Part shown: positions 1 to 64,000 of the stretch, one piece after another
Position numbering within the stretch: position 1 is the stretch's first letter
How the letters are laid out: every line of letters begins with the position of its first letter
Assembly (NCBI RefSeq): GCF_016924755.1
Contig: NZ_JAFFJX010000015.1
Span: 62,001 to 126,000 of the forward strand
Length of the DNA: 64,000 nt
Direction of reading: 5' to 3'
Source: Longitalea arenae
GTDB lineage: Bacteria; Bacteroidota; Bacteroidia; Chitinophagales; Chitinophagaceae
Notes under the pieces: model-generated
Told to the model about the DNA's origin: nothing
Database searches by the model: none
Seen by the model: only the letters and a program-made list of their open reading frames with translations
Translations under genes and position numbers: made by a program

Positions 1-817
1 TCATTACTGAGCTGGAAAGTTCCTCAAGGGTGTACACTTCCCAGAATTGCAGGTTGGCGGTTGATTGCAGGTATTTACGAACCCTTTCAGGATCGCTGGC
101 GCCGGCCAGTTCTACGGTGATGATACCTTTATTTTCGTCAAGGCTGATATTGGGCTGGGCTACACCGAACTTGTCAATACGTTTACGCAGCACCTGGAAG
201 GTCTGTTTCATGGCGGCATTGGCCTGTTCGTGGATGTAGTCTAATACCCTGTTATCGGAAGCGGTTGCGCTCAGTTTGTTGTTGGCGTTCGCGAACAGGG
301 GAGCCAGTTTGTTGGCGCTGTTCTGCTCACGGTAGGCGTTGGCAAACAGATCGATAAAGTTTTGATCGCTGGTTAATTTCCGTCTTTGGGCTTCAGCGAT
401 CGCTTTCAGTAACTGGGGGTCTTTGGGATTGTTAGCCAGGCCTTTGATGAGACCGTCGAGGGCTATATCCATTGTTACGTTGATACCACCTTGCAGGTCG
501 AGACCCAGCAACAGTTCGCTTTCTTTAGCTTTCTGGTAGGACTGACCCCACCAGGTAATTTTTTTGTCTCTTGAAGCAGTCAGCAAGCTATCGAGGAAAG
601 CGTCGCGTGCATTGTCCACGGTGTCTTTGTATAAGGCCCGGGCTTCGGTGTTGGTGGGATACTTTTGGGCAGGAGTAAGGGGATAGGTCCGTTTAACATA
701 GGCATCTGCTTTTTTACCCATTTCTTTTTCGTGCTGGTTAACAAACCAGGTAAACGAAAGCTGGTATAAAGAGATCAGGATCAACAGACCTGCAAAAATG
801 CTAACCAGTGCTCTCAT
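1..817 (-). CDS. secDF: Protein translocase subunit SecD/SecDF, N-terminal part (cut by window edge)
   Basis: About 272 residues of a leftward gene that runs off the left edge. The ATG at 815-817 gives MRALVSIFAGLLILISLYQL, a first transmembrane helix followed by a long periplasmic region. LLGLDLQGGINVTMDIAL is the SecD P1 signature, and FGVAQPNISLDENKGIITVEL with ELAGASDPERVRKYLQ matches the P1 base. SecD/F couples the proton-motive force to the late, periplasmic stage of Sec export. Bacteroidota usually carry SecD and SecF as one chain, so the symbol secDF is inferred from the phylum; the fusion point lies outside the window. A minus-strand -7 box (TATCTTTG) lies at 849-856. yajC, a partner in the same complex, lies 4 kb away. 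Confidence 0.9.
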   Translation of the reverse strand, partial: MRALVSIFAGLLILISLYQLSFTWFVNQHEKEMGKKADAYVKRTYPLTPAQKYPTNTEARALYKDTVDNARDAFLDSLLTASRDKKITWWGQSYQKAKESELLLGLDLQGGINVTMDIALDGLIKGLANNPKDPQLLKAIAEAQRRKLTSDQNFIDLFANAYREQNSANKLAPLFANANNKLSATASDNRVLDYIHEQANAAMKQTFQVLRKRIDKFGVAQPNISLDENKGIITVELAGASDPERVRKYLQSTANLQFWEVYTLEELSSSVM

Positions 818-848
818 TGGATTGTGTCATTTATTTTTTTAGAGTTGG

Positions 849-856
849 CAAAGATA
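849..856 (-). promoter_or_regulatory. Candidate -7 promoter box for secDF
   Basis: On the minus strand this reads TATCTTTG, matching the Bacteroidota TAnnTTTG box, 32 bases upstream of the secDF ATG. No clear -33 TTTG is seen. Confidence 0.4.
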
Positions 857-928
857 GTGTTTTCGGTCAGAAACCAGGTAGTTTGTTGCGTTTAACTCGC
901 TACTGGCGGCCATTTTCCGGAAATTCCG

Positions 929-1024
929 TCACCGGTTACCTGATGCCGGTTACCGGGCGCTGAATTTCAGGGTTTCGGACCGGTTTTCTGGTCCCCTGTA
1001 ACCGGTGACCGGGAACCGGGAACC
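929..1024. repeat. Inverted GGTTACC-type heptamer arms between divergent secDF and aspartate aminotransferase
   Basis: The left arm repeats ccggttacc words and the right arm the reverse complement (gtaaccgg, gggaaccggg), separated by about 40 bases. Same word family as the arrays at 4446-4641 and 19292-19405. It fills most of the divergent intergenic space. Confidence 0.6.
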
Positions 1025-1101
1025 CATGTCTCTGATACATCGAAAACCAATAACGTTTCACTTACATTTAAATTTTAGAAATTCTGCAATTTCAAATTAA
1101 C

Positions 1102-1109
1102 TACTTTTG
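1102..1109 (+). promoter_or_regulatory. Candidate -7 promoter box for the aminotransferase gene
   Basis: TACTTTTG fits TAnnTTTG exactly and lies 33 bases before the ATG at 1142. A convincing -33 element is not visible. Confidence 0.5.
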
Positions 1110-1141
1110 CGGCACAAAAAAATTACCAACCTAATTTTAGT

Positions 1142-2332
1142 ATGCAACTATCATCCCGTTTACAGTTATTCAACGAGCCGGAAACCCTGAAGATGGCTAA
1201 GTTGGGCCGTGAATTGCGCGCCAAAGGAATTGATGTGATCGACCTGAGCCTGGGCGAACCAGATTTTGATACCCCCGAGCATATTAAGGAAGCTGCCAAG
1301 AAGGCAATTGACGACAACTGGAGCCACTATACACCTGTAGCCGGTTATCCTGAACTGCGTGAAGCGGTTTGTACCAAGCTGAAGCGTGATAATAACCTGA
1401 ACTATAAACCCGAAAATATTATTGCTTCTACCGGCGCCAAGCACAGCCTGGCGAATGCGGTATTTGCAACTGTGAGCAAAGGCGATGAAGTGATCATCCC
1501 CACTCCTTACTGGGTTACTTATTCCGAGATCGTGAAACTGGGTGAAGGCGTTGTGAAACTGGTGCCTACTTCCTTGAAGAACAAATACAAGATCACGCCC
1601 CAGGAGCTGGAAGCCGCCATCAGCGACAAAACCAGGCTGTTCATTTTCTCTTCTCCCTGTAACCCCAGCGGAAGCGTGTACAGCAAAGCCGAGCTGGAAG
1701 GCCTGGCCAATGTATTCAAGAAATATCCAAACTGTTATATCCTGTCTGACGAAATTTATGAATACATCAATTTCGTTGGCAAACACGAGAGCATTGCGCA
1801 GTTCGAAGAACTGAAAGACCGCGTGATCGTTCTGAACGGTTTGAGTAAAGGTTTTGCCATGACCGGTTACCGCTTAGGTTACCTGGCGGCGCATCCTGAT
1901 GTGATCAAAGCGTGTGAAAAATTACAGGGCCAGTTCACCAGTGGTACCAACAGTATCACCCAGCGTGCTGCCATCACGGCGCTGACCACCGATCTGAAGC
2001 CTTCTATGGAAATGACCAAAGAGTTCGAGCGTCGTAAAAAGCGGGTGATCGAGCTGATGAAAGCTATCCCCGGTTTAACTTTCGCTGAACCCGATGGCGC
2101 ATTTTACGTATTCCCTACTGTAAGCGCTTACTTTGGTAAGAGCGATGGTGAGGAAACCATCAAAGATGCCGACGACCTGTGTATGTACCTGCTGAACAAA
2201 GCGCATGTAAGTACCGTTACCGGCCGTGCTTTTGGTGAGCCTACCGCCATCCGGATCTCTTTTGCCAACAGCATGGAGAAGATCGAAGAAGCCTGGAAGC
2301 GCATCACTGCTGCTTTGGCAAAGCTGAAATAA
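1142..2332 (+). CDS. aspC: Pyridoxal-phosphate aspartate-type aminotransferase
   Basis: A 396-residue class I/II aminotransferase of the AspAT I-gamma type. It moves the amino group between aspartate and 2-oxoglutarate or a related pair in the cytoplasm. Visible are the PLP-stacking region TPYW (121-124), NPSG (174-177), the D203/Y206 segment LSDEIYEYINF, the Schiff-base lysine K236 in LNGLSKGFAMTGYRLGY, and a C-terminal arginine in AIRISFANS that binds the substrate carboxylate. The length is normal for the family. A TACTTTTG box lies upstream and a strong terminator 28 bases after the stop. Exact substrate preference (aspartate, aromatic or other) cannot be read from sequence alone. Confidence 0.9.
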   Translation: MQLSSRLQLFNEPETLKMAKLGRELRAKGIDVIDLSLGEPDFDTPEHIKEAAKKAIDDNWSHYTPVAGYPELREAVCTKLKRDNNLNYKPENIIASTGAKHSLANAVFATVSKGDEVIIPTPYWVTYSEIVKLGEGVVKLVPTSLKNKYKITPQELEAAISDKTRLFIFSSPCNPSGSVYSKAELEGLANVFKKYPNCYILSDEIYEYINFVGKHESIAQFEELKDRVIVLNGLSKGFAMTGYRLGYLAAHPDVIKACEKLQGQFTSGTNSITQRAAITALTTDLKPSMEMTKEFERRKKRVIELMKAIPGLTFAEPDGAFYVFPTVSAYFGKSDGEETIKDADDLCMYLLNKAHVSTVTGRAFGEPTAIRISFANSMEKIEEAWKRITAALAKLK

Positions 2333-2360
2333 GATGATGAATTAATGATAAGTTATATAA

Positions 2361-2387
2361 CCCCGGCACTTGCCGGGGTTTTTATTT
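2361..2387 (+). terminator. Rho-independent terminator of the aminotransferase gene
   Basis: Perfect 8-bp stem CCCCGGCA / TGCCGGGG with a 2-base turn, followed by TTTTTATTTT, 28 bases after the stop codon. Confidence 0.9.
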
Positions 2388-2649
2388 TGGGCTTGCCAGG
2401 TGCAGGGTTTCTGCGCAAAAAGCGACATCGGCAGTTGGTGTGCTTCAACGATCGCAAACGGTGTTCACCATCCGAAAAAGATAACCGCTCTGTTCAGCCG
2501 GCGGAACCGGTGAAAAGCCGGATCTTACGTTGATTTACCGGAAAAAATTGAATGATCTTAATAGAGCCGGCACCAAACTACAGGCCTCGCTAATGCCACC
2601 CGGAAACATCGGGATGGTTGCTGTTTCCCATTGACAAATACCTGTAAAT

Positions 2650-2686
2650 GTAACATGGCATAGATTTTATTTATCTGCTATGTAAC
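2650..2686. promoter_or_regulatory. Imperfect dyad upstream of the MBL-fold gene
   Basis: GTAACATGGCATAGAT (2650-2665) and ATCTGCTATGTAAC (2673-2686) form an imperfect inverted repeat 38 bases before the ATG at 2724. It could be an operator. The rest of the 2388-2723 gap shows nothing I can name. Confidence 0.3.
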
Positions 2687-2723
2687 ACCTTATCTTTTTC
2701 TTCCAATCTTAAAAAATTCATCA

Positions 2724-3686
2724 ATGAAAAGTGGAACGATAAAATCAGTGATCGACGTGAACTGGTTTATGGTAGCGCCGGGGATCTGGGGTATGCGCGA
2801 TGCATTCGTAAACGTGTATTTCATTCATAACGCGGTTGACAAAAAGTGGGTGCTGGTTGATGCAGGTTTAAAGCGGTCAGCCGCCAAAATAAAGGAACTG
2901 GCTGAATACCTTTTCTGGCCAGAATCAACGCCGGCAGCCATTATTTTAACGCATGGACATTTTGATCATGTAGGCTCAGTACTGGAACTGGCGCGGGAAT
3001 GGGAAGTTCCCGTATTTGCCCATTTAATGGAACTGCCATATTTGTCGGGTCTTTCATCTTATCCGCCGCCTGATCCCTGGGCAGGTGGTGGCTTAATGAC
3101 AGTTATGTCACCGGTATTTCCCAAAGGGCCTATCAATATCAGCGAACATCTTCAAATATTGCCCGATGATGGAAGTTTGCCCTACCTGCCAGACTGGAAA
3201 TATATTCATACACCCGGGCATTCTCCCGGCCATATCAGCTTATTCAGGCGCCGCGACCGCGTACTGCTGGCGGGCGACGCTTTCGTTACCACCCGGCAGG
3301 AATCGGTTTGGTCGGTCATGATGCAAACCAAAAAGATCACCGGCCCGCCCCGATATTTTACCAGCGACTGGAAGGCGGCCGCTAAATCGGTAAAAACGCT
3401 GGCAGCTCTTGAACCGGATATTGTTGCGACAGGACATGGCCAGCCAATGAAGGGGGAAGGAATGCGGAAAATGCTCCACAATCTGGCTAATAATTTCAAT
3501 GAGATCGCTGTTCCGATGCATGGCCGGTATACCCGGCAGGCGGCACTTGCTGATGAAGGCGGCGTAACTTATGTACCTAAACCGGTGAGCAAGGTGGCGC
3601 CTGGAGTAGCTGTGGTGGCGGGTGTTGCTGTATTGGCCCTGACGGCCTGGTATGTTTACAGTAGCAGAAAAGCTAGTTCAATATAG
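2724..3686 (+). CDS. Metallo-beta-lactamase-fold hydrolase with C-terminal membrane segment
   Basis: 320 residues with the full metal-binding set: HGHFDH at 77-82, H166 in TPGHSPGH, D185 in LLAGDAF and H238 in ATGHGQP. This fold hydrolyses thioesters, lactones, phosphodiesters or lactams; the substrate cannot be named here. There is no N-terminal signal. An unusual glycine/alanine/valine-rich hydrophobic stretch (about 290-315) followed by YSSRK ends the chain, which would anchor it by its tail with the enzyme domain in the cytoplasm. It stands alone, followed by its own terminator. Confidence 0.85.
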   Translation: MKSGTIKSVIDVNWFMVAPGIWGMRDAFVNVYFIHNAVDKKWVLVDAGLKRSAAKIKELAEYLFWPESTPAAIILTHGHFDHVGSVLELAREWEVPVFAHLMELPYLSGLSSYPPPDPWAGGGLMTVMSPVFPKGPINISEHLQILPDDGSLPYLPDWKYIHTPGHSPGHISLFRRRDRVLLAGDAFVTTRQESVWSVMMQTKKITGPPRYFTSDWKAAAKSVKTLAALEPDIVATGHGQPMKGEGMRKMLHNLANNFNEIAVPMHGRYTRQAALADEGGVTYVPKPVSKVAPGVAVVAGVAVLALTAWYVYSSRKASSI

Positions 3687-3732
3687 TAATTCGATAATGT
3701 AGATCTGATAATTCGATTATTGTTCAATTCCT

Positions 3733-3757
3733 AAAGCCGGTGATGCCGGCTTTTTGC
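3733..3757 (+). terminator. Rho-independent terminator after the MBL-fold gene
   Basis: Perfect 8-bp stem AAAGCCGG / CCGGCTTT around TGATG, followed by two more T. The A run on the left side lets it also work leftward, behind coaE (stop at 3786). Confidence 0.75.
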
Positions 3758-3785
3758 ATTAAGCAGTATTATTACATGTAACACA

Positions 3786-4400
3786 TTAACGAATGGATAG
3801 CGGTTGCGCTGTCGCCGCAAGCCTTAACAAAGTCTCATGCAGGGTTATTACCTGGGGTATCACGGCCTGTTGTTCATCGTTATGAATAACAAAATCGCAT
3901 AAACGCATTTTGATCACTTCCTGGATCTGTTTGCCCATCCGGGCCAGTACCTGGTCACGGGTAGAACCATCTCTTTTCATAGCCCGCAAGATGCGCAATG
4001 GGGCAGGGGCTGAAACGCCGATAATATAATCAAGCTGATCCTGGGACCCGCTTTCAAAGATCAGGGCTGCTTCCTTAATGGCATAGGGCGCGCTTTGTTT
4101 TTCCATCCATTGTTCAGCATCCCTGATGGTGGCGGGATGAACAAGTGCGTTCAGCAGTTCCAGCTTTTCTTTATTGTTGAATACCTGGCTGGCGATATAG
4201 GGGCGGTCGAGCTGGTTGTTCTTGTAGGCGGCAGGCCCGAAATGCTGTATGATCTGTTCTTGTAACTGTTGATCATCATTCATAATGCGTTTGGCGGCCT
4301 CATCGGCATAATATACGGGAATGCCGAGCACTTCGAACACTTTCGCTACAGTGCTTTTGCCACTGCCAATGCCACCGGTTAGGCCGATCCGTAGGGTCAT
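3786..4400 (-). CDS. coaE: Dephospho-CoA kinase
   Basis: A 204-residue P-loop kinase that phosphorylates the 3'-hydroxyl of dephospho-CoA in the last step of coenzyme A synthesis. It opens with LRIGLTGGIGSGKST (Walker A, 9-17), then VFEVLGIPVYYADEAAKRIM with the substrate-binding aspartate, and VHPATIRD. Length is normal. It lies downstream of nusB, DUF1573 and yajC in the same direction, an order common in Bacteroidota, but a terminator and the 28-unit heptamer array lie between yajC and its ATG. It may therefore have its own promoter, which I could not identify. Confidence 0.95.
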   Translation of the reverse strand: MTLRIGLTGGIGSGKSTVAKVFEVLGIPVYYADEAAKRIMNDDQQLQEQIIQHFGPAAYKNNQLDRPYIASQVFNNKEKLELLNALVHPATIRDAEQWMEKQSAPYAIKEAALIFESGSQDQLDYIIGVSAPAPLRILRAMKRDGSTRDQVLARMGKQIQEVIKMRLCDFVIHNDEQQAVIPQVITLHETLLRLAATAQPLSIR

Positions 4401-4402
4401 AG

Positions 4403-4641
4403 TTCCAGGTTTCGGGTTCCAAGTTACTAGTTTCAGGTCATAATGTTGCCGGTTGCCGGTTACCAGTTGCCGGTTGCCGGTTACCAGTTACCGGTTACCA
4501 GTTACCGGTTACCAGTTACCGGTTACCGGTTGCCGGTTGCCAGTTACCGGTTGCCGGTTACCGGTTGCCGGTTGCCGGTTACCAGTTACCAGTTGCCGGT
4601 TACCGGTTGCCGGTTACCAGTTACGGGTTGCCGGTTGCCAG
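4403..4641. repeat. 28-unit heptamer array TT(A/G)CC(A/G)G, with 5 degenerate units
   Basis: From 4446 to 4641 there are 28 uninterrupted 7-base units. Only positions 3 and 6 vary and only between A and G, except unit 26 (ttacggg). Five degenerate units (4403-4437) precede it and begin 3 bases from the coaE ATG. No second inverted arm is present. Because 7 is not a multiple of 3, all forward frames stay open and give artefactual LPVTGYR-type repeats. Confidence 0.95.
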
Positions 4642-4675
4642 CGTCAATGGGTGAATGGAAAATGGTGAAAGCCCG

Positions 4676-4744
4676 CATAAAAAAGCCCCCCGGTATACCG
4701 AAGGGCCTGTTGTATCTTCTTCTTCCCCTTTAGGGGCGGGAGTA
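4676..4744 (-). terminator. Two-hairpin terminator after yajC, shared with groEL
   Basis: Read leftward from the yajC stop, a CCCCT/AGGGG hairpin is followed by GGCCCTTCGG-TATA-CCGGGGGGC and TTTTTT. The element closely resembles the one at 9248-9315 after groEL, including the GAAGATA linker. Confidence 0.85.
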
Positions 4745-5083
4745 TTATTTCGCTGGAGTAGCAGCTGCGGTTTTATTTACATTGGCAGTCATCTCCATAG
4801 AGATGGCGCTTTTTTCCACTTTCATATAGCTGCCGGGGCTCGTTTCCAGGTCGATGGTACCATCCACGTTCATTTTCTTTACCCGGCCATGAATGCCGGC
4901 AATGGTAACAATTTTATCGCCTTCCTGTAAATTCTCCTGGAATGTTTTGGCCTGCTTTGCTTTTTTGGCCTGCGGACGGATCATAAATAACCAGAATACG
5001 AGGATCATACCTACTAAAAGGATCAACTGCATGTATCCGGCGCCGCCACCCTGAGCCTGCAAAAAAATAACTAAACTTGTCAT
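4745..5083 (-). CDS. yajC: Preprotein translocase subunit YajC
   Basis: 112 residues with one transmembrane helix (about 18-36, MQLILLVGMILVFWLFMIRP) followed by the family signature RPQAKKAKQ and the cytoplasmic segment LQEGDKIVTIAGIHGRVKKM. YajC associates with SecDF and helps the Sec holotranslocon. The gene sits between the DUF1573 lipoprotein and coaE, reading leftward, with a candidate -7 box at 5126-5133 and a strong terminator directly after its stop. The alanine- and threonine-rich tail (KTAAATPAK) carries no recognised motif. Confidence 0.95.
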   Translation of the reverse strand: MTSLVIFLQAQGGGAGYMQLILLVGMILVFWLFMIRPQAKKAKQAKTFQENLQEGDKIVTIAGIHGRVKKMNVDGTIDLETSPGSYMKVEKSAISMEMTANVNKTAAATPAK

Positions 5084-5125
5084 TGTTATATCTGTTTGAA
5101 AATTTTAAAATTTTATGCTTCGAAA

Positions 5126-5133
5126 CAAAAATA
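5126..5133 (-). promoter_or_regulatory. Candidate -7 promoter box for yajC
   Basis: Minus strand TATTTTTG, fitting TAnnTTTG, 42 bases upstream of the yajC ATG. It adjoins the left arm of the octamer repeat at 5138. Confidence 0.4.
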
Positions 5134-5137
5134 AGGA

Positions 5138-5253
5138 ATGTGCTAATTTGCTAATGTGATAATGTGCTAATACTGTACTTCAAGATCCTTAATTATTATC
5201 AGCACCTTGTAATTTTCATCAGCACATTAGCTAATCAGCACATTAGCTAATTA
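5138..5253. repeat. Inverted octamer array (GTGCTAAT/ATTAGCAC) after the DUF1573 gene
   Basis: Left arm 5138-5170 has words atgtgcta, atttgcta, atgtgata, atgtgcta. Right arm 5218-5253 repeats atcagcac and attagcta. The arms are inverted relative to each other around about 47 bases. The right arm ends in the TAA stop of the DUF1573 gene (5251-5253). Confidence 0.8.
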
Positions 5254-5688
5254 AGATTTAGGTTTTACTACTTCAACATCAAAATGCACCTTATGGTTCT
5301 GGGTGCCCTTTGTATTGGCTTCTACAAAAATGTCCTTGCTGTTATGCCCTTCCCGGCCATCGCTGTTAAAGGAAGCTTTTATGGTTCCTTCGGCACCCGG
5401 CGCTATCGGTTCTTTAGGCGGTTCGGCAGCTGTACAACCGCAACCCGGCCGAACGGCAAGGATGACCAGGGGTTTATCACCTGTATTCCGGAAACGGAAA
5501 GATACATCCAGCTTCTGTCCCTCATTGATCTTGCCATAATCCCTGGTTGAATCGATCCATTCAATGGTCGTGAATTTGCTGCTGTCAAGCGCCTCTTTGG
5601 ATACCCCCGCGGCGCCCTGTGGCGTTTTATCGGCATAATCACAGCCAACAATGGTTGCTGCTACAACTAAGGCCAAAAAGTATTTCAT
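5251..5688 (-). CDS. DUF1573 lipoprotein
   Basis: 145 residues. ATG at 5686-5688 gives a lipoprotein signal with lipobox IVGC (C16). The mature part holds a DUF1573 beta-sandwich: DYGKINEGQKLDVSFRFRNT, then VRPGCGCTAAEPPKEPIAPG with the typical GCGCT motif, and GTIKASFNSDGREG. The molecular role of this family is not known; it is common in Bacteroidota at this nusB-yajC position. A well-formed promoter (-33 TTTG, 20 bases, TAGATTTG) leaves a leader of only about 11 bases. Confidence 0.85.
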   Translation of the reverse strand: MKYFLALVVAATIVGCDYADKTPQGAAGVSKEALDSSKFTTIEWIDSTRDYGKINEGQKLDVSFRFRNTGDKPLVILAVRPGCGCTAAEPPKEPIAPGAEGTIKASFNSDGREGHNSKDIFVEANTKGTQNHKVHFDVEVVKPKS

Positions 5689-5705
5689 CAAGGAATTAAT
5701 TTTTG

Positions 5706-5737
5706 CAAATCTAGTCTATCCGGGCAAATCAGTCAAA
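5706..5737 (-). promoter_or_regulatory. Bacteroidota promoter of the DUF1573 gene
   Basis: Minus strand TAGATTTG (5706-5713) with TTTG (5734-5737) 20 bases upstream. The -33 element lies inside the repeat array at 5724-5862, whose units offer further TTTG copies. Confidence 0.6.
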
Positions 5738-5862
5738 TGGGGTCAAATCAGTCAAATGGTCAAATCAGTCATATGATCCCGAGCGATATGGGTAAATGGC
5801 GGATGACATGTTTGACTTGTATGGCTTATCTGACTATAAGACTTATATAGTTTCTATGACTT
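5724..5862. repeat. Inverted 8-9-base word array between nusB and the DUF1573 gene
   Basis: Left arm (5724-5775) repeats aaatcagtc / aaatggtc. On the minus strand the right arm repeats ataagtcat, ataagtctt, ataagccat, acaagtcaa. The right arm runs into the nusB gene and contains its TAG stop (5854-5856). Confidence 0.7.
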
Positions 5863-6819
5863 ATTAGTCTGTGCTCCATTGGGCGAAAACGCCACCTTAT
5901 GCATCTGATTGTCCCGCACCAGGTCTTTATGGATATTATCCAGGATACCGTTTACGAACTGACCGCTTTGCTGGGTACTGTACTCCTTGGCCAGGTCGAT
6001 GTACTCGTTAATGGTCACTTTCGGTGGAATGGTCTCAAAGAATAAGAACTCGCACACGCCCATACGCATTAAGATCATGTCCAATGAAGCGATACGGTCA
6101 GGGTCCCAGTTCTTGAGTTTGGGTTTAATATATTGAAGCGCCAGGTCTTTTTTCTCCAGGGTGGTTTGCAGCAGGTTTTTCGCAAACTGCCATTTTTCCT
6201 TGCTCAGCAATTCCTGGAAATTATAAGCGGCAGGTTTGTTCAGGAAGTTCTGCAACAGCACTACCAGCATTTCCGCGTCATCATCCCAGTTGGAAAAATA
6301 CTCTTCAATATAACTGGTAAAGGTTTCGTTTGGCAACAGCAGGGTGTCGAAGATATACTCCAGGATCTCTTTTTCATCCTTCTTATCACGGCCCTGGATG
6401 GCAATGTACTGCTGGTATTTTTCAGAATCTACGAGTTCCAGGTAAATCTTGCGCAGCAATTCTGCATTTACCAGTTGTTCAGGTTTATCGTCTTTTACGG
6501 CTTGCTTGTAAGAGGGATGATCGAGGATCTTCCATAACAATTCGTTGCCGGCTAATTTAATATTAACGTTCAGGTCTTCTTTTGTTGGCAGGTGTTTCGA
6601 AGCGCGGTTGCGGGCATCGGTTTCCGCATAACGGGCTACTTCAGTTAGAAAATGGATCAAATAAATAAAAAGCTGCCGGGTTTGATCGAAGTGCTTCTGT
6701 AAAACTTTCACGGTATCAACAGGCTTAGTGGGCATTTCTCCGCCTGATTCAGCAAACTGACTTTCTACAGAATAGATGGTTTGCATAACTTTCACACGAA
6801 TATTTCTTCTACTGATCAT
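5854..6819 (-). CDS. nusB: Transcription antitermination factor NusB, long Bacteroidota form
   Basis: 321 residues, more than twice the E. coli protein (139). The N-terminus MISRRNIRVKVMQTIYSVE is the NusB start and the C-terminal half has the all-helical NusB fold, with RIASLDMILMRMGVCEFLFF, PPKVTINEYIDLAKEYST and GQFVNGILDNIHKD. The middle is a phylum-typical insertion. NusB with NusE binds boxA RNA and supports rRNA antitermination. I chose the ATG at 6817-6819: an upstream in-frame start at 6876 would precede the promoter at 6846-6877. It heads the leftward group nusB, DUF1573, yajC, coaE. Confidence 0.93.
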   Translation of the reverse strand: MISRRNIRVKVMQTIYSVESQFAESGGEMPTKPVDTVKVLQKHFDQTRQLFIYLIHFLTEVARYAETDARNRASKHLPTKEDLNVNIKLAGNELLWKILDHPSYKQAVKDDKPEQLVNAELLRKIYLELVDSEKYQQYIAIQGRDKKDEKEILEYIFDTLLLPNETFTSYIEEYFSNWDDDAEMLVVLLQNFLNKPAAYNFQELLSKEKWQFAKNLLQTTLEKKDLALQYIKPKLKNWDPDRIASLDMILMRMGVCEFLFFETIPPKVTINEYIDLAKEYSTQQSGQFVNGILDNIHKDLVRDNQMHKVAFSPNGAQTNKS

Positions 6820-6845
6820 CTTGCAAGAACTTGTTTTTGAGGGCA

Positions 6846-6877
6846 CAAAGCTATGCGATTTACCGGGTACACCCAAA
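6846..6877 (-). promoter_or_regulatory. Bacteroidota promoter of nusB
   Basis: Minus strand TAGCTTTG (6846-6853) with TTTG (6874-6877) exactly 20 bases upstream, the same spacing as at the DUF1573 gene. The predicted leader is about 20 bases. Confidence 0.65.
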
Positions 6878-7069
6878 ATCGTGTTTATGAACTTTGTAAT
6901 AATACCTATTTCTTGTTCAACGGCAATATATTAAGGCAGAACCGATTGTCGCTGCAAAAATGGCATAAGATGAAACAATGCCTTGGTTGAATTCAGTGCA
7001 GTTTCTGCCATACTTAACCAAAAACGCTGAAAAAATGACCTTTAGAAAGGGATTGGTACAAAATTCGTT

Positions 7070-7077
7070 TACTTTTG
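7070..7077 (+). promoter_or_regulatory. Candidate -7 promoter box for groES
   Basis: TACTTTTG, 85 bases before the groES ATG. No CIRCE element is present in 6820-7163. The leader carries a small CCCAG-TTT-CTGGG hairpin near 7105. Confidence 0.55.
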
Positions 7078-7162
7078 CCGCCCGGCTTTTTTGGCAGGGC
7101 CACCCAGTTTCTGGGAAATCATATCCTCTATTACATCATCTAAAATCAAAAATTAATACACT

Positions 7163-7453
7163 ATGGCTAAGAAAGTAGAAGCTATAAACGTTACCCCACT
7201 GCATGACAGGGTAATTGTTAAACCAGCTAAAGCGGAAGAGAAAACCGCCGGTGGTATCATCATTCCCGATACTGCTAAGGAAAAGCCTCAACGTGGTACC
7301 GTAGTAGCTGCCGGTCCTGGTAAAAAAGATGAGCCGGTTACTGTAAAAGTTGGTGACGTAGTTCTGTATGGTAAATATGCAGGAACTGAGATCCAGATCG
7401 AAGGCGATGATCTGCTGATCATGCGTGAAAGCGACATCTTAGCAATCGTATAG
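7163..7453 (+). CDS. groES: Co-chaperonin GroES
   Basis: 96 residues with the GroES fold: [20 protein letters not shown] with the mobile loop that binds GroEL, and the conserved ending [16 protein letters not shown]. It caps the GroEL ring during ATP-driven folding. groEL follows in the same direction after an unusually large gap of 156 bases filled by an inverted octamer array. Confidence 0.97.
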
Positions 7454-7599
7454 TCAATTAGCTAATGTGATAATGTGATAATTTGATAATGCTCCAAGGT
7501 CGAGCAGTTCCATTAAAAGCAAGGCCCAGACCTAAGCATTCAGTAAAGCCTGTATTCAATTATCACATTATCGAATTATCAAATTATCAAATTAATAAA
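7454..7599. repeat. Inverted octamer array between groES and groEL
   Basis: Left arm 7459-7490 reads tagctaat gtgataat gtgataat ttgataat. Right arm 7557-7599 reads attatcac attatcga attatcaa attatcaa. The arms are inverted around about 66 unrelated bases. The left arm starts a few bases after the groES TAG. Confidence 0.85.
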
Positions 7600-7603
7600 T
7601 TAA

Positions 7604-9247
<1,644 letters not shown>

Positions 9248-9315
9248 TACCCACCACTCCCGAAAAGGGGAGAGTCGGAAGATAATAGGCCCTTCGGAAT
9301 ACCGAGGGGCTTTTT
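9248..9315 (+). terminator. Two-hairpin terminator after groEL, shared with yajC
   Basis: CTCCCGAAAAGGGGAG, then GCCCTTCGG-AATA-CCGAGGGGC (9-bp stem with one G-T pair) and eight T. The element matches the one after yajC at 4676-4744. Confidence 0.9.
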
Positions 9316-9378
9316 TTTGCCCCTTTAGGGGTTAGGGGGTAAATTCTTCGTAACTTATAGCCAACCAAAATTGCAGCC

Positions 9379-10014
9379 ATGAAACATATTGCCTGGTGTT
9401 TGCTCTTGCTGTGCCAGTGCGCCCTTGGACAAAACAAAGAAGATGATCAGCATACAGTAACCGGAAATCCTTATTTATTAAAAGAATGGTGTGATGGTGT
9501 TGTGCGTTTTTCAAGCGGTCGTACAGTGACCCAGTTCAAGCTCAAATTCGATTGTTTAAAGAACATGCTGTTGCTACAGTTCAACGGCAGTGCATTTGCC
9601 GCCGAAAGCAAGGTGCAGGAATTCGTCATGTACCCAAAGAATAAAGATTCCATTCTCTTTCGCCGTGGATTTCCCAGCACCGATAAAACAACAGACCAAA
9701 CCTTTTTTAATGTCTTATTGCAGGATAAAGCTTCCCTGCTTCGCCTGGTTACGCGCAATATCATAGAAGAAAAACAGCTGGTTGCCGTAAGCGGCCGCAT
9801 GAACCGGCGGCTCGAAGAAGCGGAATACTATTACCTGCTTCAGAATGGACAGATGCAGCTTTTACCGGCCAACCGGAATGAGCTCCCTTCCACATTTGCA
9901 GACAAAAAAGAGCCTGTTGCCCAGTTTATCTCCAGCCAGCAGCTCAAAATGCAATCGCCCGAAGATTTTATACTCGTCGTCAAAAAATACAATGAACTTT
10001 TAGCTACCCCATGA
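9379..10014 (+). CDS. Secreted protein of unknown function
   Basis: 211 residues that I do not recognise. An N-terminal signal peptide (MKHIAWCLLLLCQCALGQ) predicts export across the inner membrane, with cleavage near ALG-Q. The mature part is charged, mixed alpha/beta in look, with FSSGRTVTQFKLKFDCLKN near the start and a C-terminal SPEDFILVVKKYNELL helix. It follows groEL but is separated by a strong terminator, so it is not part of the chaperonin operon. It converges on the DUF6266 gene. Confidence 0.6.
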   Translation: MKHIAWCLLLLCQCALGQNKEDDQHTVTGNPYLLKEWCDGVVRFSSGRTVTQFKLKFDCLKNMLLLQFNGSAFAAESKVQEFVMYPKNKDSILFRRGFPSTDKTTDQTFFNVLLQDKASLLRLVTRNIIEEKQLVAVSGRMNRRLEEAEYYYLLQNGQMQLLPANRNELPSTFADKKEPVAQFISSQQLKMQSPEDFILVVKKYNELLATP

Positions 10015-10031
10015 GCCGGTACATCAATAAT

Positions 10032-10062
10032 AAAGCATCCCTCCCGCGGTGAGGAATGCTTT
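10032..10062. terminator. Bidirectional hairpin between convergent genes
   Basis: AAAGCATCCCTC pairs with GAGGAATGCTTT (one mismatch) around CCGCGGT. It lies just after the secreted-protein gene and downstream of the convergent DUF6266 gene. T runs are weak. Confidence 0.55.
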
Positions 10063-10185
10063 AATTAACAGGTTCCGGCTTGATCCCAGAATTGTCTGGC
10101 TTACATGGGGTGACAGCTGCAAGGTGTATAGCCCCTATTTTGTTTGGCAGAAACCTGTGGTGTAAGGATAAACGGTTTCTCATCG

Positions 10186-10824
10186 TCAGGCGATGGTTAA
10201 CTTACCTGCATATACGCTATCGGAAACATCTGATCCGTCTTCCGATATAAAGGCTACCCAGGTGTGTACGGTCTGGCCGCTGAAACCTGGCATTTCCAGA
10301 TCAGCGGTGCCTGCACTACGCGGCGGCCCTTCTATTGTATATGCGCTTACCTTCATGGCTTCGCAATACGCCACCAGGATGGCTTTATCGCCGGGCCGGG
10401 ATTTACCTACACCACTGCTGGTAGTCCAGGTGAACGTTACAGTATCAGTCTTTGCGGATGACGCAACGGGTTTAAAGATCTGCCTGATCTCGCCGCGGCA
10501 TATCTGCACCAGGCTATAGTCAATGCTATAGTCCGGATACTCGCCCACGACTGCATTCTTCAGAAGATTTCTTACCGATGCATTGTACCCGGTCATTTTG
10601 ACCGTTAAGTCGCGATAACCCAGGGTTACCACTTCTTTGATGGTACGCATGAACTGATTGGCTTTTGCCATTTTAAGCCTTTGCTCCTGTTGTTTTTTTG
10701 AAGCTGGCTTTTTCGATTTTGATGGACGCTCCTTTACAACGGTTTTTTCTTTCCAGGACGAGAAACTGATATTCCCGATTTTTCCGGAAACCTTACCGAG
10801 AGGTCCCTGTTTTACTTGTGCCAT
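10186..10824 (-). CDS. DUF6266 family protein
   Basis: 212 residues from ATG 10822-10824, which gives MAQVKQGPLGKVSGKIGNIS, the typical start of this Bacteroidota family. A basic block follows (KERPSKSKKPASKKQQEQRL), then FMRTIKEVVTLGYRD. The C-terminal half looks like beta strands (TVTFTWTTSSGVGKSRPGDK, HTWVAFISEDGSDVSDSVY). Function is unknown; I place the family from memory of its N-terminal pattern. The gene lies in an accessory stretch beside phased repeats and the duplicated-HTH protein, transcribed in the same direction. Confidence 0.65.
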   Translation of the reverse strand: MAQVKQGPLGKVSGKIGNISFSSWKEKTVVKERPSKSKKPASKKQQEQRLKMAKANQFMRTIKEVVTLGYRDLTVKMTGYNASVRNLLKNAVVGEYPDYSIDYSLVQICRGEIRQIFKPVASSAKTDTVTFTWTTSSGVGKSRPGDKAILVAYCEAMKVSAYTIEGPPRSAGTADLEMPGFSGQTVHTWVAFISEDGSDVSDSVYAGKLTIA

Positions 10825-10954
10825 AACACATGAATTTAAAAAGGTGAACAATTGGTTTACTAACGGAAGCGGCCTGCTGGTGTAACCGGTATATCCAGTG
10901 GTCCCGATTCCCATAACAAACATACGCCGGCAGGAAAAGACGCAATCCCTGTTT

Positions 10955-10994
10955 ACTCACTTACGCTCACTTAAACTCACTTAGACTAACTTAT
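10955..10994. repeat. Four 10-base repeats (ACTCACTTAN)
   Basis: actcacttac, gctcacttaa, actcacttag, actaacttat in tandem, 131 bases upstream of the DUF6266 ATG. They may be protein-binding repeats. Confidence 0.7.
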
Positions 10995-11097
10995 GTCCCT
11001 TTTTGACGTTTATGTCGCGTTTTTTTGAAGTCGCATACTGTTGTTGTAGTTTTTATGCAGAGACAGTAATCATATGTCAGATGCGTAATACGGCTTT

Positions 11098-11249
11098 TTA
11101 CCTCTTCTTTACCTCCTGGTTACCTCTGTATTTCACAATCAGCTGATTTGCAGTAGGTCCATTTTTATTTCCTTACCTCTTGTTTACCTCTTCTTTACCT
11201 CCCCGTTACCTCCTGTTTCAGGATCCATTACCTTTTCTTTACCTCTTCT
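11098..11249. repeat. Nine 11-base repeats TTACCTCYTST in three clusters
   Basis: Units lie at 11098-11130 (3), 11173-11216 (4) and 11228-11249 (2). Each starts TTACCT (GAGGTAA on the minus strand). The 11-base period puts every copy on about the same face of the helix. The stretch 10825-11445 contains no credible gene. Confidence 0.75.
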
Positions 11250-11376
11250 TCTCCTTTTCATGGCCGCTGCCTGCCTGTTCCTTTCCTTTTCTTGTGATCA
11301 CCTTTTGGTTAGCGTTATATTGCCGTTTCGTTTTCATTGTCTTTTTTTACCTCAGGGGTAAAGAAAAGGTTTACCT

Positions 11377-11420
11377 AACCAAACCGCAACCAAACGACAA
11401 CCAAACCATAACCTAACCCA
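11377..11420. repeat. Four 11-base repeats AACCAAACSRC
   Basis: aaccaaaccgc, aaccaaacgac, aaccaaaccat, aacctaaccca in tandem. Different word from the TTACCTC units but the same 11-base period. It lies just downstream of the 247-aa gene terminator. Confidence 0.7.
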
Positions 11421-11445
11421 AACTATAGTGCTGCTGCCTGCACAT

Positions 11446-11478
11446 AAAAAAAGTGATCACCGCAATTGTGGTGACCAC
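11446..11478 (-). terminator. Terminator of the duplicated-HTH protein gene
   Basis: Leftward: GTGGTCACC, loop ACAATTGC, GGTGATCAC (9-bp stem with one G-T pair), then TTTTTTT. It lies 61 bases after the stop at 11540. Confidence 0.9.
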
Positions 11479-11539
11479 TATCATTTATTTGCAATAAACA
11501 GTAAACCTGGTTTGTGCTGGGGGCCGTTGTCATTACAGC

Positions 11540-12283
11540 CTAATCATCCTGATCTTCATCATCAGCACCATGTAATATAGCCAGGTGCCTTCTCAGATCT
11601 TCTTCATCCTCATCGTGAACAGCGCAAAACTTTTTGATGGAAACAGATCTTCTTTGTTTTCTAACAGCATCCCCGTCACTCTCCCGGTCTTTGTCCCGCA
11701 CTTCCCTTATCATTGCCTGAGCGGTTTTTATGTGACAGTTATAGATCTGTGCCACCTCGAAAGCGCGGATGACCATTTGCACCCATTTCTTCCTTTTATA
11801 CATGGGTTCACCCAGCGGATTAGCTTCCTCCCATAACTTTGCCCGCAGTGCCAGTGTTTCCGTACTTTCCATTATGCCTTGCCGTAAGTCTTCAGCCACC
11901 TCCCTTATTTTCCGGGGCCTGTCGGGAATGACGGGTTTATCGATCGTTTTTACCGGCGGTAAGGGGCCATCTGTTTTCAGGGATGCGAGAAATAAATGAA
12001 CAAATGTAGACTCAATTCCCAGGCAATCACAAAACTCAGAAGTTCTTACATCATCGAGGGCTGAATGTTTGCCCATTTTCCTGCGTACTTTTCTTAATAG
12101 TTCGTTGGCCGTTGAATAGTCGCAGTTCATAAATTGTTTGACGTCTTCTCCGGTAAGCGTGATAGTAAGCTGCTGTGCGGGGTAAAAGGTCGTAAGAACA
12201 TAGTATTGCTCTTCCATTTCATAATACCTGAGAATACGGCTTTCGCGAATGTTGCGGCGCTCGTGTTTGTTGAACAGGGACAT
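11540..12283 (-). CDS. Unknown protein with a duplicated HTH-like unit
   Basis: 247 residues from ATG 12281-12283 (an alternative start lies 4 codons upstream). Two copies of one motif are visible: NCDYSTANELLRKVRRK followed by RTSEFCDCLGI, and NCHIKTAQAMIREVRDK followed by SVSIKKFCAVHDE. The pattern is NC-x-x-x-TA-x-x-(L/M)(L/I)R-x-VR-x-K with a downstream FC. Each copy looks like a helix-turn-helix followed by a second helix. Between them is a charged, proline-rich linker (PVIPDRPRKIREVAEDLR). The C-terminus is very acidic (DDEDQDD). DNA binding is inferred, not shown. It neighbours phased repeats and a DUF6266 gene. Confidence 0.55.
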   Translation of the reverse strand: MSLFNKHERRNIRESRILRYYEMEEQYYVLTTFYPAQQLTITLTGEDVKQFMNCDYSTANELLRKVRRKMGKHSALDDVRTSEFCDCLGIESTFVHLFLASLKTDGPLPPVKTIDKPVIPDRPRKIREVAEDLRQGIMESTETLALRAKLWEEANPLGEPMYKRKKWVQMVIRAFEVAQIYNCHIKTAQAMIREVRDKDRESDGDAVRKQRRSVSIKKFCAVHDEDEEDLRRHLAILHGADDEDQDD

Positions 12284-12370
12284 AGTAATACACATTTAGA
12301 GTTTGAAATGATCCCTTCCAGGAAACAAAGGAGCGCAGGAGCATGAATCCGGGTTAATACTTGGAGCTCT

Positions 12371-12378
12371 CAAATATA
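12371..12378 (-). promoter_or_regulatory. Candidate -7 box for the duplicated-HTH protein gene
   Basis: Minus strand TATATTTG fits TAnnTTTG, about 88 bases upstream of the ATG at 12283. Confidence 0.35.
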
Positions 12379-12446
12379 TAAAAAAGTAAATATGCAACAC
12401 AATTTCGGTTGGCAGCTGCTGATAACCGGGGATGCGTTTTGATGCT

Positions 12447-12492
12447 GAAATAAAAAAAGGCCAGGTTCCGCCAATTGGCGGGCCCAGCCTTA
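12447..12492 (-). terminator. Long hairpin with T run
   Basis: Leftward it reads AAGGCTGGGCCCGCC-AATT-GGCGGAACCTGGCCTT followed by TTTTTTT. It could end transcripts of the DUF1080 gene (stop at 12741), 250 bases upstream. Confidence 0.55.
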
Positions 12493-12502
12493 TCATAGTA
12501 AT

Positions 12503-12587
12503 TTTGAGCCTGTGGTCTCAAAGATTACCCATAACGGATCCCAAACGGGTTAGAGGAACATTCATACTTTGAGCCCTAAGTCTCAAA
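12503..12587. repeat. Two TTTGAG-N8-CTCAAA dyads 65 bases apart
   Basis: TTTGAGCCTGTGGTCTCAAA (12503-12522) and TTTGAGCCCTAAGTCTCAAA (12568-12587), each followed by GATT. They are identical dyads apart from the centre. They lie in the gene-less 12296-12740 stretch and may be operators or small hairpins. Confidence 0.65.
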
Positions 12588-12740
12588 GATTGATTACGGG
12601 TATAAAACGGGCTAAAAAGGGAACGGGTAGCGATATAAAGACGGGAATTTATTTGCGCGCGTTGTATGGATGCCGATAATTTGATGACCTTGACATGCCG
12701 GCCGCTTGATGCGTTGAGAATTAGCAGGTTAATCAACTCC

Positions 12741-13340
12741 TCAACTGAACTGTTTGATCCTGATATTCTTCCATCTCACCTTAATGCCCCCTCCTGAATG
12801 GATCTGCAGCGCAATAAAACCCTCGCCCTGGCCGATCTTTTCATCGTTCAGGTAGATCATCTGGTGGCCATTCAGCCAGGTAGTTACTTCATCATTGATG
12901 ACCTTAATTTTTAATGTATTCCATTTACCCGGTTTCAGCCATTGCTCATCTTCCGGTTTTGGTTTAATGATCCAGCCGCGGCCATATGATTCATAAATGC
13001 CCCCGGTGAACTTATGCAAGGGGGCCACTTCCACCTGCCAGCCGCTGATCTTTACGCCTTCAATACTGGAACGGAAAAATACCCCGCTGTTGCCGTTGGC
13101 CTCCTGCTTAAACTGCAGGGTTAGTTCAAAGTTTTTATATTTTTCATTGGTGCTTAGGTAACCGTATTCTTTATCCGGCCCACTCTCACACACCAGCTCG
13201 CCGTTGTCTACATACCATTTCTCCGTGCCGTGGATCGTCCAGCCACTAAGGTCTTTGCCGTTGAACAGTGATCTTTTCTTTTGTGCCATGAGACTACCCG
13301 TTATAAGCACAAACGCCAAAAAGAGCCATAGTTGTTTCAT
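12741..13340 (-). CDS. Exported DUF1080 (3-keto-disaccharide hydrolase-like) protein
   Basis: 199 residues with a signal peptide (MKQLWLFLAFVLITGSLMAQ). The mature chain is one concanavalin-like beta-sandwich of the DUF1080 family: SLFNGKDLSGWTIHG at the start, NGELVCESG, YKNFELTLQFKQEANGNSGVFF, ISGWQVEV, and the closing GFIALQIHSGGGIKVRWKNIRI. Family members act on 3-keto-glycosides or on other carbohydrates in the periplasm; the precise substrate is not readable. It stands alone, with no carbohydrate operon next to it. Confidence 0.88.
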   Translation of the reverse strand: MKQLWLFLAFVLITGSLMAQKKRSLFNGKDLSGWTIHGTEKWYVDNGELVCESGPDKEYGYLSTNEKYKNFELTLQFKQEANGNSGVFFRSSIEGVKISGWQVEVAPLHKFTGGIYESYGRGWIIKPKPEDEQWLKPGKWNTLKIKVINDEVTTWLNGHQMIYLNDEKIGQGEGFIALQIHSGGGIKVRWKNIRIKQFS

Positions 13341-13557
13341 GTGTATATTTTGGTGGTTAACCGGATAAGAGTGCTTAATGTATTAAATTACTACTTATAA
13401 GCCGTTTGTCAGCATTCTTTACAGGCAATTTGTAGATGCTCAGGTAGAGCATGAAAATGAAGAAGGTGTTGCATCCATGGCCGGGCACCAGTGATCAATT
13501 CCCTCCCGGAATTACCGGTTACGGCGCCGGGAGCGCCGGCGTATTATTATTTCAGGG

Positions 13558-14067
13558 TTACCCGATCGTCAACTTTTTGATCAGGTCTTCATGTTGGGGA
13601 TAGGCTGCCGTCAGCGCTGACTGATCCGCAAGTTCAAAATCGGCAAAGTCGAACCCGGGAGAAACGGTACAACCCACCAACGCATAATCGCCACCAGGGG
13701 CCAGGCGGGCGGCAAACCAGTTGCCTGCCGTTATTACACATTGAAAGGATTCATTGTTATCGGGATCGCAGCCAAGCCGGTGTTCAATAAGTTCGCCTTT
13801 GGCATCGATCTCATATACGATGAGGGTATCTCCGTAATAGAAATGCCATACCTCATCGCTTTTGATCTTATGAAATGCGGAGAACTGATCCTGCTGTAAT
13901 AAAAAGTAAATGCTGGTACAAAAGGAGCGGTCGGCTGCAAATGTGGGCGGCAATGCCGTCAAAGGCGCCGATAGGGCCGACCGGTATATTTCCCGGAACG
14001 CCCCGCCTTCAACATGGGTTGCCAGTTGTAATCGGTTGATCCAGTACGCTGCTGTTCGTTTACTCAT
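13558..14067 (-). CDS. DUF985 cupin-family protein
   Basis: 169 residues from ATG 14065-14067. MSKRTAAYWINRLQLATHVEGGAFREIYRS is the start expected of the DUF985 (cupin_5) family. The cupin core is visible in SIYFLLQQDQFSAFHKIKSDEVWHFYYGD and in FAARLAPGGDYALVGCTVSPGFDFADFELA. The family folds as a double-stranded beta-helix; activity is not assigned. In-frame codons upstream lie in a repeat array, so the later start is preferred. The 13341-13557 gap upstream of the DUF1080 gene shows nothing recognisable. Confidence 0.85.
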   Translation of the reverse strand: MSKRTAAYWINRLQLATHVEGGAFREIYRSALSAPLTALPPTFAADRSFCTSIYFLLQQDQFSAFHKIKSDEVWHFYYGDTLIVYEIDAKGELIEHRLGCDPDNNESFQCVITAGNWFAARLAPGGDYALVGCTVSPGFDFADFELADQSALTAAYPQHEDLIKKLTIG

Positions 14068-14073
14068 AATATT

Positions 14074-14224
14074 TAAAGCTGAATGCTTAAGGCTAACGCA
14101 AATACCCGAAACCCGGGCAGTTACATAACTACTTGGCTTTTTAACATTCACGATTGAGCGTTAAACGCGTTGGTTTGCGTTGCGCTTTCAAGGTTTCGCA
14201 TTCTGCATTAAGCGTTTTGCGTTT
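14074..14224. repeat. Heptamer array (AAAACGC / TTAATGC) behind the HU-like gene
   Basis: Read leftward from the stop of the HU-like gene: aaaacgc aaaacgc ttaatgc agaatgc gaaacct tgaaagc gcaacgc. The other side (14079-14107) carries inverted words (gctgaat gcttaag gctaacg). Confidence 0.6.
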
Positions 14225-15223
14225 TTATTGTTCTATCGTGATCCGCTTATCATCCCGCGGGCCCCAATACCAGAAGCGTAAGGAATCCTTGATGCGTGTG
14301 GTATCTGCCGGTGTACCGGGTACGTTAATTACTATTTTAAAGAAGCTGGAATCAGCGGCTGCTTCCAGTTGAACCCGTGGCTTCAACTTATTATACATGT
14401 TAACGGCGGTATTCCTGGACTTAGTGACCTGCAGAACATATTTATACGTTTTTGACGCACCTGGAAGCGGAGGCGAGGCCAAGTTTGCTGCAGCCCTGAC
14501 TGGCCGGGTAGAATCAACAGCAGTTGTCGTAAGAATTACGCTGTCTTTCTTCATTACATCGTCCAGCGCTTTTTTGGGATCGTTTATATTTTGCAGATAG
14601 GATGATGTTTGTCCCTGTGTTGTGTCCTCACTTGCAACGGCGGTAACCGTATTCGTATCCGTTTGTACCTTTGAAGAGAATAAGCTGTAACCACCCCAGA
14701 GAATGATACCGATACCTACTACCAGGCCAATGCCAATAGCCATTTTGCGAATGGAAGCATTACGGGCCTCATTGGGATCATCATCAAATACCGATTTCTT
14801 TTTTACTGGTTCATGTTCATGGGTGGTCAGTGGCGGAGGCGCTTCAAGACGTTGTACTACCGGATGACCGGGTACAAACTCAAATACCCCTTCTTTGTTC
14901 TTTTGTAAAGTGCCAATGCCTTCGATGTGAAAGGGCTTGCCGATATTAAGCATCAGTTTGCCATCGGCTACAAATGTCTCAAGATCCGATTCTGCCAATG
15001 GCCTGATCTTGCCGGTATGTTTGCGTATAAAATCGATCAGTTCCTCATCCGGGCGGGTAATAGTTTTCTGGGCAAAATGGATATGTTCGATAATGTCGCG
15101 CGAATTTCTATCCGCAATATGTTGTACGTCTACTGCATCATCAAGGTAAAAACTGCCTATACCTGGTAAGTTCAGTACCTTGTGCTGGTAAAAATACTGT
15201 GCTACTAATACCGAAATTTTCAA
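14225..15223 (-). CDS. HU-CCDC81-like domain protein with a transmembrane segment
   Basis: 332 residues starting at TTG 15221-15223; no in-frame ATG exists before the upstream stop. Two short DNA-binding-like HU units (about 1-60 with LPGIGSFYLDD, and 65-125 with KPFHIEGIGTLQKN) are followed by a basic stretch and one membrane helix (161-182). The C-terminal region (YKYVLQVTKSRNTAVNMYNK onward) resembles a SPOR-type fold and would lie in the periplasm, where SPOR domains bind septal peptidoglycan. The double HU plus SPOR plan is known in Bacteroidota, but its role is unclear. The SPOR call is an inference from pattern. Confidence 0.7.
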   Translation of the reverse strand: MKISVLVAQYFYQHKVLNLPGIGSFYLDDAVDVQHIADRNSRDIIEHIHFAQKTITRPDEELIDFIRKHTGKIRPLAESDLETFVADGKLMLNIGKPFHIEGIGTLQKNKEGVFEFVPGHPVVQRLEAPPPLTTHEHEPVKKKSVFDDDPNEARNASIRKMAIGIGLVVGIGIILWGGYSLFSSKVQTDTNTVTAVASEDTTQGQTSSYLQNINDPKKALDDVMKKDSVILTTTAVDSTRPVRAAANLASPPLPGASKTYKYVLQVTKSRNTAVNMYNKLKPRVQLEAAADSSFFKIVINVPGTPADTTRIKDSLRFWYWGPRDDKRITIEQ

Positions 15224-15292
15224 GAGATTAAGGATTTTTGGTGTAAGTTAAGTATTATTTACCTGTGCTACAAACACGTGAGGGGAAGTTAT

Positions 15293-15300
15293 TACTTTTG
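15293..15300 (+). promoter_or_regulatory. Candidate -7 promoter box for the 111-aa membrane protein
   Basis: TACTTTTG, 39 bases before the ATG at 15339, supporting that start over an in-frame TTG at 15318. Confidence 0.5.
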
Positions 15301-15338
15301 CCGGAGGTTTTATTCGTTTGTGGATTAATTTATTACGC

Positions 15339-15674
15339 ATGCTTAACGAATCAGAAAAGCGGTTTTTGGAATACTGGGAGGCGAATCGTTTACGGGAAAA
15401 AAAGATAAACAAGCAGCTGTTGCTCGGCCTTCCCATTGGGCTGATATTTGCCATTCCCGTGCTGATTTTATTATTTTCCGGTAAATTCTGGTATCAACGC
15501 GCCAATATGGAGGCCAATAGCCAGAGCAGTCCGGTCATACTAATGATCGCTATAATATGTATTGCCGTTTTCGTGGCCATTTTTTACAAACGGCATCAGT
15601 GGGACCAGCGGGAACAGCATTACCTTGAATTGAAAGCAAGGGAACAGGAAGAAGCAACAGACAAAAAGCAATAG
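15339..15674 (+). CDS. Small membrane protein of unknown function; its end lies inside a repeat array
   Basis: 111 residues. After a basic/acidic N-terminus (MLNESEKRFLEYWEANRLREKK) there are two membrane helices (LLLGLPIGLIFAIPVLILLF and VILMIAIICIAVFVAIFY) and a charged cytoplasmic tail. I do not recognise the family. The last seven codons and the TAG are made of the first three heptamers of the array at 15654-15947, so the C-terminus has been shaped by the repeat. Confidence 0.65.
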   Translation: MLNESEKRFLEYWEANRLREKKINKQLLLGLPIGLIFAIPVLILLFSGKFWYQRANMEANSQSSPVILMIAIICIAVFVAIFYKRHQWDQREQHYLELKAREQEEATDKKQ

Positions 15675-15947
15675 GCAATTGGCAATTGGCAATAGGCAAT
15701 TGGCAATAGGCAATAGCCAATAAGCAATAGGCAATTTGCAATTGGCAATATACAATTGGCTATTGGCAACAGGCAACAGACAATAAGCAATAGGCAATTT
15801 GCAATTGGCAATATACAATTGGCAATTGGCAATAGGCAACAGGCAACAGGCAATAGACAATTGCAATAGGCAATAAGCAATAGACAAAAGGACAAAAAGC
15901 AATAGGCAATAGACAAAAAGCAATAGACAACAGGCAATTGCCAATTG
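15654..15947. repeat. 42-unit heptamer array GCAATAG / GCAATTG
   Basis: About 42 units of 7 bases with words gcaatag, gcaattg, gcaacag, acaattg, acaaaaa; only one 6-base and one 8-base unit break the frame. A 43-base segment at 15718-15760 recurs perfectly at 15781-15823, 63 bases (9 units) on. It begins inside the upstream gene and ends 66 bases before the FKBP gene. Confidence 0.95.
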
Positions 15948-16013
15948 ATTATATGCAGCTATAACCCAAACACCATTGTCTTTAACCCGGGTTCATTAAT
16001 CAAATCAATCTTC

Positions 16014-16499
16014 ATGAAAAATCTTGTCTGGGGTCTCCTGTACTTAGTTCTCTTTTACAGTTGTAAAAAGGAGTCGGGTTGTGGCTACAACGAGCAAAAT
16101 ATCGTGGCGCCTGTAAGCGAACAGCAACTGGTAAAAGAGTATCTTACTTCCATTAATGTATATGCGGCGGCCAAGGATTCCAGCGGATTTTATTATGAAG
16201 TGATCAATGACGGCGATGGCGATAGTCCCAATCTTTGCTCACAGATAGAATTATCCTATTCCGGCAAACTGACCAGCGGAACTGTTTTTGAACAGAAAAG
16301 CACCGCCTTTACCCTGGGCTCTTCCATCGAAGGATTAAGAAAAGGCATTCCCATCATCAAAAAAGGCGGCCACATTAAACTCTATATTCCACCTACACTG
16401 GCCTATGGCTCCAGGGAGATCAAAGACGATGCAGGAAAAGTGATCATCCCCGCCAATTCCATCCTGGTCTTCGACATAAGACTTACCTCCTTTTATTGA
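16014..16499 (+). CDS. FKBP-type peptidyl-prolyl isomerase lipoprotein
   Basis: 161 residues. The chain opens with a lipoprotein-type signal ending FYSC (C17). The FKBP domain occupies the C-terminal two thirds: IELSYSGKLTSGTVFEQ, FTLGSSIEGLRKGIPIIKKG, HIKLYIPPTLAYGSREI and IPANSILVFDIRL. It would catalyse proline cis-trans isomerisation for exported proteins while tethered to a membrane. ATG at 16014 is preferred because the earlier in-frame region is repeat-derived. Confidence 0.88.
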   Translation: MKNLVWGLLYLVLFYSCKKESGCGYNEQNIVAPVSEQQLVKEYLTSINVYAAAKDSSGFYYEVINDGDGDSPNLCSQIELSYSGKLTSGTVFEQKSTAFTLGSSIEGLRKGIPIIKKGGHIKLYIPPTLAYGSREIKDDAGKVIIPANSILVFDIRLTSFY

Positions 16500-16561
16500 T
16501 CTCAGGCGGCCGGCAGGCCCTTCACCCAGGGAGTGACTAACGACTGTTAACTTCTTTTCAC

Positions 16562-16569
16562 TACATTTG
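16562..16569 (+). promoter_or_regulatory. Candidate -7 promoter box for the serine dehydratase gene
   Basis: TACATTTG fits TAnnTTTG and ends 16 bases before the TTG start at 16586, predicting a leader of about 10 bases. Confidence 0.5.
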
Positions 16570-16585
16570 CGAAAATGTAAAACCG

Positions 16586-18013
16586 TTGCCACACGAATCA
16601 ATTTCTGTATTCGATATCTTTAAAATTGGTGTAGGTCCATCCAGTTCCCACACATTAGGCCCCTGGCGTGCAGCGCAACTATTCCTGCGATCATTGGAGC
16701 AAAAGCAGCAGTTACTGCAAGTACGGTCATTAAAGGTCTTATTGTATGGATCGCTCGCCAAAACCGGCAGGGGACATGGTACCGATGTGGCCGTGCTGAT
16801 GGGCCTGAGCGGGGAAGACCCGGTTACCTGCGCTGTTGAGCTGATCGATGAAAAGGTGCAACGCATCCGCAACACCAAAAAACTCCTCCTGCATGGCCAA
16901 CATGAAATAGAGCTCGATCCGGCAGCGGATATTGAATTCCTTTTCACGGAATCGCTGCCTTATCATCCTAATGCCTTAACATTTATGATCACCCTTGCAA
17001 ACGGGGATCAGCTCGCCGCTACTTATTATTCGGTAGGAGGCGGCTTTGTTCAGCAGGAAAATGAAAAGGCCGCAGCCGGTACTGCTGTACAATTGCCTTT
17101 CCCCATCGATACGGCCGATGACCTGCTGCACTGGTGCCGTAAAACCGGACTGAGCATTAGTGAGGTGGTGATGGAAAACGAACATAGCTGGCGGCCTGAG
17201 GAGGCTACACGCAAAGGGCTTTTACAAATATGGCAGGTGATGAAAGATTGTATGTACCGGGGCTGCCATAGCCAGGGGATGCTGCCCGGGGGCCTGCAGG
17301 TAAAAAGACGGGCTGCCGACCTCAATAAAAAGCTGTTACAGGGCAGAACCTATGGAGATTATGATTCCTGGTTAAAAGCCATTCGCGCCGGTGGTAACGA
17401 TTTTAAATACATCCTGGACTGGGTGAGTTGTTTTGCCCTGGCCATTAATGAAGAAAATGCTTCTTTTGGCCGCGTGGTTACGGCGCCCACCAATGGCGCC
17501 GCCGGCGTAATACCCGCCGTACTGCATTATTTCGTGGTGTTCTGCGATGGTTATAATGATGACCGGATCATGCAGTTCATGCTCACCGCTTCCGAGATCG
17601 GCAGCATATTTAAAAAAGGGGCCACCATCTCTGCGGCAATGGGTGGCTGCCAGGCCGAGATCGGGGTGTCTTCCGCCATGGCGGCTGCCGGTTTAACCGA
17701 AGTGCTGGGCGGCAGTCAGCGCCAGACCATGATGGCTGCAGAAATTGCGATGGAACATCATTTGGGACTTACCTGCGATCCTATTGGCGGACTGGTTCAG
17801 ATCCCCTGCATTGAAAGGAATACCATGGGCGCTATCAAAGCCATTACGGCTTCCCAACTGGCCCTGCAAAGCACGCCTGATTTTGCCAAAGTATCGCTCG
17901 ATACTGTCATAAAAACGATGTGGGATACCGCCATTGATATGAGCCATAAGTATAAAGAGACAGCGGAGGGAGGTTTAGCGGTACATATACCGCTTAGCCT
18001 GCCGGAATGCTGA
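16586..18013 (+). CDS. sdaA: L-serine dehydratase (iron-sulfur, single chain)
   Basis: 475 residues. It deaminates L-serine to pyruvate and ammonia using a [4Fe-4S] cluster. The beta-domain start [23 protein letters not shown] is diagnostic; the alpha part has [45 protein letters not shown] and [19 protein letters not shown] with the cluster cysteines. The reading frame must start at TTG 16586: the only nearby upstream ATG is followed directly by TAA. It converges on mqnE with only a 22-base gap. Confidence 0.92.
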
Positions 18014-18035
18014 CCGATGGCGCGTTTACCACCAG

Positions 18036-19205
18036 CTAATTCATATTTGGATTCACTTCCAGCTGCGTAATGTCCATGTCGCTATAGTCGTGTAATACGT
18101 TATACAGCGTATCCCTTTCCACCGGTTTTCTTTTCGCCTGTTTGATCAGGGTCACCAGCTGTGCAGTGCTCATGGCCGGGTTTTGCTCTTCGGAGCCGGC
18201 CATGGAATATATTTTGGTAGAATCGTCGATAGTGCCGTCGATATCATTCACGCCGAATTGCAGCGTCAGTTGCGCATTATGACGGCCCAGCATAGGCCAG
18301 TACGCTTTCAGGTGCGGGAAATTATCCATGTACAAACGGGCAATGGCATACATGCGCATATCTTCAATAACACCCGACTCGGGCACCTGGCTCATGTCGT
18401 TCTCTTTATTGCGGAACTTGAGCGGGATGAAAGTATTAAAGCCGCCTGTTTTATCCTGTAACTGGCGCAGCCTTTCCATATGATCGATGCGGTGACGGAA
18501 CTCTTCAATATGACCATACAACATGGTGGCATTGCTGTGCATACCCAGCTTGTGTGCGGCTTCATGAATGGCCAGCCAGCCTTCTGCATTTACTTTATCG
18601 GCACAGATCTTTTCCCTTATCTCGGGATGAAAGATCTCTGCCCCGCCGCCGGGTAAAGAATCGAGGCCGGCTTCATGCAGGTATTTCATACCTTCTTCGG
18701 CACTCATTTTGGCTTTGCGGAACATATAATCCAGCTCTACCGGTGTAAAGCCCTTTATATGCAGTTCAGGCCGGTGCGCTTTTATTTTGCGCAGGAGGTC
18801 GGCAAAGAATTCGAGGTTCAATTTGGGATGAACGCCACCCACGATATGCACTTCCGTTACCGGTTTGCCATCATAGCTTTTCACAATATTCAGCATCTGG
18901 TCGGTGGTCAGTTCCCAGCCTTCTTCGCGGTGCGCATACAGGCGCGAATAGGAACAGAAAGAACAGGCAAACACACAGACGTTGGTAGGCTCTATATGAA
19001 AATTACGATTGAAATAAGTAGTATCTCCATGCAGGCGTTCCCGCACAAAATTGGCGAGGGCGCCTACGAAAGGCAAACCTGCCTGCTCAAATAATAACAA
19101 ACCGTCTTCGGGGGAAATACGTTGCCGGTTCACGATCTTTTCGGCAATAGTGCGGAGGGCTGGATTTTGTTCTGCTGCAATAAGCTGCTGAATATTAGTA
19201 CTCAT
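18036..19205 (-). CDS. mqnE: Aminofutalosine synthase, radical SAM
   Basis: 389 residues. The radical SAM motif CVFACSFC supplies C77, C81 and C84 for the [4Fe-4S] cluster. HIEPTNVCVF just before it, and VHIVGGVHPKL and GLDSLPGGGAEIF after it, are typical of MqnE, which joins the chorismate-derived enolpyruvyl benzoate to adenosylmethionine in the futalosine route to menaquinone. The related MqnC is the alternative, but the sequence around the cluster fits MqnE better. No other mqn gene lies in the window. A TAACTTTG box lies at 19257-19264. Confidence 0.85.
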   Translation of the reverse strand: MSTNIQQLIAAEQNPALRTIAEKIVNRQRISPEDGLLLFEQAGLPFVGALANFVRERLHGDTTYFNRNFHIEPTNVCVFACSFCSYSRLYAHREEGWELTTDQMLNIVKSYDGKPVTEVHIVGGVHPKLNLEFFADLLRKIKAHRPELHIKGFTPVELDYMFRKAKMSAEEGMKYLHEAGLDSLPGGGAEIFHPEIREKICADKVNAEGWLAIHEAAHKLGMHSNATMLYGHIEEFRHRIDHMERLRQLQDKTGGFNTFIPLKFRNKENDMSQVPESGVIEDMRMYAIARLYMDNFPHLKAYWPMLGRHNAQLTLQFGVNDIDGTIDDSTKIYSMAGSEEQNPAMSTAQLVTLIKQAKRKPVERDTLYNVLHDYSDMDITQLEVNPNMN

Positions 19206-19256
19206 TATGATCTGGGATTTTCGCTTTCGTTCTTACTTGTAACAAAAAAGCGATCA

Positions 19257-19264
19257 CAAAGTTA
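19257..19264 (-). promoter_or_regulatory. Candidate -7 promoter box for mqnE
   Basis: Minus strand TAACTTTG, 51 bases upstream of the mqnE ATG, with an ATTG 18 bases further upstream. Confidence 0.5.
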
Positions 19265-19291
19265 GGGGAAATCGTGAAAGGTCAATGGTCC

Positions 19292-19405
19292 AAGTGTCAG
19301 TTGCCAGTTACCAGTTGCCGGTTGCCTGCAGTTAAGGTATTCTGTCCTGATACCAGCCCTGTTATAAATGTAGGCCTGGTAACCGGTATCTGGTAACCGG
19401 TAACT
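19292..19405. repeat. Inverted GGTTGCC / GGTAACC heptamer array
   Basis: Left arm (agttgcc agttacc agttgcc ggttgcc) and inverted right arm (ggtaacc ggtatct ggtaacc ggtaact) around about 50 bases. The right arm runs into the TAG stop of the CNT transporter gene (19404-19406). Confidence 0.85.
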
Positions 19406-20699
19406 ACATCAACGCCCCCGCAATGGTTCCGCACATCAAACAGGCAATGGTGCCGCCGATAAGGGCTTTTACGCCCAGTTCGGTAAGATTGCGGCGCTGG
19501 TTAGGCGCCAGCTGGCTGATACCGCCGATCTGGATGCCGATAGAAGCAAAATTCGCAAAACCACAAAGCGCATAGGTGGTGATGAGGATGGATTTGGGAT
19601 CTGCGATCTGGCCGGAAGCTTTCATGCTGCCGAAAGAAACATAGGCCACAAATTCGTTCAGGATGGTTTTTTCGCCCAACAGCTGGCCCACCTGGATCAT
19701 TTCATTGCTGTTAACACCTATCAGCCAGGCAACGGGAGAAAAGATATAACCCAGCAGCATTTGTAACGATAACGAATCATAGCGGCCATTCGTCAGGCGG
19801 GCGATATCGTCGTTAATGCTGAACCAATGGCCAACCGAGCCCAGGATCCAGTTGCACAGATACATGAGGGCTGTAAAAACGATGAGCATGGCGCCTACGT
19901 TAACGGCCAGTTTCAATCCATCGGTAGTACCCAGTGAAATGGCATCTAAAAAATTATCGCCGATCTTTTCTTTGGGCACTTTCAGTTCCTTGATGATGGT
20001 CTCGTTTTGGGGGAACAGCACCTTTGATACCACGATGGCGGCGGGGGCGCTCATAATGCTCTGGCTTAACATATGCAGGGCAAAATACTTTTGCTGCACA
20101 ACGTCATTTCCGCCTAAAAAGCCTACATAGGCAGCCAGTACGCTGCCAGCGGTATTGGCCATGCCACCCACCATGATACAGAGCATTTCGCTGCGGTTCA
20201 TTTTATCGAGAAAGGGCCTGATCATCAGGGGCGCTTCGGTTTGTCCGAGGAATATATTGGCCGCCGTGGAAACGCTTTCAGGGCCGGAGATGCCCAGCTT
20301 TTTTAACATCCAGGCAAATACATACACGATCTTTTGCAGTACACCCAGGTAATACAGCATGGCCGACAGGGCTGCAAAGAAGATAATGTTCGGTAATACC
20401 TGTACTGCGAAGATATACGCCCAGCTGCCGTTGGCATTGGCGAGGTTACCGAAGATGAACTCAATGCCCTTATGACCTATGTTAATAAGGTCAACAAACT
20501 TATCAGATACCCAGCCAAAGACGATCTTGATCACATTAACTTTGAGAACACCCAATGCAAAACACACCTGGGCAACTACGCCTATGCCCACCAGTTTCCA
20601 GTTAATGGCCCTTCGGTTATTGCTGAGCAGAAAACACACGAAGATCAGGAAGAACATACCTAATGCACCGCGGCTAATGTTTTCAATTACAGGGGTCAT
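19404..20699 (-). CDS. Concentrative nucleoside transporter (CNT family)
   Basis: 431 residues with about ten hydrophobic segments. The family marks are GQTEAPLMIRPFLDKMNRSE, the gate region IMVGGMANTAGSVLAAYVGFLG, and VGQLLGEKTILNEFVAYVSFG near the C-terminus. CNT proteins bring nucleosides into the cell with sodium or protons. It reads leftward, away from the thioredoxin genes, with no companion salvage gene in view. The E. coli homologue is NupC. Confidence 0.9.
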   Translation of the reverse strand: MTPVIENISRGALGMFFLIFVCFLLSNNRRAINWKLVGIGVVAQVCFALGVLKVNVIKIVFGWVSDKFVDLINIGHKGIEFIFGNLANANGSWAYIFAVQVLPNIIFFAALSAMLYYLGVLQKIVYVFAWMLKKLGISGPESVSTAANIFLGQTEAPLMIRPFLDKMNRSEMLCIMVGGMANTAGSVLAAYVGFLGGNDVVQQKYFALHMLSQSIMSAPAAIVVSKVLFPQNETIIKELKVPKEKIGDNFLDAISLGTTDGLKLAVNVGAMLIVFTALMYLCNWILGSVGHWFSINDDIARLTNGRYDSLSLQMLLGYIFSPVAWLIGVNSNEMIQVGQLLGEKTILNEFVAYVSFGSMKASGQIADPKSILITTYALCGFANFASIGIQIGGISQLAPNQRRNLTELGVKALIGGTIACLMCGTIAGALM

Positions 20700-20733
20700 A
20701 TTGCTATTTTGGTGTGTTTATGTGAACCGTGCT

Positions 20734-20751
20734 ACGGTTTACAACCGTGAC
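20734..20751. repeat. ACGGTT-N3-AACCGT palindrome, copy 1
   Basis: ACGGTTTACAACCGTGAC. Related words occur at 21481-21498 (inside the trxA terminator) and 21957-21972. It lies in the 20700-21016 gap, otherwise empty apart from the terminator at 20924. Confidence 0.4.
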
Positions 20752-20923
20752 AGGGTCGTCTGGTATTTACAGTATAAAATTTACAATGGTTCGTGTTTAT
20801 TCCGCTGCGACAGAATATACGCGAACCATGGCCAGCATAAAGGGTATGACGTAGCAATATAGCGGATAAATTTTAAATCCCAATAGGCTCGTGTAATAAT
20901 TAAGGCGACCGGGTAGGGAGCAA

Positions 20924-20953
20924 TAAAAAAGCGATCCTGTTTCAGGATCGCTT
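20924..20953 (-). terminator. Terminator of the exported thioredoxin gene
   Basis: Leftward: perfect 11-bp stem AAGCGATCCTG / CAGGATCGCTT with a 3-base loop, followed by TTTT, 64 bases after the stop at 21017. Confidence 0.85.
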
Positions 20954-21016
20954 ATTAATTTTTGGCGGACCGCACAGGAAACCGCTTATTTGTATACATA
21001 CATTCTTTTTGTTCGC

Positions 21017-21436
21017 TTACATATGCGCTTTGATCTTTTTATCAAGCGTGCTCTTCGAAACAGCGCCTACCACCCGGTCTATCACTTTCCCGTTCTTAAT
21101 GAACAGGATCGTGGGAATGCTCCGGATGTCATACTTCATACATACATTCGGGTTATGGTCAACATTCAGTTTGCCAATATTTACTTTACCGCTGTATGTA
21201 TTTGCCAGGTCTTCTACCACAGGTCCTATTCTGCGGCAGGGGCCGCACCAGGTGGCCCAAAAATCAACCAGGGTCAATTTATCTGAAGCAAGTACTTTTT
21301 TTTGAAAATTGGCATCGGTGAATTCTACTGTACCACCGCCGCTGGTATTGTCAGCAGCTGCCGCCATTTGGTGATTGGCCAGCATAAACAGGGCTATTAC
21401 CGGAATTAAAAGCGAAAACAAAAAAGATGATCTCAT
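21017..21436 (-). CDS. Exported thioredoxin
   Basis: 139 residues. An N-terminal signal or anchor (MRSSFLFSLLIPVIALFMLA, then ANHQMAAAADN) precedes a complete thioredoxin domain with WCGPC (C64, C67) and the cis-proline in IRSIPTILFIKNG. It would act as a disulfide reductase or oxidase in the periplasm. It is a close paralogue of the cytoplasmic thioredoxin directly upstream, from which it differs mainly by the added N-terminus, so a local duplication is likely. Confidence 0.88.
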   Translation of the reverse strand: MRSSFLFSLLIPVIALFMLANHQMAAAADNTSGGGTVEFTDANFQKKVLASDKLTLVDFWATWCGPCRRIGPVVEDLANTYSGKVNIGKLNVDHNPNVCMKYDIRSIPTILFIKNGKVIDRVVGAVSKSTLDKKIKAHM

Positions 21437-21472
21437 GTACGAAATTAATTGAATGATGTATAAAGATAATAA

Positions 21473-21503
21473 AGCCGGTCACGGTTTCAAATCGTGACCG
21501 GCT
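21473..21503 (-). terminator. Terminator of trxA
   Basis: Leftward: perfect 11-bp stem AGCCGGTCACG / CGTGACCGGCT with a 9-base loop, then TTATTATC. The T run is imperfect. Confidence 0.7.
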
Positions 21504-21526
21504 GAAAATTCTTTATAAGCACCGGC

Positions 21527-21844
21527 TTATATATGCTGTTCGATCTTTTTTACAAAGTTGCTTTTAGGTTGTGCACCAACCAGTTTATCTACCACTTTAC
21601 CACCTTTGATGAAAAGGATAGCAGGGATGGAAGTAACACCATAGTTAATTGATAACTGTGGGTTATGGTCAACGTTTACTTTACCTACGTTCACTTTGCC
21701 ATCGTATTCTTTCGATAATTCTTCAATTACCGGCCCGATCGCGCGGCAGGGACCACACCACTCAGCCCAAAAATCAACCACCGTTAATTTATCAGAGTCG
21801 AGGACTTTGTCCTGGAAGTTTGTGTCTGTGAATTCTAAAGCCAT
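21527..21844 (-). CDS. trxA: Thioredoxin
   Basis: 105 residues, a standard single-domain thioredoxin with FWAEWCGPC (C30, C33), DHNPQLSINYGVTSIPAILF with the cis-proline, and no signal peptide. It reduces protein disulfides in the cytoplasm. It is followed in the same direction by an exported paralogue after its own hairpin. Confidence 0.95.
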   Translation of the reverse strand: MALEFTDTNFQDKVLDSDKLTVVDFWAEWCGPCRAIGPVIEELSKEYDGKVNVGKVNVDHNPQLSINYGVTSIPAILFIKGGKVVDKLVGAQPKSNFVKKIEQHI

Positions 21845-22067
21845 AAAGTATATATTTTAATGTGTAAAGTTTATAAATAAATTCTTAAACGTTTTGCAAA
21901 GTTTTAAACCTGTTGAAAACCTGGCTGGTTGCTTTGCATCGGTCAGAAAGACCGTAACACGGTTACAATCGTCGAATTCTGTGCCACTCCATTTGTTTAC
22001 CATTCCTGTCAGGTCTTTTCAACTTGTTTTAGTGGCAAAACATTGATCGAGTTGATCTTATCGCCTT

Positions 22068-25709
<3,642 letters not shown>

Positions 25710-25864
25710 GGGTCGTTCTTGTTAGAAAGTTCTAAGATGCTCATTTCCAATTGGAAACCTGCCTGAATAAAAACACGAAATTGTGGTATAAAGTTCTTTA
25801 ATCAATAGTGAACGGGAAGAATTTCTATCCACAAGCCTGAATAAATTAATTAGGCGGAAAATGC

Positions 25865-25955
25865 ACAGCTTAAGCCTGATGGCTAAAAGAGCCTTCCCCT
25901 TTTGACTATCGGGTTTTGCCTTAAGCCCTCAGCCTTAAGCAGTAAGCGTTTTATT
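25865..25955. repeat. Inverted CCTTAAG-type heptamers between divergent dnaE and the NlpC/P60 gene
   Basis: Left words gcttaag cctgatg gctaaaa gagcctt; right words ccttaag ccctcag ccttaag cagtaag. The remainder of 25710-26036 shows only the promoter box at 25979. Confidence 0.55.
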
Positions 25956-25978
25956 TAGGCATTTGGCAATGTATTTGC

Positions 25979-25986
25979 TATTTTTG
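25979..25986 (+). promoter_or_regulatory. Candidate -7 promoter box for the NlpC/P60 gene
   Basis: TATTTTTG fits TAnnTTTG, 51 bases before the GTG start at 26037. Confidence 0.45.
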
Positions 25987-26036
25987 GGCCCATCCCCGGT
26001 TAACCCGGGAGCCTTGCAACTAAAAACGTCCAACCT

Positions 26037-26810
26037 GTGAAGTATCTGATTATCATTATATCCGTCCTGTTGATGCAAACCGCTCCGGCGGCCGCCCATC
26101 ATCCGTTCTTCTGGGAGAAGCTGACGGCAGACACTGCTGTTTACCCGGCGGATGATCCTGAGTTCCTCGAAGATATTGTTGCAGGGGGCAATGAAGCCAG
26201 CCAGGATAGAAAGTCAAAAAAGAAAAGTGCTGACAGATCTTCGAAAAGCACCACTACTACGAGATCAAAAAGAGTTACCAGTCCCAGCCAGAAGCTGGCC
26301 GCATTAACGCCGGAAGAGGAGAATATGATCTCCGATCTGAAAAGCAGGAACCGTAAAGCGATTGGTATCGAGCTCCTGGCTCCCTTACAATTCAAATATG
26401 CCATTTTACTGGATATGCCCGTAGAAATGATCAATGACAATAAATTACTGGAATTGATCGACAGCTGGTATGGGACCAAATACAAATATGGGGGCGATTC
26501 GAGGGAGGGCATTGATTGCAGCGGTTTCGCGAGGGCATTTATGAGTTCCTATTACAATGTGGAATTGACCAGGAGGTCGGAAGACCAGTATAAACAATGC
26601 ACTACCAAAGTAAAAAAGAAGAAATTAGTACAGGGCGACCTGGTGTTCTTTAAAACAAGGGGTTCGAAGGGGGGTATCACCCATGTGGGCATCTTCCTGT
26701 GTAATAACAAATTTGTGCATGCATCTACCAGCAGCGGCGTGATTATCAGCGATCTGGACGAAGAATATTACAAGGCGCGATACGCCGGGGCCGGACGGAT
26801 CGTTAAATAA
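26037..26810 (+). CDS. Exported NlpC/P60 peptidoglycan endopeptidase
   Basis: 257 residues starting at GTG. A signal peptide (MKYLIIIISVLLMQTAPAAA) precedes a low-complexity basic, serine-rich linker (about 55-85). The C-terminal NlpC/P60 domain has the catalytic Cys161 in GIDCSGFARAF, His216 in ITHVGIF and the third polar residue H228 in KFVHAS. Such enzymes cut D-gamma-glutamyl-diaminopimelate bonds in cell-wall peptides. A heptamer array begins right after the stop. Confidence 0.9.
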   Translation: MKYLIIIISVLLMQTAPAAAHHPFFWEKLTADTAVYPADDPEFLEDIVAGGNEASQDRKSKKKSADRSSKSTTTTRSKRVTSPSQKLAALTPEEENMISDLKSRNRKAIGIELLAPLQFKYAILLDMPVEMINDNKLLELIDSWYGTKYKYGGDSREGIDCSGFARAFMSSYYNVELTRRSEDQYKQCTTKVKKKKLVQGDLVFFKTRGSKGGITHVGIFLCNNKFVHASTSSGVIISDLDEEYYKARYAGAGRIVK

Positions 26811-26972
26811 CAGACAAGAGACAATTGGCAAGAAATTTCAATGATTGCCTTTGCTGCAATACCAATTGTCTTTTGCCCTTCATCGATTTTCGCGGGATAT
26901 TACCTCAAATTCTATTCAAAGAGTACGTTACCATTTTGCTAATTGGCCGATTGCTGATTGCCAATTGGCTCC
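26811..26972. repeat. Inverted CAATTGGCAA-type heptamers after the NlpC/P60 gene
   Basis: cagacaa gagacaa ttggcaa start directly after the TAA; inverted words (accaatt gtctttt gccc) follow by 26878. A second cluster gctaatt ggccgatt gctgatt gccaatt lies at 26938-26968. No gene is credible in 26811-27186. Confidence 0.6.
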
Positions 26973-27155
26973 GATTCCCCACAGGATATTGGAATTAACA
27001 TTAGCGCAGGGGCACGATTTTCCAAAGAGAATATTGAATTAACTTATAGCATCACGGGTACGTTTTATTGCTTGCTTGCGCTTTTCCGGGGCTTATTGGA
27101 CCTTCGATTGCTCATTGGATATTGGATCAATTTATACTGGGGACTCCATTGTGAC

Positions 27156-27187
27156 ATTAGCACATTACCAAATCAGCACTTCGATCC
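27156..27187. repeat. Four octamers ending at the stop of the HATPase-like gene
   Basis: attagcac attaccaa atcagcac ttcgatcc, the last overlapping the first base of the TAG (minus strand, 27187-27189). Related to the words at 5138-5253 and 7454-7599. Confidence 0.6.
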
Positions 27188-27621
27188 TAGGCTGCCACGG
27201 AGAGGGTAATAACCGTTCCTTCGTGGCGCTGGTTATAGATATTGATGTTTCCACCCATGCTGCGGGCTGCCGCTACTATCTGGGAAAAGCTATGGGCTAC
27301 GGTGCTATAATAATTAGCTCCATTGTTCTTTACGCGGATCTGTACGCCTTCCGGCTTCTTTACGGCTTCTACCCGGATGCATACGCCATGTGAACCGGCG
27401 ATTGCATTGTTAATGAGGTTGCCAACGATAAAGGCCAGCACCTGCTCATCGGCATGCAGCTGGAAAGACTCATCTATATCATTTATAATGAAACTGTTCT
27501 GGTTTACAGCCAGGGGAACGAAGCTGTTCATAAGCTGATCAACCAGTTTGTGCAGTGGGACGGGATTAGCTGTTTGGGTGAATGTTGATGTGGCAAATTG
27601 GGGAACTGACAAGCTTTTCAT
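27187..27621 (-). CDS. Orphan histidine-kinase ATPase-like domain, probably degenerate
   Basis: 144 residues. The middle (HADEQVLAFIVGNLINNAIAGS) is a clear N-box of the HATPase_c fold, and the end (SMGGNINIYNQRHEGTVITLSVA) fits its last strands (G2-like GT). The G1 box D-x-G-x-G is absent; VKNNGANYYS stands in its place. There is no sensor, membrane or histidine-phosphotransfer part and no response regulator nearby. It may be a broken kinase remnant or a small regulator that kept the fold without ATP turnover. 27622-28000 upstream contains no recognisable missing half. Confidence 0.6.
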   Translation of the reverse strand: MKSLSVPQFATSTFTQTANPVPLHKLVDQLMNSFVPLAVNQNSFIINDIDESFQLHADEQVLAFIVGNLINNAIAGSHGVCIRVEAVKKPEGVQIRVKNNGANYYSTVAHSFSQIVAAARSMGGNINIYNQRHEGTVITLSVAA

Positions 27622-28000
27622 AAATGGAATTTATAATGGCGAAATAAAAAGTCTCAAAGGGATACGAACTAAAAACGGAATGTATACGCTACGGATCAGT
27701 TATTGTCATCATTGTAAGGATCAGCTATATTTTATCAGGGACCTGTTCAAGAACTCCAGCATTGTGTTGCTGAGTCAAAGTAACGAAGCGAAATGAGGCA
27801 ACGCATCAAAGAAGGTGTTCTTCTATAGAAAAATAATCTAAAGCATAAAAATGCACTAAAGGTTTTCCTGTAAAATTCTGGTGTTCTTTTCCGCAATCGG
27901 TTACACCGATTTTATAGGATAAGTGATATTTTTACACTTATTAACGTTAGTTTGACAATTGATGTTAATGAAATGCAAATAAAAGTGAATGTGGATATTC

Positions 28001-29503
28001 TTATTTCCTGCTTTTGATCCCGAGTCTTTTTTTAATTGTTTCCAGAACAGGTAATACATCCGGAGAGAGTTGTAAATACAATACACCCGTGCCAAACAAT
28101 AATACAAACAAAGCACTGCGCAGGATGATATAGCCAATGCCCTGGGAGTTATGGAACAACCAATAGCAGGGTAAATAAGCTGCAGCGCCCAATAAGACGG
28201 TATACAAACTTTTTATAGTGAAGGGCTGCATATGGAATTTCCGCCATAAGAAAATACACCGGATGCCATTGTAAACGATCATTGCAAAAAGATTGGCAAT
28301 GGCAGGGCCTACCGCGCCATACTCTTTGGTAAGAAGATAATTCAGCGGTAAGGTGATCGCCACCAATATCATTCCACTGATAAGCTCGACTTTCCAATAG
28401 GTACTGGTGCCAATGATCTGCGAATTCACGCCGGTGCCCATATCCACTATTTTTTGTAGCCCGATGAATAAGAAAACAAAGCGGGCATCGAGGTAGCCCT
28501 GCTTTAAATGGAAGGTGAGCACCCCATCGGTAAAATTGAGCCATATCAGCAGGAACATGGCTATGGAAAAAATTAACTGGTTAATACTGCTGCGTTGGTA
28601 AATACGGTGCAGGCGGCCGAAATCCTTGTCCTTCCAGGCCTGCGCCAGGGCTGGCAGGGAGGCGGCATTGATCGCTCTTTGCGGGGCCTGCACCAGGCTG
28701 GATATATTTTGCGCCAGCGTATAAATGCCCACATTGGCCATACCGCTTGCTACAACGGCGCCGATCACCAGCGTATCGAATACCTGTGAAATGTTAAGCA
28801 CCAGGGTGCCCATCCACACGAATAATCCGAGGCGGATTATTTTCTTATAGAACTTTTTGGTGACGCGGCTAAGCGTAAAGGTTAAATGGAATTGCTTTTT
28901 ATACACCAGGAAACCAAATAAGGCAAGTGCAATGCCTGCATAGGTCAATGCATACAGCTTTATGAACAGGTCGAAATTCTTGATCACGCCCATAAACAAA
29001 AGCACGATCAAAATGGTGGCAAAGAGCCGCCACAGGATCTCTTTCAGGAAATTGGTGACTACCGATTGGCGCAATTGCCAGGCATACGCTTCGAGAATGG
29101 TGAACAGGGAGAGTCCCAGGCCGAAAGGAAAAAGCCAGTAATAGTAATAAATGATCTCGGGAGAATGTTCTGCATACTTTCTGATCACAAAATCTTTGAA
29201 CACAAAACCGCTGATCATCACAAAGGCGAAGGCCATTAGGCTGGTGACCAGGGCCACCGTGATCATGTCGTTCTTTTCCGGCGGCAGGTTATCGTTGTAA
29301 TAGGGATAAAATTTATAAATATAGTAGGTGACCCCAAAATTGGAGAAAGCGAGCATTATGGTAGCAAAAGCCATGAACGACCCGATAATACCGTATTCTG
29401 CTTCAGCAAATCCCTTTGCATACAGGTAAGTATTCAACAGGCCGATCGCAAATCCTATATACACCAAAATGGAAGAAATGATACTTTGCCGCCGTATGCT
29501 CAT
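28001..29503 (-). CDS. Polysaccharide/oligosaccharide flippase (MATE-like, Wzx type)
   Basis: 500 residues with about 13-14 hydrophobic helices across the chain, starting MSIRRQSIISSILVYIGFAIG, the typical opening of the oligosaccharide flippase family. Segments such as GIYTLAQNISSLVQAPQRAI and YGAVGPAIANLFAMIVYNGI are family-like. It would move lipid-linked sugars across the inner membrane. No glycosyltransferases lie around it, so the substrate is open. Confidence 0.8.
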   Translation of the reverse strand: MSIRRQSIISSILVYIGFAIGLLNTYLYAKGFAEAEYGIIGSFMAFATIMLAFSNFGVTYYIYKFYPYYNDNLPPEKNDMITVALVTSLMAFAFVMISGFVFKDFVIRKYAEHSPEIIYYYYWLFPFGLGLSLFTILEAYAWQLRQSVVTNFLKEILWRLFATILIVLLFMGVIKNFDLFIKLYALTYAGIALALFGFLVYKKQFHLTFTLSRVTKKFYKKIIRLGLFVWMGTLVLNISQVFDTLVIGAVVASGMANVGIYTLAQNISSLVQAPQRAINAASLPALAQAWKDKDFGRLHRIYQRSSINQLIFSIAMFLLIWLNFTDGVLTFHLKQGYLDARFVFLFIGLQKIVDMGTGVNSQIIGTSTYWKVELISGMILVAITLPLNYLLTKEYGAVGPAIANLFAMIVYNGIRCIFLWRKFHMQPFTIKSLYTVLLGAAAYLPCYWLFHNSQGIGYIILRSALFVLLFGTGVLYLQLSPDVLPVLETIKKRLGIKSRK

Positions 29504-29544
29504 TGTTTCTTTAATTCAGAATTGTTTACTGGATGTCAGATCTC

Positions 29545-29700
29545 CGGTTATCAGGTTGGCAGTTTGCAGTTCATAGTTATTGCGCATTTTAAGATTTGCC
29601 TATAAAACACTAACTCTTCGCATTTCAGGTTGATATCAAATAGTTAACAATTGGAACATCAACGGAAACTGCCAATTGCGAATTGCCAACTGTCAATTGC
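29545..29700. repeat. Inverted heptamers (CAGTTTG / AATTGCC) after the M1 peptidase gene
   Basis: Left words ggttatc aggttgg cagtttg cagttca tagttat; right words aactgcc aattgcg aattgcc aactgtc aattgcc. The right arm contains the TGA stop (29693-29695) and the last codons of the peptidase gene. Confidence 0.65.
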
Positions 29701-31426
29701 CCGCTTTTTTCACATTGACATAAAAATTCCTGTCAACACTAAAATTCGCGGCATTCGCATTACCCGTAACGATCGTCCATTCTTCATTCGGGCGGATCCA
29801 TTTTTCCTCACTGCCCCATTTGATCTTTACCGGCATAGTAAATCCTTTAATGCAATTGGTGAACCGGATCCGCAGCTCTTTTCCCCTGATCAAATATTCC
29901 AGGGTCGGGATCTGGGTGGTGCGAAGATATTGATCAAAGACCTTTGAAAGATCAATGCCCGATTCACGGCTCATATAGTTTTCCACTTCTTTGGTGGTAA
30001 CCGTTTTGTGGTAATAGGTTTTGTTCAACCCGCGCAAAATGGTGCGAAAGGCAGAATCGTTGTTGATGATCTGCCGGATGGTATGTAAGAGATTGCCGCC
30101 CTTGTAATACATGTCACCGCTGCCTTCCTGGTTCACGCCATAGGGACCGATGACGGGAATGTCGTTCTGGATCAATTTGCGGGTGCCAATGCAATACTCG
30201 TTACCGGCCGCTGCGCCATATTCACAGGTGGTGAACAGGGTCTCGGAATAATTGGTAAACCCTTCATGCACCCACATATCGGCAATATCATTGCTGGTGA
30301 TATTATTGGCAAACCATTCGTGCCCGCTTTCATGTACAATAATAAAATCCCATTTGCTGCCCCAGCCGCTGCCCGAAAGATCACGGCCCAGGTAGCCGTT
30401 CTTGAATTCGTTGCCATAGGCGACCGCACTTTGATGCTCCATGCCCAGGTGCGGCGCTTCTACCAGTTTGTACCCATCTTCATAAAAAGGGTAGGGGCCG
30501 AACCAGTATTCAAAACATTTCAGCATGGGCTGAACCTGCCTGAACTGTTTTTTGGCTTTTTCAAGATCGTAATCCAGCACCCAGTAATCGCAATTCAGCC
30601 GGCCTTTTTCACCGCTATAGTCCTCATGCCAGGTTACATATTTGCCAATGTATGGAACAATGTTATAATTGTTGATCGGATTGGTGACCTGCCAGGTATA
30701 CACGGTAGTTCCATTGTTGCCGGGTGTTTTGGCCTGCAGGCGGCCATTGGCCACGGCTACCAGGGTATCAGGTACTGTTATACTTACACTGGCGCCGCTG
30801 TCGGGTTCATCGCTTTGGTGGTCTTTACAGGGATACCATACACTGGCGCCAAGGCCCTGGCAGGCTACGGTCATCCAGGGACGGCCCTGTTTATCCTTGC
30901 TCCACACCCAGCCGCCATCCCAGGGCGCCCGCAGTGCTTCGCGCGGTGTACCATGATAACTCACTTCTATGACCTGCGTTGAATTTGCCCTGAGATCGGG
31001 CATGGTCACCCACCAGGCATTGCCATCCTGCTGAAAGGAGAGCTTTCTTTTGTTTTCCAGGGCCTGATTACCCGATACGGCGCTATTGCCGGTTTCTGCG
31101 CCTAAAAAGATGCTGTCGATGACCATGGGTTCCTGCAGGTCGAGCTGCAGTTTATTCCCGCCTCTTAATACGCGAATGGTGAGGCGGTTTTTTCCCTGGA
31201 TGGATTTGGTGGTATAATCGGGGGTTAGCTGAATATCGTAGCGTAAAACGTTCCACCAGGCCCTTTCAGGGGTAATGGTGCCCCGCAGGGTATCCTGGCG
31301 GGTATACTGCTTCTTATGGTTCAACGGTTGTGCGTCGCAGGAAGCAGCAATGAAAAGGAGGAGTGAGCAATGAAGGATTAAAAATAAAAAAGTATTCGAT
31401 GAACGGCTTTGTTTTATCTGAATCAC
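29693..31426 (-). CDS. M1 family zinc metallopeptidase
   Basis: 577 residues starting at GTG. The N-terminal 30 residues include a hydrophobic export signal ending near ASCDAQ. The M1 zinc site is complete: HESGH (365-369) and E388 in WVHEGFTNYSE; GMEH (328-331) stands for the exopeptidase G-x-M-E-N motif. It trims N-terminal residues from peptides in the periplasm or outside. Next to it, divergently, lies a peptide-binding lipoprotein gene, so the two may work together in peptide use. Its stop lies in a repeat arm. Confidence 0.88.
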   Translation of the reverse strand: MIQIKQSRSSNTFLFLILHCSLLLFIAASCDAQPLNHKKQYTRQDTLRGTITPERAWWNVLRYDIQLTPDYTTKSIQGKNRLTIRVLRGGNKLQLDLQEPMVIDSIFLGAETGNSAVSGNQALENKRKLSFQQDGNAWWVTMPDLRANSTQVIEVSYHGTPREALRAPWDGGWVWSKDKQGRPWMTVACQGLGASVWYPCKDHQSDEPDSGASVSITVPDTLVAVANGRLQAKTPGNNGTTVYTWQVTNPINNYNIVPYIGKYVTWHEDYSGEKGRLNCDYWVLDYDLEKAKKQFRQVQPMLKCFEYWFGPYPFYEDGYKLVEAPHLGMEHQSAVAYGNEFKNGYLGRDLSGSGWGSKWDFIIVHESGHEWFANNITSNDIADMWVHEGFTNYSETLFTTCEYGAAAGNEYCIGTRKLIQNDIPVIGPYGVNQEGSGDMYYKGGNLLHTIRQIINNDSAFRTILRGLNKTYYHKTVTTKEVENYMSRESGIDLSKVFDQYLRTTQIPTLEYLIRGKELRIRFTNCIKGFTMPVKIKWGSEEKWIRPNEEWTIVTGNANAANFSVDRNFYVNVKKAGN

Positions 31427-31439
31427 TTGATATATTTTA

Positions 31440-31497
31440 AATTAGCAAATTAGCAGATCGCGAACACGCCGAAAGCGGACTGGCGTTTGCTAATTTG
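31440..31497. repeat. Short inverted repeat of AAATTAGCA words in a divergent promoter region
   Basis: aaattagcaaattagcag and gtttgctaatttg are inverted around about 28 bases, between the divergent M1 peptidase and peptide-binding genes. Same word family as 5138-5253. Confidence 0.5.
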
Positions 31498-31503
31498 AAG
31501 ATT

Positions 31504-33129
31504 ATGAATCGTAAAGTTATATTTTTTGCGGTCTTTTACGGCGCCATTTTATTGAATGCATGTGGCAGCCGTACAGGCGGTAATAAACAGGTGTTCCACT
31601 ACAATGAAGCTACCGGTATTGCAACCCTCGACCCTGCTTTTGCCAAGAACCAATCGATCATCTGGGCGGTTCATCAGCTGTACAATACACTGGTTGAAAC
31701 AAACGAAGCCCTTGAGATCGTACCTTCGCTGGCCTATAGCTGGGATGTATCGGCTGACCGTAAAGTGTATACGTTCCATTTACGGCCTGATGTTTTTTTT
31801 CATGACAGCGATGCTTTTCCGCAGGGAAAAGGCCGTAAGCTGACCGCCTTTGACGTAGCATATAGTTTTAGCCGCATCATTGACCCTGCCACCGCCAGCA
31901 GCGGCGCCTGGATCTTTAACGAGCGGGTGGCCGATAAAGAAGCTTTCAGGGCGCTGAATGATTCTACTTTTCAGCTGACCCTGAAAAGGCCCTTTGCGCC
32001 GATCCTGGGTTTGTTAAGCATGCAGTATTGTTCCATTGTGCCCAGGGAGGTTATCACAAAATATGGCGCTGATTTCCGCAGCCATCCCTGTGGAACCGGT
32101 CCGTTCAAATTCAAAGCCTGGGAAGAAGGCCAGGCCATGATCCTGCAGAAGAATGAAAAATACTTCGAGCGCGACAGCAGCGGAAAGCCCCTGCCTTACC
32201 TGGATGGAATCAAGATCACGTTCTTCGACAACAAGGCCACCGAGTTCCTGTTGTTCAGGCAGGGTGAGCTGGATTTTATCAATGATATTGATCCTTCGTT
32301 CAAAGATGAGATCCTGACCAAAAAAGGCGAGCTGCATAAAGAATGGCAGGGTAAGATCATCTTATCGAAACATTCCTACCTGAATACGGAATACCTGGGT
32401 ATTTTAATGGAAAAAGACAATGCCCTGGTGAATCAATCGCCATTGCGCTTTAAACAGGTTCGCCAGGCGATCAATTATGGGTTCGACCGGCGCAAGATGA
32501 TCATGTACCTGTATAATTCGAAGGGAATGCCGGCCGAAAGCGGATTTATTCCAGCCGGTCTGCCTTCTTTTGATTCTGCTGTGGTAAAAGGGTATAGGTA
32601 TGATCCCGGAAAAGCCCGGGTCTTATTACGGGAAGCCGGTTTTCCCGATGGGGAAGGGTTACCGGCGATAAAATTGCTTACGATTGCCACGTACAGCGAT
32701 ATTGCCGGTTTTATTGCCCGTCAGCTGGAAGAGATCGGTATTAAGATCCAGATAGAAGTGATCCCTAAAAGCCTGTTACTGGAACATACGGCCAAATCGG
32801 AGGCTTTGTTTTTCCGGGGCAGCTGGATCGCCGATTTTCCGGAAGCAGAAAATTACCTGAGTGTGTTTTACGGCAAAAATCCGGCGCCGCCTAATTATAC
32901 ACGTTATCAGAATCCACGCTTTGATGCATTATATGAGCAGGCCATGGTAACGGAGGACGATAGCCTGCGGTATAAATTGTACCAGCAAATGGATCAGCTG
33001 GTGATCGATGATGCACCGGTAGTGCCCTTGTGGTACGATGAAGTGATCAGGCTGGTGCATCCGCATGTGAAGGGCTTTCATGCAAATGGCTTAAATTTGC
33101 TGGAATTGAGACGAACGTATCTAAAATAG
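31504..33129 (+). CDS. Peptide/oligopeptide ABC-transporter substrate-binding lipoprotein
   Basis: 541 residues from ATG 31504 (an in-frame TTG lies 3 codons earlier). The lipobox LNAC places C20 at the membrane. The SBP_bac_5 fold is clear: LDPAFAKNQSIIWAVHQLYNTL, LAYSWDVSADRKVYTFHLRPDVFFHD, TAFDVAYSFSRIIDP, HPCGTGPFKF and, late, DFPEAENYLSVFY. It would bind peptides for uptake. No permease or ATPase gene is adjacent, so it is an orphan here. The TAG stop is part of the first heptamer of the array at 33126. Confidence 0.88.
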   Translation: MNRKVIFFAVFYGAILLNACGSRTGGNKQVFHYNEATGIATLDPAFAKNQSIIWAVHQLYNTLVETNEALEIVPSLAYSWDVSADRKVYTFHLRPDVFFHDSDAFPQGKGRKLTAFDVAYSFSRIIDPATASSGAWIFNERVADKEAFRALNDSTFQLTLKRPFAPILGLLSMQYCSIVPREVITKYGADFRSHPCGTGPFKFKAWEEGQAMILQKNEKYFERDSSGKPLPYLDGIKITFFDNKATEFLLFRQGELDFINDIDPSFKDEILTKKGELHKEWQGKIILSKHSYLNTEYLGILMEKDNALVNQSPLRFKQVRQAINYGFDRRKMIMYLYNSKGMPAESGFIPAGLPSFDSAVVKGYRYDPGKARVLLREAGFPDGEGLPAIKLLTIATYSDIAGFIARQLEEIGIKIQIEVIPKSLLLEHTAKSEALFFRGSWIADFPEAENYLSVFYGKNPAPPNYTRYQNPRFDALYEQAMVTEDDSLRYKLYQQMDQLVIDDAPVVPLWYDEVIRLVHPHVKGFHANGLNLLELRRTYLK

Positions 33130-33184
33130 TTTATGGTTTATAGTTTATCGTTTTTCCACAAACCACAAACTACAAACCACAAAC
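33126..33184. repeat. Four-by-four inverted heptamers filling the gap between convergent genes
   Basis: Left arm: atagttt atggttt atagttt atcgttt (33126-33153). Right arm: cacaaac cacaaac tacaaac cacaaac (33157-33184). The arms are inverted complements with one A-C mismatch per unit and a 3-base centre. The left end contains the stop of the peptide-binding gene; the right end lies 2 bases from the msrA stop. Confidence 0.9.
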
Positions 33185-33186
33185 CT

Positions 33187-33843
33187 TTAGTGTTTAAGTT
33201 TACTCTTAAACACCTTCTGAAACTTTTCCACCTTTGGCCTGATCACAATATTGCAATAAGGCTGTGCGCCGTTCTGGTTGTAATAATCCTGGTGGTAGTT
33301 CTCGGCCACATAAAACTTGTTAAAGGGCGCGATCTCTGTAACGATCGGATTATTGAATGCGCCGCTTTTATCGAGTTCCGCCTTGTACTTTTCGGCTTTT
33401 TCTTTTTGTTCATTATTGTGATAAAAGATAACGCTCCGGTATTGCGTGCCTACATCATTGCCCTGCCGGTTGAGCGTGGTAGGGTCATGTGTTTGCCAAA
33501 ATACTTCCAGCAGTTCATCATAGGTGATCTTCGCGGGATCGTATACGATCTGCAGGACTTCCGCATGGCCGGTATTGCCGGTACATACCTGTTTGTAAGA
33601 GGGGTTGTCAACATGTCCGCCGCTATAGCCCGAAGTTGCAGAAATTACACCATCCAATTGCTGAAAGATAGCTTCCGTACACCAAAAGCAACCGTTACCA
33701 AAAGTAGCGGTATCGGTCGCAGCGTTCGTAACATTATTTGTATTTGTTGTCATATCCTTACTTATATGCTTTTTTGCTTGTTTTTGCGCACAGGAAAACA
33801 GGGTGGCCAGGGTAACCAGGGCACTGGTAAAGAGCAGCTTCAT
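33187..33843 (-). CDS. msrA: Peptide methionine sulfoxide reductase MsrA, lipoprotein form
   Basis: 218 residues from ATG 33841-33843, chosen because it opens a lipoprotein signal (LFSC, C18). The MsrA domain has the catalytic GNGCFWCTEA (C52) and then SGYSGGHVDNPSYKQVCTGNTGHAEV, and HQDYYNQN near the end. It reduces methionine-S-sulfoxide in damaged envelope proteins. No msrB is adjacent. It converges on the peptide-binding gene across a repeat-only gap. Confidence 0.92.
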   Translation of the reverse strand: MKLLFTSALVTLATLFSCAQKQAKKHISKDMTTNTNNVTNAATDTATFGNGCFWCTEAIFQQLDGVISATSGYSGGHVDNPSYKQVCTGNTGHAEVLQIVYDPAKITYDELLEVFWQTHDPTTLNRQGNDVGTQYRSVIFYHNNEQKEKAEKYKAELDKSGAFNNPIVTEIAPFNKFYVAENYHQDYYNQNGAQPYCNIVIRPKVEKFQKVFKSKLKH

Positions 33844-33944
33844 ACCATATTGATTTAACAGATGAATCATTGTTTTGTTATTAAACACACCATATACGCG
33901 GGCTGTGCTGTGGCAGATGTTAATGAATTACAAAAGTACCCAAA

Positions 33945-33972
33945 TAAAAAACTGCATCCGGCGGATGCAGTT
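33945..33972 (-). terminator. Hairpin after the 287-aa gene
   Basis: Leftward: perfect 10-bp stem AACTGCATCC / GGATGCAGTT with a 3-base loop followed by TTTTATTT, about 130 bases past the stop at 34101. Confidence 0.8.
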
Positions 33973-34057
33973 CAAAGTTCACTGTTTTATGTTTAAAGTT
34001 CCGGGATTATTGAAATAATGAAGTTTGATTTGAGTTTTACAAATTGAGGCTGTATTG

Positions 34058-34101
34058 ATTATCACATTATCACATTGTCACATTATCACATCATCACATT
34101 C
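34058..34101. repeat. Five octamers ATTATCAC ending at a stop codon
   Basis: attatcac attatcac attgtcac attatcac atcatcac attc, the last base starting the TAG of the 287-aa gene (minus strand). One arm only. Confidence 0.85.
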
Positions 34102-34964
34102 TATCTGTGTCTTCTTCTCACTGTAGTTGTCGTTCTTGAATATTTCCTGCCCCGGGGTCCATGAACAGTCGTTGTTTTTTTGGTCACCCGGTAATTGTTC
34201 ACTGCGACCTGGTGGCGGGTTCTTACGGTAACCGATGAAACGCGCATGGGCTGGTAAATGCGGGGCGCTACAATAACACGCCTGGTGCTAACTACAGCAT
34301 AATGCGGGCGGTAGCGGTAACGAACCGGGCGGTACACATGCCAGGCCAGCGGGCGCCAGGGGCGATACGAAACAGGCCGGGTGCGCCAGCTAAAGGGAGA
34401 AACCCATACTACATAAGAGGGGGCGTAAACATAGCGCACACAAGGCCATGCCCAAACATTCACAACGATGCCGAGGGCCGTGTTATCGGTATCTGGACCA
34501 CTGCCCAGCCTTGAATTGTTTTGGATATAAGCATGATCGCGACTGTCGTCCGGTTCAACTATGATTTCTTCCCCAAAAATGTCTTCATCGCCTACGATGT
34601 CGATCACCGCATTTTCTGAACCGGTCTTTTCCAGTTCTATCACTGCGATGTCCTGGTTTTCGTTTTCAGACACCAGGGCCTGCAGCACGAAGATCTGCAC
34701 CTCATTTTCACGTTTGCTGACCACGCGGATATAATCGGTATTGCCATCTTCATTGAGATCGAGGTTGTTCACCTTGCTATCTTCGGTATTGAGCAATTTT
34801 TCAAATTCTTCGGGAGAGGCTGCTTTCTTAAACAGCTCAAGCGCACCCTGGAGGCTGAAATTATCACCGGGTACACGGGCCGAATCGGGTAAGGAATGGC
34901 GGGTTTGGGCTTGTAAAGTGCTGGCAGAAATGAAAATAAGCACTCCGGGTATAAGATGCTTCAT
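34101..34964 (-). CDS. Exported protein with a calcium-loop-like motif and Arg/Tyr/Trp-rich tail
   Basis: 287 residues, not recognised as a named family. Signal peptide MKHLIPGVLIFISASTLQAQ. Residues 40-140 are acidic and contain LDLNEDGNTDYIRV, which looks like a DxDxDG calcium-binding loop. After about 160 the composition changes sharply to aromatic and arginine-rich (WRTRPVSYRPWRPLAWHVYR), ending in a basic GRKYSRTTTTVRRRHR tail. The tail may bind the cell surface or nucleic acid; that is a guess. It stands alone and is followed by an octamer array. Confidence 0.6.
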   Translation of the reverse strand: MKHLIPGVLIFISASTLQAQTRHSLPDSARVPGDNFSLQGALELFKKAASPEEFEKLLNTEDSKVNNLDLNEDGNTDYIRVVSKRENEVQIFVLQALVSENENQDIAVIELEKTGSENAVIDIVGDEDIFGEEIIVEPDDSRDHAYIQNNSRLGSGPDTDNTALGIVVNVWAWPCVRYVYAPSYVVWVSPFSWRTRPVSYRPWRPLAWHVYRPVRYRYRPHYAVVSTRRVIVAPRIYQPMRVSSVTVRTRHQVAVNNYRVTKKTTTVHGPRGRKYSRTTTTVRRRHR

Positions 34965-35120
34965 GTTGCAATTGGTTTGCAGTTCAGACGGGAGATCGGC
35001 GAGAAAGTTTAACTGCTGTAAAGCGGGAAAAATTAATATATTAATTTCCTGAATATATTGGAAATGAATTGCAGGATCAAATCGCCTTTTGTATTATTAC
35101 GCCTGCTATATGGATTTAAT

Positions 35121-35567
35121 ATGAAGAAGTTTGAAAATTTCCTGATCGTTCTGGTGCTGGTATTATTGTTTTTCAGTGCATCGAAGCATAGTGATGTGTC
35201 AATCGATATTCATTTGCATGATACTTTTTACGTGATCAACAGCGCCTATGTAACGGGTTGGTTTGCGTTATGGCTGCTTATTGTTTTTTTTCTTTTTAAA
35301 CTGATCAGGCGGCGCCGGCAGTATATAAATCCATTATTTACGATCACTTATAATGCCCTCACCCTGTTATTCTTTGGTGGCTTCCTATGGCTGGGTTTGT
35401 ATAACGCGCCTGCCAATGGCGTTGGCTTTACAAATGCTGAGATCGATGGCCTGATATTCCGTAATCAAATGCGCGTGGTGTTTGCCTGGTGCCTGCTTGC
35501 TGTTCAGGTTATTTTTCTACTATATTTTGCTGTTCAACTGTTAAAAAAGCCTGCCGTCCAACGCTAG
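35121..35567 (+). CDS. Small membrane protein with a cytochrome-oxidase-subunit-I-like motif
   Basis: 148 residues from ATG 35121; an in-frame start lies 21 codons earlier. Four membrane helices are visible. Between helix 1 and 2 is SIDIHLHDTFYVINSAYVTG, which matches the Cox1 segment before and in helix X (SLDIVLHDTYYVVAHFHYV) in its DI-x-LHDT-(Y/F)-YV core, but the two haem-ligand histidines of AHFH are replaced by NSAY. No other oxidase subunit is present. It may belong to an uncharacterised Bacteroidota family; function unknown. Confidence 0.6.
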   Translation: MKKFENFLIVLVLVLLFFSASKHSDVSIDIHLHDTFYVINSAYVTGWFALWLLIVFFLFKLIRRRRQYINPLFTITYNALTLLFFGGFLWLGLYNAPANGVGFTNAEIDGLIFRNQMRVVFAWCLLAVQVIFLLYFAVQLLKKPAVQR

Positions 35568-35626
35568 GGTGCAATCTATGATGTTATTCCGGGGCAGCAC
35601 ATCATTCCACTACCAAAAAACTATAC

Positions 35627-35634
35627 TACCTTTG
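35627..35634 (+). promoter_or_regulatory. Candidate -7 promoter box for mutS2
   Basis: TACCTTTG, 24 bases before the ATG at 35658. No good -33 element is seen. Confidence 0.5.
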
Positions 35635-35657
35635 CCGGTTCGAGAGGAGTTATTTAT

Positions 35658-37772
35658 ATGAAGTTTTTTCCGGAATCGGCGTTATCACAACTGGAGTTTG
35701 ATAAAGTAAAGGCCTTGCTTGAAGAGCATTGTAAAACGGAGTATGCGAAAAGCAAGTCGCAGGAACTGCGCATTCATACGCGCAAAGAGTTTATTGAACT
35801 GGAGTTACGACAAAGCCACGAATACAAATTACTGATAGAGCACAGCATGTATTTCCCGAATGATTACGTGCTGAATTTAGCGAAGGAATTACGTTTGCTC
35901 GGCATTCCCGGCGGCGTATTGACCGGCGAACAGTTTATCCAGGTGCGTAAACTGGCAGAAAGTATGCAGAACATTTTCCGCTGGTTCGATAGTGACCGGC
36001 GGCTGGCCTATCCCGCGCTGGTAAAGGTGATCGAAGACACCTATTATGAAAAGGTGATCATGGAGCTGATCGACGATGTGTTGCTTGAAAATGGCGAGGT
36101 GAAGGACAATGCATCAGAAGACCTGGCACGCATTCGCAGTACTTTATACAGGCGCAGGACCGAATTGCGCCGCCTGTTCGACAAGATCGTGCAGAAGCTG
36201 AGCAAAGCGGGTTATACCGCTGATATAGATGAAGCGTTTTTGAACGGACGCCGTGTGGTGGCCATTGTGGCTGAGCAAAAACGCCAGGTAAAAGGGATTT
36301 TACATGGCGAAAGCGATACCCGCCGCACTTCTTTTATTGAACCGGAAGAGACCATCGAGCTGAACAATGAGATCTTTTCCCTGGAAAATGAAGAGCGCCG
36401 GGAAGTGTACCGCATCCTGCAGCAACTGACCGCGCGTTTAGCCATGTACGCTCCTTTGCTGAAGACCTGGCACCAGGTATTGGGTGAATTTGATTTTATT
36501 CAGGCTAAGGCAAAGCTGGCGCTGGATATGAACGGCAGCTTTCCATTGTTGAATGATAAAGCGCATGTGCATCTTGTGCAGGCATACCATCCATTGTTAT
36601 ACCTGTACAACCAGCGATCTAAAAAAGCCACCATCCCGGTTGATGTAACGCTGGATGAAAAAAATCGCATCCTCGTTATTTCGGGGCCGAACGCAGGTGG
36701 TAAAACCGTTACCATGAAAACGGTAGGCCTTACCCAACTGATGATCCAAAGCGGTTTGCTGGTACCCGTACATCCCAATTCGGTGTTTGGGATCTTTAAA
36801 CAGATCATGATACATATTGGTGATACACAAAGCATCGAGTTTGAGTTAAGTACCTATAGTTCGCACCTCCTGCACATGAAGCATTTTATTGAAAATGCCA
36901 ATGGCAAGACCCTCTTCTTCATCGATGAGCTGGGAAGCGGTAGTGATCCCAATTTAGGCGGTGCCTTTGCAGAGGTGATCATGGAAGAACTGGGACATAA
37001 ACATGCGATGGGTATTGTTACCACCCACTACCTGAACCTGAAGGTAATGGCCAACAAAACGCCGGGTATCATTAACGGCGCCATGGCTTTTGACGAAAAG
37101 AGTTTGATGCCTTTATATAAACTGACTATTGGTAAACCGGGTAGTTCCTATACTTTTTCGATAGCCGAACGCATCGGCCTCGATCAACGGTTGATCAATC
37201 GCGCCCGCAACCTGGTAGAAGAGGATCATTTCAGGCTCGACAAATTGTTGAACCGCACCGAGCAGGACCTGCGTGAAATTGAAAAGAAGGAAAAGGAACT
37301 GACCAGGCTTATTAAAGAGAATGAAAAGCTGCAGAAGGAAATGCAGCAGGTGATCAATAAGGAAAGGCATCAGCAGCAGGTTGAATTATTGAAACACCAG
37401 AACAAGGTGACCGAGGACCGGATCGCTTACCTGAAGGATATGGAGCGTAAGCTGAAGCAGCTCGTATTTGACTGGAAGAAAGCCGAAGATCAGGAAGATA
37501 AAAAAGAGCTGATCAGGCAAATGCATGCCCTGCTGTTCAAACAACACCAGAAACAGGCAACGGAAAAAGTGAAGAAAAAGATCAATTCAAAATATGATGA
37601 GGTAGGCGGTGAGGTGCAGGTAGGGGATAAGGTGCTGATGAAGAAGAATCACCAGGTGGGGGAGGTGAAGGAGATCCGTGGGAAAAAGGCCGTGGTACAA
37701 CTGGGTTTAATGCCTATTACGGTTTCCGTGGATGATATTGTGGTGGTTACTGAAAAACAGAGTGAAGATTAA
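35658..37772 (+). CDS. mutS2: MutS2-type ATPase without a C-terminal Smr nuclease domain
   Basis: 704 residues. The MutS core has Walker A GPNAGGKT (343-350), the Walker B segment KTLFFIDELGSGSDP, the signature region STYSSHLLHMK and the H-loop TTHYLNLKV. A long coiled coil (about 515-630) follows as usual in MutS2, then a KOW-like end VQVGDKVLMKKNHQVGEVKE. Family members of about 780 residues end in an Smr domain; here the chain stops after the KOW-like part. It would bind branched or ribosome-linked substrates without the usual cutting module. The stop codon abuts an octamer array. Confidence 0.88.
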   Translation: MKFFPESALSQLEFDKVKALLEEHCKTEYAKSKSQELRIHTRKEFIELELRQSHEYKLLIEHSMYFPNDYVLNLAKELRLLGIPGGVLTGEQFIQVRKLAESMQNIFRWFDSDRRLAYPALVKVIEDTYYEKVIMELIDDVLLENGEVKDNASEDLARIRSTLYRRRTELRRLFDKIVQKLSKAGYTADIDEAFLNGRRVVAIVAEQKRQVKGILHGESDTRRTSFIEPEETIELNNEIFSLENEERREVYRILQQLTARLAMYAPLLKTWHQVLGEFDFIQAKAKLALDMNGSFPLLNDKAHVHLVQAYHPLLYLYNQRSKKATIPVDVTLDEKNRILVISGPNAGGKTVTMKTVGLTQLMIQSGLLVPVHPNSVFGIFKQIMIHIGDTQSIEFELSTYSSHLLHMKHFIENANGKTLFFIDELGSGSDPNLGGAFAEVIMEELGHKHAMGIVTTHYLNLKVMANKTPGIINGAMAFDEKSLMPLYKLTIGKPGSSYTFSIAERIGLDQRLINRARNLVEEDHFRLDKLLNRTEQDLREIEKKEKELTRLIKENEKLQKEMQQVINKERHQQQVELLKHQNKVTEDRIAYLKDMERKLKQLVFDWKKAEDQEDKKELIRQMHALLFKQHQKQATEKVKKKINSKYDEVGGEVQVGDKVLMKKNHQVGEVKEIRGKKAVVQLGLMPITVSVDDIVVVTEKQSED

Positions 37773-37869
37773 GTTTATTGAGTTATTGAGTTATTGGGTT
37801 ATTGAGTATTGGGTTATTGAGTTATAACTTACAAACTGAATAACTAATGAACTTAATAACTTGTTTCAA
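37773..37869. repeat. Inverted octamer array TTGAGTTA after mutS2
   Basis: ttgagtta ttgagtta ttgggtta ttgagta ttgggtta ttgagtta, then inverted words (gaataact, aatgaact, taataact). It begins right after the TAA. Confidence 0.85.
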
Positions 37870-37890
37870 TTGATGAATCTTACCGAAATA

Positions 37891-37920
37891 AAAGGGGCCC
37901 ACAACAGTTGGGCCCTTTTT
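37891..37920. terminator. Bidirectional terminator between mutS2 and the CBS gene
   Basis: AAAGGGGCCCA / TGGGCCCTTTTT stem with a CAACAGT loop. T runs in both directions serve the two convergent genes. Confidence 0.9.
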
Positions 37921-37941
37921 CTTGAATGCCAGCCTGCGGCT

Positions 37942-38379
37942 TTATAAGCTGGAGTGCAGGTAGTCTTTTAATTGGGTGATTGTTTCCTCTTGCGACAGGA
38001 TCGTTTCTTTTACCACATCATTAATGGAAATGATCCCGGTTACTTCTGCGTCGTCGAATACAGGCAGGTACCGGATGTTTTTTTCGGACATTAACTGCAT
38101 GCAATAGTCAACTGTATCGTGTGCCGTAACGCGAGGCAGGTCGGAAGACATGATCTCCGATACCATTGTGTCGGTAGACGATTTTCCATTCAGGACCACC
38201 TTGCGCGAATAATCACGTTCAGTAACAATGCCCAGGTAGTGGCCATCTTCTAAAACCATCACGGAACCGATATTTTGATCGGCCATGATCTTCAGGGCTT
38301 CCAGTACGGTAGTATTGGGAGAAACGGTAGTAATATGGCTTCCTTTACGAAGCAGAATATCGGCCACTTTTTTATTCAT
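37942..38379 (-). CDS. Two-CBS-domain protein
   Basis: 145 residues consisting of a CBS pair: VSPNTTVLEALKIMADQNIGSVMVLEDGHYLGIVTERDYSRKV, then SDLPRVTAHDTVDYCMQLMSEKNIRYLPVFDDAEVTGIISINDVV. Such pairs bind adenosine nucleotides and regulate partner proteins; this one has no attached effector domain. It converges on mutS2 across a shared terminator. The 38380-38590 gap on its other side shows nothing recognisable. Confidence 0.88.
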   Translation of the reverse strand: MNKKVADILLRKGSHITTVSPNTTVLEALKIMADQNIGSVMVLEDGHYLGIVTERDYSRKVVLNGKSSTDTMVSEIMSSDLPRVTAHDTVDYCMQLMSEKNIRYLPVFDDAEVTGIISINDVVKETILSQEETITQLKDYLHSSL

Positions 38380-38590
38380 ACAGCAATGTTTTGGTGAACA
38401 ATCATTTAAAGTAAATTACAAAAAAGCGAGGGAAAAACAAGGCGGGCTGGCGTTTTATGTGAAAAACACGGTGTTTTTAAAGCTTTATTGACGGGGAAAA
38501 TATTTTTTTTCACACTTCTACCGGTCAAACAACGAATTTGGGGAAGCTTAATAAGTAAGGCGTACATTCCGGAACATTCATCCCCGGCTA

Positions 38591-39508
38591 TTATGGCCGT
38601 GCAAAATCTACGGTGGGTTTCAACACACCACGGGCTGCGTTATAGATTGGTCCACCCAATCCCGTAGGCAGCCCGTCGGTCATAAGCGGAATAGTGGTGG
38701 GGTTGAAACTGCCGGTGATAAAACGGCCGATACAGGCACAGTCAAAATGCAAGCCCAGTTCAGGTGTTGGCACCACGGCAAAGGTCGTAATGGGCCCGGG
38801 ATAGGCGAAAGAGGCGCCATTAAGCCCTGTTGCTTTATTCACAAATACAATGGTGCCCGAAGTGCCACTTGTATGCATCACATATAACTGACCATTACAG
38901 TTAAAGGTCAAACCACGTGCGTTCAGTCCCACCGGCAATGGATTTGGCAAACAATTTACCGTAGGCGCGCCGGGCAGTCCCAACCTTACGATGCGGTTAT
39001 TGGGCGCTACAGTGCCACGGTTGATGGCGTAGTAAGCGCCTGTGGTTTGATCCCTTTCCACATCGCTTAAATTGAGGACAATGCCGCAGGTGTTGGTAGC
39101 AGGCGTTATGCTTACGCAATTCGGATCGGTAAATCGGAGAATGGCATTTGGTACCGGCGATCCGGTGATGCCGGTGGTGCCATAAAAGATACCGGTTGCA
39201 GGATCATAGGCCAGGCCACTGGCATTGCGAATGGGGGTGCCGCTGCAATCTTTCAGCTGGTTGGTACCGCTTACCACGTAAGGAACTACCGTAACTGGAC
39301 CAGCGCCCGGCGAGCCGGTCACTTTATAGATAAAAGAAGCACCTGAAGCAGAATCAACAGCCAGATTGTACATGCCAGGCTGGCATTCTTCGGTGGTGCC
39401 CGTTTTGCTGCCAGATAACGATGATGATGGATCGGCAGTAGTGTTTTTTTTACAGGAAGCAATGGTTAATAGTCCAAAGACAAGTGATATAAGGTTTAAT
39501 CGGTTCAT
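38591..39508 (-). CDS. Lipoprotein with a predicted repetitive beta fold
   Basis: 305 residues with lipobox IASC (C19) and KKN following. The mature chain is glycine-, proline- and threonine-rich, with repeated units such as ASGLAYDPATGIFYGTTG, LSDVERDQTTGAYYAINRG and ARGLTFNCNGQLYVMHTSG that look like beta-propeller blades. Several cysteines (DPNCVSI, NTCGIVL, NCNGQ, DCACIG) may form disulfides. No function can be given. It is monocistronic. Confidence 0.65.
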   Translation of the reverse strand: MNRLNLISLVFGLLTIASCKKNTTADPSSSLSGSKTGTTEECQPGMYNLAVDSASGASFIYKVTGSPGAGPVTVVPYVVSGTNQLKDCSGTPIRNASGLAYDPATGIFYGTTGITGSPVPNAILRFTDPNCVSITPATNTCGIVLNLSDVERDQTTGAYYAINRGTVAPNNRIVRLGLPGAPTVNCLPNPLPVGLNARGLTFNCNGQLYVMHTSGTSGTIVFVNKATGLNGASFAYPGPITTFAVVPTPELGLHFDCACIGRFITGSFNPTTIPLMTDGLPTGLGGPIYNAARGVLKPTVDFARP

Positions 39509-39811
39509 ATAAACGATTTAAGTGCCTGCATTCACGCAGTCAGGCTTTACGCCTTACTCTGTTAAGGATTTTCAGGAACCTCCCCATTATTCCGGGAATA
39601 ATGATCTTACTATGGAATAACAAATGGGAACCGGATTAAAGAGATGGATAATTCCGGAATGAAGTGTACGCCTTTGTTTAAAGTTATTGCATTCACCTGA
39701 TATGGATACACGTAATTGTACGCAATGCCCTCCGGGAATACTGGACCGAACAGGCATATACAACCGTAATATGTATTTGGAAGGTGATCATTGCTGTGCA
39801 ACCAGGGCTGA

Positions 39812-39819
39812 TAAATTTG
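39812..39819 (+). promoter_or_regulatory. Candidate promoter box for tRNA-Ser
   Basis: TAAATTTG fits TAnnTTTG, 43 bases before the tRNA, with TTG 18 bases upstream (39791-39793). Confidence 0.5.
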
Positions 39820-39861
39820 CTTTGCAGGTTTATCGGAAACGCTTAATTTAGACACCCTTTC

Positions 39862-39948
39862 GGAAAGGTGCCAGAGTGGTCGAATGGGACGGTCTCGAAA
39901 ACCGTTGTACGGGCAACTGTACCGAGGGTTCGAATCCCTCCCTTTCCG
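39862..39948 (+). tRNA. tRNA-Ser(CGA)
   Basis: An 87-base type II tRNA. Acceptor GGAAAGG pairs with CCTTTCC; anticodon stem ACGGT/ACCGT encloses loop CTCGAAA with anticodon CGA, reading UCG. A long variable arm (GTAC...GTAC) and a T arm GAGGG-TTCGAAT-CCCTC are present. The 3' CCA is not encoded (GCA follows). A terminator hairpin and an unusual repeat cassette begin 3 bases downstream. Confidence 0.97.
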
Positions 39949-39950
39949 CA

Positions 39951-40078
39951 AGTCTTCCTCACAGAACCCCGGCAGTGCCGGGGTTTTTGTTTGGAACGGA
40001 TGAGACGAACTTGTTCGGATCAGCCGTGAAAACAAAAAGCCGGGCGGCTATAGCCGCCCGGGTTCTGTGAGGAAGACT
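39951..40078. repeat. 19-bp perfect inverted repeat next to tRNA-Ser
   Basis: AGTCTTCCTCACAGAACCC (39951-39969) and its exact reverse complement (40060-40078) flank 90 bases that hold two hairpins: the terminator at 39965 and GCCGGGCGGCTATAGCCGCCCGG. Confidence 0.95.
39965..39988 (+). terminator. Terminator of the tRNA-Ser transcript
   Basis: AACCCCGG-CAGTG-CCGGGGTT followed by TTT, 17 bases after the tRNA. Confidence 0.9.
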
Positions 40079-40220
40079 TAAGCCTCCCACACGGGGATCG
40101 CCGAAGGCAATCCCTGGCTTGCCCGGACGGTGCATAGAAATAAAAAATGAAAAGGCACGAAGTGCCTGCGTTGCTTTTGACTTAAGCCTCCCACCCGGGG
40201 ATCGCCGAAGGCAATCCCTG
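40075..40220. repeat. Pair of 42-base direct repeats beside tRNA-Ser
   Basis: Copies at 40075-40116 and 40179-40220 differ at one base. Each starts GACTTAAGCCTCCCAC and contains a hairpin-forming GGGATCGCCGAAGGCAATCCC. The first overlaps the right arm of the 19-bp inverted repeat. A further small hairpin (GGCACGAAGTGCC) lies between them. Confidence 0.95.
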
Positions 40221-40315
40221 CACCATACCATTAAAATATACTTAGCGCCATCCGGCACCTTTCCTATTATCCTAAAATTAAAGTAAGTTTACAGCCCCAC
40301 CTCTGAGATAAGGCG

Positions 40316-40909
40316 TTGGATAATAGGCAAATAAATATCGAGAAAGAGTTGTTTTCCCGCGTTGCGCAGGGAGATGAGGAAGCGTTTAATACCTTGTTTC
40401 ACGCCTATGTGCCCAGGCTGCATACACTGGTAATGAAAGTGACCCGGTCGGAAGCGGTGGCGAAAGATATTATCCAGGAGGTATTTCTGTATTTATGGAT
40501 GGACCGGGAATCGCTTGCCGACATCGGGGTGCCGCAAAACTGGATCTTTAAGATCGCTTATAACCGCTCTTATAGCTGGCTGGCCCGGCAGATGTCCCGT
40601 AACCAAAAATACAGCGAGTTCAAACTACAACACCCGGCTGAGGGGGATGACAGCCTGGAGCACACCGTTTCCCTCAATGAAACGGCCCGGCTGATCCACG
40701 AGGCAACTGCGTTATTGCCAGAGCAGGCCCGCAAGATTTTTCAACTAAGCCGCGAAACCGGGCTCAAAGCGGCAGAAGTTGCCGATCAACTCGAGATCTC
40801 TGTACAAACAGTTCGTAACTCACTCGTACGATCGGTAAAATTCATCAAGGAATACCTGGCCCAGCATGGCATTGTACTACCCGCACTGCTCATTTTATAC
40901 ATTATGTAA
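40316..40909 (+). CDS. ECF-type RNA polymerase sigma factor of a Sus-like locus
   Basis: 197 residues starting at TTG; no in-frame ATG is available upstream. Sigma region 2 is seen in FNTLFHAYVPRLHTLVMKV and AKDIIQEVFLYLWMDRE; region 4 is seen in LLPEQARKIFQLSRETGLKAAEVADQLEISVQTVRNSLVRSVKFIKEYL, with its helix-turn-helix. It is followed by a FecR-type anti-sigma gene and a SusC/SusD pair, the standard arrangement in which binding of substrate by SusC/D signals through FecR to release the sigma factor. Confidence 0.92.
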   Translation: MDNRQINIEKELFSRVAQGDEEAFNTLFHAYVPRLHTLVMKVTRSEAVAKDIIQEVFLYLWMDRESLADIGVPQNWIFKIAYNRSYSWLARQMSRNQKYSEFKLQHPAEGDDSLEHTVSLNETARLIHEATALLPEQARKIFQLSRETGLKAAEVADQLEISVQTVRNSLVRSVKFIKEYLAQHGIVLPALLILYIM

Positions 40910-41009
40910 GTTTTTTTTCATGATGATAGGTATGTTTTCTTTTCCCATCGTACATAATTAATGGCGGGGCCCCAAGCCCTGCTTTTTTGATCCATAATTC
41001 AATAATGTC

Positions 41010-42338
41010 ATGGACAGACTGCTTAAAGACGAACTGCTTGCATTGCTCGGGAAAGCCAGGGCTGGTGACGCCACCGGAGATGACTATTCCCGCATAGCAG
41101 CGATCATCAACAGTGACAATAGCGGTGAACTGATCGCCCAGGTTGATAGCTTTCTGGCACAGGAAGAACCGGTTCCTTCCAGGCATGTTGAACCTTATGA
41201 TCAGGATTATTGGCAGCGGGTCTTCCTCGAGATGAAGGAAAGCTGGCAAACCCGGGGCCGGTTATCTGCAGTGAGCCATCCGGAGGCAAAGCCCCACCGG
41301 CGCGCTGTATGGCAGCGCTGGTTAGCTGCCGCATCCATTCTTCTCGTACTCGGCGTTGGCATCTACTTCCTCGTAAACACAAGATCTCCGCAACCAGTTG
41401 CCAGCTCCACTGAGATCTTACCCGGAAAAGACGGCGCTATTTTAACCCTGGCTGATGGTTCCAAAGTTTTGTTAGACAGTATCCAAAACGGAGTAGTTGC
41501 CATGCAGGGCGGTACAAGGGCAAAGATTGTTGATGGTACACTTATTTACGAGGGCCGGGGCAGCGAAGTGGTTTACAATATCATGTCTACCCCGAAAGCC
41601 CGCAAGTTTCATATAATACTGCCCGATGGAACTGAAGCCTGGTTGAACAGCGCCAGCTCTATTCGATATCCCACCACGTTTACAGGAACTGAACGCAGGG
41701 TTACAGTAACAGGTGAAGTATATTTTGAAGTGGCCAAAAACGAGAAGATGCCCTTCCGCCTGAATGTAAATGATAAGGCCGAAATAGAAGTGCTGGGAAC
41801 GCATTTCAATGTAAAGGCCTATGAAAACGATTCCCTCATAAATACAACACTCCTGGAAGGCTCCATTGCGATTTCTGTTGCTACCGGCCAGCACCAGCAA
41901 ACTGGTCTCTCCTCACAACCTGGTAAAAAAGGCCGGATGGAGAGTAGAGAAAAGCTTATTCTGAAGCCTGGGCAGCAGGCGCAGATCCTGGTTGGCGAGA
42001 AGAAAATGCAGGTGAAAGCGGCGCTCTCTGCTGCGCAAAATACGGCCGGTGGGGAAGCCGGGGCGGGGGTTACTGTCATTAACAATACTGATACAGCCAA
42101 AGTGATGGCCTGGAAAAATGGCGTATTTGATTTCAATGATATCACATTTGAAGACGGAATGCACCAGCTCGAGCGCTGGTATGATATAGAAGTCGTCTAT
42201 GAAAAAGGAATACCAACAGACATAGAGCTGAATGGGAAGCTCAGTAAAGATATTGCGCTAAATGACCTGGTAATTATATTGGAAAAGATCGGCGTGCAAT
42301 GCCGCCTGGAAGGAAGAAAATTGTACATAGAACGTTAA
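41010..42338 (+). CDS. FecR-family anti-sigma factor
   Basis: 442 residues. The cytoplasmic N-terminal part (about 1-100) would hold the sigma factor; one membrane helix (104-123, WLAAASILLVLGVGIYFLVN) follows. The periplasmic FecR domain shows GTEAWLNSASSIRYPTTFTG, RRVTVTGEVYFEVAKNEKMPF and VLGTHFNVKAYEND. The C-terminal DUF4974 region ends FNDITFEDGMHQLERWYDIEVVYE and the STN-like LVIILEKIGVQC. A stretch of 30-40 polar residues (about 285-350) is inserted before it. It pairs with the sigma factor upstream and SusC downstream. Confidence 0.92.
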   Translation: MDRLLKDELLALLGKARAGDATGDDYSRIAAIINSDNSGELIAQVDSFLAQEEPVPSRHVEPYDQDYWQRVFLEMKESWQTRGRLSAVSHPEAKPHRRAVWQRWLAAASILLVLGVGIYFLVNTRSPQPVASSTEILPGKDGAILTLADGSKVLLDSIQNGVVAMQGGTRAKIVDGTLIYEGRGSEVVYNIMSTPKARKFHIILPDGTEAWLNSASSIRYPTTFTGTERRVTVTGEVYFEVAKNEKMPFRLNVNDKAEIEVLGTHFNVKAYENDSLINTTLLEGSIAISVATGQHQQTGLSSQPGKKGRMESREKLILKPGQQAQILVGEKKMQVKAALSAAQNTAGGEAGAGVTVINNTDTAKVMAWKNGVFDFNDITFEDGMHQLERWYDIEVVYEKGIPTDIELNGKLSKDIALNDLVIILEKIGVQCRLEGRKLYIER

Positions 42339-42618
42339 TTCAATCCGCTGTAAACCTGCCTTATCTTATCATCCGGCCTGCGCTCAAAAGCAGGCTGGTC
42401 GCTGGTTTCAAGACAAGCCTTTTCCGCTAGGGAAAAGTACTTATAACTAAGAATAAAACTGCCTTAACAAAACGATTGCCATGCAAAAATCACAAATTAC
42501 ATAACTGCCATTGGGTAAAACCAAACCGGAAGTGTCGTCAGCACTTCCGGAGAAAGTTCAGTTGCCCAAAACGAAAGTCTGTAATCTCCATTTTTTAACA
42601 ACCAAACGTTTGCAACTT

Positions 42619-45600
42619 ATGCAAAAAAAATCAATTGGTTCCGGATTTTCTATGCCCTGCCTGACCGCATTTTCAGATCGGTTGCCGGCATTTGGGCCTG
42701 GGTTCGCCGGAGCAATCACCAAAACGCTGCTTGCGATAGGATCGAATGCCATTACATCTTATCGCTGTGTCGGAAAAACTACCGTTCTAGCGATGAAATT
42801 GACCATTTTTTTTATTGCCATTGCTTTTTTCTCGGCCCATGCCGAGGGAACAGCCCAGAACATCACGATCTCGGGCAGGAACCTGCCCTTAAAGACAGTG
42901 TTCAGTGCTATTGAAAAGCAAACCGGTTATGTGATCTTCAATAATAAACGTGATCTTGACGAGTCTAAGACAGTCACCATATCGGCCCACAATCTTCCAT
43001 TGAAAGATGTGCTGGATATCATTCTTAAAGACCAGCCCCTGGAATATTCCATTACCGGTAAAACAATCGTGCTGTCGCGCAGGCTGCCCGTTATCTCTAC
43101 AGATCATCCTGAAATAGCCCGGATCCCGATTACAGGAACCGTGGTGGACGCAAAAGGCTTGCCGCTCGATAATGTATCGGTTGTCATTAAAGGTAAAAAT
43201 AAGGTCGGCACTACGACAAATGCATCGGGAGAATTCCGAATAGAAGCGAATGAAGGTGATGTGCTCGTTTTTTCGATTGTTGGTTACCTGGAGCAACAGG
43301 TTACCGTAGGAAAAAATACGAATGTCAGTATTACCTTAACGGCGATCGATGCAAAACTCGAAGAAGTCGTTGTGGTTGGTTATGGCACAACCAAAAGGAG
43401 AGACCTTACCGGCGCAGTTGTATCGGTGAAACCCGATGAGATCACCGCCCGCCCTGGGCCCAATCCCATGGAATCGCTGCAGGGCAGAGTGGCCGGTTTA
43501 GACATTACCCGGTCATCAGGGCAACCCGGCGCTGCTCTGAATATACAATTGCGGGGTAACCGCTCCTTTACTGCCAGCGGCACTCCATTGTTTATCATCA
43601 ATGGCCTGCCCGGTGATTACGCTACCCTGAACCCCTATGATATTGAATCTATTGAAGTATTGAAAGACGCTTCCTCAACGGCCATGTATGGTTCTGCAGG
43701 TTCGAACGGGGTGATTATCATTACTACAAAAAGCGGGAAAGCAGGAAAATTAAGCATAGATCTCAATACTTATTACGGGTATAATGGCTGGTCTGTGACC
43801 CCTAAAATGCGCACGGGAGACGCCTATTTGCAAACCAAGCGCGATGCTTACAGTTATGTGTGGGATGCTGCCAACAAACAATGGACAAGGACCGGTGCGC
43901 TTTGGCAATCAGAAGCAAATGATGAAGCTATTTTCGGTGCTCAACGCTATGCTACTTTCCAGGAAGGCTATTTTGCCGACTGGGCAGATCTTTTCCTGCA
44001 AAAAAATGCGGCCACCCAAAACTATAGTATCGGTGTATCTGGCGGTAATGATAAGACCAAGGGCTATATCTCTTTCAATTACACCGACGAAAAAGGGCAA
44101 TACTTCGGCGACCGTTATAAGCTCTTTGCATCCACTATGCGGATAGATCATAAAGTAAAGAACTGGATCACGATCGGAAGCAGCCTGCAGGCTTCGTATG
44201 TAGACCGGGACAAAGCGCAGGACAAACTCGAGAATGCGCTGGTAACGGATCCGCTGGCCAGGCCTTACAAAGCCGATGGCACCCTGAACCCCGATCTTGG
44301 TAATAACGTATATAACCTGTTACTCAATAATCAGCCCGGCGTATATGGCAATGTAGACAATAACCTGCGGCTCTATGTAAATCCTTATGTAGAGATCAGG
44401 CCATTAAAAGGCCTGAGCTTTTTGTCGCGCCTGAGCACCTGGCTTAATTTCTCCAACACTTACCGTTTCGATGGTATCGGTTCCGTAAACTATACTTATG
44501 CCAATGCCGGCATTGCCAGGGCTTATGTTGATCAGAACCGCCAAACCGGTTACCAATGGGAGAACATTCTTACCTATAATTTTAAAGTGGCAAACGACCA
44601 TGCTTTTACATTGACGGGCATTACTTCCTGGTATGATAACAGCAATACCAACACGTCTATGACCCAAAGCAATATTTTGTCGAACAATTTCAAATGGTAC
44701 AAATTTACCGGTGATGTAAACACGACGGCGACATCAGAATACACGATGTCGAAGACCCTGGGTTTTATCGGCCGTTTGAATTATTCTTACCGGGGCAAAT
44801 ACCTGCTGCAGGCTTCTGTGCGCCGCGATGGGTCTTCTGTACTGTACAAGGATAACCAATGGGATAATTTCCCGGCAGTTTCAGTAGGCTGGAGGATCTC
44901 TGACGAGTCGTTCATGGATGGCGCCACCAGCTGGCTGAACAACCTGAAACTGCGGGTAGGCTGGGGTATTACCGGAACAGCCAAAATCAACCCGTATAGC
45001 TCAGTAAACAACCTGGAATCAACCAATATGTCGTTGGGCGGTGTAACGCAACCCATTTACCGCCAATCGCAGTTTATTACCAACCCGGAATTAGGGTGGG
45101 AAAAATCCTACAATACGAACATCGGGGTAGATGCGGCATTCCTTAAGAACCGGATCGACGTTTCATTGGATCTTTATGATACAAAGACCAAAGGCGTTAT
45201 CTATAGTGTTACCGCCCCGATCATTTACGGTACCTACCGGCCTGGTACACAATATCAAACCAACCTGAATGTATGCGAAACGCAGAACAGGGGTATAGAA
45301 CTGGCATTGAACACGCGTAACGTTGTTACCAAGGACTTTACCTGGAATTCATCGGTTGCTTTTTCTTACAACAAAGAGAAGATCCTGCGATTGACAGGTG
45401 GGGTAGCGAACAATATCGCAAACGATGTGTACTCGCTTACGATCGGTCAGCCGGTACGGTCTTTCCGTAATTATAAACTGGATGGCGTTTGGCAGATCGG
45501 GGAAGAAAATGATGCCGCTGTATTTAATAAAAGGCCGGGCGACCTGAAAGTAAATGTTCCGGGTATGACCCGCCTGGGCGAAGGTGTATATACGAAAACA

Positions 45601-46227
45601 GCCGCAGATGGTACGGTGAACTATTATTATAATGATCTGGCGGAAGCGCAGAAATACAATCCTGCGCTGGTAGACGCCACCAGAAGATATACCTATAGCG
45701 CCAACGATTACCAGATCCTGGGGCATAATACACCCGACTGGTCATTGGGATTCCAGAACAGTTTCAGCTATAAGAATTTTGACCTGACTATCTATTCCTA
45801 TTTCAGGTGGGGACAAATGATCAGCTATAACATGATGGGATGGTACCAGCCGAATTCATTCGCCACCAATGCCAGCCCGTCGAGAACAATCCCAGAGCAT
45901 TTCAACTACTGGACGCCAACGAATCCAACGAACGATTTCCCGATGATGAACTACCTGGAAACGAGTTCAACAATGACAGGCTTTTCGGGTTTGAACTTTG
46001 TGGATGGATCCTTCTTTAAGATAAAAAATATCACGCTTGGTTACACCTTGCCCAAAGCGCTTATAAACAGGATGTCCATAGAACGTTTCCGCTTATATGG
46101 CACTGTTACGAATCCATTGATCATTGCCAGGAGCCATTATTTAAAGAACTATGATCCTGAAATGAACGGTTCACTCGAATATCCATTGACCAAACAAATT
46201 GTTGTGGGTCTGAATGTGACCCTTTAA
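42619..46227 (+). CDS. SusC/RagA-family TonB-linked outer-membrane receptor
   Basis: 1202 residues from ATG 42619 (an in-frame TTG at 42511 is less likely). The long N-terminus with a late hydrophobic segment ending AEGTAQ is usual for this group. In order: an STN domain (ITISGRNLPLKTVFSAIEKQ), a carboxypeptidase-regulatory-like domain (ITGTVVDAKGLPLDNVSV), the TonB-dependent plug with VVVVGYGTTKRRDLTG and GTPLFIINGLPGD, then a large beta-barrel. The STN domain links it to the FecR/sigma pair upstream. It imports a polymer-derived ligand together with the SusD protein downstream; the ligand is unknown. 42339-42618 shows no other gene. Confidence 0.93.
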   Translation: MQKKSIGSGFSMPCLTAFSDRLPAFGPGFAGAITKTLLAIGSNAITSYRCVGKTTVLAMKLTIFFIAIAFFSAHAEGTAQNITISGRNLPLKTVFSAIEKQTGYVIFNNKRDLDESKTVTISAHNLPLKDVLDIILKDQPLEYSITGKTIVLSRRLPVISTDHPEIARIPITGTVVDAKGLPLDNVSVVIKGKNKVGTTTNASGEFRIEANEGDVLVFSIVGYLEQQVTVGKNTNVSITLTAIDAKLEEVVVVGYGTTKRRDLTGAVVSVKPDEITARPGPNPMESLQGRVAGLDITRSSGQPGAALNIQLRGNRSFTASGTPLFIINGLPGDYATLNPYDIESIEVLKDASSTAMYGSAGSNGVIIITTKSGKAGKLSIDLNTYYGYNGWSVTPKMRTGDAYLQTKRDAYSYVWDAANKQWTRTGALWQSEANDEAIFGAQRYATFQEGYFADWADLFLQKNAATQNYSIGVSGGNDKTKGYISFNYTDEKGQYFGDRYKLFASTMRIDHKVKNWITIGSSLQASYVDRDKAQDKLENALVTDPLARPYKADGTLNPDLGNNVYNLLLNNQPGVYGNVDNNLRLYVNPYVEIRPLKGLSFLSRLSTWLNFSNTYRFDGIGSVNYTYANAGIARAYVDQNRQTGYQWENILTYNFKVANDHAFTLTGITSWYDNSNTNTSMTQSNILSNNFKWYKFTGDVNTTATSEYTMSKTLGFIGRLNYSYRGKYLLQASVRRDGSSVLYKDNQWDNFPAVSVGWRISDESFMDGATSWLNNLKLRVGWGITGTAKINPYSSVNNLESTNMSLGGVTQPIYRQSQFITNPELGWEKSYNTNIGVDAAFLKNRIDVSLDLYDTKTKGVIYSVTAPIIYGTYRPGTQYQTNLNVCETQNRGIELALNTRNVVTKDFTWNSSVAFSYNKEKILRLTGGVANNIANDVYSLTIGQPVRSFRNYKLDGVWQIGEENDAAVFNKRPGDLKVNVPGMTRLGEGVYTKTAADGTVNYYYNDLAEAQKYNPALVDATRRYTYSANDYQILGHNTPDWSLGFQNSFSYKNFDLTIYSYFRWGQMISYNMMGWYQPNSFATNASPSRTIPEHFNYWTPTNPTNDFPMMNYLETSSTMTGFSGLNFVDGSFFKIKNITLGYTLPKALINRMSIERFRLYGTVTNPLIIARSHYLKNYDPEMNGSLEYPLTKQIVVGLNVTL

Positions 46228-46255
46228 TTGCAGAACGATCAAAAACAGCGTAATT

Positions 46256-48322
46256 ATGAAAGTCAAGAAAATAAACAGACTATTATATAAATCCCTGCTA
46301 TGTTTGACCATCGCATTTTCCGTTTCCTCCTGTAAATTGGATGAATACAATCCTACCTCCTTAGCGGAAAATGAAGTGCTTCGTAAATTCAATGACTGGA
46401 AAGCGTATCAATCCAACTGTTATACCGGGCTTTGGGGATCACTTATAGGTATGCCTTATGGGATCGTTTCAGAAGCTGGTACTGATCTGTGGACTTTCCC
46501 TTATGGCAACCACAACCAGTTCCGCGATGTGATCGCATACGAGGAGTTCACCATCAATTCAGGTGTTGTGAGAAACACCTGGGATTTTGCCTGGGGTTCT
46601 ATCAAGGATTGCAATAAAACAATCCAGCTGGCTGACCAGTTGGTCGATGGCGATGCCAATGAGATCAGGGTATTGGTAGCGGAGGCACAGCTGTTGCGTG
46701 CATACTATTATTCAGTGCTCGTGGCGCATTTCGGCGAACTTCCATTGATAACCGTAGATGATCCAATAAAGAATCTAAGTCCAACGCGCAATAGCGTTCC
46801 CGAGATCTATAGCCAGATCGTTGCTGACTTACGTTCTGCATTTGATAACCTGCGTACAACACCGCTCGACAATAATTTGCAAAGGGTAACCAAAAAGTCG
46901 GCATTGGGATTGTTGGCCCGGGTTTATGCGCAGGGCGCCGGGGAAGGATTGAATGAAGGGGGTAAATCTTATTGGTTACGGGCGAAAGAAGTGGCCGACA
47001 GCTTAATTAACAATATGGGCGCTTACAACGCGGTATTGTATGATGATTTTGCCAGGGTCTTCGCATCGGCCAATAACAGGAATAACCTGGAAGCATTATT
47101 TACCGCTTATGGACTTAATCCCTATAGCGAATCATACGATTATGCCACCGGTAATACGAAACCGAACCTGTACCTGCATTATTATCCCAAGCTGGATGAT
47201 GCCTTCGGCACAGGAGATATTTTCAAAAGAAGTGTCAACTCCAATACGTCCAATGCCTACTATGGACGTTTGAACCAGCAGTTCATTGCGCCCACAAAAT
47301 ACCTGATCAATTGCTTCAATGCCAATTATGATAAACGTTGGGAGAATACCTTTGTAACAGCCTTCACCAACTATTCAGGTGTTCAGGCGATCAGCAGTCT
47401 GGGCGCCGGGGTTCCCGGCCCTGCCAATGTAACCTACAATGCCGCTACCGTTACCTTAACGGCTGCCATGGCTAACAAGTATGGCCTCGATGCTTCGCAT
47501 GTAGGAAAAAAGATCTACCCTTACGTGGATGTGAACGCCCGCAATGCTTCGCGGAATGCTACCTGGCAATACATTCCAAAGGTGTGGCAGAAAGGGGCTA
47601 CGTCAGGCTCCACCGCAGACCTGGTAGAGGTAGCCAATGCCAATGTACATCCATATCCGCTCGCTGAAGATGAGAACCGCTTTTTTGCCTACCTGAGCAA
47701 AGAACCGCTCAGCGCAGCAGATAAAAGTAAACGCCAGTATGTAACGGTGAATATTGACGATCTCTTCGATCTGGCGGCCGATCCTACAGGCAGTACGTAT
47801 AAAAGCGTTACGTCAACGAATGGATTGCCCTTATCCAGCCTTGCCAATCTCTTTCCTGCCATGAGTAAGTTCAATACGAATTTCGATGGCGGATGGCTGG
47901 GTGGTAATTTCCAGCAAAAGCTGGGCAATATCATGATCATGCGGATGGCGGAAGTATATTTAATTGCTGCTGAAGCCACGCTTCATGTCAATGCAGGTGA
48001 TGGAGCGGCAGCTGCTCAATATCTGAATGTATTGCGCAGACGCGCCTGCCGCAATCCGGCCGATTTCAACACCGGTACCGGCATGCAGTTAACCACGGCA
48101 ACCATGAATGATGTATTTGACGAATATGCCCGTGAATTGTGCGGTGAGTATAACCGCTGGGCGCTGCTCAAGCGTAATAAAGCCTTTGAAAGCCGCCTGC
48201 AGACCTACAACAGAACGGCCCATGCGAATTTTGTTCCGTCTAAACATTATAATCGTCCGATCCCATTTGTATTCCTTAACCAGATCAATAACGCCAATGA
48301 TTTTGGCACTAATGGGTATTAG
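46256..48322 (+). CDS. SusD/RagB-family surface glycan-binding lipoprotein
   Basis: 688 residues with lipobox-like VSSC (C26) followed by KLDEYNPTSLAEN, typical of SusD. Helical TPR-like parts include VLVAEAQLLRAYYYSVLVAHFGELPLI and KSALGLLARVYAQGAGEGLN; the end RMAEVYLIAAEATLHVNAGDG and LCGEYNRWALLKR are family hallmarks. It caps the SusC barrel on the cell surface. It is longer than the usual 500-600 residues. No glycoside hydrolase or peptidase follows; a terminator and dusB come next. Confidence 0.92.
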   Translation: MKVKKINRLLYKSLLCLTIAFSVSSCKLDEYNPTSLAENEVLRKFNDWKAYQSNCYTGLWGSLIGMPYGIVSEAGTDLWTFPYGNHNQFRDVIAYEEFTINSGVVRNTWDFAWGSIKDCNKTIQLADQLVDGDANEIRVLVAEAQLLRAYYYSVLVAHFGELPLITVDDPIKNLSPTRNSVPEIYSQIVADLRSAFDNLRTTPLDNNLQRVTKKSALGLLARVYAQGAGEGLNEGGKSYWLRAKEVADSLINNMGAYNAVLYDDFARVFASANNRNNLEALFTAYGLNPYSESYDYATGNTKPNLYLHYYPKLDDAFGTGDIFKRSVNSNTSNAYYGRLNQQFIAPTKYLINCFNANYDKRWENTFVTAFTNYSGVQAISSLGAGVPGPANVTYNAATVTLTAAMANKYGLDASHVGKKIYPYVDVNARNASRNATWQYIPKVWQKGATSGSTADLVEVANANVHPYPLAEDENRFFAYLSKEPLSAADKSKRQYVTVNIDDLFDLAADPTGSTYKSVTSTNGLPLSSLANLFPAMSKFNTNFDGGWLGGNFQQKLGNIMIMRMAEVYLIAAEATLHVNAGDGAAAAQYLNVLRRRACRNPADFNTGTGMQLTTATMNDVFDEYARELCGEYNRWALLKRNKAFESRLQTYNRTAHANFVPSKHYNRPIPFVFLNQINNANDFGTNGY

Positions 48323-48340
48323 TTAGCAGATATTTCGTTT

Positions 48341-48375
48341 AAATGCCCCGGCGCAGCCAGGGGCATTTTTATTTC
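48341..48375 (+). terminator. Terminator of the SusC/SusD operon
   Basis: AAATGCCCC and GGGGCATTT (9-bp stem) around GGCGCAGCCA, followed by TTATTTC, 18 bases after the SusD stop. Confidence 0.88.
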
Positions 48376-48478
48376 TGCCCGGCAAAGAGGCTGTTATTTG
48401 AGCGGGAAACCATAAAAAATGATAAAATCGGGGACGAATGCATGAAAATGGAAAGTATTGTTGCAATTTTGCACCCCG

Positions 48479-49516
48479 ATGCTGCGGATCGATAACATAG
48501 AATTGCCTGACTTTCCTTTATTACTCGCGCCCATGGAAGACGTGAGCGATCCGCCTTTCCGCGTCGTATGCAAAGCGAACGGCGCCGACCTCGTATATAC
48601 CGAATTCATTTCCAGCGAAGGACTTATCCGCGATGCTTTCCGTTGCCGCAAAAAGCTCGACATCTTTGATGAAGAAAGGCCTACCGGCATTCAACTGTTT
48701 GGTGGAGATGAAGAAAAGCTGGCGCAGGCGGCCAGGATCGTAGACCTTACCCAGCCGGAACTGCTGGATATCAATTTTGGCTGCCCCGTAAAAGGGATCG
48801 TGGCAAAAGGCGCCGGGGCCGGGGTATTGCGCGATGTTTCGCTGATGGTAAAGCTTACCGAAGCCTGCGTACGCTCAACTACTTTGCCGGTAACGGTGAA
48901 AACGCGCCTGGGCTGGGATGATGCCAGCAAGAATATTGAAGAAGTGGCAGAACGTTTACAGGATGTGGGCGTGAAGGCGCTTACCATTCATGGCCGCACC
49001 CGTTGCCAGTTGTACAAAGGGGAAGCCGACTGGAGCCTGATCGCTAAAGTAAAAAACAATCCGCGTATACATATTCCTGTTTTTGGCAACGGAGATATTA
49101 ATAGTCCGCAAAAAGCGCTCGAATACAAGAACCGCTATGGAGTTGATGGCATCATGATCGGGCGGGCTGCGATTGGCTATCCGTGGATCTTCCGCGAAGT
49201 GCGGCATTACCTGCAAACCGGTGAGCTGCTGCCTGCACCCACCCTAGCCGAAAGGATCGATGTATGCAAGCAGCAACTCAGCAGGTCAGTACAATGGAAA
49301 GGCCCTGTGGCGGGAGTTTATAGCATGCGGAAACAATACTTTCAATACCTGAAGGGTTTACCGGGCATAAAAGATTTCCGGGCGCAACTTGTAACCCTTA
49401 CCGAACCGGAAGCCATTTGTACCGTGCTTGATGACATTGCCAAACGTTATGAAGGGTACATGATGGAAAGAACACCGATCGAGCTGGTGAACTATCATGA
49501 GAATTGCCCGTTATAG
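48479..49516 (+). CDS. dusB: tRNA-dihydrouridine synthase
   Basis: 345 residues. It reduces uridines in the tRNA D-loop using FMN. Family motifs are LLLAPMEDVSDPPFR, the catalytic cysteine in DINFGCPVKGIVAKGAGAGVL, VTVKTRLGWDD, ALTIHGRTRCQLYKGEADW and GVDGIMIGRAAIGYPWIF. ATG 48479 is chosen; a TTG seven codons earlier is in frame. The symbol is by closest family resemblance. It converges on the GAF-type gene with an 11-base gap. Confidence 0.92.
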   Translation: MLRIDNIELPDFPLLLAPMEDVSDPPFRVVCKANGADLVYTEFISSEGLIRDAFRCRKKLDIFDEERPTGIQLFGGDEEKLAQAARIVDLTQPELLDINFGCPVKGIVAKGAGAGVLRDVSLMVKLTEACVRSTTLPVTVKTRLGWDDASKNIEEVAERLQDVGVKALTIHGRTRCQLYKGEADWSLIAKVKNNPRIHIPVFGNGDINSPQKALEYKNRYGVDGIMIGRAAIGYPWIFREVRHYLQTGELLPAPTLAERIDVCKQQLSRSVQWKGPVAGVYSMRKQYFQYLKGLPGIKDFRAQLVTLTEPEAICTVLDDIAKRYEGYMMERTPIELVNYHENCPL

Positions 49517-49527
49517 TTTTTACGCGT

Positions 49528-51918
49528 TTAGTTCTCCAGATTAATATCTACCCGGATTGCCTTCAATCCGCTGACACCCTGCAATTCTTCCAGCTCCAGC
49601 ATTTCCATACCTGGTTTCAGCAGGTTCTTACTTTGCAGGAATAAAATGTATTCCTGGTATTCCTGGGCTTCTTTGGGATTACTGTACACCATTGCGATCT
49701 TGCCTGGCTGCGTGAGCCTTTCGTTGGTGCCGCGGATATTTACTTTATCGAGACGTTTTTTCATGATCTCATACCGGATATTATACGAACCTTCCACATC
49801 GAAGCGCCGCTCATCTTTACGGAAGCTGATGCTGAGGGGCTGGCTGTGTATCAATATCAGCTGGGTTGTTTGTAATGGAACAGGCAGGCCCGGTATCAAT
49901 GCATGGGTAATGCGGGCAATATCGGCCATCGTGCTCAATTGCCACAAGCGGATGTTCTTTAAGAACAACATGTTGAACGGGTTATTGGGCGCAATGGACT
50001 GGCCGATATATATGGTATATTCAACCCCATCGGTTTTATATTTCTCAAAATAATGGGGGTACGATTGCTGCATGATCTCTTCCTGCTTTTCGAAATTTTG
50101 CAGTACCGTGTTGTTGATGGTTGCGACGGAATTTTCGTATTCGTTCCGGTGGCGATATAAATAGCCCTCGAAATCATTCACCAGGTTGAAATAATTGTCG
50201 ATAAGCTGCTGGGCCTGCGGATGGCTGTTGCGCAGGTGTTCAAGCACGGGCCCCACTTCTTTCTCAAAAAATTCGTTGATGCGTATTTCATCTTCAGCCT
50301 GTAGTCCGTTATCAATGGCCTGGCTGAAGGTAAAATTCTTGAACTTCAGGCCTTCCAGCAAAGGCAGGTGCAGGCGGGTTTGCAGTTTATCGAGCGTGTC
50401 ATCCACCAGCTGGAAGTATGATTTCATGTCTTTTTGAATAGACCGGCTTCGTTCCACCGAAGAGTTCCTGATATCGATGGCTCCATATAACGGGTATACA
50501 TTATCGAAAACAACATTGCCGGTGATCTCGGTAGCTTCTTCACTGTGTTGCTTATGCATGTATTCCCAGGCTACTTCTGCAAACTTCCATTCCACGGCCG
50601 GTTGCAGCGGGGTGAATTTTTCCTTGATGATCTTTTCGATGCGGGTGGTAAAGGTATCGCGGTTCTTCAGCAAGGCCAATGACAACAGGGGCATGGCTTT
50701 TTCTACCCGGTTCATTACTTCCTGGTCCAGTTGGTTGGGAATGGGTGATGCCAGTTCCAGTAATCCCAGTAAACCGTCGTTATTCTGAATGGGATAAATG
50801 ATATAACTTTTAAACCCTGCATCCAGCAGCACTTTCGTAAAGGGCGCCACTTCCACTACTTTTTCGTCGAGGATGGAGAGCGGCATTGGCTCAGGGTGTG
50901 CACTGAAAAATTCAACACACATGTTGTAAGTAGCCATACTTTCCGCATCCAATGCTTTCCAGTCTCTTCCGACCAGGCCGTTTTTTGTGCAGGATTCATC
51001 AAGCACAAAGCGGTTATTGAGTTGTACAAAAGGGGTAAGCCCTACTTCCACTTCCTTATAACCAACCAGGGCCTGGATATTTTTTTTCAGATCATTGATG
51101 ATCCTGATATCACAGGATTCCTGGTGTAATAATATTTTTTTAATAGCATCCAGGGTTTCCTGGATGGTGAAGTCTTCTGCGATCCACACACCGAAACCTT
51201 CAGCCTCAAAAAGATGAAGCGGCATTTTCTCCAGTTGCCGGTCAAGGTCGAGAATGCGAAGTGAATTCAAACACACTCCACAATCCTGTATCTGCGGCAG
51301 TGGTCCTTTGGGCATGATATCGATGAAACGCCGGTCGTACCGCAATTTATAATAACGCTTCATGCCGGTTCTTTTATCTTCAACCGGGTAAACGAGGTGC
51401 GGGTCTTCATTGAGTTTTATATGGTAGAATTTCTCCAGGATATGTTCATAGATAAGCGCACACTGCGCCATTTTCAGGTTCTCGGCTGTTACGCCATCTG
51501 GTAACAGAAAATGTTCTTCCGTTTCATCGATGAACAGGTTTCTGAATGGAGTAGAGTAATTAAACACGGAAAACTCATATGGAACACTCATGGTGAACAT
51601 ATTTTTTTCCTGTTCGCTTACGACGGGGAAAAGCGTGGTGCCCAGCATATCGAGCAGGTCCTGGTGCTCTTCGAGCACATGTGCATCCGTTACCGGTTCC
51701 AGCAAAGCCGGTGCTTCTTCAAATCGTTGGATCAGGTAATTGTAGATCCTGGATCTTGTTTCAGAGCCGCCCTTTACTTTTTCTTTTAAATAATTTACGA
51801 ATGGCCGGAAGGAGATCTTGCTGTCGATAACAATATCGTTATTCAGTTTGTCGCTTTCTGCCGCCACTATGTTCGCATGGTTCGCAGGTCCTATGGCAGG
51901 AGCAATCGTTTCTTGCAT
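49528..51918 (-). CDS. Large GAF-domain-like protein, Bacteroidota type
   Basis: 796 residues. No signal peptide or membrane segment is seen. The part around 350-430 (FTKVLLDAGFKSYIIYPIQ, NNDGLLGLLELASPIPNQL) looks like a GAF domain. The rest is mainly helical and not recognised, with conserved-looking blocks QDCGVCLNSLRILDLDRQL and FNMLFLKNIRLWQLSTMADI. There is no kinase, cyclase or HTH output domain. It resembles large uncharacterised GAF proteins of this phylum that may sense small molecules. Monocistronic. Confidence 0.6.
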   Translation of the reverse strand: MQETIAPAIGPANHANIVAAESDKLNNDIVIDSKISFRPFVNYLKEKVKGGSETRSRIYNYLIQRFEEAPALLEPVTDAHVLEEHQDLLDMLGTTLFPVVSEQEKNMFTMSVPYEFSVFNYSTPFRNLFIDETEEHFLLPDGVTAENLKMAQCALIYEHILEKFYHIKLNEDPHLVYPVEDKRTGMKRYYKLRYDRRFIDIMPKGPLPQIQDCGVCLNSLRILDLDRQLEKMPLHLFEAEGFGVWIAEDFTIQETLDAIKKILLHQESCDIRIINDLKKNIQALVGYKEVEVGLTPFVQLNNRFVLDESCTKNGLVGRDWKALDAESMATYNMCVEFFSAHPEPMPLSILDEKVVEVAPFTKVLLDAGFKSYIIYPIQNNDGLLGLLELASPIPNQLDQEVMNRVEKAMPLLSLALLKNRDTFTTRIEKIIKEKFTPLQPAVEWKFAEVAWEYMHKQHSEEATEITGNVVFDNVYPLYGAIDIRNSSVERSRSIQKDMKSYFQLVDDTLDKLQTRLHLPLLEGLKFKNFTFSQAIDNGLQAEDEIRINEFFEKEVGPVLEHLRNSHPQAQQLIDNYFNLVNDFEGYLYRHRNEYENSVATINNTVLQNFEKQEEIMQQSYPHYFEKYKTDGVEYTIYIGQSIAPNNPFNMLFLKNIRLWQLSTMADIARITHALIPGLPVPLQTTQLILIHSQPLSISFRKDERRFDVEGSYNIRYEIMKKRLDKVNIRGTNERLTQPGKIAMVYSNPKEAQEYQEYILFLQSKNLLKPGMEMLELEELQGVSGLKAIRVDINLEN

Positions 51919-52043
51919 ATAGCAGTATTTAGAAGTGAGTAAAATTTTATTGGCAGACTATAAAGTTAACAATTAACCAAGGTATTCCGGCCAAAGTATT
52001 TTTATTAATGAAACGATGACCACCGTCATAACCCGCCTGAAAA

Positions 52044-52080
52044 ATAAGTGTGCCACAGGTTCGAGCTGTGGCACACTTAT
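52044..52080 (-). terminator. Terminator of the phospholipase C gene
   Basis: Perfect 15-bp stem ATAAGTGTGCCACAG / CTGTGGCACACTTAT with a 7-base loop, followed leftward by TTTTC, 31 bases after the stop. Confidence 0.9.
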
Positions 52081-52110
52081 ACATTCGGCTTGCTGCTATT
52101 AATGTTCCTG

Positions 52111-54639
52111 CTACAATATATTGCCCATTAAAGGATCTGTTTTACTGGGAACACCCGTTTCAACATGGCCGGCATATCTCTTTTCAAATTGTTGATTGCC
52201 TTTCAGTTTCACGGATACATCGTACCAGCCAAAATGCTTGCTGGTAACAATGCGTATCGATTTGGTTACTTTCGACGCAGGTACTGAAATGCTTTTTACA
52301 GGCGATTGATAGGCGTTGTCGGTGATCTCAAAAACAAGCGGTTGCGAACCGGTATTTGTGAAATTGATATAGATGTTTCCGGTGAGCAGGTCCTGCCGCT
52401 TTGCATCTGTTTCGTATACAAATTCTATTTCCGCCTGCGGGTCATGGCTATTGCCGGTAAATTCCCTGAAGAACCCGTTCGGACCATAGACCTGTAAATG
52501 ATAGAGACCGTTCTCGAAATCGCTTAGCTGCCATTTGTCTTTTATACCCTGGCCCGCTTTCACTGCATAGGACCGGTTATGCAGCTCCTTTTGCTGGTAT
52601 TTCCCGGGCAGATAAATATGGAAGGGCGAACCAGCCGAACGCTCGCCGAAGATATTGCCCGCTTTGAGGGTGATCTCTACCATCTTCCTGTCGGCAGTCA
52701 ATGCGCAATCGACGTAGAGCTCATAGGGCAGGGGGCAGGCATTGCGGATGCCTTTCTCCTGCTTTGGCATGTAAGGTGATGTCCCGGGCGCCTTATTGAG
52801 CGCTGCAATGTCAGCGGCCGTCAATCGTTTAAAGTTCGATGGCAATTCTTTGAATTGCGCTTTGTGTATGCTTTCAATGAATTCATCTCTTTCCAGGAAT
52901 TGCGGCAAACTTATCTTTTCGCCATTATACGGCCTGAACACGCTGGTAAGATCACCGCATACCGTGCGCCGCCATTGCGAGATATTGGGCTCTTCTATCT
53001 TCTTACCGGTTTTATGGGATAAAAAGGTTTCGAGGAATTGCAGGGAAGAGGTATGGTCAAACACTTCTGAATTCACCCAGCCGCCGCGGCTCCAGGGTGA
53101 TGCTACCACCATGGGTACACGATATCCGAGCCCGATAGGACTTTGCCGCGCATGCGCGCCTTTGCCGGATTGTTGTTGCTCATTGGCCACGAACTCCAGG
53201 CTGGTATCAATACCGGCGGACACAGATCCGGTTGACGGATCCTGCGGATCTGGCGCTACGAATGGTGGCATATGATCATAGTAGCCGTCATTTTCATCGT
53301 AGGTCAGAATGAAGATCGTTTTCTTCCATACTTCCGGGTTTTGCGTAAGTATGTCAAGCACCTCACTGATATACCATACGCCGAACCAGGCCGATGTAGG
53401 ATGGTCTGAAAAATTCTCCGGCGCCACCAGCCATGATACAGTGGGCAGTTTACCATTCTTTACATCTTCCCGGAATGCATGCAGCACATCGCCTTTAGGC
53501 GCTTTCATGGGCCGTTCTGTATCGCCGTCTTTATAGGTGATGGTTGTAAGCTGATGATAGTCGGGATCATTCGTATTAGTGCTGAACGCTTTTTCATGCA
53601 GGGCTTTTTCCCTGGCCGAAAGGCGCTCGTAATTTTCTTTCGTGTACTTTTTTTGATCGTCCTGCAGTACTTCCAGCTGTTTTTTCAGCCATCCGAGCTT
53701 TTTACCGGCTTGTTCGCTGTCGGTTGACCCCGCTGCCGTTTGCATTGCCTGTTCCTGTTTTTTGATCTCCTCTTCCATGGCTGTTATGGCCTTCGGCAGG
53801 TTAGCGATATAAGCCGGATGGAATTTCACCTGGTATTGCGTAAAGTATTCCAGCGGATTATCGCCGAAATTACCGAGCCATCCATCTTCTTCACCGGTAA
53901 AACCAACCCCAACACTCAGTTCATTCTGGTACACTTTCCACGAGATGCCATTTTCTTCCAGTCTTTCCGGGAAGGTGGTCCAGCTTACCATTGTATCATA
54001 ATCTGCATCGCCATTCCATACCCTGGCCTGTGCACTGGCTTCGGCTTTTTCGCGAATGGTGCCGCTCCAGAAATACAAACGGTTAGGTGTTGTGCCTGTA
54101 AGGGAAGAACAGAAGTTGTGATCACACACGGTGAAGGCATCGGCCATGGCGTAATAAAAGGGAATATCTTCCCGGGTATGATAGCCCAGGGTCAATGGCA
54201 TGCCCCGGTATTCCTTGCGGCCACTTTGTTTGGCATCGAGCCATTGGTCGTAATGTCCGTTGTTACGGGCATCTACCTGGTCGGTCCAGCCATGGGGGAG
54301 GGAGCTCATCCAGGTGGCCTTCGTATTGTGCATATCCAGGCGGAAGGGCGCATAGGTTTCCCCCTCCTTATTGGTTTGCAGCCATACGAGGTTCTTATTC
54401 GGTAAACGGATCGCCCGCGGATCATTAAAGCCCCGCACGCCCTGCAAGCTGCCGTAGGCATGATCGAAGGAACGGTTCTCCTGCATCAGAAAAACAATAT
54501 GTTCTGCATCTTTCCAGGTGGTGCCAGCATCGGGGTCAATGGCCAGCGCTTTGGCGATGGAAGGCGGAAGTACTTGCATCAGCCCGGCGCCGCCGGTGAG
54601 CACCGATGCTTTTTTAAGGAATTCTCTGCGGGTATCCAT
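52111..54639 (-). CDS. Phosphocholine-specific phospholipase C, Tat-exported
   Basis: 842 residues. The N-terminus MDTRREFLKKASVLTGGAG is a twin-arginine signal (RREFLK). The phosphoesterase domain follows: HIVFLMQENRSFDHAYGSLQGVRGFNDPRA with the catalytic Asn-Asp type metal site, HNTKATWMSSLPHGW, and IFILTYDENDGYYDHMPPF. The C-terminal 200 residues hold two beta domains of the DUF756 type common to this family (PYELYVDCALTADRKMVEI; DLLTGNIYINFTNTGSQPL). It splits phosphatidylcholine and related lipids outside the cytoplasm. No chaperone gene of the PlcR type is adjacent. Confidence 0.92.
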   Translation of the reverse strand: MDTRREFLKKASVLTGGAGLMQVLPPSIAKALAIDPDAGTTWKDAEHIVFLMQENRSFDHAYGSLQGVRGFNDPRAIRLPNKNLVWLQTNKEGETYAPFRLDMHNTKATWMSSLPHGWTDQVDARNNGHYDQWLDAKQSGRKEYRGMPLTLGYHTREDIPFYYAMADAFTVCDHNFCSSLTGTTPNRLYFWSGTIREKAEASAQARVWNGDADYDTMVSWTTFPERLEENGISWKVYQNELSVGVGFTGEEDGWLGNFGDNPLEYFTQYQVKFHPAYIANLPKAITAMEEEIKKQEQAMQTAAGSTDSEQAGKKLGWLKKQLEVLQDDQKKYTKENYERLSAREKALHEKAFSTNTNDPDYHQLTTITYKDGDTERPMKAPKGDVLHAFREDVKNGKLPTVSWLVAPENFSDHPTSAWFGVWYISEVLDILTQNPEVWKKTIFILTYDENDGYYDHMPPFVAPDPQDPSTGSVSAGIDTSLEFVANEQQQSGKGAHARQSPIGLGYRVPMVVASPWSRGGWVNSEVFDHTSSLQFLETFLSHKTGKKIEEPNISQWRRTVCGDLTSVFRPYNGEKISLPQFLERDEFIESIHKAQFKELPSNFKRLTAADIAALNKAPGTSPYMPKQEKGIRNACPLPYELYVDCALTADRKMVEITLKAGNIFGERSAGSPFHIYLPGKYQQKELHNRSYAVKAGQGIKDKWQLSDFENGLYHLQVYGPNGFFREFTGNSHDPQAEIEFVYETDAKRQDLLTGNIYINFTNTGSQPLVFEITDNAYQSPVKSISVPASKVTKSIRIVTSKHFGWYDVSVKLKGNQQFEKRYAGHVETGVPSKTDPLMGNIL

Positions 54640-54944
54640 AATTTATTTTAAGGTATTATTACCTGATAAAAGTAATGGATTAAAGCTTTCCGCTTTTTCG
54701 ATGTATGAAAAATTAAACTGATGTTAATAAAGGATTCAGAAAGCGTATAATTATTGCACAGTATTTGTAAAGTATACGCTGGCAGTCCTTATAAAATATT
54801 TATGAAAAACACCATGTAGTTAACCAGGACTACATTTTATAACACTGCTCAACCCTCCAGCCCTTTCCAATTATATCGTATAGAATTCCCCGCCCACCGG
54901 CCCTGATAGCCCTGGTATTCCGTCAATTCGTTAACCTGTAACCT
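54640..54944. other. Gene-free divergent intergenic region
   Basis: AT-rich spacer between the divergent phospholipase C and T9SS cargo genes. I see no convincing promoter box, repeat array or hairpin in it. Confidence 0.5.
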
Positions 54945-56909
54945 ATGAAAGGGAATTGTACACTATTCGTATGCTTATTCTTTTTACACCATGTCCTCAA
55001 TGGTCAATGGTCCACTGCACAAAACCGCAGACAGGAGGCTCCTTTAGCCGGTGAATGTCCCGCCAATATTGATTTTGAAGCTGGCTCCCTCAATAACTGG
55101 AAATGCTTTACAGGAAAAACGAGCGTTGAGCGAAATGATAACGCTATTTCCGTTATTCCGTCTGCATCAATTACCGGCAGGCATAGCCTGTATGCCAAAG
55201 GTGCTGCTACCGTTACGGATCCCTATGGTCTATTTCCGGTGAACCCGCCCGATGGCAGTGGTTATGCTATGCGGCTGGGTAATAATATTAATGGGGGAGA
55301 AGCCGAGCGCATCACCTATGAATTTACCGTTCCGGCCAATGCCAATGATGCTTCATTCACTTACCGGTATGCAGTGGTGTTCCAGGACCCGGGCCATAAC
55401 CCGAATGAACAACCCAGGTTTATTGCCCGCATGCTTGATGTTGCTACCAACAGCTACCTGCCCTGCGCTTCCAATGAATATATTGCCACGGCTGCACTGC
55501 CCGGCTTTAAGACTTCATCTATCGATGGTTCTGTGAAATACAAAGCCTGGTCATCGGTCTTTCTGAACCTGGGGGCTTACGCCGGCAAAAGGCTGCAGTT
55601 AGAGTTCACTACGGCTGATTGCACAAGGGGCGGTCACTGGGGGTATGCTTATGTTGATGTAGGTGATTGTAATGTCACAGCTTCCGCGCGATATGAATGT
55701 AATCCGAATATTGCCAGTTTCACGGGACCGCCCGGCTTTCAGCAATACAAATGGTATGATAATAATTTCAGCACCCTCTTGGGCACCGGGGAAACGCTGG
55801 TGCTCAATCCGGCGCCAAAGATCAATAATGTGAATGTAGTCGTAATACCCTTTAATGGCTTTGGGTGCAGCGATACCCTGCAGGCTTCCATTTATCCCAT
55901 TCTGCCCCTGGCGAATGCGGGACCCGATACGCTTATCTGTCCCGGCAAGGCGGTACAACTGGGAACGGCGGCTGCTAACGGGTTCACCTACGCGTGGTCA
56001 CCTGCGCTTCGTTTATCCGATCCGCTGATTGCACAACCAGTGGGTACGCCATTGGCGCCCATGACCTACGAACTTACCGTTACCAGTATCGAAAGCGGTT
56101 GTATCGATAAAGACACGCTGAACATAACTGTTTTTCAGCCGATCGCTATTGAGGTTTCACCCGATCAAACCATTTGTGAAGGGCAGGCTGTGCACTTACA
56201 GGCGGCAGGTTCGGCCATGGAATACCTTTGGTCACCGGCACAGGGTTTAAGCCGCGCCAATATTGCCAACCCGGTAGCCATACCAGCACAAACAACGACT
56301 TACCAGGTGGTGGGTTTTGATGGCCACCAGTGTTTTACCGATACCGCATTCATTAAAGTGCAGGTGAATCCAAAACCCAGCGTAGATGTAGGGCCTGATA
56401 TTGTGCAGGCTACCGGCACCACGTATACGTTTTCGCCGGTGACCCGGTTTGGTGCCATCGTGTCGTGGAACTGGTCGCCCGCCCAGGACCTCAGTTGCAC
56501 CAACTGTTCAACACCCGTTGCTGCTGTTAGGAAGAATATGACCTATTATGCAACGGTCACCAATGAGTTTGGTTGTATGGCTACGGATTCCATGCACATT
56601 AAAACATTTTGTTTGAATACCCAGGTGTTTATCCCCAATGCCTTTTCGCCTGATGGAGATGGCGTGAATGACATACTGATGGTGCGGGGTAAAGGCATTG
56701 CACAGGTGCGGTCGTTCCGCATCTTTTCCCGCTGGGGCGAACTGGTTTTTGAAAGGACCAATTTTCTGCCCAATGATCCGGCATTTGGCTGGGACGGAAG
56801 GGTAAAGGGAAAAGCGGGCGCGCCGGAAGTATACGTGTACACGGCAGAGGTGGTTTGTGAAAATGACCTTATCAATACCTACAAGGGCAATGTGACCGTA
56901 TTGAAATAA
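54945..56909 (+). CDS. Type IX secretion cargo with gliding-type C-terminal domain
   Basis: 654 residues. A signal peptide (MKGNCTLFVCLFFLHHVLNG) is followed by a carbohydrate-binding-like N-terminal module (about 40-245), then repeated Ig/PKD-like units with PLANAGPDTLICPGKAVQLG, YAWSPALRLSDP, EVSPDQTICEGQAVHLQA and YLWSPAQGLS. The end VFIPNAFSPDGDGVNDILMV ... GWDGRVKGK ... VYTAEV is the CHU_C (gliding motility-associated) signal recognised by the type IX machine. It is probably a surface adhesin. A PorP/SprF gene follows in the same direction after 92 bases, likely its secretion or anchoring partner. Confidence 0.88.
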   Translation: MKGNCTLFVCLFFLHHVLNGQWSTAQNRRQEAPLAGECPANIDFEAGSLNNWKCFTGKTSVERNDNAISVIPSASITGRHSLYAKGAATVTDPYGLFPVNPPDGSGYAMRLGNNINGGEAERITYEFTVPANANDASFTYRYAVVFQDPGHNPNEQPRFIARMLDVATNSYLPCASNEYIATAALPGFKTSSIDGSVKYKAWSSVFLNLGAYAGKRLQLEFTTADCTRGGHWGYAYVDVGDCNVTASARYECNPNIASFTGPPGFQQYKWYDNNFSTLLGTGETLVLNPAPKINNVNVVVIPFNGFGCSDTLQASIYPILPLANAGPDTLICPGKAVQLGTAAANGFTYAWSPALRLSDPLIAQPVGTPLAPMTYELTVTSIESGCIDKDTLNITVFQPIAIEVSPDQTICEGQAVHLQAAGSAMEYLWSPAQGLSRANIANPVAIPAQTTTYQVVGFDGHQCFTDTAFIKVQVNPKPSVDVGPDIVQATGTTYTFSPVTRFGAIVSWNWSPAQDLSCTNCSTPVAAVRKNMTYYATVTNEFGCMATDSMHIKTFCLNTQVFIPNAFSPDGDGVNDILMVRGKGIAQVRSFRIFSRWGELVFERTNFLPNDPAFGWDGRVKGKAGAPEVYVYTAEVVCENDLINTYKGNVTVLK

Positions 56910-57001
56910 AACGCCGCATTCGCCAAAAGGGCACAGGCACGAAACGCAGGAACTGTTTGCTAATTGTGAAAACTTCTCCTGAACAATGAACTGAAACTAT
57001 T

Positions 57002-58036
57002 ATGAACTCATCTTTACGCTCTGGTTTATTGTTGTGTTGTCTTTTTTCCGCCTGCGTGGCGCAGGGGCAGGATCTCCATTTTTCACAATTCTATGAGTTC
57101 CCTTTATTGCGAAATCCGGCACTGGCAGGGATCTTTCCGGGTAATTTCCGCCTGACCGGCGCTTACCGCAATCAATGGCAAAGTGTTACTGTGCCTTACC
57201 GCACCATGGCCATAAGCGGTGAATGTAAATTATTACGGGGTTTTGCTACAGGTGATTTTATTACGGCAGCTGTGCAGGCTACCAATGATGTGGCCGGTGA
57301 TTCAAAGCTGCAGCGCACGCAGGTGCTGCCGGTGATCAATTATCACAAGCTCCTGAATGAAGATAAAACCAGTTTTATTTCACTGGCTTTTATGGGTGGC
57401 CCTGTCAATCAACATTTCGATGTTTCAAAACTGCAGTTCGATGACCAGTATGTGAACGGGGCATACAGTGTTTCCAATGCCACCCGGCAACAATTTGGTT
57501 CAACCGGTTTCATGTACTGGGATGTTTCTGCAGGCCTGAGTTTTAAAACAAGCCTTGGGAATAATGCCAATATGTATGTAGGCGGCACTGTTTTCCATAT
57601 AGCCGAACCGCAGGTAGCTTTCAGCAAAGAATACGATGTGCGGCTGAACAGGAAATATGGCATGAATGCCGGGTTCTCGGCCTGGATCAACGATATGGAT
57701 AAGATCGTGCTATATGCCGATTGTTTTGTGCAGGGAGGTAACCGCCTGATCCAGGGCGGCGGTTTATTTACGCATTGTTTTGATGAGAAAGGCGATGAAG
57801 CGGCTCTCTCGATTGCAGCAGGAGGCACTTTCCGCTGGAAAGATGCATTTGTTCCCATTCTTAAATTATATACCCATCAATTGGGGATCGGGTTTAGTTA
57901 TGACATCAATATCAGTAAGCTGACGACTGCTTCCCGGTTCAGGGGCGGTTTTGAATTGTCTTTATCTTATACCGGATTATGGAAAAGCCTGGCGGAGCGC
58001 CTTGAAAAAGTGGAATGTCCCATCAGAATATGGTAA
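57002..58036 (+). CDS. PorP/SprF family type IX secretion membrane protein
   Basis: 344 residues with signal peptide ending CVAQGQ and the signature QDLHFSQFYEFPLLRNPALAG followed by NFRLTGAYRNQWQSV. The rest is an outer-membrane barrel (AFMGGPVNQHFDVSKLQFDDQY, GGFELSLSYTGLW). SprF-type proteins help surface display of an adjacent CHU_C-bearing cargo, and the gene directly upstream encodes one, which supports the pairing. Confidence 0.92.
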   Translation: MNSSLRSGLLLCCLFSACVAQGQDLHFSQFYEFPLLRNPALAGIFPGNFRLTGAYRNQWQSVTVPYRTMAISGECKLLRGFATGDFITAAVQATNDVAGDSKLQRTQVLPVINYHKLLNEDKTSFISLAFMGGPVNQHFDVSKLQFDDQYVNGAYSVSNATRQQFGSTGFMYWDVSAGLSFKTSLGNNANMYVGGTVFHIAEPQVAFSKEYDVRLNRKYGMNAGFSAWINDMDKIVLYADCFVQGGNRLIQGGGLFTHCFDEKGDEAALSIAAGGTFRWKDAFVPILKLYTHQLGIGFSYDINISKLTTASRFRGGFELSLSYTGLWKSLAERLEKVECPIRIW

Positions 58037-58103
58037 CTAATTAAAAATCCCGTCCAGGTATAACCGGAACTGGATCTTTAATGATTTGGCGCTGTATTCA
58101 GGC

Positions 58104-58853
58104 TTATAATAATTTGGTTGAGAATTTCCACAGTTCTTCGGTATAACCACTGATCAGCACCAGCTGCGTGGGGCTGATGGATTTAATATTCCAGATGCGT
58201 TGCTGGCTATCAATGGTCACAATGATGGATTTATTATCGGGGCCGAACACCCATTTGCCACTTTCTGTAACTTTTAAAGACTGCGCTTCATATTCCCCGT
58301 TCTGCTTAAAATGCGCATAAGCGCCCTTGATCAGTTTGCTGGCCATTTTTACCTGGGCTTCTGATCGGCCTGGCACTTCCCGGCGCTGTAAAAACCATTT
58401 TTTGCTGATCTGGCTTTTGGTAGCAGCCACTGTTTTTATTTCGGGAAGAGGTTGTTCTATATTGTCAGATTCAGTAATGTTAGTGCGGGTCATGATAAAA
58501 GCGCCTTCGCCAATGGAAAGGATCAGCTTGTCATCATTCAATGCCAGGATCTTTGACTCATTCGAATGGCCTTTGTAGGACGTTAACCGTACTTTGCTGG
58601 TGGACTCATTCATGCTCCATACACCCTCATCGGGGTTATTCATCACCAACGCCTTGTAATGATTGTTGGCTTTGAAATAGAAGGTCATTCCGCTAAAATA
58701 TTCTTTGGCTATTTTTAAAGTGTTTGTATCGTAGATCTGTTTATTATAGATGTCGTAATATTTCCATTTACCAACCAGCGAGTCAGTCTTCTGGGCTTGT
58801 ACGGACAGTGATAAACCAATGGGAAATAGGAATAGGAATCTAAGTTTTGTCAT
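58104..58853 (-). CDS. Exported protein with two tandem lipocalin-like units
   Basis: 249 residues. Signal peptide MTKLRFLFLFPIGLSLSVQAQ. Two copies of a lipocalin-like beta fold seem present: residues about 25-115 start with LVGKWKYYDIYNK and pass YFKANNHYKALVMNNPDEGVWSM, and 148-245 start with ISKKWFLQRREV and pass HFKQNGEYEAQSLKVTESGKWVF. Both have the K-W start and the D/E-G-x-W strand of that family. Ligand unknown. It converges on the PorP gene. Confidence 0.65.
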   Translation of the reverse strand: MTKLRFLFLFPIGLSLSVQAQKTDSLVGKWKYYDIYNKQIYDTNTLKIAKEYFSGMTFYFKANNHYKALVMNNPDEGVWSMNESTSKVRLTSYKGHSNESKILALNDDKLILSIGEGAFIMTRTNITESDNIEQPLPEIKTVAATKSQISKKWFLQRREVPGRSEAQVKMASKLIKGAYAHFKQNGEYEAQSLKVTESGKWVFGPDNKSIIVTIDSQQRIWNIKSISPTQLVLISGYTEELWKFSTKLL

Positions 58854-59160
58854 CGTTTTTGGTTTGTACGGTTCCTGGCGCTAATCTATCATAGGATACA
58901 TAGGATAACGCTCAACAGGGCCGGGTAATTGCACTTTTAGGATAAATTTTGCCAATGAAGATAGTAACTTTGGGGCATCAGTGCAAGAACCTGCAACAAC
59001 CTTTTGTTTTCACGCGATAAGATCGCATTGCCATTTGACTTTCTTCCTGGAAATAGTCCCGTAAATAATTTTTTTCAGGAGCAACACAATAAATTGCAAG
59101 TCGTTTTTTGCACGGGACCCGCGCTGTTTTCCCTGGCGGGGAAAATGTGAATATCTGCTG
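58854..59160. other. Gene-free region
   Basis: About 300 bases between two leftward genes. I see neither hairpin terminator nor repeat array; only weakly AT-rich sequence. Confidence 0.5.
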
Positions 59161-61182
59161 CTACCGGAGAAGCACCGTAGTTCCCCGTTTGGTTATCTTC
59201 TCGCCGGTATCCATCAATGTATACTGAAGCATCCACACAAATACGCCGGTTGATTGCATCGCTCCGTTGATCCGGCCATCCCATTTTTTCGTCCAATTAT
59301 TGGTGCTGAATACTAACTGCCCATAGCGGTTATAGACATTGAATTTCAGATCTGTGGCTTTCCAGGCGTTCAGCGGGTACAGGTAGTCGTTCTTTCCATC
59401 GCCATTTGGGGTAAATGCATTGGGCACATCGATGATACAGCTGTTCACCACTTTCATTTGGTAAACGGCCGTATCAAAACAATGGATATTGTTCTCAACG
59501 ATCAGCCGGATATTATAAATTCTGGATCCTATGGCAACGGGCGGATAGGATTCAGGCAGCGGATTTTGCAGGCTGCTGCCATTGCCATTACCGAAATCCC
59601 AGTTCCAGGAAATGATCTTGCCGATACTGCTATCGGTAAAGACGGCTTTGTCCCGCGGGCACAATATTTCCGGGTACAGAAAATGGGCTTCCATGTAATT
59701 ATCGAGTAGTACGGTAGAAGCCACCGTGTCTTTACATACACCATTCGATACGACGAGGGTGATCTGTTTGGGCCCAAACCTGTTGAAGATGTGTTGGGGA
59801 TTCTGCAAAGTACTGCTGCCTTCATTATTAAAATTCCAGTTCCATTGGTTTACTCCATTGTTGGCGTGGTGCCGGAAATTCACGGTGTCTTCTTTACAGC
59901 CATATAACAGTTCGTGGGTAAAATCGGCGTTTACGGTGTCGACGGTAGCAAAAGGAACAGCAGCACCGGCAGGCGTTTGTTGTCCGCATTCATCAATGAT
60001 GGTATTGCCATCATCACCGCGCCGTAAATGCACCTGGTAATTACCTGCAGTTTGGATAGGAGCAGATAATTGTACAAAAATAGAGGTGGTGACCCCATTT
60101 ACGCAATGGCCGGAAGCGCCGGTAACCGTAACGGGCGTTGAACCGGTAACGGTAAAATCACTGCCATTGGCAGCGATGGAACTACAGTTGATGGGCCTGC
60201 GAAAAACAAGCTCCAGCTTGTCGGGGGCGCAGGCTACCGGTTTCATGTCGTTCATAGGCGTGGGTTGCACCGGATCAACAATCACGGCGATATTATCGCC
60301 TACCGGTACGCTATTGTCGCAATTGTCAAGCAGGGTATTGTTATCGGTGCCATTTTTTACGCTGATGGTATAATTACCAGGTGGCAATGCATTGCTCATG
60401 GTGAGCACTACAGTGTCCATATCAAAACTATTGCTGCAGCCAAGGCCCCGGGCCGAAACGATGGTTGCCGCGGCCGGTGACAAGATAAAATCGCTGGCAT
60501 TGGTGGCGAGGCTGCTGCACTTGATCTTTTTATTCATGATGACGGTTACTGTAACGCCGCCGCAACCTGCGATGCTTTTGGCGATCTTCGGCATCTGCGG
60601 GTCGGTGATCACTGCGGTACCCCCGCCAAATGAAAGTTTATAACCGAACTGGTTATCGGAAAAATGGCTGACCAGTAACAGGTAGGTATGTCCTTCCAGG
60701 ATAGTAGGCATGGTGCTGAAGGAGTTCAGGTTATCTCTGGGATCAGAGGCGCATTGGATGAAGCTCACGCCTGCGTTGGATGCGCCGGTTACACCAAAGG
60801 TACCAGCCCAGTTGCCGGTAACGATGAGCGAGGAATTGGTAAATACATCATTGGGATTACGGCCGGTAATGTCGTATAACATCCAGTCGTAATCGTCGTC
60901 GCGGTTATTGGGAGTGACCAGGAAACCCAGGGTGCCGGTCTTATAACAGGTAAATTTATACCAGAAAGGATTTTTGTCGGCATAAGCCGCGCCATCGCCG
61001 GTACAACCGGGAACGGTAAGCGTATGGGAAGAACAAATGGGTACATTCGATTGCGCGAACGTATCCAGGGCGCAGACTGGAAAGGCAGTAGATGGCGTTT
61101 GGCCCAGGGTTGTACAGTTCTGAGCCAATAGGCGGCTACATAGCATCATCAGTATTAGCAGCCCGGAAAATCTCATATGCAT
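59161..61182 (-). CDS. Type IX secretion cargo with PKD domain and gliding-type C-terminal domain
   Basis: 673 residues (a second ATG lies two codons in). Signal peptide MHMRFSGLLILMMLCSRLLAQ. The N-terminal half has an exported module with YKFTCYKTGTLGFLVTPNNRDDDYDWMLYD, then two SbsA/Ig-like repeats (MNKKIKCSSLATNASDFILS; FRRPINCSSIAANGSDFTVT). A PKD domain follows (NQWNWNFNNEGSSTLQNPQHIF; SWNWDFGNGNGSSLQNPLPE), and VPNAFTPNGDGKNDYLYPLN ... WDGRINGA is the CHU_C sorting signal. It is a likely surface protein using the type IX route; no PorP gene adjoins it. Confidence 0.88.
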   Translation of the reverse strand: MHMRFSGLLILMMLCSRLLAQNCTTLGQTPSTAFPVCALDTFAQSNVPICSSHTLTVPGCTGDGAAYADKNPFWYKFTCYKTGTLGFLVTPNNRDDDYDWMLYDITGRNPNDVFTNSSLIVTGNWAGTFGVTGASNAGVSFIQCASDPRDNLNSFSTMPTILEGHTYLLLVSHFSDNQFGYKLSFGGGTAVITDPQMPKIAKSIAGCGGVTVTVIMNKKIKCSSLATNASDFILSPAAATIVSARGLGCSNSFDMDTVVLTMSNALPPGNYTISVKNGTDNNTLLDNCDNSVPVGDNIAVIVDPVQPTPMNDMKPVACAPDKLELVFRRPINCSSIAANGSDFTVTGSTPVTVTGASGHCVNGVTTSIFVQLSAPIQTAGNYQVHLRRGDDGNTIIDECGQQTPAGAAVPFATVDTVNADFTHELLYGCKEDTVNFRHHANNGVNQWNWNFNNEGSSTLQNPQHIFNRFGPKQITLVVSNGVCKDTVASTVLLDNYMEAHFLYPEILCPRDKAVFTDSSIGKIISWNWDFGNGNGSSLQNPLPESYPPVAIGSRIYNIRLIVENNIHCFDTAVYQMKVVNSCIIDVPNAFTPNGDGKNDYLYPLNAWKATDLKFNVYNRYGQLVFSTNNWTKKWDGRINGAMQSTGVFVWMLQYTLMDTGEKITKRGTTVLLR

Positions 61183-61273
61183 AGGTCATTTGACTCGAAA
61201 AAAGCCGGTAACGTTGCAAAAGCTTGAAATATTGGCGACTGGCGGTTAATGAATTACAATTATCAACGCCAGA

Positions 61274-62041
61274 TCACCATAATGGGGGTGTTTTAAAAAA
61301 ATCATGTGGCGTCTGCCCGGTAAAGGCCCTGAAGTCCTTGATAAAATGCGCCTGGTCGTAATAACCTGCTGAATAGGCTGCATCTGTAAGGTTAACGCGG
61401 GATGAATAATTTTCGATCAGGTTTTTTAACCGGATGATAGCGGCAAAATGTTTGGGCGAGGTGCCGGTGATCTTCCGGAATCTTTTTTCAAAAGGATCGC
61501 GGCTGATGGGCAGTGCTGAAAGAATTTCTTTTATTTTAATATTTCCTTTCGCTTCTTTGATCTGGTGGATGGCTTCGTTCACCAGCAGGTCAAATGATGT
61601 TTTTTTTAATTCAGACAACAGGAACTGTTCTACCATGCTTATGCGTTGCTGGTTATTATCAGCTGCCGCCAGCTGTTCTTCCAGGGCATTCACTTTTGAA
61701 CGGTGAATAAGATTGTCCAGCGAGGTGCTGATACTGCCCAGTTCATGCAGGGGTTCCTTGAAAAAAGCAGCGGCCCCGCCTTCCTTGAATATCACCAGCA
61801 GGTTGGCGGAATTTTGTGCATAGTCTACCAGGCGGCTCGACTCCCGGATGCCGCTGATCACCGAGACGGGGAAATCGTGCACAATGCCATTATCGGAATA
61901 AGAGACCTGTCCCCGCAGCCTGAAGGCAATTACAATGGAGGTATCGGGTAAGATCCGGTTCACCATCCCCTGCTCATATTCAATGAACAGGAAATGTTTG
62001 ATATATGGTTGCAGCAGTGGAGAGGGAAGATACAATTCCAT
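61274..62041 (-). CDS. AraC-family transcriptional regulator
   Basis: 255 residues. The C-terminal two HTHs are clear: IKIKEILSALPISRDPFEKRFRKITGTSPKHFAAIIRL, then YSSRVNLTDAAYSAGYYDQAHFIKDFRAFTGQTPHDF. The N-terminal 140 residues (MELYLPSPLLQPYIKHFLFIEYE) form a DUF6597-like sensor of unknown ligand. The DUF2306 membrane protein gene lies 57 bases upstream in the same direction and may be its partner or target. Confidence 0.9.
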   Translation of the reverse strand: MELYLPSPLLQPYIKHFLFIEYEQGMVNRILPDTSIVIAFRLRGQVSYSDNGIVHDFPVSVISGIRESSRLVDYAQNSANLLVIFKEGGAAAFFKEPLHELGSISTSLDNLIHRSKVNALEEQLAAADNNQQRISMVEQFLLSELKKTSFDLLVNEAIHQIKEAKGNIKIKEILSALPISRDPFEKRFRKITGTSPKHFAAIIRLKNLIENYSSRVNLTDAAYSAGYYDQAHFIKDFRAFTGQTPHDFFKTPPLW

Positions 62042-62098
62042 ACTTTCCGGATTTGGGGTATAAATTTACGAACCTTCTATACTAAAAATGGCAGGCTG

Positions 62099-62722
62099 TT
62101 ACATCTTATTGCCGTTCTTTCTGATCAGCCATTCAACAATAAGCAGGTTGGGTATAAACCCCAGCCACGCAACGATCATATATGCGTTCAGCGGGCGGAG
62201 ATGGAACAGTGCAATGAGCAACCACTTCCATGCCCGCAAGGTTAAAGCAGACAATGTTAATGCATAACTGCGCATCATCCATTCTTTATGGGCATCGAAC
62301 TGCCGTGCCATTGCTGTTTGCCATCCTTTGGCAGTTGTTACGATCCACAAAATAGACAGCACCGTAAAGGCCAACCGCGAAGAGATGCCTCCGTTGGCCA
62401 GTAAAGCCATAATAAAGGCAGCTGGGCCTGTTATAAATAGAATATCAATGATGTATATTTTACCGACGAACCGGTGAACCTGCTTATAGTTCGATAGAAG
62501 GTAGCCTGAGAACTGAGTAAATCCGGCGATCAATACGAACATCGAGGTAAAGACGTGCACAAAAAAAGCGATACGCCAGGGCATAATGTCAATGAACTCC
62601 TGCTTGATCTGTAAAAAACCGGCGTTTGTACGAATAGGTATGTATTGCAGGGTTATTTCGAGCATAAGCGCCGAAAAAAAAGCCAGTACCAACAACAAAA
62701 GGTAGTTGCCATAAACACGCAT
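62099..62722 (-). CDS. DUF2306 membrane protein
   Basis: 207 residues from ATG 62720-62722 with about six membrane helices. The family hallmarks are GFTQFSGYLLSNYKQVHRFVGKIYI, with a conserved histidine, and AHKEWMMRSYALTLSALTLR, with another; a haem or quinone role has been guessed for similar four-helix membrane proteins but is not established. It is probably co-transcribed with the AraC regulator that follows. A more upstream TTG start (62758) is less likely. Confidence 0.8.
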   Translation of the reverse strand: MRVYGNYLLLLVLAFFSALMLEITLQYIPIRTNAGFLQIKQEFIDIMPWRIAFFVHVFTSMFVLIAGFTQFSGYLLSNYKQVHRFVGKIYIIDILFITGPAAFIMALLANGGISSRLAFTVLSILWIVTTAKGWQTAMARQFDAHKEWMMRSYALTLSALTLRAWKWLLIALFHLRPLNAYMIVAWLGFIPNLLIVEWLIRKNGNKM

Positions 62723-62813
62723 GGCAATAAAAATAACAAATAGCGGTTTGTTTGTCAACCCATTTTAAGGAAAGAGGGAAAATGACTATTTTGTTTTTTA
62801 AAATCAAAATCGA

Positions 62814-63605
62814 ATGACCCCTTCAAAACTGATATTTGTAGCCCTGATCCTTTGTGGCAGCTTAGCCGCCTGTAAAGAAAAGCCTGCTGAAAAGCCAGAT
62901 ACGACGAAATCCGACGATGTGCAAATACTTTCTCAACATGTTACTTCTATCACCGGCAGCTGGACTGGCCTGTTTGAACCCGACCACCAAACATTTTTAC
63001 TTGATAAAACAGGGGATTCTGTGCCGGTTTCAGCAAATAAGATAACCCTGTTCATTACAAACCTTTCGCGTGGTAAGATCAGCGGTTATAGTGTATGTGC
63101 GGGAAATGAACGCCCTTTCTCGGGCATGTATGAAGAAGAGGAGGGAGGCGATAAATTGAAAGTGAGCATGCAGGAACCAGGTGATAATAAGTATGATGGC
63201 GTATTTGATCTGGTGATTTCGAAAAGAGAACGTACGCTTACTGGTAAATGGACACCCTTTAACAAGACCCTCGTTGGCCGCCATTACACCCTGAGAAGGA
63301 AGAATTTTACATATAATGCAACATCAGGCATGCACCCCGAAGCTTCCATGCGGTTGTTGACGGCAGATGATGTAAATAATGCGTATAAAGAGGAGCTGCG
63401 GTATATGCGAAACGAAATATATGCCCGCCATGGGTATTCATTTAAATTACGTGAAACCCGCGAAATGTTTGAAGATCAGGCTTGGTATATGCCTGTATCA
63501 AACGATGTGCGCACCAAATTATCCGCCATTGAGGTAAAGAACGAAAAGTTGATCAAGAGCTTTGAAAAATACGCCGAAGAGTCTTACGACGATTATGGAC
63601 GTTAG
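62814..63605 (+). CDS. YARHG-domain lipoprotein
   Basis: 263 residues with lipobox LAAC (C20) and KEKPAEKPD after it. The middle (ITGSWTGLFEPDHQTFLLDK ... LTGKWTPFNKTLVGRHYTLRR) is a small beta-barrel-like unit. The C-terminal YARHG domain has LRYMRNEIYARHGYSFKLRE and MFEDQAWYMPVSNDV, including its name motif. The domain is exported and of unknown function. The gene is divergent from the DUF2306 gene. Confidence 0.88.
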   Translation: MTPSKLIFVALILCGSLAACKEKPAEKPDTTKSDDVQILSQHVTSITGSWTGLFEPDHQTFLLDKTGDSVPVSANKITLFITNLSRGKISGYSVCAGNERPFSGMYEEEEGGDKLKVSMQEPGDNKYDGVFDLVISKRERTLTGKWTPFNKTLVGRHYTLRRKNFTYNATSGMHPEASMRLLTADDVNNAYKEELRYMRNEIYARHGYSFKLRETREMFEDQAWYMPVSNDVRTKLSAIEVKNEKLIKSFEKYAEESYDDYGR

Positions 63606-63669
63606 ACATTGCTTACCCATTACCGCTTATCTGCCGGTAATGGGTTCTCTTTTTTAGCTCTACTCCTCG

Positions 63670-64000
63670 TCACAACGGTATCGTCACCTGCAGGCGGCAC
63701 CCCTGGCCGGGCGATGATTGCAAATCCACTTTGCCATTGTACAGCAGGGTTCTGTCGTAAATGTTGCGCAAACCGATGCCCTTGGTTTTCTTCAGCGGAT
63801 CAAAACCTACCCCATCATCTTCCACCTCGAGCGAAACACCGAACCCGCAATAGTTAAGCCGGATGGTTACATGCGCCGCTTTGCTGTATTGAATGATATT
63901 TTTCAACTGCTCCTGAACAATGCGGTAAAGCGCTATTTTTTTGCCTTCGGAAATGTCTTCTATATGCTGTTTGTCGTACAGGAACCGGATGCGGAACCTG
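63670..64000 (-). CDS. Sensor histidine kinase, C-terminal ATPase part (cut by window edge)
   Basis: About 110 residues of a leftward gene that enters from the right edge; it has no start in the window. The HATPase_c domain is complete: N-box ALYRIVQEQLKNIIQYSKA, G1 box DDGVGFDP, G2 box KGIGLRNIYDR and the closing GQGCRLQVTIPL. The order and GIGLRNIYDR fit the NarL/LuxR-linked (HisKA_3) kinases. Partner regulator unknown. Confidence 0.88.
   Translation of the reverse strand, partial: RFRIRFLYDKQHIEDISEGKKIALYRIVQEQLKNIIQYSKAAHVTIRLNYCGFGVSLEVEDDGVGFDPLKKTKGIGLRNIYDRTLLYNGKVDLQSSPGQGCRLQVTIPL

Follow-up and report, generated by a model that had tools for sequence, protein, structure and literature searches.

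Several described systems resemble the repeats analyzed here. One is the intervening sequences (IVS) of 23S rRNA, whose four-helix-bundle protein is S23p (PF05635/TIGR02436). Relatives of S23p form pentameric rings, and we know of no enzymatic activity of the protein itself. According to the accessible text of PMC4990558, tandem heptamers precede the S23p start in one rRNA IVS. Cyanobacterial STRRs are 7-base intergenic words that can form hairpins and whose function is unknown (PMC2670836, accessible text). TAACTGA arrays of Beggiatoaceae, cyanobacteria, and Bacteroidetes are likewise intergenic, lie at the periphery of genes, and contain stops in three frames; the available part of the same report raises a repeat-binding protein as a mobile entity (MacGregor 2015, PMC4679880). 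The heptamers GGGAATC and GGGGAYT of Xanthomonas and Nostoc occur mostly as four units, some of them inverted (PMC4692102, accessible text).

The window, by which we mean the whole 64,000-nucleotide stretch of Longitalea arenae DNA, was compared with each of these systems. With the 23S rRNA IVS, as far as PMC4990558 describes them in its accessible text, the elements of this genome share the protein family, the inverted repeats around the ORF, and the heptamers before the ORF. Unlike rRNA IVS, they lie outside rRNA, at gene ends, mostly lack an ORF, and use many words per genome. The window arrays are located between protein genes and not inside a 23S rRNA gene; thus, they are relatives of the IVS rather than rRNA IVS proper. 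TAACTGA arrays differ in having one word and in lying mostly 5' of start codons in a Beggiatoaceae genome (PMC4679880, accessible text), and the Xanthomonas and Nostoc heptamers differ in having been studied for quadruplex formation (PMC4692102, accessible text). The terms S23, four helix, and intervening are absent from the main text of PMC4679880, as are four helix and S23 from that of PMC4692102. STRRs are described as repeats only, with no S23p link found in the searched portions of the literature; the same holds for such arrays in general across the open-access literature searched, as far as its text was accessible (including PMC4679880, PMC4692102, PMC4990558, PMC2670836, and PMC5524665). 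The sequence-only reading, which knew of no described system, went partly too far, as heptamer arrays, without consensus on their origin, were already known from cyanobacteria, Beggiatoaceae, and Xanthomonas and S23p elements from 23S rRNA. Judging from sequence comparison, we consider it probable (roughly 0.7) that the arrays form the arms of small elements belonging to one family, akin to the 23S rRNA IVS, with the window copies as ORF-less members.

Period, words, and layout of the arrays

The sequence-only reading listed 16 window loci with words of exactly 7 or 8 bases. Each was compared with 400 dinucleotide shuffles of its spacer or a part of it. Eleven have a strong lag-7 or lag-8 run (p ≤ 0.005; loci 929, 4446, 5138, 7454, 15654, 19292, 29545, 31440, 33126, 34058, and 37773), and five are weak, with p values of 0.025–0.05 that are unsafe after correction (5724, 14074, 25865, 26811, and 27156). 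At several weak loci the best run lies elsewhere in the stretch, as given below. The inverted layout, said to hold for most loci, has an inverted-repeat score with p ≤ 0.02 at 9 of the 16.

A GGTTACC-family heptamer array at 995..1024 has a lag-7 score of 12.6 (p 0.0025 against 400 shuffles). The coaE/yajC spacer holds 27 units of GTTRCCG (GGTTRCC) at 4445..4639; this is the word of S23p locus L190, whose arms also give the best match (0.85). On the yajC side of the next element lies an arm of the octamer TAATNNGM (5137..5171), best matched by the arms of S23p locus L191, and its inverted partner (5218..5251) abuts the DUF1573 gene end on the minus strand. The groES-groEL element consists of a 5' arm of TAATGTGA words (7454..7490) and an inverted 3' arm (7559..7603). 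The CAATWGG heptamer arrays at 15662..15947 share their word with S23p loci L187 and L219. A CAGTTGCC-word arm (19295..19326) is followed by an inverted CTGGTAACCGGTAT arm (19376..19405) at the CNT transporter gene end on the minus strand. At the M1 peptidase gene end, also on the minus strand, a TGCCAAT-word arm (29667..29701, p 0.005) has a partner seen by eye at about 29545-29575, and the short AAATTAGC array at 31439..31458 (p 0.0025) has one inverted word by eye at about 31488. A GTTTATR 5' arm, with the word of S23p locus L189, runs over the stop codon of the SBP_bac_5 gene (33126..33156), and its inverted 3' arm, CCACAAA, abuts the msrA end on the minus strand (33156..33185). The ATTATCAC array at the stop codon of the minus-strand gene for a 287-aa protein (34058..34100) reads GTGATAAT in gene sense. 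Right after the mutS2 stop codon, a TTATTGAG array (37775..37825), best matched by the arms of N. soli S23p locus L195, is followed by an inverted arm (37824..37862) and then by a separate hairpin with a T-run, terminator-like by eye.

The weak loci begin with an irregular CAAATCAGT array (5725..5775, lag-7/8 test p 0.03) that advances in steps of 8 to 10 bases, so a period of 7 or 8 does not apply there. An AACGC-word element lies 3' of the HU-like gene (14056..14224; p 0.047, run 14198-14224), and AAGGCT-type words occupy 25865..25947 (p 0.05, run 25918-25947). CAATTGG-type arms were placed by eye 3' of the NlpC/P60 gene (26811..26880; p 0.025 for 26811-27000, best run 26946-26967), and the ACATTAGC words at 27154..27179 have a TRF score of 31, with the best shuffle-test run at 27114-27127.

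The pattern was followed in 864 kb of the same genome, comprising the 64-kb window and two 400-kb stretches; because genes came from a simple in-house caller, some spacers hold small genes that it missed, and its start positions are approximate. There are 86 intergenic arrays of period 7 and 80 of period 8, against 15 for periods 5, 6, 9, 10, and 11 together; the heptamer arrays are tandem and intergenic as in STRRs, yet the other 80 are octamers. Strong runs occur in 36 (lag 7) and 37 (lag 8) of 503 spacers, in none of 565 coding chunks, and 0.0 times on average in shuffled controls, whereas lags 5, 6, and 10 give none, lag 9 two, and lag 11 one. Across these 864 kb, the period stays fixed while the words change, inverted arms recur, and the arrays favour 3' ends of genes. 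The words do fall into families, more numerous than the three first proposed.

A typical element has two inverted arms flanking a centre, and each arm comprises about 4.5 units of a word 7 or 8 bases long; many arrays have no partner arm detectable by the tools used. The most direct alternative is local slippage, in which replication or repair in this clade expands 7- to 8-base seeds and S23p genes just occupy tolerant spacers. Long near-perfect arrays exist, such as about 20 AAGTCTG units in N. soli and a CCCATTG array with a score of 80; therefore, expansion does occur. Against slippage as the general origin, the modal copy number is 4.5 at either period, and in the commonest family 17 of 28 5' arms and 20 of 28 3' arms measure 36 nt (4.5 units), as scored with a pattern that permits 4-nt steps only. 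Inverted pairs also have a preferred chirality, with a keto-rich 5' arm and an amino-rich 3' arm in 45 of 53 and the reverse in 3. The words recur in common families, and matched arms set S23p genes apart from control genes. Slippage is unlikely, and local building of arrays, as first suggested, is not the best account, because word families are common to many loci, arm length is near-constant, and the same arms flank S23p genes.

Copies of one transposable element, the outcome that the sequence-only reading had set against its own proposal, come closest to what was found, except that no transposase was found to be involved. An all-against-all comparison of 534 array-masked spacers for common centres gave 30 matches, mostly residual arrays and one unrelated three-copy repeat, and centre homology is limited to local copies. 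A simple copy-and-paste MITE predicts common centres, and their near-absence also tells against the proposed element family. No target-site duplication was seen by eye in comparisons of filled and empty spacers, and MITEs, as homologous whole copies with such duplications, were set aside. A subterminal AATACAG-like motif is enriched inside the arms: at S23p loci, AATACA occurs in 12 of 96 flanks on the inner side and 3 of 96 on the outer side, and at array pairs in 8 and 1 of 94, respectively. It is a minor point, since it is present in a minority of elements.

Gene ends and sister species

The proposed anchoring of arrays at stop codons is real in same-strand spacers and looser than claimed. 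In array-bearing spacers of this type, the array lies within 12 nt of the stop in 26 of 54, against about 15.8 expected under a rough uniform model, and within 12 nt of the next start in 13 of 54. In convergent spacers, arrays lie close to a stop no more often than the shortness of these spacers predicts (23 of 54 ends, 22.7 expected), and in divergent spacers there is no surplus at starts (3 of 34, 3.4 expected). Per kilobase and per spacer, arrays are most frequent in convergent spacers (27 of 83, 1.63/kb), followed by tandem (54 of 368, 0.67/kb) and divergent ones (17 of 90, 0.47/kb); per spacer, the convergent–divergent difference has p 0.054. The gene-end bias may reflect tolerance: insertion there would be mild, because the 5' arm has stop codons and a period indivisible by three closes the frames. 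By eye, separate terminator-like hairpins lie 3' of several arrays.

The sequence-only reading had suggested a comparison with sister strains; in sister species, orthologous spacers are empty or contain arrays with other words. The spacer of the CAAATCAGT array is 162 nt long in the window and 37-38 nt in five sister species. The groES-groEL element is the same in Longitalea luteola, and the spacer is 57-60 nt in three Niastella. The spacer at the HU-like gene is 19 nt in N. yeongjuensis and N. soli and 169-192 nt, with differing words, in the window and three others. The commonest family differs in dialect between the two Longitalea species, with TAATGTGC-type arrays predominating here and TAATGTGA-type arrays in L. 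luteola (35:15 here against 5:28 with 3 ties there, p 1e-6). The S23p arms at the same locus show the same split; the S23p locus inside the 864 kb was left out of these counts and of the word-coverage counts below.

These data bear on selected 3'-UTR RNA hairpins, that is, terminators or stability elements maintained by RNA pairing. The location after stop codons and the hairpin-like layout would fit, and the accessible text of PMC2670836 suggests such a role for STRRs. However, among 28 hairpins, two of which have a common 3' arm, same-locus complementarity is no better than that between loci (permutation p 0.33 for 17 loci and 0.998 for 11 loci), so the pairing is not locus-specific, and the idea of selection for a 3'-end RNA structure is unsupported. 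The terminator-like hairpins are separate from the arrays, the array is missing at the same gene in sister species, and Rfam at the gathering score yields only a tRNA in the window and no array family. We consider this explanation very unlikely.

S23p genes between inverted arrays

Six S23p genes were found in this genome, all between inverted arrays and with six different words; three of the loci pass the automatic test, and three, with one arm too degenerate, were judged by eye. Across nine genomes, matched inverted arms flank 27 of 36 S23p loci, against 7 of 313 control genes from two of the nine (Fisher p 3e-26); the misses include L187, L188, and L190, whose arms are both visible by eye, and the cut locus L209. 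On plasmids, matched arms occur at 17 of 19 S23p genes against 2 of 119 controls (p 1e-17), 16 of them at lag 7, one at lag 8, and none at lags 4-6 or 9-12; the two misses are L295, where a perfect 40-bp inverted repeat stands without arrays, and L290, whose inverted words emerge by local alignment only. The S23p gene of locus L297 is unannotated, and its ends were estimated. Sixteen of the 19 plasmid genes are cyanobacterial, 15 of them with matched heptamer or octamer arms.

In a phylum-wide sample, a lag-7 array lies beside the S23p gene at 23 of 30 loci, compared with 5 of 30 for flanks at a distance of 1.2-1.5 kb, and only 7 of 30 pass the matched-arm test; here and in the neighbour test below, a masked run of 31 Ns at L225 was taken for an array at every lag. 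S23p between such arms was found in Bacteroidota, Cyanobacteriota, and a Spirochaete, and in a Chloroflexota record by local alignment only. Three S23p-negative genomes (180 kb) contain no arrays, and five S23p-positive genomes (220 kb) contain six, a weak contrast; three of these five, S23p-rich Bacteroidota, have no such array in 40 kb each. S23p is present in 232 of 296 Bacteroidota genomes. The number of S23p genes varies from 2 to 14 per genome. Purifying selection acts on S23p: among five pairs, three have dN/dS of 0.04, 0.09, and 0.12, and two are saturated at silent sites. The window copies contain no S23p ORF, and common words and anatomy are the basis of their membership.

Protein, word, and the proposed elements

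Between an S23p and its nearest S23p neighbour, the period agrees in 93% of 60 cases against 67% when shuffled (p 2e-4), with a word similarity of 0.58 against 0.23 (p 3e-4); five of 65 S23p loci, which lack arms, and the cut L209 were left out. For the 22 neighbours less than 65% identical, words still match (p 3e-4), and the agreement in period (86% against 68%, p 0.08) falls short of significance. Close proteins with unlike words also occur: L198 and L203 (85%), and L195 and L217 (76%), which differ in period as well. Of the 170 arrays of this genome, 72 (42%) are matched by its own six S23p words, where random sets of six S23p loci reach 8% (p 5e-4), and 98 are unmatched at the threshold used. 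When the arrays of six species were paired with their own S23p sets, the pairing ranked 1 of 720 by fraction and 4 of 720 by mean among all pairings, yet for only three of the six does the own set give the best fit. The 17 arrays of the window are matched better by the S23p arms of L. luteola, the largest set, than by those of their own genome (65% against 47%). Other genomes' sets also match better for N. caeni (own 15%, with 4 of 14 loci in the set) and Niastella sp. OAS944 (own 9%, 3 of 9 loci). In the word-coverage comparison, where four of nine L. luteola loci were used, arrays of L. luteola are matched at 13% by these, 27% by the six of the window genome, and 42% by the Niastella/Pseudobacter set.

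The match between protein and word, and the shift of words in concert between species, would also be expected of host-regulator binding sites, one regulator per word, as has been proposed for TAACTGA in Beggiatoaceae, with S23p as a non-mobile RNA- or DNA-binding regulator. The filled or empty state of orthologous spacers, the S23p gene inside the arms, and its variable copy number argue against such sites, which we regard as distinctly unlikely. Common descent of gene and flank without recognition would equally yield the match.

The 7- and 8-base repeats look to be the termini of small selfish DNA elements, present in several bacterial phyla, with S23p as their sole gene. In some copies the centre holds this gene; most copies, including all those in the window, have only a short non-coding centre. 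S23p may bind repeats of its cognate word, as a pentameric ring like those of its relatives, and may spread or maintain the arms, on which ORF-less copies would depend in trans. Words would differ between loci because several S23p lineages coexist in a genome, and would drift as their S23p drifts. There is a likeness to REPIN-RAYT, in which a single-gene family spreads short inverted repeats in trans, although REPs are palindromic and the protein there, RAYT, is a transposase. More tentatively, and with somewhat less than even odds, the elements may form a separate class of mobile elements. Their sole protein would be a pentameric four-helix bundle that recognizes a word of 7 or 8 bases; each arm would offer about five repeats of it, and every subunit would read one core, with a protein-word code in which each protein lineage has its own word. 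ORF-less copies would spread in trans, to perhaps more than 1000 arrays per genome by extrapolation, and the class would include cyanobacterial heptamer arrays and rRNA IVS.

There is no consensus on where the heptamer arrays of cyanobacteria, Beggiatoaceae, Xanthomonas, and Bacteroidetes come from, and S23p, a very widespread protein, lacks a known function. The proposed link opens both to experiment, with S23p as a candidate nucleic-acid-binding protein of defined word specificity and the arrays as its candidate substrates. If the match between protein and word is true recognition, these genomes would offer many natural protein-site pairs.

Period-7 and period-8 arrays between genes

The window (bases 62001-126000 of contig C5 in the 7.28-Mb Longitalea arenae genome) carries ordinary housekeeping genes, including groES, groEL, mutS2, yajC, nusB and the gene for DNA polymerase III alpha. 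Its MutS2 protein is 96% identical to that of Longitalea luteola and 91-92% identical to those in six Niastella records. Self-similarity by lag was analyzed in 503 spacers, defined by a simple purpose-built gene caller, from 864 kb of this genome (the window and the stretches C22:1-400000 and C11:400001-800000). Strong runs occur at lag 7 in 36 spacers and at lag 8 in 37, and otherwise multiples of these lags alone stand out; no such runs were found in dinucleotide shuffles of the spacers or in 565 coding chunks. A segment finder applied between genes in the same 864 kb yielded 86 period-7 and 80 period-8 arrays, with 0, 0, 5, 1 and 9 arrays for periods 5, 6, 9, 10 and 11, respectively. Among the 16 places where the sequence-only reading had placed such arrays in the window, 11 proved to be strong and five turned out weak.

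Arrays are often organised as two inverted arms, 5' and 3', around a centre. Together, 864 kb of this genome and 878 kb of L. luteola contain 53 inverted pairs and 285 unpaired arrays. In 45 of the pairs the 5' arm is G/T-rich and the 3' arm A/C-rich; three are reversed. Copy number has its mode at 4.5 for both periods (55/235 and 43/152 of 387 arrays in the two species). For the commonest family, TAATNNGM, arm length is 36 nt, or 4.5 units, in 17 of 28 5' arms and 20 of 28 3' arms, as measured with a search pattern that permits 4-nt steps only; these 36-nt arms carry five TAAT-like cores. We listed 121 arrays starting near a stop codon in the two species, and their first word often includes the stop codon itself. 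In the words of the 53 pairs, stop codons occur at 0.107 per nt in the 5'-arm reading versus 0.053 on the reverse strand, and all three frames are closed in 25 pairs versus 11. The contrast is weaker for 96 arms flanking genes of S23p, the four-helix-bundle protein of 23S rRNA intervening sequences (0.088 versus 0.065 stops per nt; all-frame closure in 38 versus 25).

Other repeats occur as well. Arrays of 10- and 11-base words (TTTACCTCTTC, AACCAAACCAC) between a DUF6266 gene and the next gene (window 10955-11423) fall outside the 7/8 rule. A 250-330-bp repeat with 71-74% identity is present upstream of the DUF6266 gene (window 10672-11539) and at offsets 47170 and 227173 of the C11 stretch. 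A G/C-rich CCCCTAAAGGGG-like motif, distinct from the 7/8 arrays, is found near stop codons in several places (window 9248-9330 and 4700-4744), as well as in L. luteola and other spacers.

S23p genes lie between inverted arrays

An arm pair at C22:168198 encloses a small coding frame, whose assignment to S23p, initially a guess, was confirmed by a PF05635 search. This genome has six PF05635 matches, one with an internal stop, and all six genes are flanked by inverted arrays (three by automatic test, three by eye), with the words CAATAGA, GTTCAWA, GTTTRTG, GGTTACC, TAATGTGC, and GATTTCGG. At locus L188 a TGA interrupts the S23p frame; this copy appears to be broken, although its arms can still be recognised. 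Among 36 S23p loci from nine genomes, including 30 of the 59 matches of a multi-genome search, the automatic test found arrays flanking the gene on one or both sides in 35 (both in 28) and matched inverted arms in 27. The respective counts for 313 control genes of 270-650 bp from this genome and L. luteola are 134, 27, and 7.

S23p matches are present in 232 of 296 Bacteroidota genomes. In 30 high-scoring loci from this search, arrays occur on at least one side in 26 and on both sides in eight; matched arms are seen in only seven, and the words are more degenerate. A lag-7 array lies beside the gene in 23 of the 30, versus five at a distance of 1.2-1.5 kb.

A plasmid protein search gave 30 records, half of them from Nostoc, and 19 were analyzed (16 cyanobacterial and one each from Treponema, Chloroflexota, and Bernardetia). 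Arrays of period 7 or 8 flank 18 of the 19 genes on both sides, and 17 have matched inverted arms, versus 2 of 119 control genes in 150 kb of three of the plasmids. Of the two misses, the Chloroflexota record has inverted words detected by local alignment only, and a Nostoc record has a perfect 40-bp inverted repeat. On three cyanobacterial plasmids (L281, L282, and L298), S23p lies between cas2 and cas1 (two) or beside cas1 (one). S23p relatives are also encoded by two phage records, MT835815.1 and MT835590.1, which come from human faecal samples and lack annotation.

The NCBI model, TIGR02436, is named four helix bundle protein, and 2rld was the only match with a solved structure; it is an uncharacterised protein that has five chains. 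For Xanthomonas, PMC4990558 describes S23p as forming a homopentameric ring built of four-helix bundles. Amino-acid change is low in five S23p pairs; dN/dS, estimable for three of them, is 0.04, 0.09, and 0.12.

Filled and empty sites in related species

Orthologous spacers were compared with five sister species. The nusB/DUF1573 spacer has 162 nt in the window versus 37-38 nt in all five. The spacer after the HU-like gene has 19 nt in N. yeongjuensis and N. soli, versus 169-192 nt, with differing words, in the window and three others. Three genomes have a filled groES-groEL spacer, and in three others it is empty, at 57-60 nt. Behind mutS2, arrays are present in six of 10 records and comprise five different words, with GTTGACAA common to two records; of the remaining four, one has a different kind of inverted pair and three are without arrays.

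For 507 gene pairs common to this genome and L. luteola, arrays occupy 66 spacers in both species, 51 in L. luteola only, 33 in this genome only, and 357 in neither. Where both are filled, the word has often changed in concert across both arms, as for TAATGTGC here and TAATGTGA in L. luteola. Behind the SBP_bac_5 gene of N. caeni, there are four tandem copies of a complete hairpin element (about 160 nt each) whose centres are almost the same, indicating that whole elements are duplicated locally. The L. luteola spacers that correspond to window 3687-3785 and 5084-5250 contain two nearby elements with a common centre, which points to copying between adjacent loci.

Related S23p proteins have similar words

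When each of 60 arm-bearing S23p loci was compared with its nearest S23p relative, the words were similar, and the period agreed in 93% of cases versus 67% by shuffling. For example, GTTGACAG-type words accompany Niastella and Pseudobacter proteins of 74-76% identity, and GATTTCGG-type words are found in two genera with 90% identical S23p. Exceptions are L198 and L203 (85% identity, different words) and L195, from N. soli, and L217 (76%, different periods). For neighbours below 65% identity, the word match is still significant and the period match is not (p 0.08). The locus pair with the switched word has S23p only 73% identical, compared with a genome median of 93%; this is the lowest of six best-match pairs (73-95%), and the only one of them that was checked for synteny.

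Of this genome's 170 arrays, 72 are covered by its six S23p words. When arrays of six species were paired with S23p sets, own sets ranked 1 of 720 by the fraction of arrays at or above 0.6 and 4 of 720 by mean similarity. The own set is the best fit in only three of the six species, a result that lowers confidence slightly: the window's arrays fit the L. luteola set, which is larger, better than their own, and those of N. caeni and Niastella sp. OAS944, with few own S23p loci included, also fit other sets better.

Heptamers have been described in cyanobacteria as STRR (PMC2670836), in Beggiatoaceae (PMC4679880), and in Xanthomonas and Nostoc (PMC4692102), and for one rRNA IVS tandem heptamers are reported ahead of the S23p start (PMC4990558). 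We did not find S23p linked with genome-wide arrays in the open-access literature searched. The arm layout, the S23p association, the protein-word match, and the filled and empty sites are shown by these comparisons. Beyond them, a possible scenario is that an S23p ring contacts some five cores of the word within one arm, and that the protein acts in trans to spread or maintain the arms. Closure of reading frames by the arm would make insertions at the ends of genes tolerable.
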